NCBI GenBank assembly: GCA_037893245.1
Contig: JBAIAA010000510.1
Span: 806,001-870,000 of the forward strand
DNA length: 64,000 nt
DNA from: Crossaster papposus
Lineage: Eukaryota; Echinodermata; Asteroidea; Velatida; Solasteridae
Direction of reading: 5' to 3'
Part shown: positions 1-64,000 of the stretch, one piece after another
Numbering within the stretch: the first letter of the stretch is position 1
Layout of the letters: each line of letters starts with the position of its first letter
The notes under the pieces: generated by a model
What the model was told of the DNA's origin: nothing
Seen by the model: the letters and a program-made list of their open reading frames with translations, nothing else
The model's database searches: none
Position numbers and translations under genes: made by a program

Positions 1-442
1 CTCACCAAGCAAGTTGCGAAGTCCGTGGCACCAGGCACGTGGTCCGTGTGGTAGCGTGCACCGGGGGTGTTCTGGCCCGCGAGCACGGGGCCGATTCACG
101 GCGAGTGTTTGCTTGAGTTCCCGCTAACGACAGTTAGTGCAATAATGGCTGGCGTAGACTAGTTCAAAAATGCACACGACGAAAAGTAATCACACTTAAC
201 AGTAGTAACAGGCAAAAACTTGGCACAAAAAGGTAAATATAACACAACAAAACTAGCGACGACCGAGGAGATTTTACGCACGAGACACTGGTGTTCCTAG
301 CGACACCCAAGATGTGGTAAAACCGTGTGTTAGTTCGTGTGCCCAGGTCAGGTAACTCCAACGAACGAAAAAGGTCTCCTATGGCGGGCCGAATGTATCA
401 AAGTTTCTATGGAGGGCCGCATCCACCATTATTAGAAAGTGT
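1..442. repeat. unclassified insert, copy 1 (cut by window start)
   Basis: The sequence matches 11276-11721 almost base for base, the only clear difference being about 4 extra bases near the right end of the other copy. It is GC-richer than the tRNA array around it and shares no motif with the array unit. A 65-codon minus-strand reading frame with a hydrophobic middle exists here, but I recognise nothing in it. The window begins inside the element, so its left end is seen only in the second copy. Confidence 0.6.
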
Positions 443-520
443 ACAAACTCATACATGAACACTTTCTAAAAGCAAGTTCTTGTAATTCATGTTAATTAGC
501 TTAAAATTGTTTTAAAAACA

Positions 521-592
521 AGGCGCGAGAGGGGTTCGAACCCTCGATCTTCTGTTTACGAAACAGACGCCTTACCACTAGGCCACCACGCC
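521..592 (-). tRNA. trnT(cgu): tRNA-Thr(CGU), array copy 1
   Basis: Anticodon loop TTCGTAA gives CGU. Acceptor position 5 is U facing G (wobble), and the D-loop reads CUAGUGG. All four stems can form. The same variant occurs at 11800-11871. Confidence 0.8.
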
Positions 593-662
593 TCAAGGTT
601 AATAAACGAATACATCAACACTTTTTCTAATTATTTCATCATATTTAGCATTACAAATAAAA

Positions 663-709
663 GGCATGAGAGTGGTCTGAAGCCCAGATATTCTGTTTAC
701 AAATCTATA
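663..709 (-). pseudogene. tRNA-Thr 3'-half relict, module C (type example)
   Basis: Only the 3' half is recognisable: the last stretch of the acceptor, a T arm with loop altered to a CTTCAGAC-like form, and the anticodon loop TTCGTAA or TTTGTAA with its 3' stem. No D arm can be seen. It recurs at about +142 from each module A. Confidence 0.6.
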
Positions 710-739
710 AATTCCTGTTATTCAACTTTAACAATAATA

Positions 740-815
740 GGCACGAGAGGTATTCGAACCCTCTAGCTTCTGTTCACGAGATAGACGACTTACAACTTGG
801 CCACAGCTCCTCGCC
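740..815 (-). pseudogene. tRNA-Thr relict, module B (type example)
   Basis: This is the first module B. It reads with a CGU anticodon loop (CTCGTGA) and a recognisable GGTTCGAAT B box. The 5' acceptor side carries about five extra bases, the anticodon stem has an A-C mismatch, the T stem has a G-A mismatch and the D loop has lost G18. No T-run follows its 3' end. A copy of this relict sits in nearly every unit at about +219 from module A. Confidence 0.75.
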
Positions 816-897
816 GTTAATGAACTGATACATGAACACTTTCTAAAAGCAAGTTCTTGTAATTCATGTTAATTAGCTTAAAATTGTTTTAAAAACA

Positions 898-969
898 AGG
901 CGCGAGAGGGGTTCGAACCCTCGATCTTCTGTTTACGAAACAGACGCCTTACCACTTGGCCACCGCGCC
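898..969 (-). tRNA. trnT(cgu): tRNA-Thr(CGU), array copy 2, canonical
   Basis: Reference copy. The acceptor stem has 7 pairs ending in G-U, the D stem has 3 pairs (GCC/GGC), and the anticodon stem TCTGT/ACAGA is perfect. The loop is TTCGTAA with U33 and A37, the variable region has 5 nt, and the T stem GAGGG/CCCTC is perfect with loop TTCGAAC. Discriminator U matches animal tRNA-Thr. The downstream sequence TGTTTTTAAAAC supplies a Pol III terminator. It decodes ACG in cytosolic translation. CCA is not encoded, as usual in eukaryotes. Confidence 0.93.
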
Positions 970-1274
970 TCAAGGTTAATAAACAAATACATCAACACTT
1001 TTTCTCATTAATTATTGATATTTAGCATTACAAATAAGAGGCATGAGAGTGGTCTGAAGCCCAGATATTCTGTTTACGAATCTATAAATTCGTGTTATTC
1101 AACTTCAACAATAATTGGCATGAGAGGTATTCGAACCCTCTAGCTTCTGTTCACGAGATAGACGACTTACAACTTGGCCACAGCTACTCGCCGTTAATGA
1201 ACTCATACATGAACACTTTCTAAAAGCAAGTTCTTGTAATTCATGTTAATTAGCTTAAAATTGTTTTAAAAACA

Positions 1275-1346
1275 AGGCGCGAGAGGGGTTCGAACCCTTG
1301 ATCTTCTGTTTACGAAACAGACGCCTTACAACTTGGCCACCGCGCC
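1275..1346 (-). tRNA. trnT(cgu): tRNA-Thr(CGU), copy 3, weakened
   Basis: The T stem begins with an A-C mismatch (AAGGG against CCCTC) and the D loop reads AAGUUG, losing G18. The anticodon arm is intact. Probably a poor or inactive gene. Confidence 0.65.
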
Positions 1347-1492
1347 TCAAGGTTAATAAACAAATACATCAACACTTTTTCTCATTAATTATTAACATTT
1401 AGCATAACAAATAAAAGGCATCAGAGTGGTCTGAAGCCCAGATATTCTGTTTACGAATCTATGAATTCGTGTTATTCAACTTTAACAATAAT

Positions 1493-1564
1493 TGGCACGA
1501 GAGGTATTCGAACCCTCGATCTTCTGTTTACGAAACAGACGCCTTGCCACTTGGCCACCGCGCC
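1493..1564 (-). tRNA. trnT(cgu): tRNA-Thr(CGU), copy 4, A/B chimera
   Basis: The 3' acceptor and T arm are of module B type (GGTTCGAATACC) while the rest is module A. It sits 218 bp from copy 3 instead of 377, which fits loss of the segment between B and the next A. The T stem has one mismatch. Confidence 0.6.
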
Positions 1565-1869
1565 TCAGGGTTAATAAACAAATACACCAACACTTTTTCT
1601 CATTAATTATTGATATTTAGCATTACAAATAAGAGGCATGAGAGTGGTCTGAAGCCCAGATATTCTGTTTACGAATCTATAAATTCGTGTTATTCAACTT
1701 TAACAATAATTGGCACGAGAGGTATTCGAACCCTCTAGCTTCTGTTCACGAGATAGACGACTTACAACTTGGCCACAGCTCCTCGCCGTTAATGAACTCA
1801 TACATGAACACTTTCTAAAAGCAAGTTCTTGTAATTCATGTTAATTAGCTTAAAATTGTTTTAAAAACA

Positions 1870-1941
1870 AGGCGCGAGAGGGGTTCGAACCCTCGATCTT
1901 CTGTTTACGAAACAGACGCCTTACCACTTGGCCACCGCGCC
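1870..1941 (-). tRNA. trnT(cgu): tRNA-Thr(CGU), copy 5, canonical
   Basis: Identical to the copy at 898-969 over the tRNA body, with the T5 terminator present. Confidence 0.92.
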
Positions 1942-2246
1942 TCAAGGTTAATAAACAAATACATCAACACTTTTTCTCATTAATTATTAATATTTAGCAT
2001 AACAAATAAAAGGCATCAGAGTGGTCTGAAGCCCAGATATTCTGTTTACGAATCTATGAATTCGTGTTATTCAACTTTAACAATAATTGGCACGAGAGGT
2101 ATACGAACCCCCTAGATTCTGTTCACGAGATAGACGACTTACAACTTGGCCACAGCTACTCGCCGTTAATGAACTCATACATGAACACTTTCTAAAAGCA
2201 AGTTCTTGTAATTCATGTTAATTAGCTTAAAATTGTTTTAAAAACA

Positions 2247-2318
2247 AGGCGCGAGAGGGGTTCGAACCCTTGATCTTCTGTTTACGAAACAGACGCCTTA
2301 CAACTTGGCCACCGCGCC
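2247..2318 (-). tRNA. trnT(cgu): tRNA-Thr(CGU), copy 6, weakened
   Basis: Same changes as copy 3 (T-stem A-C mismatch, G18 lost). It lies exactly 972 bp from copy 3, one higher-order period. Confidence 0.65.
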
Positions 2319-2464
2319 TCAAGGTTAATAAACAAATACATCAACACTTTTTCTCATTAATTATTAACATTTAGCATAACAAATAAAAGGCATCAGAGTG
2401 GTCTGAAGCCCAGATATTCTGTTTACGAATCTATGAATTCGTGTTATTCAACTTTAACAATAAT

Positions 2465-2536
2465 TGGCACGAGAGGTATTCGAACCCTCGATCTTCTGTT
2501 TACGAAACAGACGCCTTGCCACTTGGCCACTGCGCC
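2465..2536 (-). tRNA. trnT(cgu): tRNA-Thr(CGU), copy 7, A/B chimera
   Basis: Chimeric T arm as in copy 4, with an extra acceptor change (GGCGCAG). Confidence 0.55.
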
Positions 2537-2841
2537 TCAGGGTTAATAAACAAATACACCAACACTTTTTCTCATTAATTATTAATATTTAGCATTACAA
2601 ATAAAAGGCATGAGAGTGGTCTGAAGCCCAGATATTCTGTTTACGAATCTATAAATTCGTGTTATTCAACTTTAACAATAATTGGCACGAGAGGTATTCG
2701 AACCCTCTAGCTTCTGTTCACGAGATAGACGACTTACAACTTGGCCACAGCTCCTCGCCGTTAATTAACTAATACATGAACACTTTATAAAAGCAAGTTC
2801 TTGTAACTCATGTTAATTAGCTTTAAATTGTTTTAAAAACA

Positions 2842-2913
2842 AGGCGCGAGAGGGGTTCGAACCCTCGATCTTCTGTTTACGAAATAGACGCCTTACCACT
2901 TGGCCACTGCGCC
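2842..2913 (-). tRNA. trnT(cgu): tRNA-Thr(CGU), copy 8, weakened
   Basis: The anticodon stem has an A-C mismatch (TCTAT/ACAGA) and the acceptor reads GGCGCAG. Confidence 0.6.
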
Positions 2914-3216
2914 TCAAAGTTAATATACAAATACATCAACACTTTTTCTCATAATTATTGATATTTAGCATTACAAATAAAAGGCATGAGAGTGGTCTGA
3001 AGCCCAGATATTCTGTTTACAAATCTATAAATTCGTGTTATTCAACTTTAACAATAATTGGCACGAGAGGGATTCGAACCCTTTAGCTTCTGTTCACGAG
3101 ATAGTCGACTTACAACTTGGCCACAGCTTTTCGCGTTAATGAACTCATAAATGAACACTTTCTAATATCAAGTCGTTGTAATTCATGTTATTCAGCTTTA
3201 AATGGTTTTAAAAACC

Positions 3217-3288
3217 AGGCGCGAGAGGGGTTCGAACCCTCGATCTTCTGTTTACGAAACAGACGCCTTACCACTTGGCCACCGCGCC
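3217..3288 (-). tRNA. trnT(cgu): tRNA-Thr(CGU), copy 9, canonical
   Basis: Canonical body. The 3' flank is of the GGTTTTTAAAACC type, still with T5. Confidence 0.92.
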
Positions 3289-3593
3289 TCAAGGTTAATA
3301 AACGAATACATCAACACTTTTTCTAATTAATTCATCATATTTAGCATTACAAATAAAAGGCATGAGAGTGGTCTGAAGCCCAGATATTCTGTTTACAAAT
3401 CTATAAATTCGTGTTATTCAACTTTAACAATAATTGGCACGAGAGGTATTCGAACCCTCTAGCTTCTGTTCACGAGATAGAAGACTTACAACTTGGCCAC
3501 AGCTCCTCGCCGTTAATTAACTCATACATGAACACTTTCTAAAAGCAAGTTCTTGTAATTCATGTTAATTAGCTTAAAATGGTTTTAAAAACA

Positions 3594-3665
3594 AGGCGCG
3601 AGAGGGGTTCGAACCCTCGATCTTCTGTTTACGAAACAGACGCCTTACCACTTGGCCACCGCGCC
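3594..3665 (-). tRNA. trnT(cgu): tRNA-Thr(CGU), copy 10, canonical
   Basis: Canonical body with T5 terminator. Confidence 0.92.
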
Positions 3666-3970
3666 TCAAGGTTAATAAACGAATACATCAACACTTTTTC
3701 TAATTAATTCATCATATTTAGCATTACAAATAAAAGGCATGAGAGTGGTCTGAAGCCCAGATATTCTGTTTACGAATCTATAAATTTGTGTTATTCAAAT
3801 TTAACAATAATTGGCACGAGAGGTATTCGAACCATTTAGCTTCTGTTCACGAGATAGACGACTTACAACGTAGCCACAGCTCTTCGACGTAAATGTACTC
3901 ATAAATGAACAGGATCTAATATCAAGTCGTTGTAATTCATGTTATTCAGCTTTAAATGGTTTTAAAAACC

Positions 3971-4042
3971 AGGCGTGAGAGGGGTTCGAACCCTCGATCT
4001 TCTGTTTACGAAACAGACGCCTTACCACTTGGCCACCGCGCC
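3971..4042 (-). tRNA. trnT(cgu): tRNA-Thr(CGU), copy 11
   Basis: Canonical except for one C-A mismatch at acceptor pair 5-68. Confidence 0.75.
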
Positions 4043-4347
4043 TCAAGGTTAATAGACGAATACATCAACACTTTTTCTAATTATTTCATCATATTTAGCA
4101 TTACAAATAAAAGGCATGAGAGTGGTCTGAAGCCCAGATATTCTGTTTACAAATCTATAAATTCGTGTTATTCAACTTTAACAATAATAGGCACGAGAGG
4201 TATTCGAACCCTCTAGCTTCTGTTCACGAGATAGACGACTTACAACTTGGCCACAGCTCCTCGCCGTTAATGAACTCATACATGAACACTTTCTAATATC
4301 AAGTCGTTGTAATTCATGTTATTCAGCTTTAAATGGTTTTAAAAACC

Positions 4348-4419
4348 AGGCGTGAGAGGGGTTCGAACCCTCGATCTTCTGTTTACGAAACAGACGCCTT
4401 ACCACTTGGCCACCGCGCC
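4348..4419 (-). tRNA. trnT(cgu): tRNA-Thr(CGU), copy 12
   Basis: Same acceptor mismatch as copy 11; a 377-bp tandem neighbour of it. Confidence 0.75.
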
Positions 4420-4724
4420 TCAAGGTTAATAGACGAATACATCAACACTTTTTCTAATTATTTCATCATATTTAGCATTACAAATAAAAGGCATGAGAGT
4501 GGTCTGAAGCCCAGATATTCTGTTTACAAATCTATAAATTCGTGTTATTCAACTTTAACAATAATAGGCACGAGAGGTATTCGAACCCTCTAGCTTCTGT
4601 TCACGAGATAGACGACTTACAACTTGGCCACAGCTCCTCGCCGTTAATGAACTCATACATGAACACTTTCTAAAAGCAAGTTCTTGTAATTCATGTTAAT
4701 TAGCTTAAAATTGTTTTAAAAACA

Positions 4725-4796
4725 AGGCGCGAGAGGGGTTCGAACCCTTGATCTTCTGTTTACGAAACAGACGCCTTACAACTTGGCCACCGCGCC
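4725..4796 (-). tRNA. trnT(cgu): tRNA-Thr(CGU), copy 13, weakened
   Basis: Duplicate of copy 3 in the 3450-bp higher-order repeat. Confidence 0.65.
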
Positions 4797-4942
4797 TCAA
4801 GGTTAATAAACAAATACATCAACACTTTTTCTCATTAATTATTAACATTTAGCATAACAAATAAAAGGCATCAGAGTGGTCTGAAGCCCAGATATTCTGT
4901 TTACGAATCTATGAATTCGTGTTATTCAACTTTAACAATAAT

Positions 4943-5014
4943 TGGCACGAGAGGTATTCGAACCCTCGATCTTCTGTTTACGAAACAGACGCCTTGCCAC
5001 TTGGCCACCGCGCC
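4943..5014 (-). tRNA. trnT(cgu): tRNA-Thr(CGU), copy 14, A/B chimera
   Basis: Duplicate of copy 4 at +3450. Confidence 0.6.
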
Positions 5015-5319
5015 TCAGGGTTAATAAACAAATACACCAACACTTTTTCTCATTAATTATTGATATTTAGCATTACAAATAAGAGGCATGAGAGTGGTCT
5101 GAAGCCCAGATATTCTGTTTACGAATCTATAAATTCGTGTTATTCAACTTTAACAATAATTGGCACGAGAGGTATTCGAACCCTCTAGCTTCTGTTCACG
5201 AGATAGACGACTTACAACTTGGCCACAGCTCCTCGCCGTTAATGAACTCATACATGAACACTTTCTAAAAGCAAGTTCTTGTAATTCATGTTAATTAGCT
5301 TAAAATTGTTTTAAAAACA

Positions 5320-5391
5320 AGGCGCGAGAGGGGTTCGAACCCTCGATCTTCTGTTTACGAAACAGACGCCTTACCACTTGGCCACCGCGCC
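5320..5391 (-). tRNA. trnT(cgu): tRNA-Thr(CGU), copy 15, canonical
   Basis: Canonical body; duplicate of copy 5 at +3450. Confidence 0.92.
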
Positions 5392-5696
5392 TCAAGGTTA
5401 ATAAACAAATACATCAACACTTTTTCTCATTAATTATTAATATTTAGCATAACAAATAAAAGGCATCAGAGTGGTCTGAAGCCCAGATATTCTGTTTACG
5501 AATCTATGAATTCGTGTTATTCAACTTTAACAATAATTGGCACGAGAGGTATACGAACCCCCTAGATTCTGTTCACGAGATAGACGACTTACAACTTGGC
5601 CACAGCTACTCGCCGTTAATGAACTCATACATGAACACTTTCTAAAAGCAAGTTCTTGTAATTCATGTTAATTAGCTTAAAATTGTTTTAAAAACA

Positions 5697-5768
5697 AGGC
5701 GCGAGAGGGGTTCGAACCCTTGATCTTCTGTTTACGAAACAGACGCCTTACAACTTGGCCACCGCGCC
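5697..5768 (-). tRNA. trnT(cgu): tRNA-Thr(CGU), copy 16, weakened
   Basis: Duplicate of copy 6 at +3450. Confidence 0.65.
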
Positions 5769-5914
5769 TCAAGGTTAATAAACAAATACATCAACACTTT
5801 TTCTCATTAATTATTAACATTTAGCATAACAAATAAAAGGCATCAGAGTGGTCTGAAGCCCAGATATTCTGTTTACGAATCTATGAATTCGTGTTATTCA
5901 ACTTTAACAATAAT

Positions 5915-5986
5915 TGGCACGAGAGGTATTCGAACCCTCGATCTTCTGTTTACGAAACAGACGCCTTGCCACTTGGCCACTGCGCC
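5915..5986 (-). tRNA. trnT(cgu): tRNA-Thr(CGU), copy 17, A/B chimera
   Basis: Duplicate of copy 7 at +3450, including its acceptor change. Confidence 0.55.
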
Positions 5987-6291
5987 TCAGGGTTAATAAA
6001 CAAATACACCAACACTTTTTCTCATTAATTATTAATATTTAGCATTACAAATAAAAGGCATGAGAGTGGTCTGAAGCCCAGATATTCTGTTTACGAATCT
6101 ATAAATTCGTGTTATTCAACTTTAACAATAATTGGCACGAGAGGTATTCGAACCCTCTAGCTTCTGTTCACGAGATAGACGACTTACAACTTGGCCACAG
6201 CTCCTCGCCGTTAATTAACTAATACATGAACACTTTATAAAAGCAAGTTCTTGTAACTCATGTTAATTAGCTTTAAATTGTTTTAAAAACA

Positions 6292-6363
6292 AGGCGCGAG
6301 AGGGGTTCGAACCCTCGATCTTCTGTTTACGAAATAGACGCCTTACCACTTGGCCACTGCGCC
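6292..6363 (-). tRNA. trnT(cgu): tRNA-Thr(CGU), copy 18, weakened
   Basis: Duplicate of copy 8 at +3450, with the anticodon-stem mismatch. Confidence 0.6.
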
Positions 6364-6666
6364 TCAAAGTTAATATACAAATACATCAACACTTTTTCTC
6401 ATAATTATTGATATTTAGCATTACAAATAAAAGGCATGAGAGTGGTCTGAAGCCCAGATATTCTGTTTACAAATCTATAAATTCGTGTTATTCAACTTTA
6501 ACAATAATTGGCACGAGAGGGATTCGAACCCTTTAGCTTCTGTTCACGAGATAGTCGACTTACAACTTGGCCACAGCTTTTCGCGTTAATGAACTCATAA
6601 ATGAACACTTTCTAATATCAAGTCGTTGTAATTCATGTTATTCAGCTTTAAATGGTTTTAAAAACC

Positions 6667-6738
6667 AGGCGCGAGAGGGGTTCGAACCCTCGATCTTCTG
6701 TTTACGAAACAGACGCCTTACCACTTGGCCACCGCGCC
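6667..6738 (-). tRNA. trnT(cgu): tRNA-Thr(CGU), copy 19, canonical
   Basis: Canonical body; duplicate of copy 9. Confidence 0.92.
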
Positions 6739-7043
6739 TCAAGGTTAATAAACGAATACATCAACACTTTTTCTAATTAATTCATCATATTTAGCATTAC
6801 AAATAAAAGGCATGAGAGTGGTCTGAAGCCCAGATATTCTGTTTACAAATCTATAAATTCGTGTTATTCAACTTTAACAATAATTGGCACGAGAGGTATT
6901 CGAACCCTCTAGCTTCTGTTCACGAGATAGAAGACTTACAACTTGGCCACAGCTCCTCGCCGTTAATTAACTCATACATGAACACTTTCTAAAAGCAAGT
7001 TCTTGTAATTCATGTTAATTAGCTTAAAATGGTTTTAAAAACA

Positions 7044-7115
7044 AGGCGCGAGAGGGGTTCGAACCCTCGATCTTCTGTTTACGAAACAGACGCCTTACCA
7101 CTTGGCCACCGCGCC
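7044..7115 (-). tRNA. trnT(cgu): tRNA-Thr(CGU), copy 20, canonical
   Basis: Canonical body; duplicate of copy 10. Confidence 0.92.
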
Positions 7116-7420
7116 TCAAGGTTAATAAACGAATACATCAACACTTTTTCTAATTAATTCATCATATTTAGCATTACAAATAAAAGGCATGAGAGTGGTC
7201 TGAAGCCCAGATATTCTGTTTACGAATCTATAAATTTGTGTTATTCAAATTTAACAATAATTGGCACGAGAGGTATTCGAACCATTTAGCTTCTGTTCAC
7301 GAGATAGACGACTTACAACGTAGCCACAGCTCTTCGACGTAAATGTACTCATAAATGAACAGGATCTAATATCAAGTCGTTGTAATTCATGTTATTCAGC
7401 TTTAAATGGTTTTAAAAACC

Positions 7421-7492
7421 AGGCGTGAGAGGGGTTCGAACCCTCGATCTTCTGTTTACGAAACAGACGCCTTACCACTTGGCCACCGCGCC
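7421..7492 (-). tRNA. trnT(cgu): tRNA-Thr(CGU), copy 21
   Basis: Duplicate of copy 11, with the acceptor C-A mismatch. Confidence 0.75.
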
Positions 7493-7797
7493 TCAAGGTT
7501 AATAGACGAATACATCAACACTTTTTCTAATTATTTCATCATATTTAGCATTACAAATAAAAGGCATGAGAGTGGTCTGAAGCCCAGATATTCTGTTTAC
7601 AAATCTATAAATTCGTGTTATTCAACTTTAACAATAATAGGCACGAGAGGTATTCGAACCCTCTAGCTTCTGTTCACGAGATAGACGACTTACAACTTGG
7701 CCACAGCTCCTCGCCGTTAATGAACTCATACATGAACACTTTCTAATATCAAGTCGTTGTAATTCATGTTATTCAGCTTTAAATGGTTTTAAAAACC

Positions 7798-7869
7798 AGG
7801 CGTGAGAGGGGTTCGAACCCTCGATCTTCTGTTTACGAAACAGACGCCTTACCACTTGGCCACCGCGCC
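7798..7869 (-). tRNA. trnT(cgu): tRNA-Thr(CGU), copy 22
   Basis: Duplicate of copy 12, with the acceptor C-A mismatch. Confidence 0.75.
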
Positions 7870-8174
7870 TCAAGGTTAATAGACGAATACATCAACACTT
7901 TTTCTAATTATTTCATCATATTTAGCATTACAAATAAAAGGCATGAGAGTGGTCTGAAGCCCAGATATTCTGTTTACAAATCTATAAATTCGTGTTATTC
8001 AACTTTAACAATAATAGGCACGAGAGGTATTCGAACCCTCTAGCTTCTGTTCACGAGATAGACGACTTACAACTTGGCCACAGCTCCTCGCCGTTAATGA
8101 ACTCATACATGAACACTTTCTAAAAGCAAGTTCTTGTAATTCATGTTAATTAGCTTAAAATTGTTTTAAAAACA

Positions 8175-8246
8175 AGGCGCGAGAGGGGTTCGAACCCTCG
8201 ATCTTCTGTTTACGAAACAGACGCCTTACCACTTGGCCACCGCGCC
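8175..8246 (-). tRNA. trnT(cgu): tRNA-Thr(CGU), copy 23, canonical
   Basis: Canonical body. The 3450-bp duplication has ended by this unit, which is of copy-5 type rather than copy-3 type. Confidence 0.92.
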
Positions 8247-8550
8247 TCAAGGTTAATAAACAAATACATCAACACTTTTTCTCATTAATTATTAATATTT
8301 AGCATAACAAATAAAAGGCATCAGAGTGGTCTGAAGCCCAGATATTCTGTTTACGAATCTATGAATTCGTGTTATTCAACTTTAACAATAATTGGCACGA
8401 GAGGTATACGAACCCCCTAGATTCTGTTCACGAGATAGACGACTTACAACTTGGCCACAGCTCCTCGCCGTTAATGAACTGATACATGAACACTTTCTAA
8501 AAGGAAGTTCTTGTAATTCATGTTAATTAGCTTAAATTGTTTTTAAAAAA

Positions 8551-8622
8551 AGGCGCGAGAGGTGTTCGAACCCTCGATCTTCTGTTTACGAAACAGACGC
8601 CTTACCACTTGGCCACCGCGCC
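8551..8622 (-). tRNA. trnT(cgu): tRNA-Thr(CGU), copy 24, weakened
   Basis: One T-stem mismatch at the loop-closing pair (G-A). It matches the copy at 16396-16467, 7845 bp away. Confidence 0.7.
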
Positions 8623-8927
8623 TCAAGGTTAATAAGCAAATACACCAACACTTTTTCTCATTAATTATTGATATTTAGCATTACAAATAAAAGGCATGAG
8701 AATGGTCTGAAGCCCAGATATTCTGTTTACGAATCTATAAATTCGTGTTATTCAACTTTAACAATAATTGGCACGAGAGGTATTCGAACCCTCTAGCTTC
8801 TGTTCTCGAGATAGACGACTTACAACTTGGCCACAGCTCCTCGCCTTTAATGAACTAATACATGAACACTTTCTAAAAGCAAGTTCTTGTAATTCATGTT
8901 AATTAGCTTAAAATTGTTTTAAAAACA

Positions 8928-8999
8928 AGGCGCGAGAGGGGTTCGAACCCTCGATCTTCTGTTTACGAAACAGACGCCTTACCACTAGGCCACCGCGCC
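8928..8999 (-). tRNA. trnT(cgu): tRNA-Thr(CGU), copy 25
   Basis: Canonical except for a CUAGUGG D-loop start. It matches the copy at 16773-16844. Confidence 0.85.
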
Positions 9000-9269
9000 T
9001 CAAGGTTAATAAACGAATACATCAACACTTTTTCTCATTAATTATTAATATTTAGCATTACAAATAAAAGGCATCAGAGGGTTCTGAAGCCCAGATATTC
9101 TGTTTACGAATCTATGAATTCGTGTTATTCAACTTTAACAATAATTGGCACGAGAGGGATTCGAACCCTTTAGCTTCTGTTCACGAGATAGTCGACTTAC
9201 AACTTGGCCACAGCTACTCGCCGTTAATGAACTCATAAATGAATACTTTCTAATATCAAGTCGTTGTAA

Positions 9270-10458
9270 TGCACCTATCAATTGTATGACGCACCCTCAG
9301 ACCCCCGGGGGATGTGCGTCAATGTTAACAGTGAGGCCAGATTTTGGAGTCGCATGACGCACCCGTTCGTCATATCCTTGACGCACCATTCTTGGAAAAC
9401 AATGACGCACACAAATCGCGACGGACAAAAGTCGCGACATGAAGCGGGGCATCGCGCTGTGTGTATGCACGCATGTCGGGCGTGTGGCCGCGCCGCGACA
9501 GTGGTGAATGAAAGAACGGCTTTTACTTTGGTTTTCTGCTATGGCATGCTACGGTAAATAACCACAGCCGTACCGTATAAACTCAAATTTTCCAGGAACG
9601 CTTTACTTTTGGAACGTTACCAGCACATGAGCAATCACAAACGTTCATGTACCGCGCGATGCGCGATGCGCGCCATCAAAGGGGTTTTCCAATGCTGCAC
9701 ATGAGTCACCCCTCTAGTCTGCATGCAGGCGCTTTGTCTCGCAAGCACCCTGAAGTACCGCCAGGCATTATACACCCATTCATAACCCGACTGGAGTGTA
9801 AGCCTATGGAACGTAGTGAGAATTTAAACTGTATACCTGACTAGTAGTAGCGATAAGCATACATGGAAAGTAATGTGTGCGACAAATTCTCCCTTGTCGT
9901 TTTGCTGAGGGGAAGTTGGCCGCGATCGAACTTGGGAAATCACATGCGGCTAAGTAAGCAAAGCAGCTGCATTGACGCTGTGTTATTCTCAATGTTATTC
10001 TTCCATTACATAGCCGAGAATTCGGATGCAACTGGTACCTTTTCTGTGAGATATTTTACGTGCTTGTCCCAACTAGGAAGGGCTCACGCACGCAATATCT
10101 CGTGTTCTTGTAAAAAGGACGACGCGTTGTAGGCCACCTAGACTTCAACATTTCGCGATGGGAAAACTATCGCTGTTACTTGTTAGTGTAAAAGTTGTTT
10201 GCAGTCGGCGATTCTGACTAACAATGATCAGAAGTCGATATGGTACAATTTATGTTTACTCAACAAGCACAGTTTATTCGCCGCATTGACGCATGGCAAT
10301 GGTTCGAAACAGACGCACGTCGACACACCACGACGTGTTCGTGACGCACCTAAATTGCACTTTACGCACCCCCATCGTCCAATTTTGACTTAACATTATG
10401 GAGACATGACGCACCTCCCCCGGGGGTCCAAGGGTGCGTTATACAATTGATAGGTGCA
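9270..10458. mobile_element. non-autonomous PIF/Harbinger-like DNA transposon, 1189 bp
   Basis: The element interrupts one tRNA unit. Its ends are inverted repeats of about 50 bp beginning TGCACCTATCAATTG, with only a few mismatches between the two arms. It is flanked by the 3-bp duplication TAA (9267-9269 and 10459-10461). The uninterrupted paralogous unit at about 17112 reads GTTG-TAA-TTCATG, so the empty site confirms both the boundaries and the duplication. The motif TGACGCACC or a close variant recurs at least four times near the left end and, in the same orientation, near the right end, as expected of transposase-binding repeats. No transposase frame is visible. The 3-bp TWA target fits PIF/Harbinger, but without a transposase the class is inference. 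Confidence 0.82.
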
Positions 10459-10496
10459 TAATTCATGTTATTCAGCTTAAAATGGTTTTAAAAACC

Positions 10497-10568
10497 AGGC
10501 GCGAGAAGGGTTCGAACCCTCGATCTTCTGTTTACGAAACAGACGCCTTACCACTTGGCCACCGCGCC
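10497..10568 (-). tRNA. trnT(cgu): tRNA-Thr(CGU), copy 26
   Basis: Canonical except for a G-U pair in the T stem. First copy after the transposon. Confidence 0.85.
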
Positions 10569-10873
10569 TCAAGGTTAATAAACGAATACATCAACACTTT
10601 TTCTAATTATTTCATCATATTTAGCATTACAAATAAAAGTCATGAGAGTGGTCTGAAGCCCAGATATTCTGTTTACAAATCTATAAATTCGTGTTATTCA
10701 ACTTTAACAATAATTGGCACGAGAGGTATTCGAACCCTCTAGCTTCTGTTAACGAGATAGACGACTTACAACTTGGCCACAGCTCCTCGCCGTTAACGAA
10801 CTCATACATGAACACTTTCTAAAAGCAAGTTCTTGTAATTCATGTTAATTAGCTTAAAATTGTTTTAAAAACA

Positions 10874-10945
10874 AGGCGCGAGAGGGGTTCGAACCCTCGA
10901 TCTTCTGTTTACGAAACAGACGCCTTACCACTTGGCCACCGCGCC
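10874..10945 (-). tRNA. trnT(cgu): tRNA-Thr(CGU), copy 27, canonical
   Basis: Canonical body with T5 terminator. Confidence 0.92.
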
Positions 10946-11226
10946 TCAAGGTTAATAAACAAATACATCAACACTTTTTCTCATTAATTATTGATATTTA
11001 GCATTACAAATAAAAGGCATGAGAGTGGTCTAAAGCCCAGATATTCTGTTTACGAATCTATAAATTCGTATTATTTAACTTTAACAATAATTGGCACGAG
11101 AGGTATTCGAACCCTCTAGCTTCTGTTCACGAGATAGACGACTTACAACTTGGCCACAGCTCATCGCCGTTAATGAACTCATAAATGAACACTTTCTAAA
11201 AGCAGAGCTCCTCGCCGTTAATGAAC

Positions 11227-11721
11227 TTGTGGGAAATTATGCGGTCTCCACAATAGTCTTGATCCGAAAGATTAACTCACCAAGCAAGTTGCGAAGTCCG
11301 TGGCACCAGGCACGTGGTCCGTGTGGTAGCGTGCACCGGGGGTGTTCTGGCCCGCGAGCACGGGGCCGATTCACGGCGAGTGTTTGCTTGAGTTCCCGCT
11401 AACGACAGTTAGTGCAATAATGGCTGGCGTAGACTAGTTCAAAAATGCACACGACGAAAAGTAATCACACTTAACAGTAGTAACAGGCAAAAACTTGGCA
11501 CAAAAAGGTAAATATAACACAACAAAACTAGCGACGACCGAGGAGATTTTACGCACGAGACACTGGTGTTCCTAGCGACACCCAAGATGTGGTAAAACCG
11601 TGTGTTAGTTCGTGTGCCCAGGTCAGGTAACTCCAACGAACGAAAAAGGTCTCCTATGGCGGGCCGAATGTATCAAAGTTTCTATGGAGGGCCGCATCCA
11701 CCATTATTAGAAAGTGTCACT
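11227..11721. repeat. unclassified insert, copy 2 (about 495 bp)
   Basis: Foreign sequence breaks an array spacer between TTAATGAACT and AACTCATACATG. A partial spacer repeat sits at the left edge (11204-11226). The right end contains TTAGAAAGTGT, the exact reverse complement of ACACTTTCTAA in the array spacer at about 11188, so an inversion or hairpin event may have been involved. A possible AACT duplication flanks the insert. Its last 440 bp equal positions 1-442. Confidence 0.6.
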
Positions 11722-11799
11722 ACAAACTCATACATGAACACTTTCTAAAAGCAAGTTCTTGTAATTCATGTTAATTAGCTTAAAATTGTTTTAAAAACA

Positions 11800-11871
11800 A
11801 GGCGCGAGAGGGGTTCGAACCCTCGATCTTCTGTTTACGAAACAGACGCCTTACCACTAGGCCACCACGCC
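11800..11871 (-). tRNA. trnT(cgu): tRNA-Thr(CGU), copy 28
   Basis: Duplicate of copy 1, with the same U-G acceptor pair and CUAG D loop. Confidence 0.8.
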
Positions 11872-12176
11872 TCAAGGTTAATAAACGAATACATCAACAC
11901 TTTTTCTAATTATTTCATCATATTTAGCATTACAAATAAAAGGCATGAGAGTGGTCTGAAGCCCAGATATTCTGTTTACAAATCTATAAATTCCTGTTAT
12001 TCAACTTTAACAATAATAGGCACGAGAGGTATTCGAACCCTCTAGCTTCTGTTCACGAGATAGACGACTTACAACTTGGCCACAGCTCCTCGCCGTTAAT
12101 GAACTGATACATGAACACTTTCTAAAAGCAAGTTCTTGTAATTCATGTTAATTAGCTTAAAATTGTTTTAAAAACA

Positions 12177-12248
12177 AGGCGCGAGAGGGGTTCGAACCCT
12201 CGATCTTCTGTTTACGAAACAGACGCCTTACCACTTGGCCACCGCGCC
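12177..12248 (-). tRNA. trnT(cgu): tRNA-Thr(CGU), copy 29, canonical
   Basis: Canonical body; counterpart of copy 2 in the 11.28-kb duplication. Confidence 0.92.
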
Positions 12249-12553
12249 TCAAGGTTAATAAACAAATACATCAACACTTTTTCTCATTAATTATTGATAT
12301 TTAGCATTACAAATAAGAGGCATGAGAGTGGTCTGAAGCCCAGATATTCTGTTTACGAATCTATAAATTCGTGTTATTCAACTTCAACAATAATTGGCAT
12401 GAGAGGTATTCGAACCCTCTAGCTTCTGTTCACGAGATAGACGACTTACAACTTGGCCACAGCTACTCGCCGTTAATGAACTCATACATGAACACTTTCT
12501 AAAAGCAAGTTCTTGTAATTCATGTTAATTAGCTTAAAATTGTTTTAAAAACA

Positions 12554-12625
12554 AGGCGCGAGAGGGGTTCGAACCCTTGATCTTCTGTTTACGAAACAGA
12601 CGCCTTACAACTTGGCCACCGCGCC
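12554..12625 (-). tRNA. trnT(cgu): tRNA-Thr(CGU), copy 30, weakened
   Basis: Copy-3 type: T-stem A-C mismatch and G18 lost. Confidence 0.65.
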
Positions 12626-12771
12626 TCAAGGTTAATAAACAAATACATCAACACTTTTTCTCATTAATTATTAACATTTAGCATAACAAATAAAAGGCAT
12701 CAGAGTGGTCTGAAGCCCAGATATTCTGTTTACGAATCTATGAATTCGTGTTATTCAACTTTAACAATAAT

Positions 12772-12843
12772 TGGCACGAGAGGTATTCGAACCCTCGATC
12801 TTCTGTTTACGAAACAGACGCCTTGCCACTTGGCCACCGCGCC
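12772..12843 (-). tRNA. trnT(cgu): tRNA-Thr(CGU), copy 31, A/B chimera
   Basis: Copy-4 type chimera, 218 bp from its left neighbour. Confidence 0.6.
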
Positions 12844-13148
12844 TCAGGGTTAATAAACAAATACACCAACACTTTTTCTCATTAATTATTGATATTTAGC
12901 ATTACAAATAAGAGGCATGAGAGTGGTCTGAAGCCCAGATATTCTGTTTACGAATCTATAAATTCGTGTTATTCAACTTTAACAATAATTGGCACGAGAG
13001 GTATTCGAACCCTCTAGCTTCTGTTCACGAGATAGACGACTTACAACTTGGCCACAGCTCCTCGCCGTTAATGAACTCATACATGAACACTTTCTAAAAG
13101 CAAGTTCTTGTAATTCATGTTAATTAGCTTAAAATTGTTTTAAAAACA

Positions 13149-13220
13149 AGGCGCGAGAGGGGTTCGAACCCTCGATCTTCTGTTTACGAAACAGACGCCT
13201 TACCACTTGGCCACCGCGCC
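13149..13220 (-). tRNA. trnT(cgu): tRNA-Thr(CGU), copy 32, canonical
   Basis: Canonical body with T5 terminator. Confidence 0.92.
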
Positions 13221-13525
13221 TCAAGGTTAATAAACAAATACATCAACACTTTTTCTCATTAATTATTAATATTTAGCATAACAAATAAAAGGCATCAGAG
13301 TGGTCTGAAGCCCAGATATTCTGTTTACGAATCTATGAATTCGTGTTATTCAACTTTAACAATAATTGGCACGAGAGGTATACGAACCCCCTAGATTCTG
13401 TTCACGAGATAGACGACTTACAACTTGGCCACAGCTACTCGCCGTTAATGAACTCATACATGAACACTTTCTAAAAGCAAGTTCTTGTAATTCATGTTAA
13501 TTAGCTTAAAATTGTTTTAAAAACA

Positions 13526-13597
13526 AGGCGCGAGAGGGGTTCGAACCCTTGATCTTCTGTTTACGAAACAGACGCCTTACAACTTGGCCACCGCGCC
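13526..13597 (-). tRNA. trnT(cgu): tRNA-Thr(CGU), copy 33, weakened
   Basis: Copy-3 type, 972 bp from copy 30. Confidence 0.65.
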
Positions 13598-13743
13598 TCA
13601 AGGTTAATAAACAAATACATCAACACTTTTTCTCATTAATTATTAACATTTAGCATAACAAATAAAAGGCATCAGAGTGGTCTGAAGCCCAGATATTCTG
13701 TTTACGAATCTATGAATTCGTGTTATTCAACTTTAACAATAAT

Positions 13744-13815
13744 TGGCACGAGAGGTATTCGAACCCTCGATCTTCTGTTTACGAAACAGACGCCTTGCCA
13801 CTTGGCCACCGCGCC
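13744..13815 (-). tRNA. trnT(cgu): tRNA-Thr(CGU), copy 34, A/B chimera
   Basis: Copy-4 type chimera. Unlike copy 7 it keeps the GGCGCGG acceptor, which marks where the 11.28-kb duplication stops matching. Confidence 0.6.
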
Positions 13816-14120
13816 TCAGGGTTAATAAACAAATACACCAACACTTTTTCTCATTAATTATTGATATTTAGCATTACAAATAAGAGGCATGAGAGTGGTC
13901 TGAAGCCCAGATATTCTGTTTACGAATCTATAAATTCGTGTTATTCAACTTTAACAATAATTGGCACGAGAGGTATTCGAACCCTCTAGCTTCTGTTCAC
14001 GAGATAGACGACTTACAACTTGGCCACAGCTCCTCGCCGTTAATGAACTCATACATGAACACTTTCTAAAAGCAAGTTCTTGTAATTCATGTTAATTAGC
14101 TTAAAATTGTTTTAAAAACA

Positions 14121-14192
14121 AGGCGCGAGAGGGGTTCGAACCCTCGATCTTCTGTTTACGAAACAGACGCCTTACCACTTGGCCACCGCGCC
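14121..14192 (-). tRNA. trnT(cgu): tRNA-Thr(CGU), copy 35, canonical
   Basis: Canonical body. Confidence 0.92.
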
Positions 14193-14497
14193 TCAAGGTT
14201 AATAAACAAATACATCAACACTTTTTCTCATTAATTATTAATATTTAGCATAACAAATAAAAGGCATCAGAGTGGTCTGAAGCCCAGATATTCTGTTTAC
14301 GAATCTATGAATTCGTGTTATTCAACTTTAACAATAATTGGCACGAGAGGTATACGAACCCCCTAGATTCTGTTCACGAGATAGACGACTTACAACTTGG
14401 CCATAGCTCCTCGCTGTTAATGAACTCATACATGAACACTTTCTAAAAGCAAGTTCTTGTAATTCATGTTATTCAGCTTAAAATGGTTTTAAAAACC

Positions 14498-14569
14498 AGG
14501 CGCGAAAGGGGTTCGAACCCTCGATCTTCCGTTTACGAAACAGACGCCTTACCACTTGGCCACCGTGCC
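14498..14569 (-). tRNA. trnT(cgu): tRNA-Thr(CGU), copy 36
   Basis: The acceptor reads GGCACGG, and there are G-U pairs in the T stem and anticodon stem. The spacer after it has ATT twice instead of once (about 14625-14635). Confidence 0.65.
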
Positions 14570-14877
14570 TCAAGGTTAATAAACAAATACATCAACACTT
14601 TTTCTCATTAATTATTGATATTTAGCATTATTACAAATAAGAGGCATGAGAGTGGTCTGAAGCCCAGATATTCTGTTTACGAATCTATGAATTCGTGTTA
14701 TTCAACTTTAACAATAATTGGCACGAGAGGTATTCGAACCCCCTAGATTCTGTTCACGAGATAGACGACTTACAACTTGGCCACAGCTCCTCGCCGTTAA
14801 TGAAATCATACATGAACACTTTCTAAAAGCAAGTTCTTGTAATTCATGTTATTCAGCTTAAAATGGTTTTAAAAACC

Positions 14878-14949
14878 AGGCGCGAAAGGGGGTCGAACCC
14901 TTGATCTTCTGTTTACGAAACAGACGCCTTACCACTTGGCCACCGCCCC
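14878..14949 (-). pseudogene. tRNA-Thr(CGU) copy 37, degenerate
   Basis: The acceptor 5' side is GGGGCGG, which no longer pairs with its partner throughout, and the T loop reads TTCGACC. The anticodon arm is intact. Confidence 0.6.
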
Positions 14950-15263
14950 TCAAGGTTAATAAACAAATACATCAACACTTTTTTTCATTAATTATTGATA
15001 TTTAGCATTATTATTATTACAAATAAGAGGCATGAGAGTGGTCTGAAGCCCAGATATTCTGTTTACGAATCTATAAATTCGTGTTATTCAACTTTAACAA
15101 TAATTGGCACGAGAGGTATTCGAACCCTCTAGCTTCTGTTCACGAGATAGACGACTTACAACTTGGCCACAGCTACTCGCCGTTAATGAACTCATACATG
15201 AACACTTTCTAAAAGCAAGTTCTTGTAATTCATGTTAATTAGCTTAAAATTGTTTTAAAAACA

Positions 15264-15335
15264 AGGCGCGAGAGGGGTTCGAACCCTTGATCTTCTGTTT
15301 ACGAAACAGACGCCTTACTACTTGGCCACCGCGCC
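15264..15335 (-). tRNA. trnT(cgu): tRNA-Thr(CGU), copy 38, weakened
   Basis: T-stem A-C mismatch, and the D loop reads AAGUAGUAA. The spacing from copy 37 is 386 bp because of the ATT expansion between them. Confidence 0.65.
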
Positions 15336-15640
15336 TCAAGGTTAATAAACAAATACATCAACACTTTTTCTCATTAATTATTAATATTTAGCATAACAAA
15401 TAAAAGGCATCAGAGTGGTCTGAAGCCCAGATATTCTGTTTACGAATCTATGAATTCGTGTTATTCAACTTTAACAATAATTGGCACGAGAGGTATTCGA
15501 ACCCCCTAGATTCTGTTCACGAGATAGACGACTTACAACTTGGCCACAGCTCCTCGCCGTTAATGAACTAATACATGAACACTTTCTAAAAGCAAGTTCT
15601 TGTAATTCATGTTATTCAGCTTAAAATGGTTTTAAAAACC

Positions 15641-15712
15641 AGGCGCGAAAGGGGTTCGAACCCTCGATCTTCTGTTTACGAAACAGACGCCTTACCACTT
15701 GGCCACCGCGCC
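15641..15712 (-). tRNA. trnT(cgu): tRNA-Thr(CGU), copy 39
   Basis: Canonical except for G-U at the base of the T stem. Confidence 0.85.
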
Positions 15713-16017
15713 TCAAGGTTAATAAACGAATACATCAACACTTTTTCTCATTAATTATTAATATTTAGCATTACAAATAAAAGGCATCAGAGAGTTCTGA
15801 AGCCCAGATATTCTGTTTACGAATCTATGAATTCGTGTTATTCAACTTTAACAATAATTGGCACGAGAGGGATTCGAACCCTTTAGCTTCTGTTCACGAG
15901 ATAGTCGACTTACAACTTGGCCACAGCTACTCGCCGTTAATGAACTCATAAATGAATACTTTCTAATATCAAGTCGTTGTAATTCATGTTATTCAGCTTA
16001 AAATGGTTTTAAAAACA

Positions 16018-16089
16018 AGGCGCGAGAGGGTTTCGAACCCTCGATCTTCTGTTTACGAAACAGACGCCTTACCACTTGGCCACCGCGCC
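16018..16089 (-). tRNA. trnT(cgu): tRNA-Thr(CGU), copy 40
   Basis: The T loop reads TTCGAAA; otherwise canonical. Confidence 0.82.
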
Positions 16090-16395
16090 TCAAGGTTAAT
16101 AAACGAATACAATCAACACTTTTTCTAATTATTTCATCATATTTAGCATTACAAATAAAAGGCATGAGAGTGGTCTGAAGCCCAGATATTCTGTTTACAA
16201 ATCTATAAATTCGTGTTATTCAACTTTAACAATAATAGGCACGAGAGGTATTCGAACCCTCTAGCTTCTGTTCACGAGATAGACGACTTACAACTTGGCC
16301 ACAGCTCCTCGCCGTTAATGAACTCATACATGAACACTTTCTAAAAGGAAGTTCTTGTAATTCATGTTAATTAGCTTAAAATTGTTTTTAAAAAA

Positions 16396-16467
16396 AGGCG
16401 CGAGAGGTGTTCGAACCCTCGATCTTCTGTTTACGAAACAGACGCCTTACCACTTGGCCACCGCGCC
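16396..16467 (-). tRNA. trnT(cgu): tRNA-Thr(CGU), copy 41, weakened
   Basis: T-stem G-A mismatch as in copy 24. Confidence 0.7.
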
Positions 16468-16772
16468 TCAAGGTTAATAAGCAAATACACCAACACTTTT
16501 TCTCATTAATTATTGATATTTAGCATTACAAATAAAAGGCATGAGAATGGTCTGAAGCCCAGATATTCTGTTTACGAATCTATAAATTCGTGTTATTCAA
16601 CTTGAACAATAATTGGCACGAGAGGTATTCGAACCCTCTAGCTTCTGTTCTCGAGATAGACGACTTACAACTTGGCCACAGCTCCTCGCCTTTAATGAAC
16701 TAATACATGAACACTTTCTAAAAGCAAGTTCTTGTAATTCATGTTAATTAGCTTAAAATTGTTTTAAAAACA

Positions 16773-16844
16773 AGGCGCGAGAGGGGTTCGAACCCTCGAT
16801 CTTCTGTTTACGAAACAGACGCCTTACCACTAGGCCACCGCGCC
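16773..16844 (-). tRNA. trnT(cgu): tRNA-Thr(CGU), copy 42
   Basis: CUAG D loop; counterpart of copy 25. The next spacer is the empty site of the 9270 transposon. Confidence 0.85.
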
Positions 16845-17149
16845 TCAAGGTTAATAAACGAATACATCAACACTTTTTCTCATTAATTATTAATATTTAG
16901 CATTACAAATAAAAGGCATCAAAGGGTTCTGAAGCCCAGATATTCTGTTTACGAATCTATGAATTCGTGTTATTCAACTTTAACAATAATTGGCACGAGA
17001 GGGATTCGAACCCTTTAGCTTCTGTTCACGAGATAGTCGACTTACAACTTGGCCACAGCTACTCGCCGTTAATGAACTCATAAATGAATACTTTCTAATA
17101 TCAAGTCGTTGTAATTCATGTTATTCAGCTTAAAATGGTTTTAAAACCC

Positions 17150-17221
17150 AGGCGCGAGAGGGGTTCGAACCCTCGATCTTCTGTTTACGAAACAGACGCC
17201 TTACCACTTGGCCACCGCGCC
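17150..17221 (-). tRNA. trnT(cgu): tRNA-Thr(CGU), copy 43, canonical
   Basis: Canonical body. The 3' flank on the minus strand is TGGGTTTTAAAACC, so the T-run is four rather than five. Confidence 0.9.
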
Positions 17222-17526
17222 TCAAGGTTAATAAACGAATACATCAACACTTTTTCTAATTATTTCATCATATTTAGCATTACAAATAAAAGGCATCAGA
17301 GTGGTCTGAAGCCCAGATATTCTGTTTACGAATCTATGAATTCGTGTTATTCAACTTTAACAATAATTGGCACGAGAGGTATTCGAACCCCCTAGATTCT
17401 GTTCACGAGATAGACGACTTACAACTTGGCCACAGCTCCTCGCCGTTAATGAAATCATACATGAACACTTTCTAAAAGCAAGTTCTTGTAATTCATGTTA
17501 TTCAGCTTAAAATGGTTTTAAAAACC

Positions 17527-17598
17527 AGGCGCGAAAGGGGTTCGAACCCTTGATCTTCTGTTTACGAAACAGACGCCTTACCACTTGGCCACCGCGCC
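17527..17598 (-). tRNA. trnT(cgu): tRNA-Thr(CGU), copy 44, compensated T stem
   Basis: The base of the T stem is A-U instead of G-C: both sides changed (AAGGG/CCCTT), so pairing is preserved. Confidence 0.85.
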
Positions 17599-17903
17599 TC
17601 AAGGTTAATAAACAAATACATCAACACTTGTTCTCATTAATTATTGATATTTAGCATTACAAATAAAAGGCATGAGAGTGGTCTATAGCCCAGATATTCT
17701 GTTTACGAATCTATCAATTCGTGTTATTCAACTTTAACAATAATTGGCACGAGAGTTATTCGAACCCCCTAGCTTCTGTTCACGAGATAGACGACTTACA
17801 ACTTGGCCACAGCTCCTCGCCGTTAATGAACTCATACATGAACACTTTCTAAAAGCAAGTTCTTGTAATTCATGTTAATTAGCTTAAAATTGTTTTTTTT
17901 AAA

Positions 17904-17971
17904 GGGAGAGGGGTTCGAACCCTCGATCTTCTGTTTACGAAACAGAGGCCTTACCACTTGGCCACCGCGCC
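17904..17971 (-). pseudogene. tRNA-Thr(CGU) copy 45, acceptor 3' side lost
   Basis: The last bases of the acceptor are deleted and replaced by a T-rich run, so the acceptor stem cannot form. The anticodon stem also has a C-G to C-C change near its base. Duplicated at 19785-19852. Confidence 0.65.
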
Positions 17972-18276
17972 TCAAGGTTAATAAACAAATACACCAACAC
18001 TTTTTCTCATTAATTATTGATATTTAGCATTACAAATAAGAGGCATGAGAGTGGTCTGAAGCCCAGATATTCTGTTTACGAATATATAAATTTGTGTTAT
18101 TCAACTTTAACAATAATTGGCACGAGAGGTATTCGAACCCTCTAGCTTCTGTTCACGAGATAGACGACTTACAACTTGGCCACAGCTCCTCGCCGTTAAT
18201 GAACTCATACATGAACACTTTCTAAAAGCAAGTTCTTGTAATTCATGTTAATTAGCTTAAAATTGTTTTAAAAACA

Positions 18277-18348
18277 AGGCGCGAGAGGGGTTCGAACCCT
18301 CGATCTTCTGTTTACAAAACAGACGCCTTACCACTTGGCCACCGCGCC
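18277..18348 (-). tRNA. trnT(ugu): tRNA-Thr(UGU), copy 46, anticodon variant
   Basis: The only change in the body is C34 to U, giving loop TTTGTAA and anticodon UGU (reads ACA). All stems are perfect and the T5 terminator is present. Confidence 0.85.
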
Positions 18349-18653
18349 TCAAGGTTAATAAACAAATACATCAACACTTTTTCTCATTAATTATTAATAT
18401 TTAGCATAACAAATAAAAGGCATCAGAGTGGTCTAAAGCCCAGATATTCTGTTTACGAATCTATGAATTCGTGTTATTCAACTTTAACAATAATTGGCAC
18501 GAGAGGTATTCGAACCCCCTAGATTCTGTTCACGAGATAGACGACTTACAACTTGGCCACAGCTCCTCGCCGTTAATGAACTCATACATGAACACTTTCT
18601 AAAAGCAAGTTCTTGTAATTCATGTTATTCAGCTTCAAATGGTTTTAAAAACC

Positions 18654-18725
18654 AGGCGCGAAAGGGGTTCGAACCCTCGATCTTCTGTTTACGAAACAGA
18701 CGCCTTACCACTTGGCCACCGCGCC
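18654..18725 (-). tRNA. trnT(cgu): tRNA-Thr(CGU), copy 47
   Basis: Canonical except for G-U at the base of the T stem. Confidence 0.85.
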
Positions 18726-19030
18726 TCAAGGTTAATAAACAAATACATCAACACTTTTTCTCATTAATTATTAATATTTAGCATAACAAATAAAAGGCAT
18801 CAGAGTGGTCTAAAGCCCAGATATTCTGTTTACGAATCTATGAATTCGTGTTATTCAACTTTAACAATAATTGGCACGAGAGGTATTCGAACCCCCTAGA
18901 TTCTGTTCACGAGATAGACGACTTACAACTTGGCCACAGCTCCTCGCCGTTAATGAACTCATACATGAACACTTTCTAAAAGCAAGTTCTTGTAATTCAT
19001 GTTAATTAGCTTAAAATTGTTTTAAAAACA

Positions 19031-19102
19031 AGGCGCGAGAGGGGTTCGAACCCTCGATCTTCTGTTTACGAAACAGACGCCTTACCACTTGGCCACCGCG
19101 CC
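19031..19102 (-). tRNA. trnT(cgu): tRNA-Thr(CGU), copy 48, canonical
   Basis: Canonical body. Confidence 0.92.
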
Positions 19103-19407
19103 TCAAGGTTAATAAACAAATACATCAACACTTTTTCTCATTAATTATTCATATTTAGCATTACAAATAAAAGGCATCGGAGGGTTCTGAAGCCCAGATA
19201 TTCTGTTTACGAATCTATGAATTCGTGTTATTCAACTTTAACAATAATTGGCACGAGAGGGATTCGAACACTTTAGTTTCTGTTCACGAGATAGTCGACT
19301 TACAACTTGGCCACAGCTCCTCGCCGTTAATGAAATCATACATGAACACTTTCTAAAAGCAAGTTCTTGTAATTCATGTTATTCAGCTTAAAATGGTTTT
19401 AAAAACC

Positions 19408-19479
19408 AGGCGCGAAAGCGGTTCGAACCCTTGATCTTCTGTTTACGAAACAGACGCCTTACCACTTGGCCACCGCGCC
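19408..19479 (-). tRNA. trnT(cgu): tRNA-Thr(CGU), copy 49, weakened
   Basis: Compensated A-U at the T-stem base as in copy 44, plus a G-G mismatch higher in the stem. Confidence 0.65.
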
Positions 19480-19784
19480 TCAAGGTTAATAAACAAATAC
19501 ATCAACACTTGTTCTCATTAATTATTGATATTTAGCATTACAAATAAAAGGCATGAGAGTGGTCTAAAGCCCAGATATTCTGTTTACGAATCTATCAATT
19601 CGTGTTATTCAACTTTAACAATAATTGGCACGAGAGTTATTCGAACCCCCTAGCTTCTGTTCACGAGATAGACGACTTACAACTTGGCCACAGCTCCTCG
19701 CCGTTAATGAACTCATACATGAACACTTTCTAAAAGCAAGTTCTTGTAATTCATGTTAATTAGCTTAAAATTGTTTTTTTTAAA

Positions 19785-19852
19785 GGGAGAGGGGTTCGAA
19801 CCCTCGATCTTCTGTTTACGAAACAGAGGCCTTACCACTTGGCCACCGCGCC
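19785..19852 (-). pseudogene. tRNA-Thr(CGU) copy 50, acceptor 3' side lost
   Basis: Duplicate of copy 45 at +1881. Confidence 0.65.
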
Positions 19853-20157
19853 TCAAGGTTAATAAACAAATACACCAACACTTTTTCTCATTAATTATTG
19901 ATATTTAGCATTACAAATAAGAGGCATGAGAGTGGTCTGAAGCCCAGATATTCTGTTTACGAATATATAAATTTGTGTTATTCAACTTTAACAATAATTG
20001 GCACGAGAGGTATTCGAACCCTCTAGCTTCTGTTCACGAGATAGACGACTTACAACTTGGCCACAGCTCCTCGCCGTTAATGAACTCATACATGAACACT
20101 TTCTAAAAGCAAGTTCTTGTAATTCATGTTAATTAGCTTAAAATTGTTTTAAAAACA

Positions 20158-20229
20158 AGGCGCGAGAGGGGTTCGAACCCTCGATCTTCTGTTTACAAAA
20201 CAGACGCCTTACCACTTGGCCACCGCGCC
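20158..20229 (-). tRNA. trnT(ugu): tRNA-Thr(UGU), copy 51, anticodon variant
   Basis: Duplicate of copy 46 at +1881, with UGU anticodon. Confidence 0.85.
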
Positions 20230-20534
20230 TCAAGGTTAATAAACAAATACATCAACACTTTTTCTCATTAATTATTAATATTTAGCATAACAAATAAAAG
20301 GCATCAGAGTGGTCTAAAGCCCAGATATTCTGTTTACGAATCTATGAATTCGTGTTATTCAACTTTAACAATAATTGGCACGAGAGGTATTCGAACCCCC
20401 TAGATTCTGTTCACGAGATAGACGACTTACAACTTGGCCACAGCTCCTCGCCGTTAATGAACTCATACATGAACACTTTCTAAAAGCAAGTTCTTGTAAT
20501 TCATGTTATTCAGCTTCAAATGGTTTTAAAAACC

Positions 20535-20606
20535 AGGCGCGAAAGGGGTTCGAACCCTCGATCTTCTGTTTACGAAACAGACGCCTTACCACTTGGCCAC
20601 CGCGCC
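20535..20606 (-). tRNA. trnT(cgu): tRNA-Thr(CGU), copy 52
   Basis: Duplicate of copy 47 at +1881. Confidence 0.85.
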
Positions 20607-20911
20607 TCAAGGTTAATAAACAAATACATCAACACTTTTTCTCATTAATTATTAATATTTAGCATAACAAATAAAAGGCATCAGAGTGGTCTAAAGCCCA
20701 GATATTCTGTTTACGAATCTATGAATTCGTGTTATTCAACTTTAACAATAATTGGCACGAGAGGGATTCGAACACTTTAGCTTCTGTTCACGAGATAGTC
20801 GACTTACAACTTGGCCACAGCTACTCGCCGTTAATGAACTCATAAATGAATACTTTCTAATATCAAGTCGTTGTAATTTATGTTATTCAGCTTAAAAAGG
20901 TTTTAAAAACC

Positions 20912-20983
20912 AGGCGCGAGAGGGGTTCGAACCCTAGATCTTCTGTTTACGAAACAGACGCCTTACCACTTGGCCACCGCGCC
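20912..20983 (-). tRNA. trnT(cgu): tRNA-Thr(CGU), copy 53, weakened
   Basis: T-stem base is U-C (TAGGG/CCCTC), unpaired; otherwise canonical. Confidence 0.7.
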
Positions 20984-21288
20984 GCAAGGTTAATAAACAA
21001 ATACATCAACACTTTTTCTCATTAATTATTAATATTTAGCATAACAAATAAAAGGCATCGGAGGGTTCTGAAGCCCAGATATTCTGTTTACGAATTTATG
21101 AATTCGTGTTATTCAACTTTAACAATAATTGGCACGAGAGGGATTCGAACACTTTAGCTTCTGTTCACGAGATAGTCGACTTACAACTTGGCCACAGCTA
21201 CTCGCCGTTAATGAACTCATAAATGAATACTTTCTAATATCAAGTCGTTGTAATTCATGTTATTCAGCTTAAAATGGTTTTAAAAACC

Positions 21289-21360
21289 AGGCGCGAGAGG
21301 GGTTCGAACCCTAGATTTTCTGTTTACGAAACAGACGCCTTACCACTTGGCCACCGCGCC
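21289..21360 (-). tRNA. trnT(cgu): tRNA-Thr(CGU), copy 54, weakened
   Basis: Same T-stem change as copy 53, plus a changed variable region. Confidence 0.68.
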
Positions 21361-21675
21361 GCAAGGTTAATAAACGAATACATCAACACTTTTTATAATT
21401 ATTTCATCATATTTAGCATTACAAATAAAAGTCATGAGAGTGGTCTGAAGCCCAGATATTCTGTTTACAAATCTATAAATTCGTGTTATTCAACTTTATT
21501 CAACTTTAACAATAATAGGCACGAGAGGTATTCGAACCCTCTAGCTTCTGTTCACGAGATAGACGACTTACAACTTGGCCACAGCTCCTCGCCGTTAATG
21601 AACTCATACATGAACACTTTCTAAAAGCAAGTTCTTGTAATTCATGTTAATTAGCTTAAAATTGTTTTAAAAACA

Positions 21676-21747
21676 AGGCGCGAGAGGGGTTCGAACCCTC
21701 GATCTTCTGTTTACGAAACAGACGCCTTACCACTTGGCCACCGCGCC
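21676..21747 (-). tRNA. trnT(cgu): tRNA-Thr(CGU), copy 55, canonical
   Basis: Canonical body. Confidence 0.92.
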
Positions 21748-22052
21748 TCAAGGTTAATAAACAAATACATCAACACTTTTTCTCATTAATTATTCATATT
21801 TAGCATTACAAATAAAAGGCATCGGAGGGTTCTGAAGCCCAGATATTCTGTTTACGAATCTATGAATTCGTGTTATTCAACTTTAACAATAATTGGCACG
21901 AGAGGGATTCGAACACTTTAGCTTCTGTTCACGAGATAGTCGACTTACAACTTGGCCACAGCTACTCGCCGTTAATGAACTCATAAATGAATACTTTCTA
22001 AAAGCAAGTTCTTGTAATTCATGTTATTCAGCTTAAAATGGTTTTAAAAACA

Positions 22053-22124
22053 AGGCGCGAAAGGGGTTCGAACCCTCGATCTTCTGTTTACGAAACAGAC
22101 GCCTTACCACTTGGCCACCGCGCC
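22053..22124 (-). tRNA. trnT(cgu): tRNA-Thr(CGU), copy 56
   Basis: Canonical except for G-U at the T-stem base. Confidence 0.85.
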
Positions 22125-22429
22125 TCAAGGTTAATAAACGAATACATCAACACTTTTTCTCATTAATTATTAATATTTAGCATTACAAATAAAAGGCATG
22201 GGAGGGTTCTGAAGCCCAGATATTCTGTTTACGAATCTATGAATTCGTGTTATTCAACTTTAACAATAATTGGCACGAGAGGGATTCGAACACTTTAGCT
22301 TCTGTTCACGAGATAGTCGACTTACAACTTGGCCACAGCTACTCGCCGTTAATGAACTCATAAATGAATACTTTCTAATATCAAGTCGTTGTAATTTATG
22401 TTATTCAGCTTAAAATGGTTTTAAAAACC

Positions 22430-22501
22430 AGGCGCGAGAGGGGTTTGAACCCTCGATCTTCTGTTTACGAAACAGACGCCTTACCACTAGGCCACCGCGC
22501 C
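22430..22501 (-). tRNA. trnT(cgu): tRNA-Thr(CGU), copy 57
   Basis: The T loop reads TTCAAAC and the D loop CUAG; all stems form. Confidence 0.8.
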
Positions 22502-22806
22502 TCAAGGTTAATAAACGAATACATCAACACTTTTTCTCATTAATTATTAATATTTAGCATTACAAATAAAAGGCATCAAAGGGTTCTGAAGCCCAGATAT
22601 TCTGTTTACGAATCTATGAATTCGTGTTATTCAACTTTAACAATAATTGGCACGAGAGGGATTCGAACCCTTTAGCTTCTGTTCACGAGATAGTCGACTT
22701 ACAACTTGGCCACAGCTACTCGCCGTTAATGAACTCATAAATGAATACTTTCTAATATCAAGTCGTTGTAATTCATGTTATTCAGCATAAAATGGTTTTA
22801 AAAACC

Positions 22807-22878
22807 AGGCGCGAGAGGGGTTCGAACCCTCGATCTTCTGTTTACGAAACAGACGCCTTACCACTTGGCCACCGCGCC
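22807..22878 (-). tRNA. trnT(cgu): tRNA-Thr(CGU), copy 58, canonical
   Basis: Canonical body. Confidence 0.92.
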
Positions 22879-23183
22879 TCAAGGTTAATAAACGAATACA
22901 TCAACACTTTTTCTAATTATTTCATCATATTTAGCATTACAAATAAAAGTCATGAGAGTGGTCTGAAGCCCAGATATTCTGTTTACAAATCTATAAATTC
23001 GTGTTATTCAACTTTAACAATTATAGGCACGAGAGGTATTCGAACCCTCTAGCTTCTGTTCACGAGATAGACGACTTACAACTTGGCCACAGCTCCTCGC
23101 CGTTAATGAACTCATACATGAACACTTTCTAAAAGCAAGTTCTTGTAATTCATGTTAATTAGCTTAAAATTGTTTTAAAAACA

Positions 23184-23255
23184 AGGCGCGAGAGGGGTTC
23201 GAACCCTCGATCTTCTGTTTACGAAACAGACGCCTTACCACTTGGCCACCGCGCC
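23184..23255 (-). tRNA. trnT(cgu): tRNA-Thr(CGU), copy 59, canonical
   Basis: Canonical body. Confidence 0.92.
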
Positions 23256-23560
23256 TCAAGGTTAATAAACAAATACATCAACACTTTTTCTCATTAATTA
23301 TTAATATTTAGCATAACAAATAAAAGGCATCAGAGTGGTCTGAAGCCCAGATATTCTGTTTACGAATCTATGAATTCGTGTTATTCAACTTTAACAATAA
23401 TTGGCACGAGAGGTATTCGAACCCCCTAGATTCTGTTCACGAGATAGACGACTTACAACTTGGCCACAGCTCCTCGCCGTTAATGAAATCATACATGAAC
23501 ACTTTCTAAAAGCAAGTTCTTGTAATTCATGTTATTCAGCTTAAAATGGTTTTAAAAACC

Positions 23561-23632
23561 AGGCGCGAAAGGGGTTCGAACCCTTGATCTTCTGTTTACG
23601 AAACAGACGCCTTACCACTTGGCCACCGCGCC
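23561..23632 (-). tRNA. trnT(cgu): tRNA-Thr(CGU), copy 60, compensated T stem
   Basis: A-U replaces G-C at the T-stem base, as in copy 44. It begins the third copy of the 1881-bp series. Confidence 0.85.
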
Positions 23633-23937
23633 TCAAGGTTAATAAACAAATACATCAACACTTTTTCTCATTAATTATTGATATTTAGCATTACAAATAA
23701 AAGGCATGAGAGTGGTCTAAAGCCCAGATATTCTGTTTACGAATCTATCAATTCGTGTTATTCAACTTTAACAATAATTGGCACGAGAGTTATTCGAACC
23801 CCCTAGCTTCTGTTCACGAGATAGACGACTTACAACTTGGCCACAGCTCCTCGCCGTTAATGAACTCATACATGAACACTTTCTAAAAGCAAGTTCTTGT
23901 AATTCATGTTAATTAGCTTAAAATTGTTTTTTTAAAA

Positions 23938-24005
23938 GGGAGAGGGGTTCGAACCCTCGATCTTCTGTTTACAAAACAGAGGCCTTACCACTTGGCCACC
24001 GCGCC
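23938..24005 (-). pseudogene. tRNA-Thr(UGU) copy 61, acceptor 3' side lost
   Basis: Combines the acceptor loss of copy 45 with a UGU anticodon. Confidence 0.65.
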
Positions 24006-24310
24006 TCAAGGTTAATAAACAAATACACCAACACTTTTTCTCATTAATTATTGATATTTAGCATTACAAATAAGAGGCATGAGAGTGGTCTGAAGCCCAG
24101 ATATTCTGTTTACGAATATATAAATTTGTGTTATTCAACTTTAACAATAATTGGCACGAGAGGTATTCGAACCCTCTAGCTTCTGTTCACGAGATAGACG
24201 ACTTACAACTTGGCCACAGCTCCTCGCCGTTAATGAACTCATACATGAACACTTTCTAAAAGCAAGTTCTTGTAATTCATGTTAATTAGCTTAAAATTGT
24301 TTTAAAAACA

Positions 24311-24382
24311 AGGCGCGAGAGGGGTTCGAACCCTCGATCTTCTGTTTACAAAACAGACGCCTTACCACTTGGCCACCGCGCC
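24311..24382 (-). tRNA. trnT(ugu): tRNA-Thr(UGU), copy 62, anticodon variant
   Basis: Canonical body with UGU anticodon, as copy 46. Confidence 0.85.
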
Positions 24383-24687
24383 TCAAGGTTAATAAACAAA
24401 TACATCAACACTTTTTCTCATTAATTATTAATATTTAGCATAACAAATAAAAGGCATCAGAGTGGTCTAAAGCCCAGATATTCTGTTTACGAATCTATGA
24501 ATTCGTGTTATTCAACTTTAACAATAATTGGCACGAGAGGTATTCGAACCCCCTAGATTCTGTTCACGAGATAGACGACTTACAACTTGGCCACAGCTCC
24601 TCGCCGTTAATGAACTTATACATGAACACTTTCTAAAAGCAAGTTCTTGTAATTCATGTTATTCAGCTTAAAATGGTTTTAAAAACC

Positions 24688-24759
24688 AGGCGCGAAAGGG
24701 GTTCGAACCCTCGATCTTCTGTTTACGAAACAGACGCCTTACCACTTGGCCACCGCGCC
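24688..24759 (-). tRNA. trnT(cgu): tRNA-Thr(CGU), copy 63
   Basis: Canonical except for G-U at the T-stem base. Confidence 0.85.
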
Positions 24760-25064
24760 TCAAGGTTAATAAACGAATACATCAACACTTTTTCTCATTA
24801 ATTATTAATATTTAGCATTACAAATAAAAGGCATCGGAGGGTTCTGAAGCCCAGATATTCTGTTTACGAATCTATGAATTCGTGTTATTCAACTTTAACA
24901 ATAATTGGCACGAGAGGGATTCGAACACTTTAGCTTCTGTTCACGAGATAGTCGACTTACAACTTGGCCACAGCTACTCGCCGTTAATGAACTCATAAAT
25001 GAATACTTTCTAATATCAAGTCGTTGTAATTTATGTTATTCAGCTTAAAATGGTTTTAAAAACA

Positions 25065-25136
25065 AGGCGCGAGAGGGGTTCGAACCCTCGATCTTCTGTT
25101 TACGAAACAGACGCCTTACCACTTGGCCACCGCGCC
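25065..25136 (-). tRNA. trnT(cgu): tRNA-Thr(CGU), copy 64, canonical
   Basis: Canonical body. Confidence 0.92.
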
Positions 25137-25441
25137 TCAAGGTTAATAAACAAATACATCAACACTTTTTCTCATTAATTATTCATATTTAGCATTACAA
25201 ATAAAAGGCATCGGAGGGTTCTGAAGCCCAGATATTCTGTTTACGAATCTATGAATTCGTGTTATTCAACTTTAACAATAATTGGCACGAGAGGGATTCG
25301 AACACTTTAGCTTCTGTTCACGAGATAGTCGACTTACAACTTGGCCACAGCTACTCGCCGTTAATGAACTCATAAATGAATACTTTCTAATATCAAGTCG
25401 TTGTAATTCATGTTATTCAGCTTAAAATGGTTTTAAAAACC

Positions 25442-25513
25442 AGGCGCGAGAGGGGTTCGAACCCTAGATCTTCTGTTTACGAAACAGACGCCTTACCACT
25501 TGGCCACCGCGCC
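25442..25513 (-). tRNA. trnT(cgu): tRNA-Thr(CGU), copy 65, weakened
   Basis: T-stem base U-C as in copy 53. The following module B carries a short internal tandem repeat (GATAGACGT-GATAGACGA, about 25700-25718). Confidence 0.7.
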
Positions 25514-25827
25514 GCAAGGTTAATAAACGAATACATCAACACTTTTTATAATTATTTCATCATATTTAGCATTACAAATAAAAGTCATGAGAGTGGTCTG
25601 AAGCCCAGATATTCTGTTTACAAATCTATAAATTCGTGTTATTCAACTTTAACAATAATTGGCACGAGAGGTATTCGAACCCCCTAGTTTCTGTTCACGA
25701 GATAGACGTGATAGACGACTTACAACTTGGCCACAGCTCCTCGCCGTTAATGAACTCATAAATGAACACTTTCTAATATCAAGTCGTTGTAATTCATGTT
25801 ATTCAGCTTAAAATGGTTTTAAAAACC

Positions 25828-25899
25828 AGGCGCGAGAGGGGTTCGAACCCTCGATCTTCTGTTTACGAAACAGACGCCTTACCACTTGGCCACCGCGCC
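25828..25899 (-). tRNA. trnT(cgu): tRNA-Thr(CGU), copy 66, canonical
   Basis: The last canonical body before the right edge. The spacer beyond it is already shortened and diverged. Confidence 0.92.
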
Positions 25900-26190
25900 T
25901 CAAGATTAATTAACCTTATCTCATTAATTATTAGTATTTAGCATTACAAATAAAAGGCATCAGAGGGTTCTGATGCCCAGATATCTGTTTACGAATCTGT
26001 AAATTCGTGTTATTCAACTTTAACAATAATTGGCACGAGAGGGATTCGAACCCTTTAGCTTCTGTTCACGAGATAGTCGACTTACTACTTGGCCACAGCT
26101 CCTCGCCGTTAATGAACTCATAAATGAACACTTTCTAATATCAAGTCGTTGTAATTCATGTTATTCAGGTTAAAATGGTTTTAAAACACA

Positions 26191-26263
26191 AGTCGTGAGA
26201 GGGGTTTGAACCCTCGATCTTTCTGTTCACAAAACAGACACCTTACCAATTGGCCACCGCGCC
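26191..26263 (-). pseudogene. tRNA-Thr(UGU) copy 67, diverged edge copy
   Basis: 73 nt with an extra T in the variable region, loop TTTGTGA (UGU), a mismatched acceptor (3' end CACGAC) and a changed D arm. It is the most diverged full-length copy, at the array edge. Confidence 0.6.
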
Positions 26264-26568
26264 TCAGGGTTAATAAACGAATACATCAACACTTTATCTG
26301 ATTATTTTATCATATTTAGCATTACAAATAAAAGGCACGAGAGGGGTCTGAAGACCAGATATTCTGTTTACGAATCTATCAATTCGTGTTATTCAGCTTT
26401 AACAATAATTGGCACGAGAGGGATTTGAACCATTTAGCTTCTGTTCACGAGATAGACGACTTACAACGTGGCCATAGCTCTTCGACGTAAATGTACTCAT
26501 AAATGAACACAATATAATATCAAGTCGTTGTAATTCATGTTATTCAGCTTAAAATGGTTTTAAAAACA

Positions 26569-26610
26569 AGGTGCGAGAGCGGTTCGAACCCTTGATCTCC
26601 TGTTCACGAG
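26569..26610 (-). pseudogene. tRNA-Thr copy 68, truncated at array end
   Basis: Only the 3' acceptor, T arm and part of the anticodon arm remain. The sequence is cut inside the anticodon region and joins the next satellite directly. Confidence 0.7.
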
Positions 26611-26611
26611 A

Positions 26612-27132
26612 GAGGGAAACTACAATTGTCAAAAAGGGATGCAGAAACTGTTGTCAAATTGCTGAGCAAAAGAATTGGACCAGAAGCTTTGGAAAAAACT
26701 AAATTCGGCACCAGTACACAAAAAGCAGAATCAATGAACCATGCCTTCTCAGTAACCAATCCAAAGGGAACACTGACCTTTTCTAGAAATGGTTAAAGTA
26801 GGGATCACAGCGCACTACACCTGGTGAATAACGGGCAGGCCAATTCGATAGTGAAAAAGTGCAAAGCAGCTGGTTGCCCAATAACGGTTCAGTCTCCGGC
26901 TGACAAAGCCCTCACTAAAATGGAGAAAAAACAACAATTTCATACCCAACGTGCGAAAGGACAAGCTCACAAAAAAAGAAGGGCGCCGTGTAGATCACAG
27001 AGATTTCATTTGTATTATTCTGCACAAAATCTGTACAGAAAGGGTCAATTAGACCCAAAACTAAGTTACAGTTCCACATTGACTGACTGGAAAAGTATTG
27101 AAAGTGAACATAATTACTGCAAAAGGTTTTAA
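26612..27132 (+). pseudogene. transposase C-terminal fragment, satellite copy 1 (5' cut)
   Basis: Begins inside the coding part at the junction with the tRNA array. It holds the end of the block around EALEKTKFGTSTQKAES and the following VNNGQANSIVKKCKAAG block through YRKGQLDP to a stop. An in-frame TAA lies between the two blocks. The second block is open for 102 codons. Confidence 0.65.
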
Positions 27133-28157
27133 AAATACTGATAGAAAACCTCATCTTCGAACACTACACCATGGCCTCCATTTTGTGGATGTTTACTTAC
27201 TTATACTACTCGTAGTAAAACCCTCAACCATTGGTTGTAAGTTTCACCCCAGATGTGCATGTTCACCTGTTTTTGCATTTGTTCAAATTCACAGCTCAGC
27301 CCAGACAACCTCAATAAAAAAAAAAAACGTTAAAGGCTCCCAAATAACAAATATTATCCTTAATTACCAGTTTAAACAACAAAAAACATTGAGTGGGAGT
27401 AAAATAGAAAATCAAACACCATAAGAGGACAGAACTTAGGACACATGCCAACTGGGGTAAAGGGAAACAGTAATCATTTTGTAAATAATGTTATACTTAG
27501 CTAAACTTCAATAATATGACTTAAAAGATTGTTTTTTCAATAAAAACCTGAAAATCAGTGTTAAATATAGACACTATTTATCTATATTTGGTTTTATTTT
27601 CATTTTTACCTATGCTGAGAACAAAGGCGGCCATTTTTAAATGCCCACGGGCGCCGCCATTTTTAAACTCCCCCCGGGCGCTGCCATTTTTAAATGCCCC
27701 CCGGGCGCCGCCATTTTGAGACTATAAGTTGCGCACATCCAATTAAAGTCCCATAGACAACAATGATAAATACCCCAACTTCAAAAAATGGGGGAAAATA
27801 CTCACAACTCTCCAAGGTGACTAAACTATACACCAAAATTAAGCTTATTTCACCATCTTTCATTTTCTTTTCAATTTGTGTGGGGTCATCTGATCACTTT
27901 TGGGTGATATTTCCCTCCAAAGGAGAACACCCCTAAAACTAGTTTTAAAGTCCAATCTGCAGAGCATCCATTTTAAAAAAATACCCTCTCGCTCAAGAGC
28001 CAAGTAGTGCCAATTCCATGGCCGGATTCATCCCAAATGCTCAGAATTAGAAGCTCACACTCCTGGACCGAGGTGGTATACTGTATTTTTACAATCCTTC
28101 AAATGCACGGCTCTGCACCACATATGCAGAAAACTGATAAACTGTAACAAACCTCTT

Positions 28158-28992
28158 TTGGTAAATAGGGTTACAACTTGTGCAGCTGTCAGTCGGGCCA
28201 CATTCAGTCCAGAAATGTTTCCCGGGAAACAGAAAACAGAAAAGACAAAATTGCAGGACCGCTTTGCTGACGACATCAGCCATAGGGCACAGGCCGAGGC
28301 TTCTGCGTTGATAAAAAAACAAGGGGGGACCCACCCAAAATGACAAATATGGCTGCAAAGGCAGCCAGTGCCATTTGTCAATGCTACATGGGAGACCATA
28401 ACCTTTGTAAGAAATGGTCACCAATATGTGATGGTGGGAAATACAAGTTTCCATACCTGCCAGTCTATGCCAGAGGGAAACTACAATTGTCAAAAAGGGA
28501 TGCAGAAACTGTTGTCAAATTGCTGAGCAAAAGAATTGGACCAGAAGCTTTGGAAAAAACTAAATTCGGCACCAGTACACAAAAAGCAGAATCAATGAAC
28601 CATGCCTACTCAGTAACCAATCCAAAGGGAACACTGACCTTTTCTAGAAATGGTTAAAGTAAGGATCACAGCGCACTACACCTGGTGAATAACGGGCAGG
28701 CCAATTCGATAGTGAAAAAGTGCAAAGCAGCTGGTTGCCCAATAACGGTTCAGTCTCCGGCTGACAAAGCCCTCACTAAAATGGAGAAAATACAACAATT
28801 TCATACCCAACGTGCGAAAGGACAAGCTCACAAAAAAGAAGGGCGCAGTGTAGATCACAGAGATTTCATTTGTATTATTCTGCACAAAATCTGTACAGAA
28901 AGGGTCAATTAGACCCAAAACTAAGTTACAGTTCCACATTGACTGACTGGAAAAGTATTGAAAGTGAACATAATTACTGCAAAAGGTTTTAA
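28158..28992 (+). pseudogene. transposase C-terminal fragment, satellite copy 2
   Basis: About 280 codons in three pieces. The first (QDRFADDISHRAQAEASA) is followed by a frameshift in an A-run. The second contains CYMGDHNLCKKWSPICDGG and LSKRIGPEALEKTKFGTSTQ and ends in TAA after FSRNG. The third (NNGQANSIVKKCKAAG) shifts frame after AHKK. The order CYxGDHxLC, GPEALxxTxFxTxTQKxES, NPKGTLTFSRN, then an NNG..I.K...AG block fits, from memory, the C-terminal half of proteins with the Mutator-like transposase domain common in cnidarians, molluscs and echinoderms. A Kolobok-type transposase is an alternative. It belongs to a plain DNA transposon and is broken. Confidence 0.6.
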
Positions 28993-30017
28993 AAATACTG
29001 ATAGAAAACCTCATCTTCGAACACTACACCATGGCCTCCATTTTGTTGATGTTTACTTACTTATACTACTCGTAGTAAAACCCTCAACCATTGGTTGTAA
29101 GTTTCACCCCAGATGTGCATGTTCACCTGTTTTTGCATTTGTTCAAATTCACAACTCAGCCCAGACAACCTCAATAAAAAAACAAAACGTTAAAGGCTCC
29201 CAAATAACAAATATTATCCTTAATTACCAGTTTAAACAACAAAAAACATTGAGTGGGAGTAAAATAGAAAATCAAACACCATAAGAGGACAGAACTTAGG
29301 ACACATGCCAACTGGGGTAAAGGGAAACAGTAATCATTTTGTAAATAATGTTATACTTAGCTAAACTTCAATAATATGACTTAAAAGATTGTTTTTTCAA
29401 TAAAAACCTGAAAATCAGTGTTAAATATAGACACTATTTATCTATATTTGGTTTTATTTTCATTTTTACCTATGCTGAGAACAAAGGCGGCCATTTTTAA
29501 ATGCCCACGGGCGCCGCCATTTTTAAACTCCCCCCGGGCGCTGCCATTTTTAAATGCCCCCCGGGCGCCGCCATTTTGAGACTATAAGTTGCGCACATCC
29601 AATTAAAGTCCCATAGACAACAATGATAAATACCCCAACTTCAAAAAATTGGGGAAAATACTCACAACTCTCCAAGGTGACTAAACTATACAGCAAAATT
29701 AAGCTTATTTCACCATCTTTCATTTTCTTTTCAATTTGTGTGGGGTCATCTGATCACTTTTGGGTGATATTTCCCTCCAAAGGAGAACACCCCTAAAACT
29801 AGTTTTAAAGTCCAATCTGCAGAGCATCCATTTTAAAAAAATACCCTCTCGCTCAAGAGCCAAGTAGTGCCAATTCCATGGCCGGATTCATCCCAAATGC
29901 TCAGAATTAGAAGCTCACACTCCTGGACCGAGGTGGTATACTGTATTTTTACAATCCTTCAAATGCACGGCTCTGCACCACATATGCAGAAAACTGATAA
30001 ACTGTAACAAACCTCTT

Positions 30018-30852
30018 TTGGTAAATAGGGTTACAACTTGTGCAGCTGTCAGTCGGGCCACATTCAGTCCAGAAATGTTTCCCGGGAAACAGAAAACAGA
30101 AAAGACAAAATTGCAGGACCGCTTTGCTGACGACATCAGCCATAGGGCACAGGCCGAGGCTTCTGCGTTGATAAAAAAACAAGGGGGGACCCACCCAAAA
30201 TGACAAATATGGCTGCAAAGGCAGCCAGTGCCATTTGTCAATGCTACATGGGAGACCATAACCTTTGTAAGAAATGGTCACCAATATGTGATGGTGGGAA
30301 ATACAAGTTTCCATACCTGCCAGTCTATGCCAGAGGGAAACTACAATTGTCAAAAAGGGATGCAGAAACTGTTGTCAAATTGCTGAGCAAAAGAATTGGA
30401 CCAGAAGCTTTGGAAAAAACTAAATTCGGCACCAGTACACAAAAAGCAGAATCAATGAACCATGCCTACTCAGTAACCAATCCAAAGGGAACACTGACCT
30501 TTTCTAGAAATGGTTAAAGTAGGGATCACAGCGCACTACACCTGGTGAATAACGGGCAGGCCAATTCGATAGTGAAAAAGTGCAAAGCAGCTGGTTGCCC
30601 AATAACGGTTCAGTCTCCGGCTGACAAAGCCCTCACTAAAATGGAGAAAATACAACAATTTCATACCCAACGTGCGAAAGGACAAGCTCACAAAAAAGAA
30701 GGGCGCAGTGTAGATCACAGAGATTTCATTTGTATTATTCTGCACAAAATCTGTACAGAAAGGGTCAATTAGACCCAAAACTAAGTTACAGTTCCACATT
30801 GACTGACTGGAAAAGTATTGAAAGTGAACATAATTACTGCAAAAGGTTTTAA
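30018..30852 (+). pseudogene. transposase C-terminal fragment, satellite copy 3
   Basis: Shares all breaks with copy 2 (A-run frameshift near the start, TAA after SRNG, frameshift after AHKK) at +1860. Confidence 0.6.
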
Positions 30853-31849
30853 AAATACTGATAGAAAACCTCATCTTCGAACACTACACCATGGCCTCCA
30901 TTTTGTTGATGTTTACTTACTTATACTACTCGTAGTAAAACCCTCAACCATTGGTTGTAAGTTTCACCCCAGATGTGCATGTTCACCTGTTTTTGCATTT
31001 GTTCAAATTCACAACTCAGCCCAGACAACCTCAATAAAAAAACAAAACGTTAAAGGCTCCCAAATAACAAATATTATCCTTAATTACCAGTTTAAACAAC
31101 AAAAAACATTGAGTGGGAGTAAAATAGAAAATCAAACACCATAAGAGGACAGAACTTAGGACACATGCCAACTGGGGTAAAGGGAAACAGTAATCATTTT
31201 GTAAATAATGTTATACTTAGCTAAACTTCAATAATATGACTTAAAAGATTGTTTTTTCAATAAAAACCTGAAAATCAGTGTTAAATATAGACACTATTTA
31301 TCTATATTTGGTTTTATTTTCATTTTTACCTATGCTGAGAACAAAGGCGGCCATTTTTAAATGCCCACGGGCGCCGCCATTTTTAAATTCCCCCGGGCGC
31401 CGCCATTTTGAGAATATAGGTTGCGCACATCCAAATAAAGTCCCATAGACAACAATGATAAATACCCCAACTTCAAAAAATTGGGGAAAATACTCACAAC
31501 TCTCCAAGGTGACTAAACTATACACCAAAATTAAGCTTATTTCACCATCTTTCATTTTCTTTTCAATTTGTGTGGGGTCATCTGATCACTTTTGGGTGAT
31601 ATTTCCCTCCAAAGGAGAACACCCCTAAAACTAGTTTTAAAGTCCAATCTGCAGAGCGTCCATTTTGAAAAAATACCCTCTCGCTCAAGAGCCAAGTAGT
31701 GCCAATTCCATGGCCAGATTCATCCCAAATGCTCAGAATTAGAAGCTCACACTCCTAGACCGAGGTGGTATACTGTATTTTTACAATCCTTCAAATGCAC
31801 GGCTCTGCACTACATATGCAGAAAACTGATAAACTGTAACAAACCTCTT

Positions 31850-32695
31850 TTGGTAAATAGGGTTACAACTTGTGCAGCTGTCAGTCGGGCCACATTCAGT
31901 CCAGAAATGTTTCCCGGGAAACAGAAAACAGAAAAGACAAAATTGCAGGACCGCTTTGCTGACGACATCAGCCATAGGGCACAGGCCGAGGCTTCTGCGT
32001 TGATAAAAAAAACAAGGGGGGACCCACCCAAAATGACAAATATGGCTGCAAAGGCAGCCAGTGCCATTTGTCAATGCTACATGGGAGACCATAACCTTTG
32101 TAAGAAATGGTCACCAATATGTGATGGTGGGAAATACAAGTTTCCATACCTGCCAGTCTATGCCAGAGGGAAACTACAATTGTCAAAAAGGGATGCAGAA
32201 ACTGTTGTCAAATTTCTGAGCAAAAGAATTGGACCAGAAGCTTTGGAAAAAACTAAATTCGGCACCAGTACACAAAAAGCAGAATCAATGAACCATGCCT
32301 TCTCAGTAACCAATCCAAAGGGAACACTGACCTTTTCTAGAAATGGTTAAAGTAGGGATCACAGCGCACTACACCTGGTGAATAACGGGCAGGCCAATTT
32401 GATAGTGAAAAAGTGCAAAGCAGCTGGTTGCCCAATAACGGTTCAGTCTCCGGCTGACAAAGCCCTCACTAAAATGGAGAAAATACAACAATTTCATACC
32501 CAACGTGCGAAAGGACAAGCTCACAAAAAAAGAAGGGCGCAGTGTAGATCACAGAGATTTCATTTGTATTATTCTGCACAAAATCTGTACAGAAAGGGTC
32601 AATTAGACCCAAAACTAAGTTACAGTTCCACATTGACTGACTGGAAAAGTATTGAAAGTGAACATAATTACTGCAAAAGGTTTTTAAAATACTGA
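31850..32695 (+). pseudogene. transposase C-terminal fragment, satellite copy 4 (longest frame)
   Basis: One extra A in the early A-run keeps the first two pieces in a single 166-codon frame through SRNG. The third piece is open for 105 codons, ending RFLKY. The in-frame TAA between them remains. Confidence 0.62.
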
Positions 32696-33683
32696 TAGAA
32701 AACCTCATCTTCGAACACTACACCATGGCCTCCATTTTGTTGATGTTTACTTACTTATACTACTCGTAGTAAAACCCTCAACCATTGGTTGTAAGTTTCA
32801 CCCCAGATGTGCATGTTCACCTGTTTTTGCATTTGTTCAAATTCACAACTCAGCCCAGACAACCTCAATAAAAAAAAAAAACGTTAAAGGCTCCCAAATA
32901 ACAAATATTATCCCTAATTACCAGTTTAAACAAGAAAAAACATTGAGTGGGAGTAAAATAGAAAATCAAACACCATAAGAGGACAGAACTTATGACACAT
33001 GCCAACTGGGGTAAAGGGAAACAGTAATCATTTTGTAAATAATGTTATACTTAGCTAAACTTCAATAATATGACTTAAAAGATTGTTTTTTCAATAAAAA
33101 CCTGAAAATCAGTGTTAAATATAGACACTATTTATCTATATTTGGTTTTATTTTCATTTTTACCTATGCTGAGAACAAAGGCGGCCATTTTTAAATGCCC
33201 ACGGGCGCCGCCATTTTTAAATTCCCCCGAGCGCCGCCATTTTGAGAATATAGGTTGCGCACATCCAAATAAAGTCCCATAGACAACAATGATAAATACC
33301 CCAACTTCAAAAAATTGGGGAAAATACTCACAACTCTCCAAGGTGACTAAACTATACACCAAAATTAAGCTTATTTCACCATCTTTCATTTTCTTTTCAA
33401 TTTGTGTGGGGTCATCTGATCACTTTTGGGTGATATTTCCCTCCAAAGGAGAACACCCCTAAAACTAGTTTTAAAGTCCAATCTGCAGAGCGTCCATTTT
33501 GAAAAAATACCCTCTCGCTCAAGAGCCAAGTAGTGCCAATTCCATGGCCAGATTCATCCCAAATGCTCAGAATTAGAAGCTCACACTCCTAGACCGAGGT
33601 GGTATACTGTATTTTTACAATCCTTCAAATGCACGGCTCTGCACTACATATGCAGAAAACTGATAAACTGTAACAAACCTCTT

Positions 33684-34519
33684 TTGGTAAATAGGGTTAC
33701 AACTTGTGCAGCTGTCAGTCGGGCCACATTCAGTCCAGAAATGTTTCCCGGGAAACAGAAAACAGAAAAGACAAAATTGCAGGACCGCTTTGCTGACGAC
33801 ATCAGCCATAGGGCACAGGCCGAGGCTTCTGCGTTGATAAAAAAACAAGGGGGGACCCACCCAAAATGACAAATATGGCTGCAAAGGCAGCCAGTGCCAT
33901 TTGTCAATGCTACATGGGAGACCATAACCTTTGTAAGAAATGGTCACCAATATGTGATGGTGGGAAATACAAGTTTCCATACCTGCCAGTCTATGCCAGA
34001 GGGAAACTACAATTGTCAAAAAGGGATGCAGAAACTGTTGTCAAATTTCTGAGCAAAAGAATTGGACCAGAAGCTTTGGAAAAAACTAAATTCGGCACCA
34101 GTACACAAAAAGCAGAATCAATGAACCATGCCTTCTCAGTAACCAATCCAAAGGGAACACTGACCTTTTCTAGAAATGGTTAAAGTAGGGATCACAGCGC
34201 ACTACACCTGGTGAATAACGGGCAGGCCAATTTGATAGTGAAAAAGTGCAAAGCAGCTGGTTGCCCAATAACGGTTCAGTCTCCGGCTGACAAAGCCCTC
34301 ACTAAAATGGAGAAAATACAACAATTTCATACCCAACGTGCGAAAGGACAAGCTCACAAAAAAAGAAGGGCGCAGTGTAGATCACAGAGATTTCATTTGT
34401 ATTATTCTGCACAAAATCTGTACAGAAAGGGTCAATTAGACCCAAAACTAAGTTACAGTTCCACATTGACTGACTGGAAAAGTATTGAAAGTGAACATAA
34501 TTACTGCAAAAGATTTTAA
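33684..34519 (+). pseudogene. transposase C-terminal fragment, satellite copy 5
   Basis: Early A-run frameshift and central TAA present; the third piece is open for 102 codons. Has F instead of L in VVKFLSKR, as copies 4 and 7. Confidence 0.6.
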
Positions 34520-35545
34520 AAATACTGATAGAAAACCTCATCTTCGAACACTACACCATGGCCTCCATTTTGTTGATGTTTACTTACTTATACTACTCGT
34601 AGTAAAACCCTCAACCATTGGTTGTAAGTTTCACCCCAGATGTGCATGTTCACCTGTTTTTGCATTTGTTCAAATTCACAGCTCAGCCCAGACAACCTCA
34701 ATAAAAAAACAAAACGTTAAAGGCCCCCAAATAACAAATATTATCCTTAATTACCAGTTTAAACAACAAAAAACATTGAGTGGGAGTAAAATAGAAAATC
34801 AAACACCATAAGAGGACAGAACTTAGGACACATGCCAACTGGGGTAAAGGGAAACAGTAATCATTTTGTAAATAATGTTATACTTAGCTAAACTTCAATA
34901 ATATGACTTAAAAGATTGTTTTTTTCAATAAAAACCTGAAAATCAGTGTTAAATATAGACACTATTTATCTATATTTGGTTTTATTTTCATTTTTACCTA
35001 TGCTGAGAACAAAGGCGGCCATTTTTAAATGCCTACGGGCGCCGCCATTTTTAAACTCCCCCCGGGCGCTGCCATTTTTAAATGCCCCCCGGGCGCCGCC
35101 ATTTTGAGACTATAAGTTGCGCACATCCAATTAAAGTCCCATAGACAACAATGATAAATACCCCAACTTCAAAAAATTGGGGAAAATACTCGCAACTCTC
35201 CAAGGTGACTAAACTATACAGCAAAATTAAGCTTATTTCACCATCTTTCATTTTCTTTTCAATTTGTGTGGGGTCATCTGATCACTTTTGGGTGATATTT
35301 CCCTCCAAAGGAGAACACCCCTAAAACTAGTTTTAAAGTCCAATCTGCAGAGCATCCATTTTAAAAAAATACCCTCTCGCTCAAGAGCCAAGTAGTGCCA
35401 ATTCCATGGCCGGATTCATCCCAAATGCTCAGAATTAGAAGCTCACACTCCTGGACCGAGGTGGTATACTGTATTTTTACAATCCTTCAAATGCACGGCT
35501 CTGCACCACATATGCAGAAAACTGATAAACTGTAACAAACCTCTT

Positions 35546-36380
35546 TTGGTAAATAGGGTTACAACTTGTGCAGCTGTCAGTCGGGCCACATTCAGTCCAG
35601 AAATGTTTCCCGGGAAACAGAAAACAGAAAAGACAAAATTGCAGGACCGCTTTGCTGACGACATCAGCCATAGGGCACAGGCCGAGGCTTCTGCGTTGAT
35701 AAAAAAACAAGGGGGGACCCACCCAAAATGACAAATATGGCTGCAAAGGCAGCCAGTGCCATTTGTCAATGCTACATGGGAGACCATAACCTTTGTAAGA
35801 AATGGTCACCAATATGTGATGGTGGGAAATACAAGTTTCCATACCTGCCAGTCTATGCCAGAGGGAAACTACAATTGTCAAAAAGGGATGCAGAAACTGT
35901 TGTCAAATTGCTGAGCAAAAGAATTGGACCAGAAGCTTTGGAAAAAACTAAATTCGGCACCAGTACACAAAAAGCAGAATCAATGAACCATGCCTTCTCA
36001 GTAACCAATCCAAAGGGAACACTGACCTTTTCTAGAAATGGTTAAAGTAGGGATCACAGCGCACTACACCTGGTGAATAACGGGCAGGCCAATTCGATAG
36101 TGAAAAAGTGCAAAGCAGCTGGTTGCCCAATAACGGTTCAGTCTCCGGCTGACAAAGCCCTCACTAAAATGGAGAAAATACAACAATTTCATACCCAACG
36201 TGCGAAAGGACAAGCTCACAAAAAAGAAGGGCGCAGTGTAGATCACAGAGATTTCATTTGTATTATTCTGCACAAAATCTGTACAGAAAGGGTCAATTAG
36301 ACCCAAAACTAAGTTACAGTTCCACATTGACTGACTGGAAAAGTATTGAAAGTGAACATAATTACTGCAAAAGGTTTTAA
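35546..36380 (+). pseudogene. transposase C-terminal fragment, satellite copy 6
   Basis: Same broken state as copies 2 and 3, including the frameshift after AHKK. Confidence 0.6.
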
Positions 36381-37377
36381 AAATACTGATAGAAAACCTC
36401 ATCTTCGAACACTACACCATGGCCTCCATTTTGTTGATGTTTACTTACTTATACTACTCGTAGTAAAACCCTCAACCATTGGTTGTAAGTTTCACCCCAG
36501 ATGTGCATGTTCACCTGTTTTTGCATTTGTTCAAATTCACAACTCAGCCCAGACAACCTCAATAAAAAAACAAAACGTTAAAGGCTCCCAAATAACAAAT
36601 ATTATCCTTAATTACCAGTTTAAACAACAAAAAACATTGAGTGGGAGTAAAATAGAAAATCAAACACCATAAGAGGACAGAACTTAGGACACATGCCAAC
36701 TGGGGTAAAGGGAAACAGTAATCATTTTGTAAATAATGTTATACTTAGCTAAACTTCAATAATATGACTTAAAAGATTGTTTTTTCAATAAAAACCTGAA
36801 AATCAGTGTTAAATATAGACACTATTTATCTATATTTGGTTTTATTTTCATTTTTACCTATGCTGAGAACAAAGGCGGCCATTTTTAAATGCCCACGGGC
36901 GCCGCCATTTTTAAATTCCCCCGGGCGCCGCCATTTTGAGAATATAGGTTGCGCACATCCAAATAAAGTCCCATAGACAACAATGATAAATACCCCAACT
37001 TCAAAAAATTGGGGAAAATACTCACAACTCTCCAAGGTGACTAAACTATACACCAAAATTAAGCTTATTTCACCATCTTTCATTTTCTTTTCAATTTGTG
37101 TGGGGTCATCTGATCACTTTTGGGTGATATTTCCCTCCAAAGGAGAACACCCCTAAAACTAGTTTTAAAGTCCAATCTGCAGAGCGTCCATTTTGAAAAA
37201 ATACCCTCTCGCTCAAGAGCCAAGTAGTGCCAATTCCATGGCCAGATTCATCCCAAATGCTCAGAATTAGAAGCTCACACTCCTAGACCGAGGTGGTATA
37301 CTGTATTTTTACAATCCTTCAAATGCACGGCTCTGCACTACATATGCAGAAAACTGATAAACTGTAACAAACCTCTT

Positions 37378-38213
37378 TTGGTAAATAGGGTTACAACTTG
37401 TGCAGCTGTCAGTCGGGCCACATTCAGTCCAGAAATGTTTCCCGGGAAACAGAAAACAGAAAAGACAAAATTGCAGGACCGCTTTGCTGACGACATCAGC
37501 CATAGGGCACAGGCCGAGGCTTCTGCGTTGATAAAAAAACAAGGGGGGACCCACCCAAAATGACAAATATGGCTGCAAAGGCAGCCAGTGCCATTTGTCA
37601 ATGCTACATGGGAGACCATAACCTTTGTAAGAAATGGTCACCAATATGTGATGGTGGGAAATACAAGTTTCCATACCTGCCAGTCTATGCCAGAGGGAAA
37701 CTACAATTGTCAAAAAGGGATGCAGAAACTGTTGTCAAATTTCTGAGCAAAAGAATTGGACCAGAAGCTTTGGAAAAAACTAAATTCGGCACCAGTACAC
37801 ACAAAGCAGAATCAATGAACCATGCCTTCTCAGTAACCAATCCAAAGGGAACACTGACCTTTTCTAGAAATGGTTAAAGTAGGGATCACAGCGCACTACA
37901 CCTGGTGAATAACGGGCAGGCCAATTTGATAGTGAAAAAGTGCAAAGCAGCTGGTTGCCCAATAACGGTTCAGTCTCCGGCTGACAAAGCCCTCACTAAA
38001 ATGGAGAAAATACAACAATTTCATACCCAACGTGCGAAAGGACAAGCTCACAAAAAAAGAAGGGCGCAGTGTAGATCACAGAGATTTCATTTGTATTATT
38101 CTGCACAAAATCTGTACAGAAAGGGTCAATTAGACCCAAAACTAAGTTACAGTTCCACATTGACTGACTGGAAAAGTATTGAAAGTGAACATAATTACTG
38201 CAAAAGATTTTAA
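37378..38213 (+). pseudogene. transposase C-terminal fragment, satellite copy 7
   Basis: Nearly identical to copy 5 at an offset of 3694 bp, with one private change (STHKAES). The third piece is open. Confidence 0.6.
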
Positions 38214-39239
38214 AAATACTGATAGAAAACCTCATCTTCGAACACTACACCATGGCCTCCATTTTGTTGATGTTTACTTACTTATACTACTCGTAGTAAA
38301 ACCCTCAACCATTGGTTGTAAGTTTCACCCCAGATGTGCATGTTCACCTGTTTTTGCATTTGTTCAAATTCACAGCTCAGCCCAGACAACCTCAATAAAA
38401 AAACAAAACGTTAAAGGCCCCCAAATAACAAATATTATCCTTAATTACCAGTTTAAACAACAAAAAACATTGAGTGGGAGTAAAATAGAAAATCAAACAC
38501 CATAAGAGGACAGAACTTAGGACACATGCCAACTGGGGTAAAGGGAAACAGTAATCATTTTGTAAATAATGTTATACTTAGCTAAACTTCAATAATATGA
38601 CTTAAAAGATTGTTTTTTTCAATAAAAACCTGAAAATCAGTGTTAAATATAGACACTATTTATCTATATTTGGTTTTATTTTCATTTTTACCTATGCTGA
38701 GAACAAAGGCGGCCATTTTTAAATGCCCACGGGCGCCGCCATTTTTAAACTCCCCCCGGGCGCTGCCATTTTTAAATGCCCCCCGGGCGCCGCCATTTTG
38801 AGACTATAAGTTGCGCACATCCAATTAAAGTCCCATAGACAACAATGATAAATACCCCAACTTCAAAAAATTGGGGAAAATACTCACAACTCTCCATGGT
38901 GACTAAACTATACAGCAAAATTAAGCTTATTTCACCATCTTTCATTTTCTTTTCAATTTGTGTGGGGTCATCTGATCACTTTTGGGTGATATTTCCCTCC
39001 AAAGGAGAACACCCCTAAAACTAGTTTTAAAGTCCAATCTGCAGAGCATCCATTTTAAAAAAATACCCTCTCGCTCAAGAGCCAAGTAGTGCCAATTCCA
39101 TGGCCGGATTCATCCCAAATGCTCAGAATTAGAAGCTCACACTCCTGGACCGAGGTGGTATACTGTATTTTTACAATCCTTCAAATGCACGGCTCTGCAC
39201 CACATATGCAGAAAACTGATAAACTGTAACAAACCTCTT

Positions 39240-40075
39240 TTGGTAAATAGGGTTACAACTTGTGCAGCTGTCAGTCGGGCCACATTCAGTCCAGAAATGT
39301 TTCCCGGGAAACAGAAAACAGAAAAGACAAAATTGCAGGACCGCTTTGCTGACGACATCAGCCATAGGGCACAGGCCGAGGCTTCTGCGTTGATAAAAAA
39401 ACAAGGGGGGACCCACCCAAAATGACAAATATGGCTGCAAAGGCAGCCAGTGCCATTTGTCAATGCTACATGGGAGACCATAACCTTTGTAAGAAATGGT
39501 CACCAATATGTGATGGTGGGAAATACAAGTTTCCATACCTGCCAGTCTATGCCAGAGGGAAACTACAATTGTCAAAAAGGGATGCAGAAACTGTTGTCAA
39601 ATTGCTGAGCAAAAGAATTGGACCAGAAGCTTTGGAAAAAACTAAATTCGGCACCAGTACACAAAAAGCAGAATCAATGAACCATGCCTTCTCAGTAACC
39701 AATCCAAAGGGAACACTGACCTTTTCTAGAAATGGTTAAAGTAGGGATCACAGCGCACTACACCTGGTGAATAACGGGCAGGCCAATTCGATAGTGAAAA
39801 AGTGCAAAGCAGCTGGTTGCCCAATAACGGTTCAGTCTCCGGCTGACAAAGCCCTCACTAAAATGGAGAAAAAACAACAATTTCATACCCAACGTGCGAA
39901 AGGACAAGCTCACAAAAAAAGAAGGGCGCAGTGTAGATCACAGAGATTTCATTTGTATTATTCTGCACAAAATCTGTACAGAAAGGGTCAATTAGACCCA
40001 AAACTAAGTTACAGTTCCACAGTGACTGACTGGAAAAGTATTGAAAGTGAACATAATTACTGCAAAAGGTTTTAA
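39240..40075 (+). pseudogene. transposase C-terminal fragment, satellite copy 8
   Basis: Early frameshift and central TAA present; the third piece is open for 102 codons with one private T-to-V-type change (SSTVTDW). Confidence 0.6.
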
Positions 40076-40875
40076 AAATACTGATAGAAAACCTCATCTT
40101 CGAACACTACACCATGGCCTCCATTTTGTTGATGTTTACTTACTTATACTACTCGTAGTAAAACCCTCAACCATTGGTTGTAAGTTTCACCCCAGATGTG
40201 CATGTTCACCTGTTTTTGCATTTGTTCAAATTCACAACTCAGCCCAGACAACCTCAATAAAAAAAAAAAACGTTAAAGGCTCCCAAATAACAAATATTAT
40301 CCTTAATTACCAGTTTAAACAACAAAAAACATTGAGTGGGAGTAAAATAGAAAATCAAACACCATAAGAGGACAGAACTTAGGACACATGCCAACTGGGG
40401 TAAAGGGAAACAGTAATCATTTTGTAAATAATGTTATACTTAGCTAAACTTCAATAATATGACTTAAAAGATTGTTTTTTTCAATAAAAACCTGAAAATC
40501 AGTGTTAAATATAGACACTATTTATCTATATTTGGTTTTATTTTCATTTTTACCTATGCTGAGAACAAAGGCGGCCATTTTTAAATGCCCACGGGCGCCG
40601 CCATTTTTAAACTCCCCCCGGGCGCTGCCATTTTTAAATGCCCCCCGGGCGCCGCCATTTTGAGACTATAAGTTGCGCACATCCAATTAAAGTCCCATAG
40701 ACAACAATGATAAATACCCCAACTTCAAAAAATTGGGGAAAATACTCACAACTCTCCATGGTGACTAAACTATACACCAAAATTAAGCTTATTTCACCAT
40801 CTTTCATTTTCTTTTCAATTTGTGTGGGGTCATCTGATCACTTTTGGGTGATATTTCCCTCCAAGGGAGAACACT

Positions 40876-43800
40876 GAAGGATAATTTCTAAGAAGATTTC
40901 AAAGAATTCCTGAGAAGAATTCCAAAGAAGAAAGAATAATGGAAAAAAAATTGCGAAGGAGAATTGCCAAGAACAATTGTGAAGGAGATTTGGGAATAAG
41001 AATTTTTAAGGAGAATTTTTTAAGGAGAATTTAAAAGGAAAATTTCGAAGATGAATTCCTTAGGAGAATTTCAAAGGAGAATTCCGGTGAATAATTTCTT
41101 AGGAGAATTCCTTAGGAGAATTCCTTAGGAGAATTCCAAAGGAGAATTCCAAATATTTACAGAGGATTCCAAAGAGGATTTTGAAAAAGAATTACCAAGG
41201 AGAATTCCTAAGGGGAATTCCGAAGGGGAATTCCGAAGGGAAGAAGATTTCCGAAAGAGAATTCTGAAGAATTCCAAAAGAGGATACAAAGAGGATACAA
41301 AGAGGATTTCGAAGGGGATTTCGACGAAAAATTCTAAAGAAGAATTCCAAAGGGGAATTCCGAAGGAGAATTCCAAGGGAAATTCCGGGGGAATTTTGAA
41401 GAGGAATTTTGAAGGGGAATTCCAAAGGAGAATTCTAAAGAGAATTCTAAAGGAGAATTTCAAAGGAGAATTTCAGAGGAGAATTTCAGAGGAGATTGTG
41501 GAATTTCGAAGGGTAATTTCCAAGGGGAATTTCTAAGGGGAATTTCTAAGTGGAATTTGACGGAGAATTCAAAAGGAGAATTCTGAAGAGAATTCTAAAG
41601 AGAATTCCGAAGAGGAATTCCACAGGAAAAATTCCAAAGGAGAAGTTGAAAGTTCTCCAAAGATTTCTGAAGAACATTTCCGAAGATTTTTAATAAGAAA
41701 CTTCAAAGAAGAATTCAAAAAAGAAGAATTGTGAAGGAGATTTGCGAATAAGAATTTTTAAGGAGAATTTTTTAAGGAGAATTTTTTAACGAGAATTTCA
41801 AAGGAGAATTCCGAAGATGAATTCCTTAGGAGAATTCCGACGGAGGATTCTAAAGAGGATTTTGATAAAGAATTACGAAGGAGAATTCCTAAGGGGAATT
41901 CCGATGGGGAATTCCGAAGGGAAGAAGACTTCCGAAAGAGAATTCTGAAGAATTGGTAAGGAGAATTTCTAAGGAGAATTCTGAGGAAGAATTCCGAAAG
42001 AGAATTGCAAAGGATACCGAAGATAATTTTGATAAGGATTTCAAATAAAAAAATCAAAAATCAATCAAAAAAAAATTATTTGAAGGAGAATTCTGAAGGA
42101 GAATTTCTAAGAAGATTTCAAAGAATTCCTGAGAAGAATTCCAAAGAAGAAAGAATAATGGAAAAATAATTGCGAAGGAGAATTGCGAAAAACAATTGTG
42201 AAGGAGATTTGCAAATAAAAATGTTGAATTCCTTAGGAGAATTCCGACGGAGGATTCTAAAGAGGATTTTGATAAAGAATTACAGAGGGGGATTCCTAAG
42301 GGGAATTCCGAAGGGGAATTCCGAAGGGAAGAAGACTTCCGAAGGAGAATTCTGAAGAATTGCTAAGGAGAATTTTGAAGGAGAATTCTGAAGAAGATTT
42401 CCGAAAGAGAATTCCAAAGGATACCGAAGACAATTTTGATAAGGATTTAAAATAAGAATTTAAAAAAGGAGAATTCTGAAGGAGAATTTTTATGAAGATT
42501 TCAAAGAATTCCTGAGAAGAATTCCGAAGAAGAAAGAAGAATGGAAAAATAATTGCGAAGGAGAATTCCAAATATTTACGGAGGATTCCAAAGAGGATTT
42601 TGAAAAAGAATTACGAAGGAGAATTCCTAAGAGGAATTTAATAAGGGGAATTACGAAGGGGAATTCTGAAGGGAAGAATACTTCCGAAAGAGAATTCTGA
42701 AGAATTCCGAAAGAGGATACAAAGAGGATTTTGAGGGGGATTTTGACGAAAAATTCAAAAGGAGAATTCCAAAGGGAAATTCCAAAGGGAAATTCCGAAG
42801 GGGAATTCCGAAGGGGAATTCCGAAGGGGAATTCCAAAGGAGAATTCCAAAGGAAAATTCTGAAGAGAATCCTAAAGGAGAATTTTTGAAGGAGATTGGG
42901 GAATTTTGAAGGGTAATTTCCAAGCGGAAATACCAAGGGGAATTTTTAAGGGGAATTTGAAGGAGAATTCAAAAGGAGAATTCTGAAGAGAATTCTGAAG
43001 AGAATTCCAAAGGAGAATTCCACAGGAAATTTCCAAAGGAGAAGTTAAAAGTTCTCAAAAGATTTCTGAAATAGATTTCCGAAGATTTTTAATAAGCATT
43101 TCGAAGAAGAATTCGAAAAACAATTCCAAACAATTATTCCAAAGGAGAATTCTGTAGGATAATTTCTAAAAAGATTTCAACGAATATTGGAAAAATAATT
43201 GTGAAGGAGAATTGTGAAGAACAATTGTAAAGGAGATTTGCGAATAATAATTTGTAAGGAGAATTTTTTAAGAAGAATTTCAAAGGAGAATTCAGGAGAA
43301 GAATTCCTAAGAAGAATTCCGAAGGAGAATTCCAAATATTTACGGAGGATTCCAAAGAGGATTTTGAAAAAGAATTACGAAGGAGAATTCCTAAGGAGAA
43401 TTCCTAAGGGGAATTCCAAAGGGAAGAAGAATTCCGAAAGAGAATTCTGAAGAATTCCGAAAGAGGATACAAAGAGGATTTCGAAGGGGATTTTGACGAA
43501 AAATTCTAAAGGAGAATTCCAAAGGGGAATTCCAAAGGGGAATTCCAAAGGAAAATTTCGAAGGGGAATTTCCAAGCGGAAATTTCAAGTGGAATTTCAA
43601 GGGGGGATTCCAAGGAGAAGTCTAAAGGAGAATTATGAAGAGAATTCCGAAGGAGAATTCCACAGGAGAAGTTAAAAGTTATCCAAAGATTTCTGAAGGA
43701 GATTTCCGAAGATTTTTAATAAGCATTTCGAAAAAGAAATCAAAAAACAATTCCAAAAAATTATTCCGAAGGAGAATTTTGAAGGAGAATTTCTAAGAAG

Positions 43801-46015
43801 ATTTTAAAGAATTCCTGAGAGGAATTCCGATAAAGAAAGAATATTTAAAAAAATAATTGCGAAGGAGAATTGCGAAGACAAATTTTGAAGGAGATTTGCG
43901 AAGGAGATTTGCGAAGTAGAATGTTTAAGTAGAATGTTTAAGGAGAATTCCGAAGAAGAATTCCGAAAGAGAATTCTGAAGAATTGGTAAGGAGAATTTC
44001 TAAGGAGAATTCTGAGAAAGAATTCCGAAAGAGAATTCCAAAGGATACCGAAGATAATTTTGATAAGGATTTCAAATAAGAAAATCAAAAATCAATCAAA
44101 AAAAATTATTTGAAGGAGAATTTCTAAGAAGATTTCAAAGAATTCCTGAGAAGAATTTCAAAGAAGAAAGAATAATTGAAAAATAATTGCGAAGGAGAGT
44201 TGCGAAAAACAATTGTGAAGGAGATTTGCAAATAAAAATGTTGAATTCCTTAGGAGAATTCCGACGGAGGATTCTAAAGAGGATTTTGATAAAGAATTAC
44301 GAAGGAGAATTCCTAAGGGGAATTCCGAAGGGGAATTCCGAAGGGAAGAAGACTTCCGAAGGAGAATTCTGAAGAATTTCTAAGGAGAATTTTGAAGGAG
44401 AATTCTGAAGAAGAATTCCGAAAGAGAATTCCAAAGGATAATTTTGATAAGGATTTAAAATAAGAAAATCAAAAATTATTTGAAGGAGAATTCTGAAGGA
44501 GAATTTTTATGAAGATTTCAAAGAATTCCTGAGAAGAATTCCGAAGAAGAAAGAAGAATGGAAAAATAATTGCGAAGGAGAATTCCAAATATTTACGGAG
44601 GATTCCAAAGAGGATTTTGAAAAAGAATTACGAAGGAGAATTCCTAAGAGGAATTTAATAAGGAGAATTACGAAGGGGAATTCCGAAGGGAAGAATACTT
44701 CCGAAAGAGAATTCTGAAGAATTCCGAAAGAGGATACAAAGAGGATTTTGAAGGGGATTTTGACGAAAAATTCAAAAGGAGAATTCCAAAGGGGAATTCC
44801 GAAGGGGAATTCCGAAGGGGAATTCCGAGGGAAATTTCGAAGGGGAATTCCAAAGGAGAATTCCAAAGGAAAATTCTGAAGAGAATCCTAAAGGAGAATT
44901 TTTGAAGGAGATTGGGGAATTTTGAAGGGTAATTTCCAAGCGGAAATACCAAGGGGAATTTTAAGGGGAATTTGAAGGAGAATTCGGAAGAGAATTCTGA
45001 AGAGAATTCTGAAGAGAATTCCAAAGGAGAATTCCACAGGAAAATTCCAAAGGAGAAGTTAAAAGTTCTCAAAAGATTTCTGAAATAGATTTCCGAATAT
45101 TTTTAATAAGCATTTCGAAGAAGAATTCGAAAAACAATTCCAAACAATTATTCCGAAGGGGAATTCTGAAGGATAATTTCTAAAAAGATTTCAACGAATA
45201 TTGGAAAAATATTTGCGAAGGAGAATTGTGAAGAACAATTATTGTAAAGGAGATTTGCGAATAATAATTTGTAAGGAGAATTTTTTAAGAAGAATTTCAA
45301 AGGAGAATTCCGGAGAAGAATTCCTAAGAAGAATTCCGAAGGAGAATTCCAAATATTTACAGAAGATTCCAAAGAGGATTTTGAAAAAGAATTACGAAGG
45401 AGAATTCCTAAGGAGAATTCCTAAGGAGAATTCCTAAGGGGAATTCCAAAGGGAAGAAGACTTCCGAAAGAGTATTCTGAAGAATTCCGAAAGAGGATAC
45501 AAAGAGGATTTTGAAGGGGATTTTGACGAAAAATTCTAAAGGAGAATTCCAAAGGGGAATTCCAAAGGGGAATTCCAAAGGAAAATTTCGAAGGGGAATT
45601 TCCAAGCGGAAATTTCAAGTGGAATTTCAAGGGGGAATTCCAAGGAGAAGTCTAAAGGAGAATTATGAAGAGAATTCCGAAGGAGAATTCCTCAGGAGAA
45701 GTTAAAAGTTATCCAAAGATTTCTGAAGGAGATTTCCGAAGATTTTTAATAAGCATTTCGAAAAAGAAATCAAAAAACAATTCCAAAAAATTATTCCGAA
45801 GGAGAATTTTGAAGGAGAATTTCTAAGAAGATTTTAAAGAATTCCTGTGAGAAATTCAGATAAAGAAAGAATATTTAAAAAAATAATTGCGAAGGAGAAT
45901 TGCGAAGACAAATTTTGAAGGAGATTTGCGAAGGAGATTTGCGAAGTAGAATGTTTAAGTAGAATGTTTAAGGAGAATGTTTAAGGAGAATTCCGAAGAA
46001 GAATTCCGAAGAAGA
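40876..46015. repeat. purine-rich GAATTC minisatellite, 5.1 kb
   Basis: Almost every 10-14 bp the plus strand repeats a variant of AAGGAGAATTCC, with strong purine bias (A and G on this strand) and dense EcoRI-type GAATTC sites. A longer order is superimposed: landmarks such as the CAATTGTGAAGGAGATTTGC stretch recur about 2.0 kb apart (42170 and 44187; 43214 and 45230). Long reading frames here (for example repeated NSPSEFPFGIPLRN on the minus strand) are by-products of the repeat and not genes. Confidence 0.93.
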
Positions 46016-46470
46016 ATTGATGTAGCTGTACTGAACATTATCCTAAGGGCCATCAGCGAGATCAAAGTGGCTGTTTAGTCCCTCCAAAGTGAAGTAGAGG
46101 CCAACAGGAAGATTCTGGAGAGGCTGTCTAAGTTTGAAGCTCTCCATGAATGACAACATTGACATATCGCTAGTGTCACAAGCTGGAGTAACCGCTCTGC
46201 TAAAAATTCTTAAGGACAAGAAGACAAAAGCTGCACTGGTAAGCTCTCACAACATAAACGACTGCTTTTTTGTAATACTTTTTGTTTAGATTTTCTCAAA
46301 ACATTAGCCAAATTGGGTATACATGGAAACCTGAAAATCATAGCGAGGCAAAAAAAAGGTGGCGTAAATAGTGTATGGGTGAATGACACTTGCAAAGTTA
46401 CAGTAAATTGATGAATTGTCGCTCACACAGGACCTATCATTTACCAGAAATATGAGGAACTGGAGCACAA
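46016..46470 (+). pseudogene. broken exon pair, copy 1 (inverted partner at 54835-55322)
   Basis: The plus strand reads LNIILRAISEIKVAV, a stop, then LQSEVEANRKILERLSKFEA; a shifted frame gives DISLVSQAGVTALLKILKD and KKTKAAL, ending at a good splice donor (CTG|GTAAGC). About 190 bp on, CACACAG|GACCTA resembles the acceptor of the next exon. The pattern looks like the region leading into a DUF4806-type domain of invertebrate proteins; that is from memory and uncertain. The stop and the frame change are shared with the inverted copy, so the source was already broken. Confidence 0.45.
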
Positions 46471-47140
46471 TATGAATATAACAAATTTCTCTTATATGAA
46501 AAAAATATTTAAATGGTCGTGCACTGTAGCCCTACTACTGGGGTTTAAGGTTTGCACCCCCCCCCCCCCCCCCCCCCCCCACCACCAAAAATAGGGCCAA
46601 ACATTTGCTCACATTTCCTAAATATATTCTCAAATTGCCTTAGAATGCAGGCCGAAGCAATTTCGATTTAAACATTTTCCTAATTCAGTTATCATGCATT
46701 TATCTGCATACATAACATCAACTGTTGAAAACTTTTCTAAATAACGCACAACATTGGGCCAAATACATGTACATACATGTAACTAGTAATTGCTTTTCGT
46801 AGCCATTTGCTTACATTTTTTAATACAAATAAGACATTTATAACAACAAAATCTTCTACTTTTACGCAAAAGGGCCCAATAAATAACAATAATATACAAT
46901 ATATTGCTTTTCCTAGGCTTTTTCTTACATTGTTATAATCCTTGGGAATCAAATGCTTCCCAGATTGTATACATAAAAACAAGCATTTGCTTCTCAATAA
47001 GCAATTACTTGTCGAGTTTCAAGTTCCCCAATAGGTAGCTTTAGCTCTTTCTTATCAGGCAAGATCGACCATTACTATCACGTGCCCTCGCTTTCATTTC
47101 CTTGCAACTTGTTTGGTACATGTAGTTGACACTTCTCTAC
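46471..47140. other. AT-rich non-coding stretch with poly-C tract
   Basis: Contains a run of 24 C at 46557-46580 and loosely repeated TTTGCTTACATTTT-like segments (about 46600-46960). No gene is visible. Confidence 0.5.
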
Positions 47141-47145
47141 AATTA

Positions 47146-47300
47146 CAGTCAAACACCTGTATATATTGGGACTTTACAGATTACCTTGTTATATAAAAGG
47201 TACCTTGTATTATCAGTATTAAAATGGGAAAACTGGGAAAACTTGTTTTCCTTATTGTAAGTAGGATGTTGTATTAACAGTGCTCTTTAGGAGTCGACTG
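47146..47300. mobile_element. pogo/Tigger-like MITE, about 155 bp
   Basis: Short inverted ends CAGTCAAAC and GTCGACTG are flanked by TA on both sides. The interior has TTATAT..AGGTACCTT and TATCAGTATTAAAATG segments of the kind seen in pogo-like elements that begin CAGTCRAACC. No protein is present. Confidence 0.45.
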
Positions 47301-47492
47301 TACAAGTGAGGATACAAATACAAACAAGTGTCAATAAAAAACTTTACGTTGATGCACGCCTATTAGCGCACATCTGGATGAATATTGTTCAGAAAATTTA
47401 AACATTTGCTAGGCAAGCTTAATAAAATTCTGTTAGTCAAAGCAAAAGGTTATTTTATGTATATATAATACACAAAATAGCTTTGACTATTA

Positions 47493-47745
47493 TGTGACCG
47501 TCCACGACGAAAGGGCTGTAAAGTAGGCATCTTGACGTTTTGAGATATTTAAAGAAATGAAATCTACAAGAAATATGCTTTAAAATTAAGTATAACAAGA
47601 CATAGTTGGTATTTATGGTTAGCTATAACAAATAATGCTGAATATGAAAATTCTTTTTTTTTTTTTTTTTTTCTCACATATTTTAATGGTCCTTTTCTCA
47701 AAATAAGCTGGCGACTTTACAGCCCTTTTGTCGCGGATGGTCACA
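47493..47745. mobile_element. MITE with 32-bp TIRs and TTA target duplication, 253 bp
   Basis: Ends TGTGACCGTCCACGACGAAA and, inverted, TGTGACCATCCGCGACAAAA continue alike through GGGCTGTAAAGT. TTA flanks both sides (47490-47492, 47746-47748). A poly-T run of about 22 lies inside. The 3-bp TWA duplication suggests a Harbinger-type element; it is non-coding. Confidence 0.75.
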
Positions 47746-47870
47746 TTACATGTATATGCTTTTAAGCAACTGCTTTTGCTTTTGCTTGATAAGCTTTTGC
47801 TCGGTGCTTCGAGCTTAAAAGCAATATTGCTAGTTTTTATGTATTTGATCTATTAGTTTAAACCTAACCT

Positions 47871-47937
47871 ATGTACATGTACATGTACATGTACATTTAT
47901 GTACATGTACATGTACATGTACATGTACATGTACATG
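47871..47937. repeat. ACATGT microsatellite
   Basis: About eleven repeats of the palindromic hexamer ACATGT with one TTTAT interruption. Shorter tracts occur at about 48175 and 55900. Confidence 0.9.
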
Positions 47938-48066
47938 AATCCATCAACATTTCCTGCTGTGGAGAAGTTTGGCGGATATAGGATTTTATCTTGAATACTG
48001 GAAAATTTGGATGGATTGAGGATTTTAAGCCTAGCGATATTGCAGTATTTTGATGGATTCAGAATT
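47936..48066. repeat. foldback repeat ending in GAATCCATCA
   Basis: The left end GAATCCATCAACATTT and the right end TTTTGATGGATTCAGAA are inverted repeats. The same ends recur at 53430-53530 and 53699-53835, and a single end at about 48128. Confidence 0.5.
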
Positions 48067-48765
48067 TAGTACAAAGAGCAATCAGTAATCACCAACACCA
48101 ACTTTTGTGTGCATGACTACGCTGGTGGATTTTGGCGGATTCAGAATACTTTAAAGTACCACTGAGGGGTATACTACATGTACATGTACTTGTAGCAAAC
48201 ATCAGCATTAGGCATGGCAGTTTTGGGATTATAGGATTAGGTACTTATGTAATCAACATTTCAAATATGCTACTTGTCAAAGGAACAATTTAGAATGTCA
48301 TCTGCACATGGGACATTTTCAAAATAAAAGCTAGGTTACACAAACAAATATTTACAGTTCAACAATGATGCTCACAACACTTGCAGTTTACACCCTAAAG
48401 CCATAAGCTCATTTTACAAGCTGTATGACTTACACCAATGTAGCAGTATTACCAAGCAACTTCAACATCAAAGTTTAAGTGGGTTTCCTTAACCCTAATG
48501 TCCTTGGAGAACAGTACTACAAAATACTAATCAATCACTTCTAGGCCAGTGTAGCAAGAGTATTTATTTTGTAGTATTTTCTTTTGTAGTAATAGGTGTT
48601 GTTAGGGTAAAAGGGTAACTCAATGCTATTTTGTGTAATATTTTTTCTTCAATCTGGTACCCTGTTCCAGTATGTACAATGTACACCCTAAGAACATTAT
48701 ATTAATTACAATGTACTTTGCTTTCAAATAAATAATAATAAGTATAATACGGTAATACTTTTGTT
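48067..48765. other. AT-rich non-coding stretch
   Basis: Only short repeats and a partial GGCGGATTCAGAATAC end are visible; no gene or RNA is recognised. Confidence 0.5.
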
Positions 48766-49098
48766 TTTTATAGCGCACATATCTACCAGAACTAGTAATA
48801 TACTCAAAGCACTGTGTAATTATCCCCCGATGTGCATTGGGCCCATTTCAAATACCATCTCAGCTCCCTGGGGAGTATACAGCTCAATGCTGCCATTTCG
48901 GCACAAAGCAGCTAATAACAACCATCTCCGCCCTCACAGGCAGGTACCCATTTACTCCTGGGTGGAGAGAAGCAATGAGCTAAAAAGTGCTTATGCACCA
49001 TAGTCCCCAGGCCGGACTCGAACCCACAACCTGCAGCTTTACCCACAGATTGCGAATTCAATGCTCCAGATCACGAGGCCATGGCACTCCACAATTAT
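48766..49098 (-). mobile_element. tRNA-derived SINE, copy 1 (full head and tail)
   Basis: On the minus strand the head has an A-box-like TGGCCTCGTGATCTGG and a B box GGTTCGAGTCC. The body (GCTGCTTTGTGCCGAAATGG) follows, and the tail ends near GTGCGCTATAAAAAAC. Tail and layout resemble SINEs widespread in marine invertebrates. Confidence 0.7.
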
Positions 49099-49628
49099 GA
49101 GTTTAATTACCATTTAGCGAGCAATATAAAGCAAAGGTAAATAAAGTGTGGAAATCTAGGCAGTGGGCTTCCTAAGTGAAGTACATGTATGGGATTAAGT
49201 CTTCACAGATAGCGGGAGATTTATACCACCAGTGTCGCCCTGATGTTGGGGTATTCTTAACTTTTCTTACATGTAGCATAGAAAAGACATCATATTCATG
49301 GAAACCATACTTATGCACCATAGTCTCCAAGGCCAGACTCGAACCACAACATGCAGCTTTACCCACAGATTGCGAATTCAATGCTCCAGATCACGAGGCC
49401 ATGGCACTCCACAATTATGAGTTTAATTACCATTTAGCGAGCAATATAAAGCAAAGGTAAATAAAGTGTGGAAATCTAGGCAGTGGGCTTCCTAAGTGAA
49501 GTACATGTATGGGATTAAGTCTTCACAGATAGCAGGAGATTTATACCACCAGTGTCGCCCTGATGTTGGGGTATTCATAACTTTTCTTACATGTAGCATA
49601 AAAAGACATCATATTCATGGAAACCATA
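48989..49628. repeat. 320-bp tandem duplication, two copies
   Basis: The segment from the SINE head through the GGGCTTCC and ATTTATACCACC stretch is repeated at +320 with a few differences, giving a second truncated SINE head at 49311-49418. Confidence 0.8.
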
Positions 49629-50138
49629 ATCAGACAAGTAAATGTTTATATTGCCAGTAATGCTACACATTATCAGTGATCATGGTGATATGTGCTATGA
49701 AACAATGGGATAGGCACATTTAGCTTGCTGTCAACAACTTGGTGCTCTAGACTCCTTCTCATGGCAGATGATCTAGAGGAAGACCAAATCTTAACTATGT
49801 GGACAGCATTTGTCAGTATTCTTAAAAGAAGAAGAACTGGTTAAGTTCTTACTGGCTTTTGTAGTCATCTTGGTTCTGACAGGGGTCCAGTTTCTCCCCT
49901 CCAACCCAGTGAAATTCATCATCCTTATCTCCAACTAAGAGTGGCAAATGCAGGATGGTTTGGTGCAGGCATCTAAACCTGTCTTACAGCGATGTTAATG
50001 CAGGCATGATGCCGGACTTAAAAGGGTCCGGAGGGGACCGAAGGGGAAAGTAAAATAGATAAATGTAGAAAAAGACAAAACACCATGCCAGAACCCAAAC
50101 CCTGGGGAGTATAAAGCTCAATACTGTGTCAGTAGGCT
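49629..50138. other. transposon-derived stretch, direct repeat with 52109-52375
   Basis: Positions 49852-50106 match 52109-52375 in the same orientation (GCAGGCATGATGCC, GGGTCCGGAGGGGAC). The two flank the palindrome at 50139-52012. No frame is recognised; it may be the 5' leader of the LINE. Confidence 0.5.
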
Positions 50139-50652
50139 ATTACCTTTACCAATGATGGAGACAAGACAAATGAGAGGTCACAACGACCAAGACCCCAATG
50201 GGACCAAATCTGCTTACAGAGTTGGGGAAAAAGATGCTAAATATTCAGCTGGCAGCTCATGATGGGCAAGATCCCAACCCGCAAGGAAGACCTATAGCTC
50301 TGACAAGGGATCTGAATGCAACCACAGCACGAGCACCGAGTTGCACGTTTGCACCTATAATGTAAGATCACTGCGCACTGATGAAAGTCTAGATGCTCTA
50401 CTGGAGAAAGTAGAAGAAATCAACTGGCATGTAATAAGCCTTGCAGAAATTAGTTGTTTCATAGCGCATATCACCATGATCAATAATGTGTAGCATTACC
50501 AGCAATATGAGGAATACCACAACATCAGGGTGACACTGGTGGTATGAATCTCCCGCTATCAGTGAAGACGTTATCCCATACTTCACTTTGTAGGAAGCCC
50601 ACTGTATGCCTAGATTTCCACACTTTATTTACATTATTTGCTAAATGGTAAT
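50139..50652 (+). mobile_element. RTE-like LINE 5' fragment, plus arm of palindrome
   Basis: The reading NPQGRPIALTRDLNATTARA leads, after a frameshift, into TYNVRSLRTDESLDALLEK and INWHVISLAEIS. This is the start of an AP-endonuclease domain as in RTE-type non-LTR elements (TYNVRxL...W.VIGL.E). Only the first 60 or so residues of that domain are present; no reverse transcriptase follows. Confidence 0.6.
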
Positions 50653-50655
50653 TAA

Positions 50656-51470
50656 GCAGCTAATAACAATTATCTTAGCCCTCACAGGTACCCATATACT
50701 CCTTGGTGGAGAGAAGCAATGAGTGGCAAAGTGCCTTGCCTAAGGGCACATGTACCAAAGTCCCAGGCTGGACTCGAACCCATAACCTGCAGCTTTACCC
50801 ACAGATAGCGAGTTCGATGCTCCAGACAACTAGGCCACTGCAATCCACAATTATGAGTTTAATTACCAGTTCTACACAATATTACTCACTTAGGCCAGTG
50901 TAGTAAAAGTACTGAGTACTGCATCATTGGGCAGTAATATACTCAAAGCACTGTGTAATTATCCCCCGATGTGCATTGGGCCCATTCCAAATACCATCTC
51001 AGCTCCCTGGGGAGTATACAGCTCAATGCTGCCATTTCGGCACAAAGCAGCTAATAACAATTATCTTGGCCCTCACAGTTACCCATATACTCCTTGGTGG
51101 AGAGAAGCAATGAGTGGCAAAGTGCCTTGCCTAAGGGCACATGTACCAAAGTCCCAGGCTGGACTCGAACCCATAACCTGCAGCTTTACCCACAGATCCG
51201 AGTTCGATGCTTCAGACAACTAGGCCACTGCACTCCACAATTATGAGTTTAATTACCAGTTCTACACAATACTACTCACTTAGGCCAGTGTAGTAAAAGT
51301 ACTGAGTACTGCATCATTGGGCAGTAATATACTCAAAGCACTGTGTAATTATCCCCCGATGTGCATTGGGCCCATTCCAAATACCATCTCAGCTCCCTGG
51401 GGAGTATACAGCTCAATGCTGCCATTTCGGCACAAAGCAGCTAATAACAATTATCTTAGCCATATACCCA
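50656..51470 (-). mobile_element. tandem SINE copies in a 390-bp repeat
   Basis: The SINE with heads at about 50736-50850 and 51125-51237 (B box GGTTCGAGTCC) and bodies at 50934-51060 and 51324-51450 repeats with a 390-bp period. The third copy lacks its head. The AGGCCAGTGTAGTAAAAGTACTG segment joins the copies. Confidence 0.65.
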
Positions 51471-51493
51471 TATAACCATATACTCCTTGGTGG

Positions 51494-52012
51494 AGATTAC
51501 CATTTAGCAAATAATGTAAATAAAGTGTGGAAATCTAGGCATACAGTGGGCTTCCAACAAAGTGAAGTATGGGATAACGTCTTCACCGATAGCGGGAGAT
51601 TCATACCACCAGTGTCACCCTGATGTTGTGTATTCCTCATATTGCTGGTAATACTACACATTATTGATCATGGTGATATGCGCTATGAAACAACTAATTT
51701 CTGCAAGGCTTATTACATGCCAGTTGATTTCTTCTACTTTCTCCAGTAGAGCATCTAGACTTTCATCAGTGCGCAGTAATCTTACATTATAGGTGCAAAC
51801 GTGCAACTCGGTGCTCGTGCTGTGGTTGCATTCAGATCTCTTGTCAGAGCTATAGGTCTTCCTTGCGGGTTGGGATCTTGCCCATCATGAGCTGCCAGCT
51901 GAATATTTAGCATCCTTTTCCCCAACTCTGTAAGCAGATTTGGTCCCATTGGGGTCTTGGTCATTGTGACCTCTCATTTGTCTTGTCTCCATCATTGGTA
52001 AAGGTAATAGCC
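51494..52012 (-). mobile_element. RTE-like LINE 5' fragment, minus arm of palindrome
   Basis: Reverse complement of 50139-50652 with a few differences, carrying the same frameshift before the endonuclease start. With an 840-bp spacer the two arms could form a very long hairpin. Confidence 0.6.
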
Positions 52013-52712
52013 TACTGACACTGTGCTAGCAGGGCATGTTGGTGGAGGCTACTTTTTGTATATACCGTATACATATATAACCATAGCTTGGTCCTGGTTG
52101 GCTCTTAAAGATCTTACTGGCCTTTGTATAGTCATCTTGGTGTTAATTCTGACAGAGGTCCAGTTGCTCCCCTACCACACAGCAAAATTCATCATCCTTA
52201 TCTCCAACCAAGGGTGGCAAATGCTGGATATTTTGGTGCAGGCATCTAACCTGGCGTACAACGATGTTAAATGCAGGCATGATGCCCGAGTTAAAAGGGT
52301 CCGGAGGGGACTGAAAGTGAAATAGATAAATGCAGAGAAAGACAGAACACCATGCCAAAACCCAAACCGAAGTATGGGGATACGCCTTTCCCGTCACCAG
52401 GGGATCTGTGTGTATGTACCCCTGGTGACATCGGTGATGTCTTGACCTTTCCAGGGGTCAGGCGCCTCTAACCCTACCTAAGCTAACCAGGACGAATTCT
52501 AAGCTGATCTGGCAGGCGCCCCTAGAAAGGGGTGGGGAAGAAGGGAGGGGAGGTGGAGAATAGATAGAAGAACAGCAAAGAAAATAAAAGGGAAGACAAC
52601 TGAGGAGGTAGAGAATGCTTAATCCCTCACTCTTGTATATACCGGTAGACTAGCCTTTCAGCCCCTACGCAATCACCTACAGTATGTGTAAAATGCTAGT
52701 ATCGTTTGGCAC
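52013..52712. other. non-coding stretch, includes direct repeat of 49852-50106
   Basis: Beyond the direct repeat (to 52375) the sequence is GC-richer with two near-complementary segments, ACCCCTGGTGACATC and GGCGCCTCTAACCC. No gene is recognised. Confidence 0.4.
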
Positions 52713-52716
52713 TTAA

Positions 52717-53088
52717 AGGGATCGTTTGGTAATTACTCCAAAAATTAATGGCAATAAAAATATACTTGGTAAAAAGTACAGCAGCTTTGGATAGTATAAT
52801 GCATTTTTAGAAAATTGTCACTTCGAAGTACTGCCGTTATGGAAAAAGATATCACTTTTTATCCCCAAAAATTTCAATCTGAGAAGCGTTACTGCAGTGA
52901 CGTTTCTCAGATTGTGTATTCCAATGCAGATTATTCTTCCTGCGTGGACATAACCGCTCCAGATTTTAGGCAATATCTCAAAATTGCTACCACCTTTTGA
53001 AATGAAATTTTTACAGGTTAGTTTTGTATATAATTATATAGGACTGAAACAAACAGTTGGTTCCAATTACCAAACGTATACGATCCCT
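52717..53088. mobile_element. MITE with TTAA target, 372 bp
   Basis: Ends AGGGATCGTTTGGTAATT and, inverted, AGGGATCGTATACGTTTGGT match apart from a 6-bp insertion. TTAA flanks both ends (52713-52716, 53089-53092). TTAA is the target of piggyBac and Kolobok elements. Non-coding inside. Confidence 0.75.
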
Positions 53089-53429
53089 TTAAGCACTCTT
53101 TCTTTAAAACTGGCACACACTCTATTTGGAGTGCAGATGGTTAAATAAACATATCTTTGAATTGACAAAATTAAATAGGGTGAAGCAAACTGTTCTTGAA
53201 AGCTAATTTAGTTATCTTATTAAAACCTAGATACAAACATCAAAAGCAAATGCTGAATGTTAAAACCCTAACCCTCCCAAATCATCCAAAATCAATATGA
53301 TTTTGCACACACCCTATAGGGAGTTAGGGTTTAACCTTATCTCCCTAGGGTTTGTGCCAAATTAAAACATTCCACTTGCACCACTTTTGGGAACACCCTG
53401 TAACTGTACATGTGCAACAAATTTTACCC

Positions 53430-53530
53430 ATCCTGAATCCATCAAAATTCATTCCCTGTTTTTGAGGAGTTCAGTGAATTCAGTATACCTTCATATTGAA
53501 CAAACTGGGGGACTTTGATGGATTCAGGAT
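53430..53530. repeat. short foldback ATCCTGAATCCATCA, 101 bp
   Basis: ATCCTGAATCCATCAAAA and its inverse close a 101-bp unit; same family as 47936-48066. Confidence 0.6.
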
Positions 53531-53698
53531 AATAAGCCCAGCAATGCGAGTTGAGCATCTCATTAGGGTGGATAATGGTGCAATATAAATTGCCTATATT
53601 ATTATTATACTACAGGATTTTGCAGTACTGCAAAATTGATTTTGAGATAATGAACTCTATAGAGAAACACACTACAAAATATTTCATACCAGCATGGT

Positions 53699-53835
53699 AT
53701 CCTGAATCCATCAGAATTGGTTTTTATGGATTAATCAGGATATCTCCAGAATTTATACTGGTAGATAATTCTGATGTACTCGAGGCATCAGCAGTTTTTG
53801 CATGACAAACTTGTTGGATTTTGGTGGATTCAGGA
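53699..53835. repeat. short foldback ATCCTGAATCCATCA, second copy
   Basis: Ends ATCCTGAATCCATCAGAA and TTTGGTGGATTCAGGACA are imperfect inverses. Confidence 0.55.
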
Positions 53836-53863
53836 CACTTTCTAGTAAATTGGCCCATTGAGC

Positions 53864-54174
53864 CAGGGTTGTAGTCGAGTCCCTGCAAGTCCTTTCACAA
53901 GTCCTTTCGTGAAGCCAGTCACTAGTCCCTTCCTAAAGGCAGTCGCAAGTAACTAGAGGGCTCCTTTGGAAAGCAGTTTGTTAACTGAAAAGGACTACCC
54001 TCTATAAAGATTACAATAAATAAAATAAATAAATGAACAATGACAAAGGAATGCTTTTGTCATGAGCTGATTTGAATAGCTTGTGTTTTGAATCGGAACT
54101 AAAGGAGTTGTGATGGACTTGCAGGATCTTACAGGGACTTGCAGGGACTTTTGATGGACTCGACTACATCCCTG
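53864..54174. mobile_element. hAT-like MITE, 311 bp
   Basis: Ends CAGGGTTGTAGTCGAGTCC and inverted CAGGGATGTAGTCGAGTCC match at 18 of 19. Multiple AAGTCC / AGTCCCT repeats lie inside. CAGGG ends suggest hAT. The flanking 8-mers agree at only about five positions, so the duplication has decayed or is absent. Confidence 0.6.
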
Positions 54175-54406
54175 CAATAGGCTAACAAGATCTTTTGAGT
54201 CCTCGGGCATTAGTCTTTTGTTTAATTTTGCAGATATTAAAAAAACTTTACTACCGATCTATTAGGAATTATCTTTATGATTGTAGGCATCTAGCAAAAG
54301 GGCGACGATCGCGAAGAAAATCAAAAATTGTTTGTTCAATCGTGGACTTTCTGTCAATCGTGGACCCTAATTGTTCAAAGGTGAGAGATACACTATCATC
54401 GCCAGC

Positions 54407-54636
54407 CAGGGGCCAATTTCATAAAACATGCAAGCACAAACATTTGCTTAGCATGAACAAATTTTCTTGGACAAAACAGAGTTACAACCAAAATTTGCAG
54501 GTGATGTTTATTGTTTATGACTGATATTCTCAGCTTTTTGCTACAAGAAGTTTTGGATGGTAATCTGTTTTTACTGAGAAAGACGTTTTTGTGCTAAGCA
54601 AGTTTGTGCTTACAAGTTTTATGAAATTGGCCCCTG
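54407..54636. mobile_element. MITE with CAGGGGCCAATTTCATAAAA ends, 230 bp
   Basis: Perfect 20-bp-plus inverted ends. TTTGCTTAGCAT and TGTGCTAAGCAAG segments pair inside. No clear target duplication. CAGGG again points to hAT. Confidence 0.65.
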
Positions 54637-54834
54637 GTTTAATACCCAACTGACACCCTGATGTTCGGCCAAGCGTATCATTGCCACAGTACACCTAGCC
54701 CATAAAATTCAACATAATTACAATTATTTCAATTTTCTTAAAAAGACCTATTCCCTTCAGGAATTCAGGGAGTATTTTAGGTCTCTAACATTAAAGTACT
54801 TTTATATTGCAGTTTATCGTAAGGAAATGTTCCA

Positions 54835-55322
54835 AGCTCCAGTTCCTTTTATTTCTAGGAAATTATAGGTCCTGTGTGAATGAAAATTCATGGATAGCGT
54901 TCAGTAAAGTAGTTCCCTACCAAATAAATGCAGTTTCAGCTCAGAAAATGCCACAAATTTAAAGGTGTAAATAGAAAGTCTCGCTAGATTTGCCTCGCTA
55001 TGATTTTCAGGATGCAGATGCCCAATTAGCTAATGTTTTGGGAAAATCAAAACAAAAAGTATAACAAAAGCAGTCGTTTATGTTGTGAGGGCTTACCAGT
55101 GCAGCTTTTGTCTTCTTGTCCTTAAGAATCTTCAGCAGAGCGGTTACTCCAGCTTGTGACACTAGCGATATGTCAATGTTGTCATCCATAGAGTGCTTCA
55201 AACTTAGACAGTCTCTCCAGAATCTTCCTGTTGGCCTCTACTTCACTTTGGATGGACTAAACAGCCACTTTGATCTCGCTGATGGCCCTTAGGATAATGT
55301 TCAGTATAGCTACATCAATTAA
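54835..55322 (-). pseudogene. broken exon pair, copy 2 (inverted partner of 46016-46470)
   Basis: On the minus strand: LNIILRAISEIKVAV, stop, then QSEVEANRKILERLSKFEA, a frame change, MDDNIDISLVSQAGVTALLK, a splice donor after KKTKAAL, about 290 bp of intron-like sequence and an acceptor-like CACACAG|GACCTA. The intron portion is longer than in copy 1. The arms lie about 8.4 kb apart. Confidence 0.45.
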
Positions 55323-56417
55323 AAATCAACATAAAACAGATGTTTATATCAACTACAAAGCAGTGGGGGGCGGGGCGGGGCGGGAAGGTGAGTAGGTTCA
55401 GGTTGGTTTTATATAGTGAAATCAAGGGTAAATATAGTTTAAATATTAATAGATAAATAGATAATAATAAATAGATAGGGTAAATAAAGCCGAGAGTCCT
55501 TGTGTAAATAAAGCCGAGAATCCTAGAGTAAATAAAGCCATGATGTCATTAGGTCTCAGGTCTATTGTTAACTTTATTCTTAACTTTATCCTCGCATCCG
55601 CGCATCCAGACATCAGAGTATTTAACCAGTTCGCGCCGGATGAGGTATACATGTACAGTACATGCAAAATTGGGCTTTCAAATATTTGTATACATTACCG
55701 AGTACAATTGTTCCCGACCCGGTGTGTAGTTCCACAGATGACTATACATGCGTCAGATGTTATGGCGGGTACCGGTTGACGTAATATCAAGCCCTGACTG
55801 CAGGGAGAAAAAATGCCCTAGGCGACAGAATGTTGGCAAAAACAAGTAAATAACGGTGCTAATATAAACTAAGTGTTGGGATATTGTAGTACATGTACAT
55901 GTAGTTGCATTATCAAAAAAGGAATATTTTACTGAATAAAAAAACAATTTTGTTCAACTTAAATTAATGAAGAATAACCGGCCACTTGCTAGTGGTCTCG
56001 GTAACTTGAAAATACACCTGGCGCAAACCGGTTAACCCAAACCCAAGCCGTCACATTACTTGTAATGAATAAATACCTAGGAGAGTTGATAGCTTCTGAT
56101 TGGTCGAGACTCGATCACGTAAAGGGCATTATTTTGGTCCCAGCTTTCAAATATTTGAGCAAATTAACTGTTTATTCCCTAAATAAATAGTAGGGACAAA
56201 AATCTAAAAAATCGAATTAGGATGATAATGTGGTTATCAGTGCAGTAGGGTGTAGCTAATTTTTTTCTGAGCAAAATGACACCTCAATCATTCGTATCGG
56301 TTTTATTTATATTTCAGAGATTGAGTAAAAATATCTCATTGCTATCTTCGTTTTTAAAGACAGAATGTTCAATTAATGAAACAGCCAAAACCATGATGTT
56401 GGACACAGGTTCTAGCC
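55323..56417. other. non-coding stretch with a G-rich run and a short tandem repeat
   Basis: A GGGGGGCGGGGCGGGGCGGG run lies at about 55364-55383. A 21-bp repeat GTAAATAAAGCCGAGAxTCCT occurs about three times at 55480-55541. No gene is recognised in the rest. Confidence 0.55.
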
Positions 56418-56488
56418 TAGACCCAATAATTGGGGCGTTTTCACTCCTTTTTTTTAATTTTTTTTTTTTATCTGTCGTTCTATCGCCT

Positions 56489-58945
56489 CAGTTGTGACCA
56501 CAAAAGTTGCCCAAAACAGGCCAAATACTTGACAAAGTTTCTTGGAAAGCGCATACTGGCTTCTATACATGTTAAAGAAGAACTGTTGGGACTTCCATGG
56601 TACTCACGATTATTTGGGGTTGAAAATCCGAGCAATTTCTACCAGCTTTTCAAAACACTGTTTTCAAATGATTCAGGAAAATTTCTCATGTATAAACTCT
56701 ATGGACGTCCAGACGGCACCCGACTCGCATAAACAGCACACTATGCGAAGACGGGGGACGCGACAATGGCTTTTCGAGCGACCACAACGACTGTTTTGTG
56801 GTACAAGAGTGCAGGCCTGCATCGCTGCACTGTACATTGTATCTGTATCCTCTGCCTCCGAACTCCTGCCGGTGAAAGAGCGGTACCTATCACCGCGTCC
56901 ACGAGAATTTGGAGTGCGCCAGCTGTACAAACCTCGAGGCCTGGGGTTGTTGTTGCCAGGGCTGCTTGTGTTTGCCTGTGCACTGGCCAGTTGAGCTGCA
57001 CTCTTCAGGGTCTTTATGCTTTCACTGGAGAAGGCGCTTGTGTTTTTCTGCAGTGTGCGAAAAATCTTTGCAGTGTTATCATCAAACTGACCTTTCACAA
57101 GGATGGTCTGATAATCCTCTTGGAGAAATCTGATGTGTGCAAACTGGACAGCAAAAAGTGCGGCCCAATCCTCCTGAGTAGGTTTAGTGTTACCCTTTGA
57201 AAGAACTGTCAGCAGCTTGACGGTAGTCTCCACATAGCGGGCAGACTTAACAATGGAATTGCACCAAGATTGGTCTGGCCGTTTGAAGCCAGACTTTGAG
57301 TCATTAAGCTTCAGGTCGCCTGGCAACTTTACTTTCTGCAGAGAGTCCTTGATAGATTGGAAATCTGCTTGTATGTCCTCAGAAGTGGCCTGGCTGGTAC
57401 CAGAACTGAGGGGCGCCTTTACATCATGATCAGCATCACATGTATCGGGAGCGCCGCCATGTTGGATCGCATCGTGGATCAAATGTTGTGCAGAGTTTTG
57501 CACCTCCTAGTGTTCTTCAGCACGCTGTTTTTCCAATTCTGAGACACGTGTAACAATCCTTGTCTGATTGACACTCAAACTGTCTAACTTATCTACAATA
57601 TCGTCCAGTTTTTGGGTCACTTTTTCTTCGAATTCGAGCGGCATGTTTGTCAATGATCTGTCGACGGAGACGCACCAAACAAGACAACTTGATGTCAGCG
57701 CCCTCTTGTGGTCGCTGACAGAAAAGCATGTATGCACAATAGATTTCCCTCGACTCGACTACAGATGCAGTTTGTTAGTCGCTCGAAAAGCCATTGTCGC
57801 ATCCCCCGTCTTCGCATAGTGTGCTCTTTATGTGAGTCGGGTGCCGTCTGGACGTCCATAGAGTTTATACATGATAACATTTCCTGAATCATTTGAAAAC
57901 AGTGTCTTGAAAAGCTGGTCGAAATTGCTCGGATTTTCAACCCCAAATAATCGTGAGTACCATGGAAGCCCTAACAGTTCTTCTTTAACATGTATAGAAG
58001 CCAGTATGCGCTTTCCAACATATTTTGTCATCATTGGCCTGTTTTGGGCTAGTCCGAGTTACTGGACTCTAGTTATCGCTTTTTTAACATTTGGTTGGAC
58101 ATCATCTGGCGCTACTAGAGTCCGAGGAAGTACAACATGCATCAGGCCAAATCTCTTAAATGTGGTTCCAAATGTCGCCCAAATCCACAAAAATATTTAA
58201 CAAAATACCTCAAAATCCCCTAAATCGCCTTCCATAAATGTGTTCAAGATCAACTTTCTAGGCTTCGGTGATATTCGCGAACAATTTCTGACCTGCAAAT
58301 TCAGGAAAATCGACCACGATATTCGAAGTAGTGTGCACTGTGGCTCGCCATCTTTAAATTTTGACGGATACGGTGGCCCAGACGGGACATAATCGGAGGT
58401 GATTATTTATTTTGCGACGTTGTGAATTTATTCACGAATGTTGTAAATATTGTTTTTGCGTCATCATTCGTTCAAGACGTGGCAAAAATATTCACTAGTC
58501 GTAAAAAAATTACGATGCCACAAATTATATTTACGACATTGCAAAAATAATCACCACTGATTATGTCCCATCCGGACCACCGTATCCATAAACATTTGGT
58601 GTCACTTTTGAAGATGGCGACCAACAGTGCACACTACTTTGAATATCGTCGTCGAATTTCCTGGATTTGCAGGTCAGAAATTGTTCGCGAATATCACCGA
58701 AGCCTAGAAAGTTTATCTTGGACACATATGGAAGACGATTTATGGGATTTTGAGGTATTTTGTTAAATATTTTTGTGGATTTGGGCGACATTTGGAACCA
58801 CATTTAGGAGATTTGGCCTGATGCATGTTGTACTTCCTCGGACTCTAGTAGCGCCAGATGATGTCCAAATGTTAAAAAAGAGCGATAACTAGAGTCCAGT
58901 AACTCGGACTAGTTTTAGGCAACTTTTGCGAGCACAACTTAACTT
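56489..58945 (-). mobile_element. retroelement fossil with gag-like frame between inverted repeats (DIRS-like?)
   Basis: Inverted arms of about 290 bp (56489-56783; 57773-58049 plus 58921-58945, the second arm being split by a foldback element) enclose a minus-strand gag-like region, about 57650 to 56790. It starts with a short coiled-coil-like part (VTQKLDDIVDKLDSLSVNQT). It continues with helix-rich sequence, the segment FRTLQKNTSAFSSESIKTLK, and an RG-rich tail (RGRGDRYRSFTGRSS). This resembles, from memory, gag proteins of DIRS/Ngaro-type elements, and DIRS elements do carry inverted terminal repeats. No polymerase or recombinase is present. It is broken, with a small number of interruptions, and looks moderately old (arms about 90 percent alike by eye). 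Confidence 0.4.
58050..58911. mobile_element. foldback MULE-like element with exon-like arms, 862 bp
   Basis: Arms of about 345 bp (58050-58395 and 58560-58911) beginning TAGTCCGAGTTACTGGACTC face each other around a loop of about 170 bp. The flanking 9-mers GTTTTGGGC and GTTTTAGGC agree at eight of nine. The right arm contains AAGATGGCGACC, a YY1-type promoter/start motif, whose ATG opens MATNSAHYFEYRRRISW and runs about 47 codons to a donor-like GAG|GTATTT. The left arm holds the same segment, on the minus strand, with stops. This looks like a captured host promoter and first exon. Confidence 0.65.
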
Positions 58946-59189
58946 TTTACAGGCAATACTAGGCTGATTGTAGGTCAACTCGCCCCCTGACCGACTCGCC
59001 CCTTACCTACTCGCCCCTTACCAACTCGCCCCCTGACCGACTCGCCCCTTACTAACTCGCCCCCTGACCGACTCGCCCCCTGGCTGCAAGAATGCGACTT
59101 CCAAGAAATCAATGGAAACGGACAACTTTCTAATATTCTTCCTCAAGTTGTGTACAATTTATTTACATTAGGCGTACAAAGAAATGATT

Positions 59190-59590
59190 CAAATATTATA
59201 ACCCTAACGCTCCTCAATCCTCAAAAATCCTCATTACAGTTTGAGGATTTTTGAGGATTGAGGCTGTATGGGGTTTAAAAAAAATGAGGATTTTTGAGGA
59301 TTGAGGCACAATGTTGTTTCACAATGTTTCAAGTGTGGAGGATTTTTGAGGATTGAGGCACAATAGGGTTTTCAAAAAATGAGGATTTTGGAGGAATGAG
59401 GCTGTGGGGTTTTCAAAAAATCATAATGAGGATTTTGGAGGATTATACAAAATGAGAATTTTGGAGAATTGAGGCACATGATGTTGTTTTAAGTGTGGAG
59501 GATTTTTGAGGATTGAGGCTATATGGGGTTTTAAAAAAATTAGGTTTTAAAAAAAATGAGGATTTTGGAGGATTGAGGATGGTTGCTAGC
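59190..59590 (+). repeat. minisatellite GAGGATTTTTGAGGATTGAGG
   Basis: Six or so irregular repeats with spacer GCACAATG or GCTGTATGGGGTTTT. It ends next to a short GGGTTAGGGTTAGGGG tract at about 59606-59621. Confidence 0.8.
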
Positions 59591-59946
59591 AAAAAGGGCC
59601 TAGGGGGTTAGGGTTAGGGGAAATCTACAATGTGATGGACTGGACTGGACTCCCGCGAACAATAAATGACGACGATTCCGAACCCCCGCGCATGTTTGGC
59701 AAACTTTTGGAAACTTAAAAATACGAATGTTGACTTTGCCATTTTTTTGGCATTCGCATCCTTCGCAAATCGGTCGCGTGCCCCGCAAAAACCTACCCTA
59801 AAGCATGCATAAAAACGGTTTATGGATGTGTCTTTAAAAAGTTCGTGCTTTTTATGTTCTGAATATTCTCAGGTCTAACACGACATACCAAACGAAAATT
59901 AACACATTTAACACCATTGGACATACAAAATACAAACATGATTATT

Positions 59947-59967
59947 CCCCCCCCCCCCCCCCCCCCC
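59947..59967. repeat. poly-C tract
   Basis: 21 consecutive C, similar to the tract at 46557. Confidence 0.95.
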
Positions 59968-60485
59968 AATTTTCTTTAAATATATAAATGTATAAATAAA
60001 TTGTTATGAGTTTAACTTTTTTGGCTTCGAGGATTTAGGCCTACTGCTTTGTCTTTATTTCCACCACCGAAACGAACATCAAAAGGTATTTTCTAAAACT
60101 TAGATAAAAATAATCGAGATTAGGGCCTATGCAAAAGAATAATCAAGGAAAAGGTTTACCCACATCGTCTTTTCAGTTGTTAAGTTCTACGAGGGCAAAT
60201 GATACAAATTATAGAATTTAAAATACATGTAAATCAAACCAGGGGGCGAGTCGGTCAGGAGGCGAGTCGGCCAGGGGGCGAGTCAGTCAGGGGGCGAGTT
60301 AGTAAGGGGCGAGTCGGTCAGGGGGCGAGTTGGAAAGGGGCGAGTAGGTAAGGGGCGAGTCGGTCAGGGGGCGGGTTGACCTGACACCGCGATAATTAAG
60401 TCTTTGGGGCGTTAGAACGACAGACAAAATCCAAAATTTAAAAAAAGGAGTGAAAACGCCCCAATTATTGGGTCTAGTTCTAGCC

Positions 60486-61199
60486 TATAGCGTGCATTGT
60501 AATTAGGTATGCGTACGTGTATAAATTATGGCTTTGCACATTGTATACCCTACACATTGTTGTATGGGCCCATATACTGCACGTGTAGAGTAAAAACGCA
60601 TTGCGTTAGAAAACGTCACAATATATTTATTTCACGAATGTTTTACCAAATTATTTGAGTTAAGTACCGATCTTTCGATTTAAAGCATGCATTGATATTC
60701 CTCAATCCCCTTACCCTCAAATCCAGTTTTTGGGAGTAAATGTTTTTACTTATGATGATGATGAAATACACACAAACTCACCCAGTAGACATACGCCAAA
60801 ACGATAAGTTATTTGAGGTTGTAATAAGAAAGGATTGTATTTATCGACGAGAAAGGACTACTATGGATCATGACGGGCAAACAAACGTTGATCTCACATG
60901 AGTCGCATCTAAAAGTGCGCGCCAGCGGCTGTTTGTTGACGTTGACGCAAAATACATACACGTGCACTGCAGGCCCCGCCCGTATACCGTACTTACACAT
61001 TGTGTAATGCCTCGTTACCATGGCTACCATCTTGCCTCGCCATTTTTTCCCGTCATGCCTTGCGCGATATTTGGCCAACTGAACAAGATAACATTTGGTT
61101 TTGGTAATGGTAAGTTAAACATCCAGCCTAAAACCTGGCATGATAATTACAAATCATTCAATATAATAAAACTAGTCAAAATATTCCATTGAGGTCGTA
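60486..61199 (+). other. mostly anonymous sequence with a possible promoter and first exon
   Basis: Around 60965-61110 the sequence becomes GC-richer and has GCTACCATCTTG, a YY1-like core. ATG at 61055 opens MPCAIFGQLNKITFGFGN, followed at once by a perfect donor (AATG|GTAAGT, 61106-61112). No downstream exon can be tied to it. Weak candidate only. Confidence 0.2.
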
Positions 61200-61648
61200 C
61201 AGGTGCGAATCCAGAGGTGTGGTCCTGGGGCTCTGGGCCCGGTTCGGACCCCACATTTTTGGATTTTATTTAAAAAAATGAAGTATTTTTATACTAATAT
61301 TAAATAAATATTATTAGACCAAAATAGCAGCGTGGTACTTTCTGTAAAAGATTACCAATAGATCAAAACGATCAAAATATATAAGAAAAATAGGCTCATA
61401 ATGTCCCAGAATACACCTCGGAGCTTAGCTCTACTGAAATTATGGGGGAGAGCCCCCACACCCTCCGCCCATGGCTAGGACCCCACATTCATAAATTCCT
61501 GCATCCGCCTAGTCCGAGTAACTTGGACCCAAATATCACTTTTTTTAACATTTGGATATGGTCGGGTGATATCACCCGACGCAAACCACCTGACCATGTT
61601 CAAATGTTGAACAAAGTGATATTTGGGTCCAAGTAGCATTCGCCCCTG
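61200..61648. mobile_element. possible hAT-like remnant with inner palindrome
   Basis: Ends CAGGTGCGAAT and inverted CAGGGGCGAAT are similar; no 8-bp duplication is evident. A 114-bp palindrome, ACTTGGACCCAAATATCACT to its inverse (61521-61634), lies inside with a perfect 20-bp palindrome at 61561-61580 as its centre-left part. Confidence 0.4.
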
Positions 61649-61970
61649 ATCTACAATAGAATTCAAAAATAAGTTCTTACACAGATAATTCAAAAGTAAA
61701 AACCTGTATACCCGTAAAAGAAAATCCAAATGCTAAATAAAAACAACTTGACAAAATATTTAGACCAAAAACAAATCCATTTTGTAACGTAATAACGTAT
61801 CATTTGCTGTGACTTTTATAGAAATTCTTAAAACTTCTACAGTAGAGTAGTCAGTACCATCTATAGCTCCTTTGAAGTACATTTTAACGATTTACATTCC
61901 AGGAAGGTTTGTTTTAAAAATAGATTGAGGCCAAGTTAAAGTAGATTTGGGGCCTTAAAAAAATTAGAGG
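61649..61970. other. AT-rich non-coding stretch
   Basis: Nothing recognised on either strand. Confidence 0.5.
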
Positions 61971-62094
61971 TAGACCCAATAATTGGGGCGTTTTCACTCC
62001 TTTTTTCAAAATTTGGATTTTGTCTGTCAAGAACGACACAGACAAAATCCAAAATTTGAAAAAAGCATTGAAAACGCCCTAATTATTGGGTCTA
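61971..62094. mobile_element. MULE-like hairpin MITE, 124 bp
   Basis: Near-complete palindrome starting TAGACCCAATAATTGGGGCG. The flanks AATTAGAGG and GATTAGAGG share eight of nine bases. Intact sibling of the ends of the 56418-60476 element. Confidence 0.8.
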
Positions 62095-62989
62095 GATTAG
62101 AGGCTGCTCAAAACCAACCTTTTTCAAATTGCTTTTGATTTATAGGTTGTAACAATGTTATAAAGTAGTCATAGGCATCATAAACAAGAGTTTAGTTTAC
62201 CAGGACCTGTTCCAATAATTTATGCTCTTACACTGTAAACAACATAATTATAGTGAGTTTTGGAGGATTCAGGTGAGCCAAATATGTGAGCACAGATATT
62301 TGATTGTTCAAACGATACCTGTCAGTGTGTAATTAATCTCTATTGTCAAATATTCTTAATAACAACACGGCTGGCATACAGAAATTGAGATACTCCTCCC
62401 CCTCATTTGGCTGATGGACTTGGAGAGGCTTTAAGAATTAACCTTTCTCCACTGATAGAAAATGTAAGTAGTGGGGGGAAATTAGTGGCTCATCTCTGCT
62501 ACTCCTAGTGCACACAATCCATGGTGGTGTAGAAAGTCCACGACGAAGTTCACCTGTGCTAGGAGTCTTAATGTTCTGTAAACCTAAGAACCATACATGA
62601 AAAAAAACAAAAACAGAATTATAAGAATGATGATGGGATTGATAAAATAGCAAGTTCATAGTTGGTATTTCACATAGCACTGGATGCTTGATGGTGTACT
62701 GTTGGTGCAATAAAATTAGCCTCCCAAACCAAACATTGCGTTTTTCTTGAGCATATTTTATACATTTTCAGCTGCTGGTCGAATAGTATTTCTGCCTTTT
62801 GAATTTTAGTTTTTTTTCCATAATATAGTCACAAAGACACTGGAATTGCAATGCAACTCGATTTTGGCCAATGTGGATGATGTGTTATAAAACATGCATT
62901 CCACCCTACTCGTGCACATTCTTGTAGCATTTCTTTGCCTTCTTAATCCAATTTGTTATTTCAAGTACGAAATTAACTTTAAGTTGGGA
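62095..62989. other. non-coding stretch
   Basis: AT-rich with no recognisable gene or repeat end; short reading frames have no familiar motif. Confidence 0.5.
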
Positions 62990-64000
62990 GAAACATAATG
63001 TATCAAGTTGTATAGGGTTGTACATGGAATACTCTAAGATTTACGGGCGATATCGATGATATGACGCCAAATCAAATTGCCGATCGTGAAAAAATTGATA
63101 TTCCTCCGGATAGGTGTAATCTTCATTCTTTTGAATATCATATAACAGATTTTCACGATATACCTATAGAGTCCTTATCCGATGAACTGTTTTATATATC
63201 CATTCCCGACCAAAATCGCATAAAACTATCGAGTAATCTATCTAAACTTTTAGGTTTACCCAGGGGTTGGCTCAATGGTTGTAGTAATTATTATGGAAAA
63301 TTTAGCCTAAATCTTTACAGCGCGGTCTTTTTACATTGCAAAGAACTGTCTACGCATTCAAATTATTTTAGCGGAAAACAAACTAACCTGTTGGAGAGTA
63401 TACCCGTACACACAGTGATGCTGCTCGTTCAAACAATCCTCAAGATCCAATTTATATCAACTATAATAAGTGTTCGAAAGAGTTGGTAGCTGGTAAAATA
63501 AACAGCTTCACGTTTTCGTTGAAAAACGGTCTTGGTGAGATAATCGATAATAGAGATAAAGAGATAATTTTTAACGTAGAAATATTTTAGTTTCGTCTTA
63601 ATAAAATGACGACTAGTATTTACCCCGATCTAAAAAGTACCATCGTAGGGTGTTTCGATTGCAAAAGATCGAAAAAGTTCAAAAAGATATATTGACGCAA
63701 CGAGAACAGCGAAGCGCGTTGTGTAAAAAATATGGCAAGTTAATTAAGACATTGTCTACTACGGAAACGCTAGCCGAGATGAGTGGTGCGATTTGTGGGG
63801 GTTTCGGAATCGCGGCTATAAGCGGTGCCATCACGTCACCCGTTGGTTTTGCGTTAGAGGGAGTAGCCTTGAGTTTTTGTTGCTCCGCGCTCGTATTAAA
63901 ATATTTCAGCAAACGATTTAGACGTAAAGTTAAAAAACACGACGAGATTAGAGTCTTGGCCGAGGCTAAACTCAACAGCGTAAGAGATCTTATTTCTCAA
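62990..64000 (+). mobile_element. Polinton-like fragment (fossil), runs off the window
   Basis: Two coding-like stretches on the plus strand are recognised. The first, about 63061-63588, has the look of the minor-capsid/penton-type protein found in animal Polinton-like elements: a segment with YCxEL-like and SGKxxNLL-like spacing, and a terminal INSFTFSLKNGLGEI strand pattern. The second, about 63640-64000, has a charged helix, then a glycine/alanine-rich hydrophobic segment (GAICGGFGIAAISGAITSP), then a basic stretch, as in the membrane-active protein often next to it. The fragment is incomplete, looks broken by at least one or two interruptions, and the rest would lie to the right. Codon and base use (more CG-containing codons) differs from the satellites to the left. 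Confidence 0.45.

Follow-up and report, generated by a model that had tools for sequence, protein, structure and literature searches.

Long tandem arrays in which tRNA genes form the repeat unit have been described in Entamoeba (PMC2652664), and in zebrafish very many tRNA genes are reported to lie in repetitive clusters while other isodecoders are dispersed (PMC11075544). According to a further report, maternal tRNAs of zebrafish come from highly repetitive regions and later isodecoders from isolated copies (PMC11417395). Tandem tRNA genes also make up the Arabidopsis SYY (tRNA-Ser/Tyr) cluster, which is described as mostly silent across tissues and transcribed in some cells (PMC12308677), and a tRNA-bearing variable-number tandem repeat with copy-number variation has been reported at human 1q23.3 (PMC4041453). 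In these respects, namely, tRNA genes as tandem units, many clustered copies beside dispersed isodecoders, and variation in copy number, the sea star tRNA-Thr(CGU) array analyzed here is like the systems listed. Among the open-licence literature matches listed, we found no nuclear tRNA array from a sea star, a result that does not show absence from print. Satellite DNA and rDNA or 5S arrays are also built, as this locus is, of head-to-tail monomers, with dead monomers, higher-order units, and homogenization.

Results

In the window (the whole 64-kb stretch of DNA that was analyzed), ARAGORN called 67 genes, all of them tRNA-Thr and all on the minus strand, and Rfam RF00005 gave 67 matches at the same places, with scores of 45.1 to 70 bits against a gathering cutoff of 29. 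No gene was called by ARAGORN in any of 20 dinucleotide-shuffled versions of the window. The original prediction of about 67 full-length tRNA-Thr genes on a single strand was thus confirmed, as were the 377-bp tandem repeat (neighboring genes are spaced by exactly 377 bp in 43 of 66 intervals) and the nineteen identical bodies (19 copies identical over 72 nt). The terminator expected after each gene, a run of at least four T within 20 nt downstream, was found for all 19 identical copies but for only 61 of the 67 genes. Similarly, the array is of a single isotype at the amino acid level, but the anticodon called was CGT in 62 of 67 genes and TGT (UGU) in the other 5. The repeat is present over the interval first assigned to the array (443 to 26610) but is interrupted there by an inserted element and by a spacer (Table 1).

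Table 1. Coordinates of the array, its components, and adjoining repeats in the window
Feature	Position	Strand	Basis or remark
Array block 1, 377-bp units, 25 tRNA-Thr genes	446..9270	-	TRF period 377, ARAGORN
Relict B of the 898..969 unit, truncated, more degenerate	664..715	-	33/42 identity; place derived from unit
Relict A of the 898..969 unit, degenerate tRNA-Thr	741..812	-	59/71 identity; place derived from unit
T01-type tRNA-Thr(CGU) body, example of 19	898..969	-	Rfam, identity; 695 exact copies genome-wide
tRNA/relict-A hybrid, example of types T04 and T08	1493..1564	-	5' part live-like, 3' end relict-like
Inserted ~1.19-kb element with terminal inverted repeats	9271..10458	.	Ends match at 25/26 bases, by eye
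Array block 2, 2 tRNA-Thr genes	10459..11204	-	TRF, ARAGORN
Inserted spacer, most also found at 1-443	11205..11724	.	Direct sequence reading
Array block 3, 40 tRNA-Thr genes	11725..26609	-	TRF 377 bp, ARAGORN
UGU-anticodon copy, example	18277..18348	-	C-to-T change also creates TTTT in anticodon loop
1.86-kb repeat, 7.7 copies, 98%	26611..40874	.	Weak Mutator-like transposase fragment
Satellite on GAATTCCGAAGGA-like 13-mer, next cassette component	40883..46019	.	TRF; second copy in other cassette

Every 377-bp unit holds two tRNA relicts beside the live gene, as had been proposed. In the unit consensus, 59 of 71 positions of relict A are identical to the tRNA, as are 33 of 42 in relict B, which corresponds to the 3' part; both scored above all 500 shuffles. 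Hybrids between the tRNA and relict A (types T04 and T08) occur six times in the window with an offset of 218 bp, and the example listed in Table 1 is without a T4 in the next 14 nt. With its 377-bp unit and its longer periods of 972, 1507, 1521, and 1881 bp, the array has a satellite-type organization, that is, tandem monomers in homogenized higher-order units. A Pfam scan of five open reading frames gave one weak Mutator match below the cutoff and one DUF7869, and the remaining three were without a match.

The expectation that the array begins and ends inside the window did not hold, since the wider region of the same contig (C510:736001-960000) contains 258 tRNA-Thr genes in two near-identical cassettes with flanks that are 98.4 to 99.7% identical. 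All 258 genes called there by ARAGORN are Thr, which rules out a mixed-isotype cluster. The main arrays of the two cassettes differ in length (~72 kb versus 22.7 kb), and both ends of each lie well within the 1.07-Mb contig and adjoin other sequence. The cassettes also contain 27-bp, 51-bp, 13-mer, and 1.86-kb satellites, of which the last adjoins the main array in both. A cassette marker was found in at least 13 copies at 98 to 100% identity among the best 40 of 3944 candidates; the counts of the DNA searches are lower bounds, because only 40 candidates were scored in each (of 354 and of 3944). In the 1.02-Gb assembly, we counted 2278 occurrences of a 24-base word from the anticodon arm and 695 of the exact 72-nt body, the latter all on one strand; unmerged haplotypes may inflate these counts. 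A genome search with RF00005, in which 63 of 213984 candidates were scored, is no census. A sea star source is probable, as mitochondrial translation table 9 fits the expected residues and the order of tRNA genes next to COX1 accords with that of asteroids.

Copies were regarded as intact if they carried the CGT anticodon, had all 20 stem pairs matched and a B box agreeing with the consensus, and were followed by a T4 while lacking one internally. All of these were found together in 110 of the 258 copies of the wider region and in 32 of the 67 in the window. That most copies might prove to be pseudogenes, an outcome named beforehand as speaking against a gene array, was not supported by Rfam score, which all 67 pass, but the stricter list leaves 35 of 67 copies in the window and 148 of 258 in the wider region with one or more failures. 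Of the 126 copies to the left of the window, 26 are UGU copies, and the second cassette has a single one among 65. An isoacceptor switch by these copies is doubtful, because the same anticodon change creates an internal TTTT in 32 of 32 of them, which could end transcription early.

Variation was quantified in 168 unique C510 units obtained with a whole-unit query. Diversity was 0.0395 in the tRNA, 0.0645 in relict A, 0.0781 in relict B, and 0.0872 in other positions, and without CpG sites it was 0.030, 0.065, 0.070, and 0.087, respectively. At CpG sites alone, the tRNA was not less variable (0.072 versus 0.063 in relict A). The ratio of tRNA diversity to that of the rest was 0.49 (bootstrap, 0.42 to 0.56), and private and shared variants in C510 stood at 27:18 in the tRNA versus 71:120 in the rest of the unit (Fisher p = 0.007; p = 0.002 for unique units), although both the bootstrap range and the Fisher p-values understate the uncertainty, because units are related by higher-order duplication. 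The relicts (36:47) contrasted weakly with the tRNA (p = 0.10 for all units, 0.026 for unique units). At T-stem pair 48-64, 187 of 234 units have G48-C64, 11 have G-U, and 7 show the paired change A-U, but the unpaired combination A-C (18 of 234) is more frequent than the compensated A-U. In a Lys array (30 units, 20 unique), the tRNA showed no reduction in variability relative to the rest (0.0097 versus 0.0071, rank 368 of 572), and in the decayed array on contig C17 (13 monomers) the tRNA part was no better kept than the spacer.

The notion of one unusual isoacceptor proved too restrictive, since the same assembly also has arrays of Lys-TTT, Thr-AGT, and Gly-GCC; that only one isoacceptor is arrayed genome-wide is thus ruled out. 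Their words (648, 3132, and 259 occurrences, respectively) sit in separate arrays among the places listed, with one isotype per sampled array, and the Thr-CGT unit did not match the Lys, Thr-AGT, and Gly stretches fetched. The initiator-Met word occurs only 18 times, kilobases apart, with spacings of 3537 and 3604 bp common to contigs C13 and C723. Genes for Lys-TTT, Cys-GCA, and Thr-CGT exist outside arrays. For Thr-CGT, a first word pattern gave no match outside the array, and a wider pattern, for which the reversed control gave 1 match, gave 14 (seven on C17, one on C415, and two each on C605, C729, and C1246). When ARAGORN was run on the stretches from C415, from C605, and from one of the two C729 places, only C415 gave a gene call. 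By these two word searches, other Thr-CGT genes are few, and one, on C415, is clean. This gene led us to drop the idea of the array as the sole Thr-CGU source, and because it lies outside arrays, the array need not be essential. Array and outside bodies differed for the three outside genes compared (Thr-CGT versus C415; Lys-TTT versus C35 and C55).

Discussion

Judging from the sequence, we consider it somewhat probable that the locus functions as a tRNA-Thr(CGU) gene array, is maintained in an rDNA-like state, and supplies tRNA. A tRNA gene with its spacer (~157 bp) would have become tandemly repeated, a 377-bp multimer in which one monomer is live and two are decaying would have become the main unit, and unequal exchange would have spread this unit and its higher-order blocks, with the array being copied again within cassettes of at least 100 kb. 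RNA polymerase III would transcribe the intact subset (110 of 258 examined), and the sheer number of copies would ensure abundant production of one tRNA. Copies with damage would originate freely but spread less, so that the tRNA pool would stay usable. The Lys-TTT, Thr-AGT, and Gly-GCC arrays of this genome would follow a similar design. We infer that the array genes are transcribed and that selection caused the reduced tRNA variation in the C510 array; by analogy with zebrafish, the array is perhaps used in oogenesis or early development. Among the roles first proposed, translation, boundary, or satellite, the evidence favors a mixture of translation and satellite. The many well-formed genes and the lesser spread of changes in C510 tRNA bodies favor the former side, and the duplication of large cassettes, together with higher-order repeats and dead monomers, favors the latter.

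There is a real, if clearly smaller, chance that the array is a satellite with a passenger tRNA, grown by unequal exchange and segmental duplication unrelated to translation, in which the tRNA looks conserved since intact units chanced to be amplified recently. Such an origin would fit the unit with its two dead monomers, the four higher-order periods, the near-identical cassette flanks, the other satellites in the cassette, and the absence of the selection signal in the Lys array and on C17. However, in C510 the tRNA body is half as diverse as the rest, and fewer of its variants have spread, yet it gained private variants at least as often. Moreover, several elongator isoacceptors are arrayed in units unmatched to Thr-CGT, for which one random passenger is insufficient, an argument weakened by the fact that these arrays came from searches starting at tRNAs.

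Enlargement of a modest array by wrongly expanded repeats and unmerged haplotypes appears improbable. Arrays are hard to assemble, and the spacings common to C13 and C723 could reflect haplotypes or segmental duplication, but the C510 arrays are unlike in length and in UGU content, their ends lie well inside the contig beside other sequence, and half of the 2278 exact words would still exceed 1000. B boxes are dense and in a single orientation across the array, as a chromatin boundary or insulator made of many TFIIIC sites would have them. TFIIIC binding requires neither the acceptor stem nor the anticodon. Nevertheless, two forms of the anticodon loop account for 230 of 234 units and the majority of stem pairs are preserved, and the copy number seems higher than a boundary would call for. 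We therefore regard a boundary as highly improbable, the precedent of the CTCF-binding human tRNA tandem repeat (PMC4041453) notwithstanding.

Extending the reading of a working, tRNA-supplying array, we would propose only tentatively, and with more doubt than belief, that this echinoderm has moved much of its elongator tRNA supply into arrays that are each devoted to one isotype, lie apart from one another, and extend over hundreds of kilobases or more. These arrays would form an oocyte-type, rDNA-like reservoir, outside genes with different isodecoders would be somatic, and array-level selection would keep the pool functional, in convergence with the maternal and somatic sets of zebrafish. 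The sequence differences between array copies and the outside copies compared would allow the two to be distinguished by ordinary tRNA sequencing. Such arrays make it possible to test whether selection can operate at the level of the array instead of the single gene, the setting of one codon's tRNA dose by copy number, and the existence of separate maternal and somatic tRNA sets in animals outside vertebrates.

What sets this locus apart from satellites and rDNA or 5S arrays is its monomer, an entire tRNA gene that includes its promoter and terminator. The Arabidopsis SYY cluster, in contrast, holds two isotypes together and reportedly has far fewer copies than this locus. In Entamoeba, units are reported to carry up to 5 tRNA genes, versus one live gene with relicts here, and almost all tRNA genes are described as arrayed (PMC2652664), whereas Lys, Thr, Cys, and initiator Met genes occur outside arrays in this assembly. 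The human 1q23.3 repeat is described as having a 7.3-kb unit of which tRNA genes make up <6%, with 9 to 43 copies per allele and CTCF binding (PMC4041453), unlike the array described here. In zebrafish, cluster neighbors are reported to be mostly of different isotypes (PMC2888827), in contrast to the one isotype per sampled array here, although the zebrafish-type difference between array and outside isodecoders is found here for the three outside genes compared. Among the systems compared, known tandem tRNA arrays are thus mostly of mixed isotype or much smaller, whereas the arrays here each have one isotype and number hundreds to thousands of genes, with dead-monomer units and duplicated cassettes.

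Tandem tRNA-Thr genes and their intactness

In the window, ARAGORN identified 67 genes, all of which were tRNA-Thr on the minus strand, with a CGT anticodon in 62 and TGT in 5. The Rfam tRNA model gave 67 matches at coinciding positions (45.1 to 70 bits), and ARAGORN found no gene in 20 dinucleotide shuffles of the window. The tRNA bodies measured 72 nt, apart from one copy of 73 nt, and fell into 24 sequence types, the most frequent occurring 19 times. Spacing was exactly 377 bp in 43 of 66 intervals, and a run of at least four T residues was found within 20 nt downstream in 61 of the 67 genes.

Over the wider region C510:736001-960000, ARAGORN found 258 tRNA-Thr genes (243 minus, 15 plus). 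No mismatch in 20 stem pairs was seen in 133 of these; TTTT followed downstream in 244, and 194 had a consensus B box. All intactness criteria plus a CGT anticodon were combined in 110 of the 258 genes on C510 and in 32 of the 67 in the window. On C510, TTTT was present inside the tRNA body in all 32 UGU copies versus 3 of 226 CGT copies, being produced by the same C-to-T change as the UGU anticodon. Because TTTT is a minimal Pol III terminator, UGU copies may end transcription early.

Duplicated cassettes and copy number

The assembly searched comprised 1,023,315,904 bases in 1841 contigs, the window being C510 bases 806001-870000. Two cassettes of identical component order were found on C510: 51-bp satellite, short plus-strand array, 27-bp satellite, long minus-strand array and 1.86-kb repeats. 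Their flanks were 99.2, 98.4 and 99.7% identical, and the long array spanned about 72 kb in one cassette and 22.7 kb in the other. A 1500-bp cassette marker had at least 14 full-length matches (40 scored of 3944 candidates): at least 13, at 98 to 100% and in one orientation, on C174, C185, C510, C593, C639 and C686, and one on C217, at 90% and in the opposite orientation. Neighbouring markers on the same contig lay 121 to 281 kb apart (seven intervals, four contigs). The array itself was matched on C510, C174, C185 and C639 and, in decayed form, on C17; C593 and C686 were linked to it through the marker only.

Assembly-wide, a 24-base anticodon-arm word was matched at 50 places on the forward strand and 2228 on the reverse, and the commonest tRNA body (T01) at 0 and 695, respectively. 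Since the word marks 219 places in the C510 region where ARAGORN finds 258 genes, our guess by proportion is a total of about 2700 genes. Initiator-Met words on C13 repeat the spacings of those on C723 (3537 and 3604 bp), and a 290-bp spacing is common to the Thr-CGT words of C605 and C1246, which suggests unmerged haplotypes or segmental duplicates; true counts per haploid genome may therefore be about half of those listed.

Coordinates of array interruptions, neighbouring repeats and related features
Feature	Location	Remark
Element with inverted terminal repeats	window 9271-10458	breaks array
Spacer	window 11205-11724	breaks array; also present at 1-443
1.86-kb tandem repeat	window 26611-40874	7.7 copies; adjoins main array
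1.86-kb tandem repeat	C510:942201-950910	adjoins other main array
13-mer satellite		after 1.86-kb repeats in window
Two-copy tandem repeat, 320 bp	window 48990-49628	contains B-box-like ACTCGAACCC word
Two-copy tandem repeat, 390 bp	window 50654-51496	similar word at end of its listed part
Tandem CTCGCCCCTGACC-like word and reverse complement	window 58978-59079 and 60240-60373	about 1.2 kb apart
Cassette ORFs	C510:745791-748236 and 905058-907618	one with DUF7869, E 3.8e-06 (first copy scanned)
Decayed relative of Thr array (locus L025)	C17:1141924-1145170	about 157-bp monomers; higher-order period about 1507 bp

The 1.86-kb repeats may be a transposon piece turned satellite, because they contain a Mutator-like transposase fragment, matched weakly (E 0.00063) and below the curated cut-off. 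A long frame next to the DUF7869 ORF translates the 51-bp satellite into repeats of 17 residues. Elsewhere in the window, the 320- and 390-bp repeats are possibly tRNA-derived SINE pieces, and the CTCGCCCCTGACC-like repeats may mark both ends of a single mobile element.

Origin of the 377-bp unit

Each unit contains the tRNA, then relict A and then relict B, which are identical to the tRNA at 59 of 71 and 33 of 42 positions, respectively; shuffled sequences scored far lower for both. The tRNA and its downstream spacer form a module of about 157 bp that matches the next module at 86 of 104 aligned positions, and the decayed, Thr-related array on C17 consists mostly of monomers of about 157 bp. 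Among the matches listed, Thr-AGT genes on C7 recur at steps of about 165 bp and Gly-GCC genes on C656 at 141 bp. On these grounds, we infer that a simple tRNA tandem, with monomers about as long as these, gave rise to the 377-bp unit, two of the monomers having decayed. Six window copies (T04 and T08, 218-bp offset) are hybrids whose 5' part is the live tRNA and whose 3' end is the relict, and TTTT was absent from the 14 nt following them. Such hybrids would be expected from exchange between a live and a dead monomer.

Other isoacceptors and other contigs

Other-isoacceptor arrays were found by selected tRNA words; counts are assembly-wide, places are those among the matches listed, and neither amounts to a census. 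Lys-TTT genes recurred at steps of about 572 bp on sampled stretches of C479, C1268, C1448 and C1705 and mostly of about 770 bp on a sampled stretch of C424; a 39-base Lys word occurred 648 times, with C424 and C479 holding all places among the matches listed. A Thr word fitting AGT, TGT, GGT or CGT anticodons occurred 3132 times, the first 100 listed all being on C7 (87 AGT, 12 TGT, 1 GGT). For a Gly-GCC/Asp-GTC word (259 occurrences), 98 of 100 among the matches listed fell on C656, where the two genes available in complete or almost complete form were Gly-GCC. An initiator-Met word occurred only 18 times, kilobases apart. Genes outside such arrays included Lys-TTT (C35, C55), Cys-GCA (C556) and Thr-CGT (C415). 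C332, C335 and C725 (loci L043, L044 and L045) carry Thr-GGT-like genes that resemble one another in their upstream flanks and may belong to a dispersed repeat of tRNA origin.

Contig C1841 (16,330 bp) carries a COX1 that agrees with the echinoderm mitochondrial code, with AAA, ATA and AGA at positions where Asn, Ile and Ser are expected. Ahead of this gene, the tRNAs run -L -G -Y D -M V -C -W A -L -N Q -P, presumably the sea star order. Contig C8 of the assembly (G000:C8, 5,301,754 bases; loci L029, L031, L032 and L033) looks like a bacterial chromosome within the animal assembly, because it has tRNAs with encoded CCA and an open COX1 frame of 682 aa; it may come from a symbiont or a contaminant.

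Variation in the tRNA and comparison with known arrays

A whole-unit query yielded 234 units on C510, 168 of them unique. Among the unique units, the ratio of diversity in the tRNA to that in the rest was 0.49 (bootstrap 0.42-0.56). This contrast increased when CpG sites were excluded; when only CpG sites were counted, diversity was no lower in the tRNA (0.072) than in relict A (0.063). Of 377 circular 72-base windows, 4 were less diverse than the tRNA. Singleton variants per site were more numerous in the tRNA than in every other segment, and variants in at least five units were rarer than in the remainder of the unit pooled, which fits the notion that C510 tRNA mutations arise freely yet fail to spread. 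Seen-once to shared variants numbered 27:18 in the tRNA versus 71:120 in the rest (Fisher p = 0.007), and comparison with the relicts alone gave p = 0.10 for all units and 0.026 for unique units, all three values being optimistic because units are related by higher-order duplication. Counting against such a failure to spread, in 30 Lys units with the 572-bp step, 20 of them unique, the tRNA varied at least as much as the rest, and the tRNA part was no better conserved than the spacer in 13 monomers from C17. Outside the tRNA, C510 units had stretches of diversity as low as that of the tRNA at sense positions 101-110, 221-240 and 271-290 (mean 0.009 to 0.03 per 10 bp).

Judged from sequence, a predicted tRNA supply array is favoured over a pure passenger satellite carrying a tRNA. 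The supply array would be kept by unequal exchange together with removal of bad variants. Array genes for Thr-CGT and Lys-TTT differ in sequence from those outside, and the two sets can therefore be distinguished by test.

According to PMC2652664, array units in Entamoeba contain at most 5 tRNA genes, whereas the Crossaster papposus arrays carry one isotype each where sampled. According to PMC2888827, neighbours in tRNA clusters of zebrafish, clawed frog and Nematostella mostly differ in isotype, in contrast to the single-isotype arrays of Crossaster papposus, and neighbour pairs in drosophilids, Tetrahymena and Monosiga are mostly alike. As far as the compared literature goes, large single-isotype arrays that include dead monomers and occur in duplicated cassettes represent a variant of tandem tRNA arrays.
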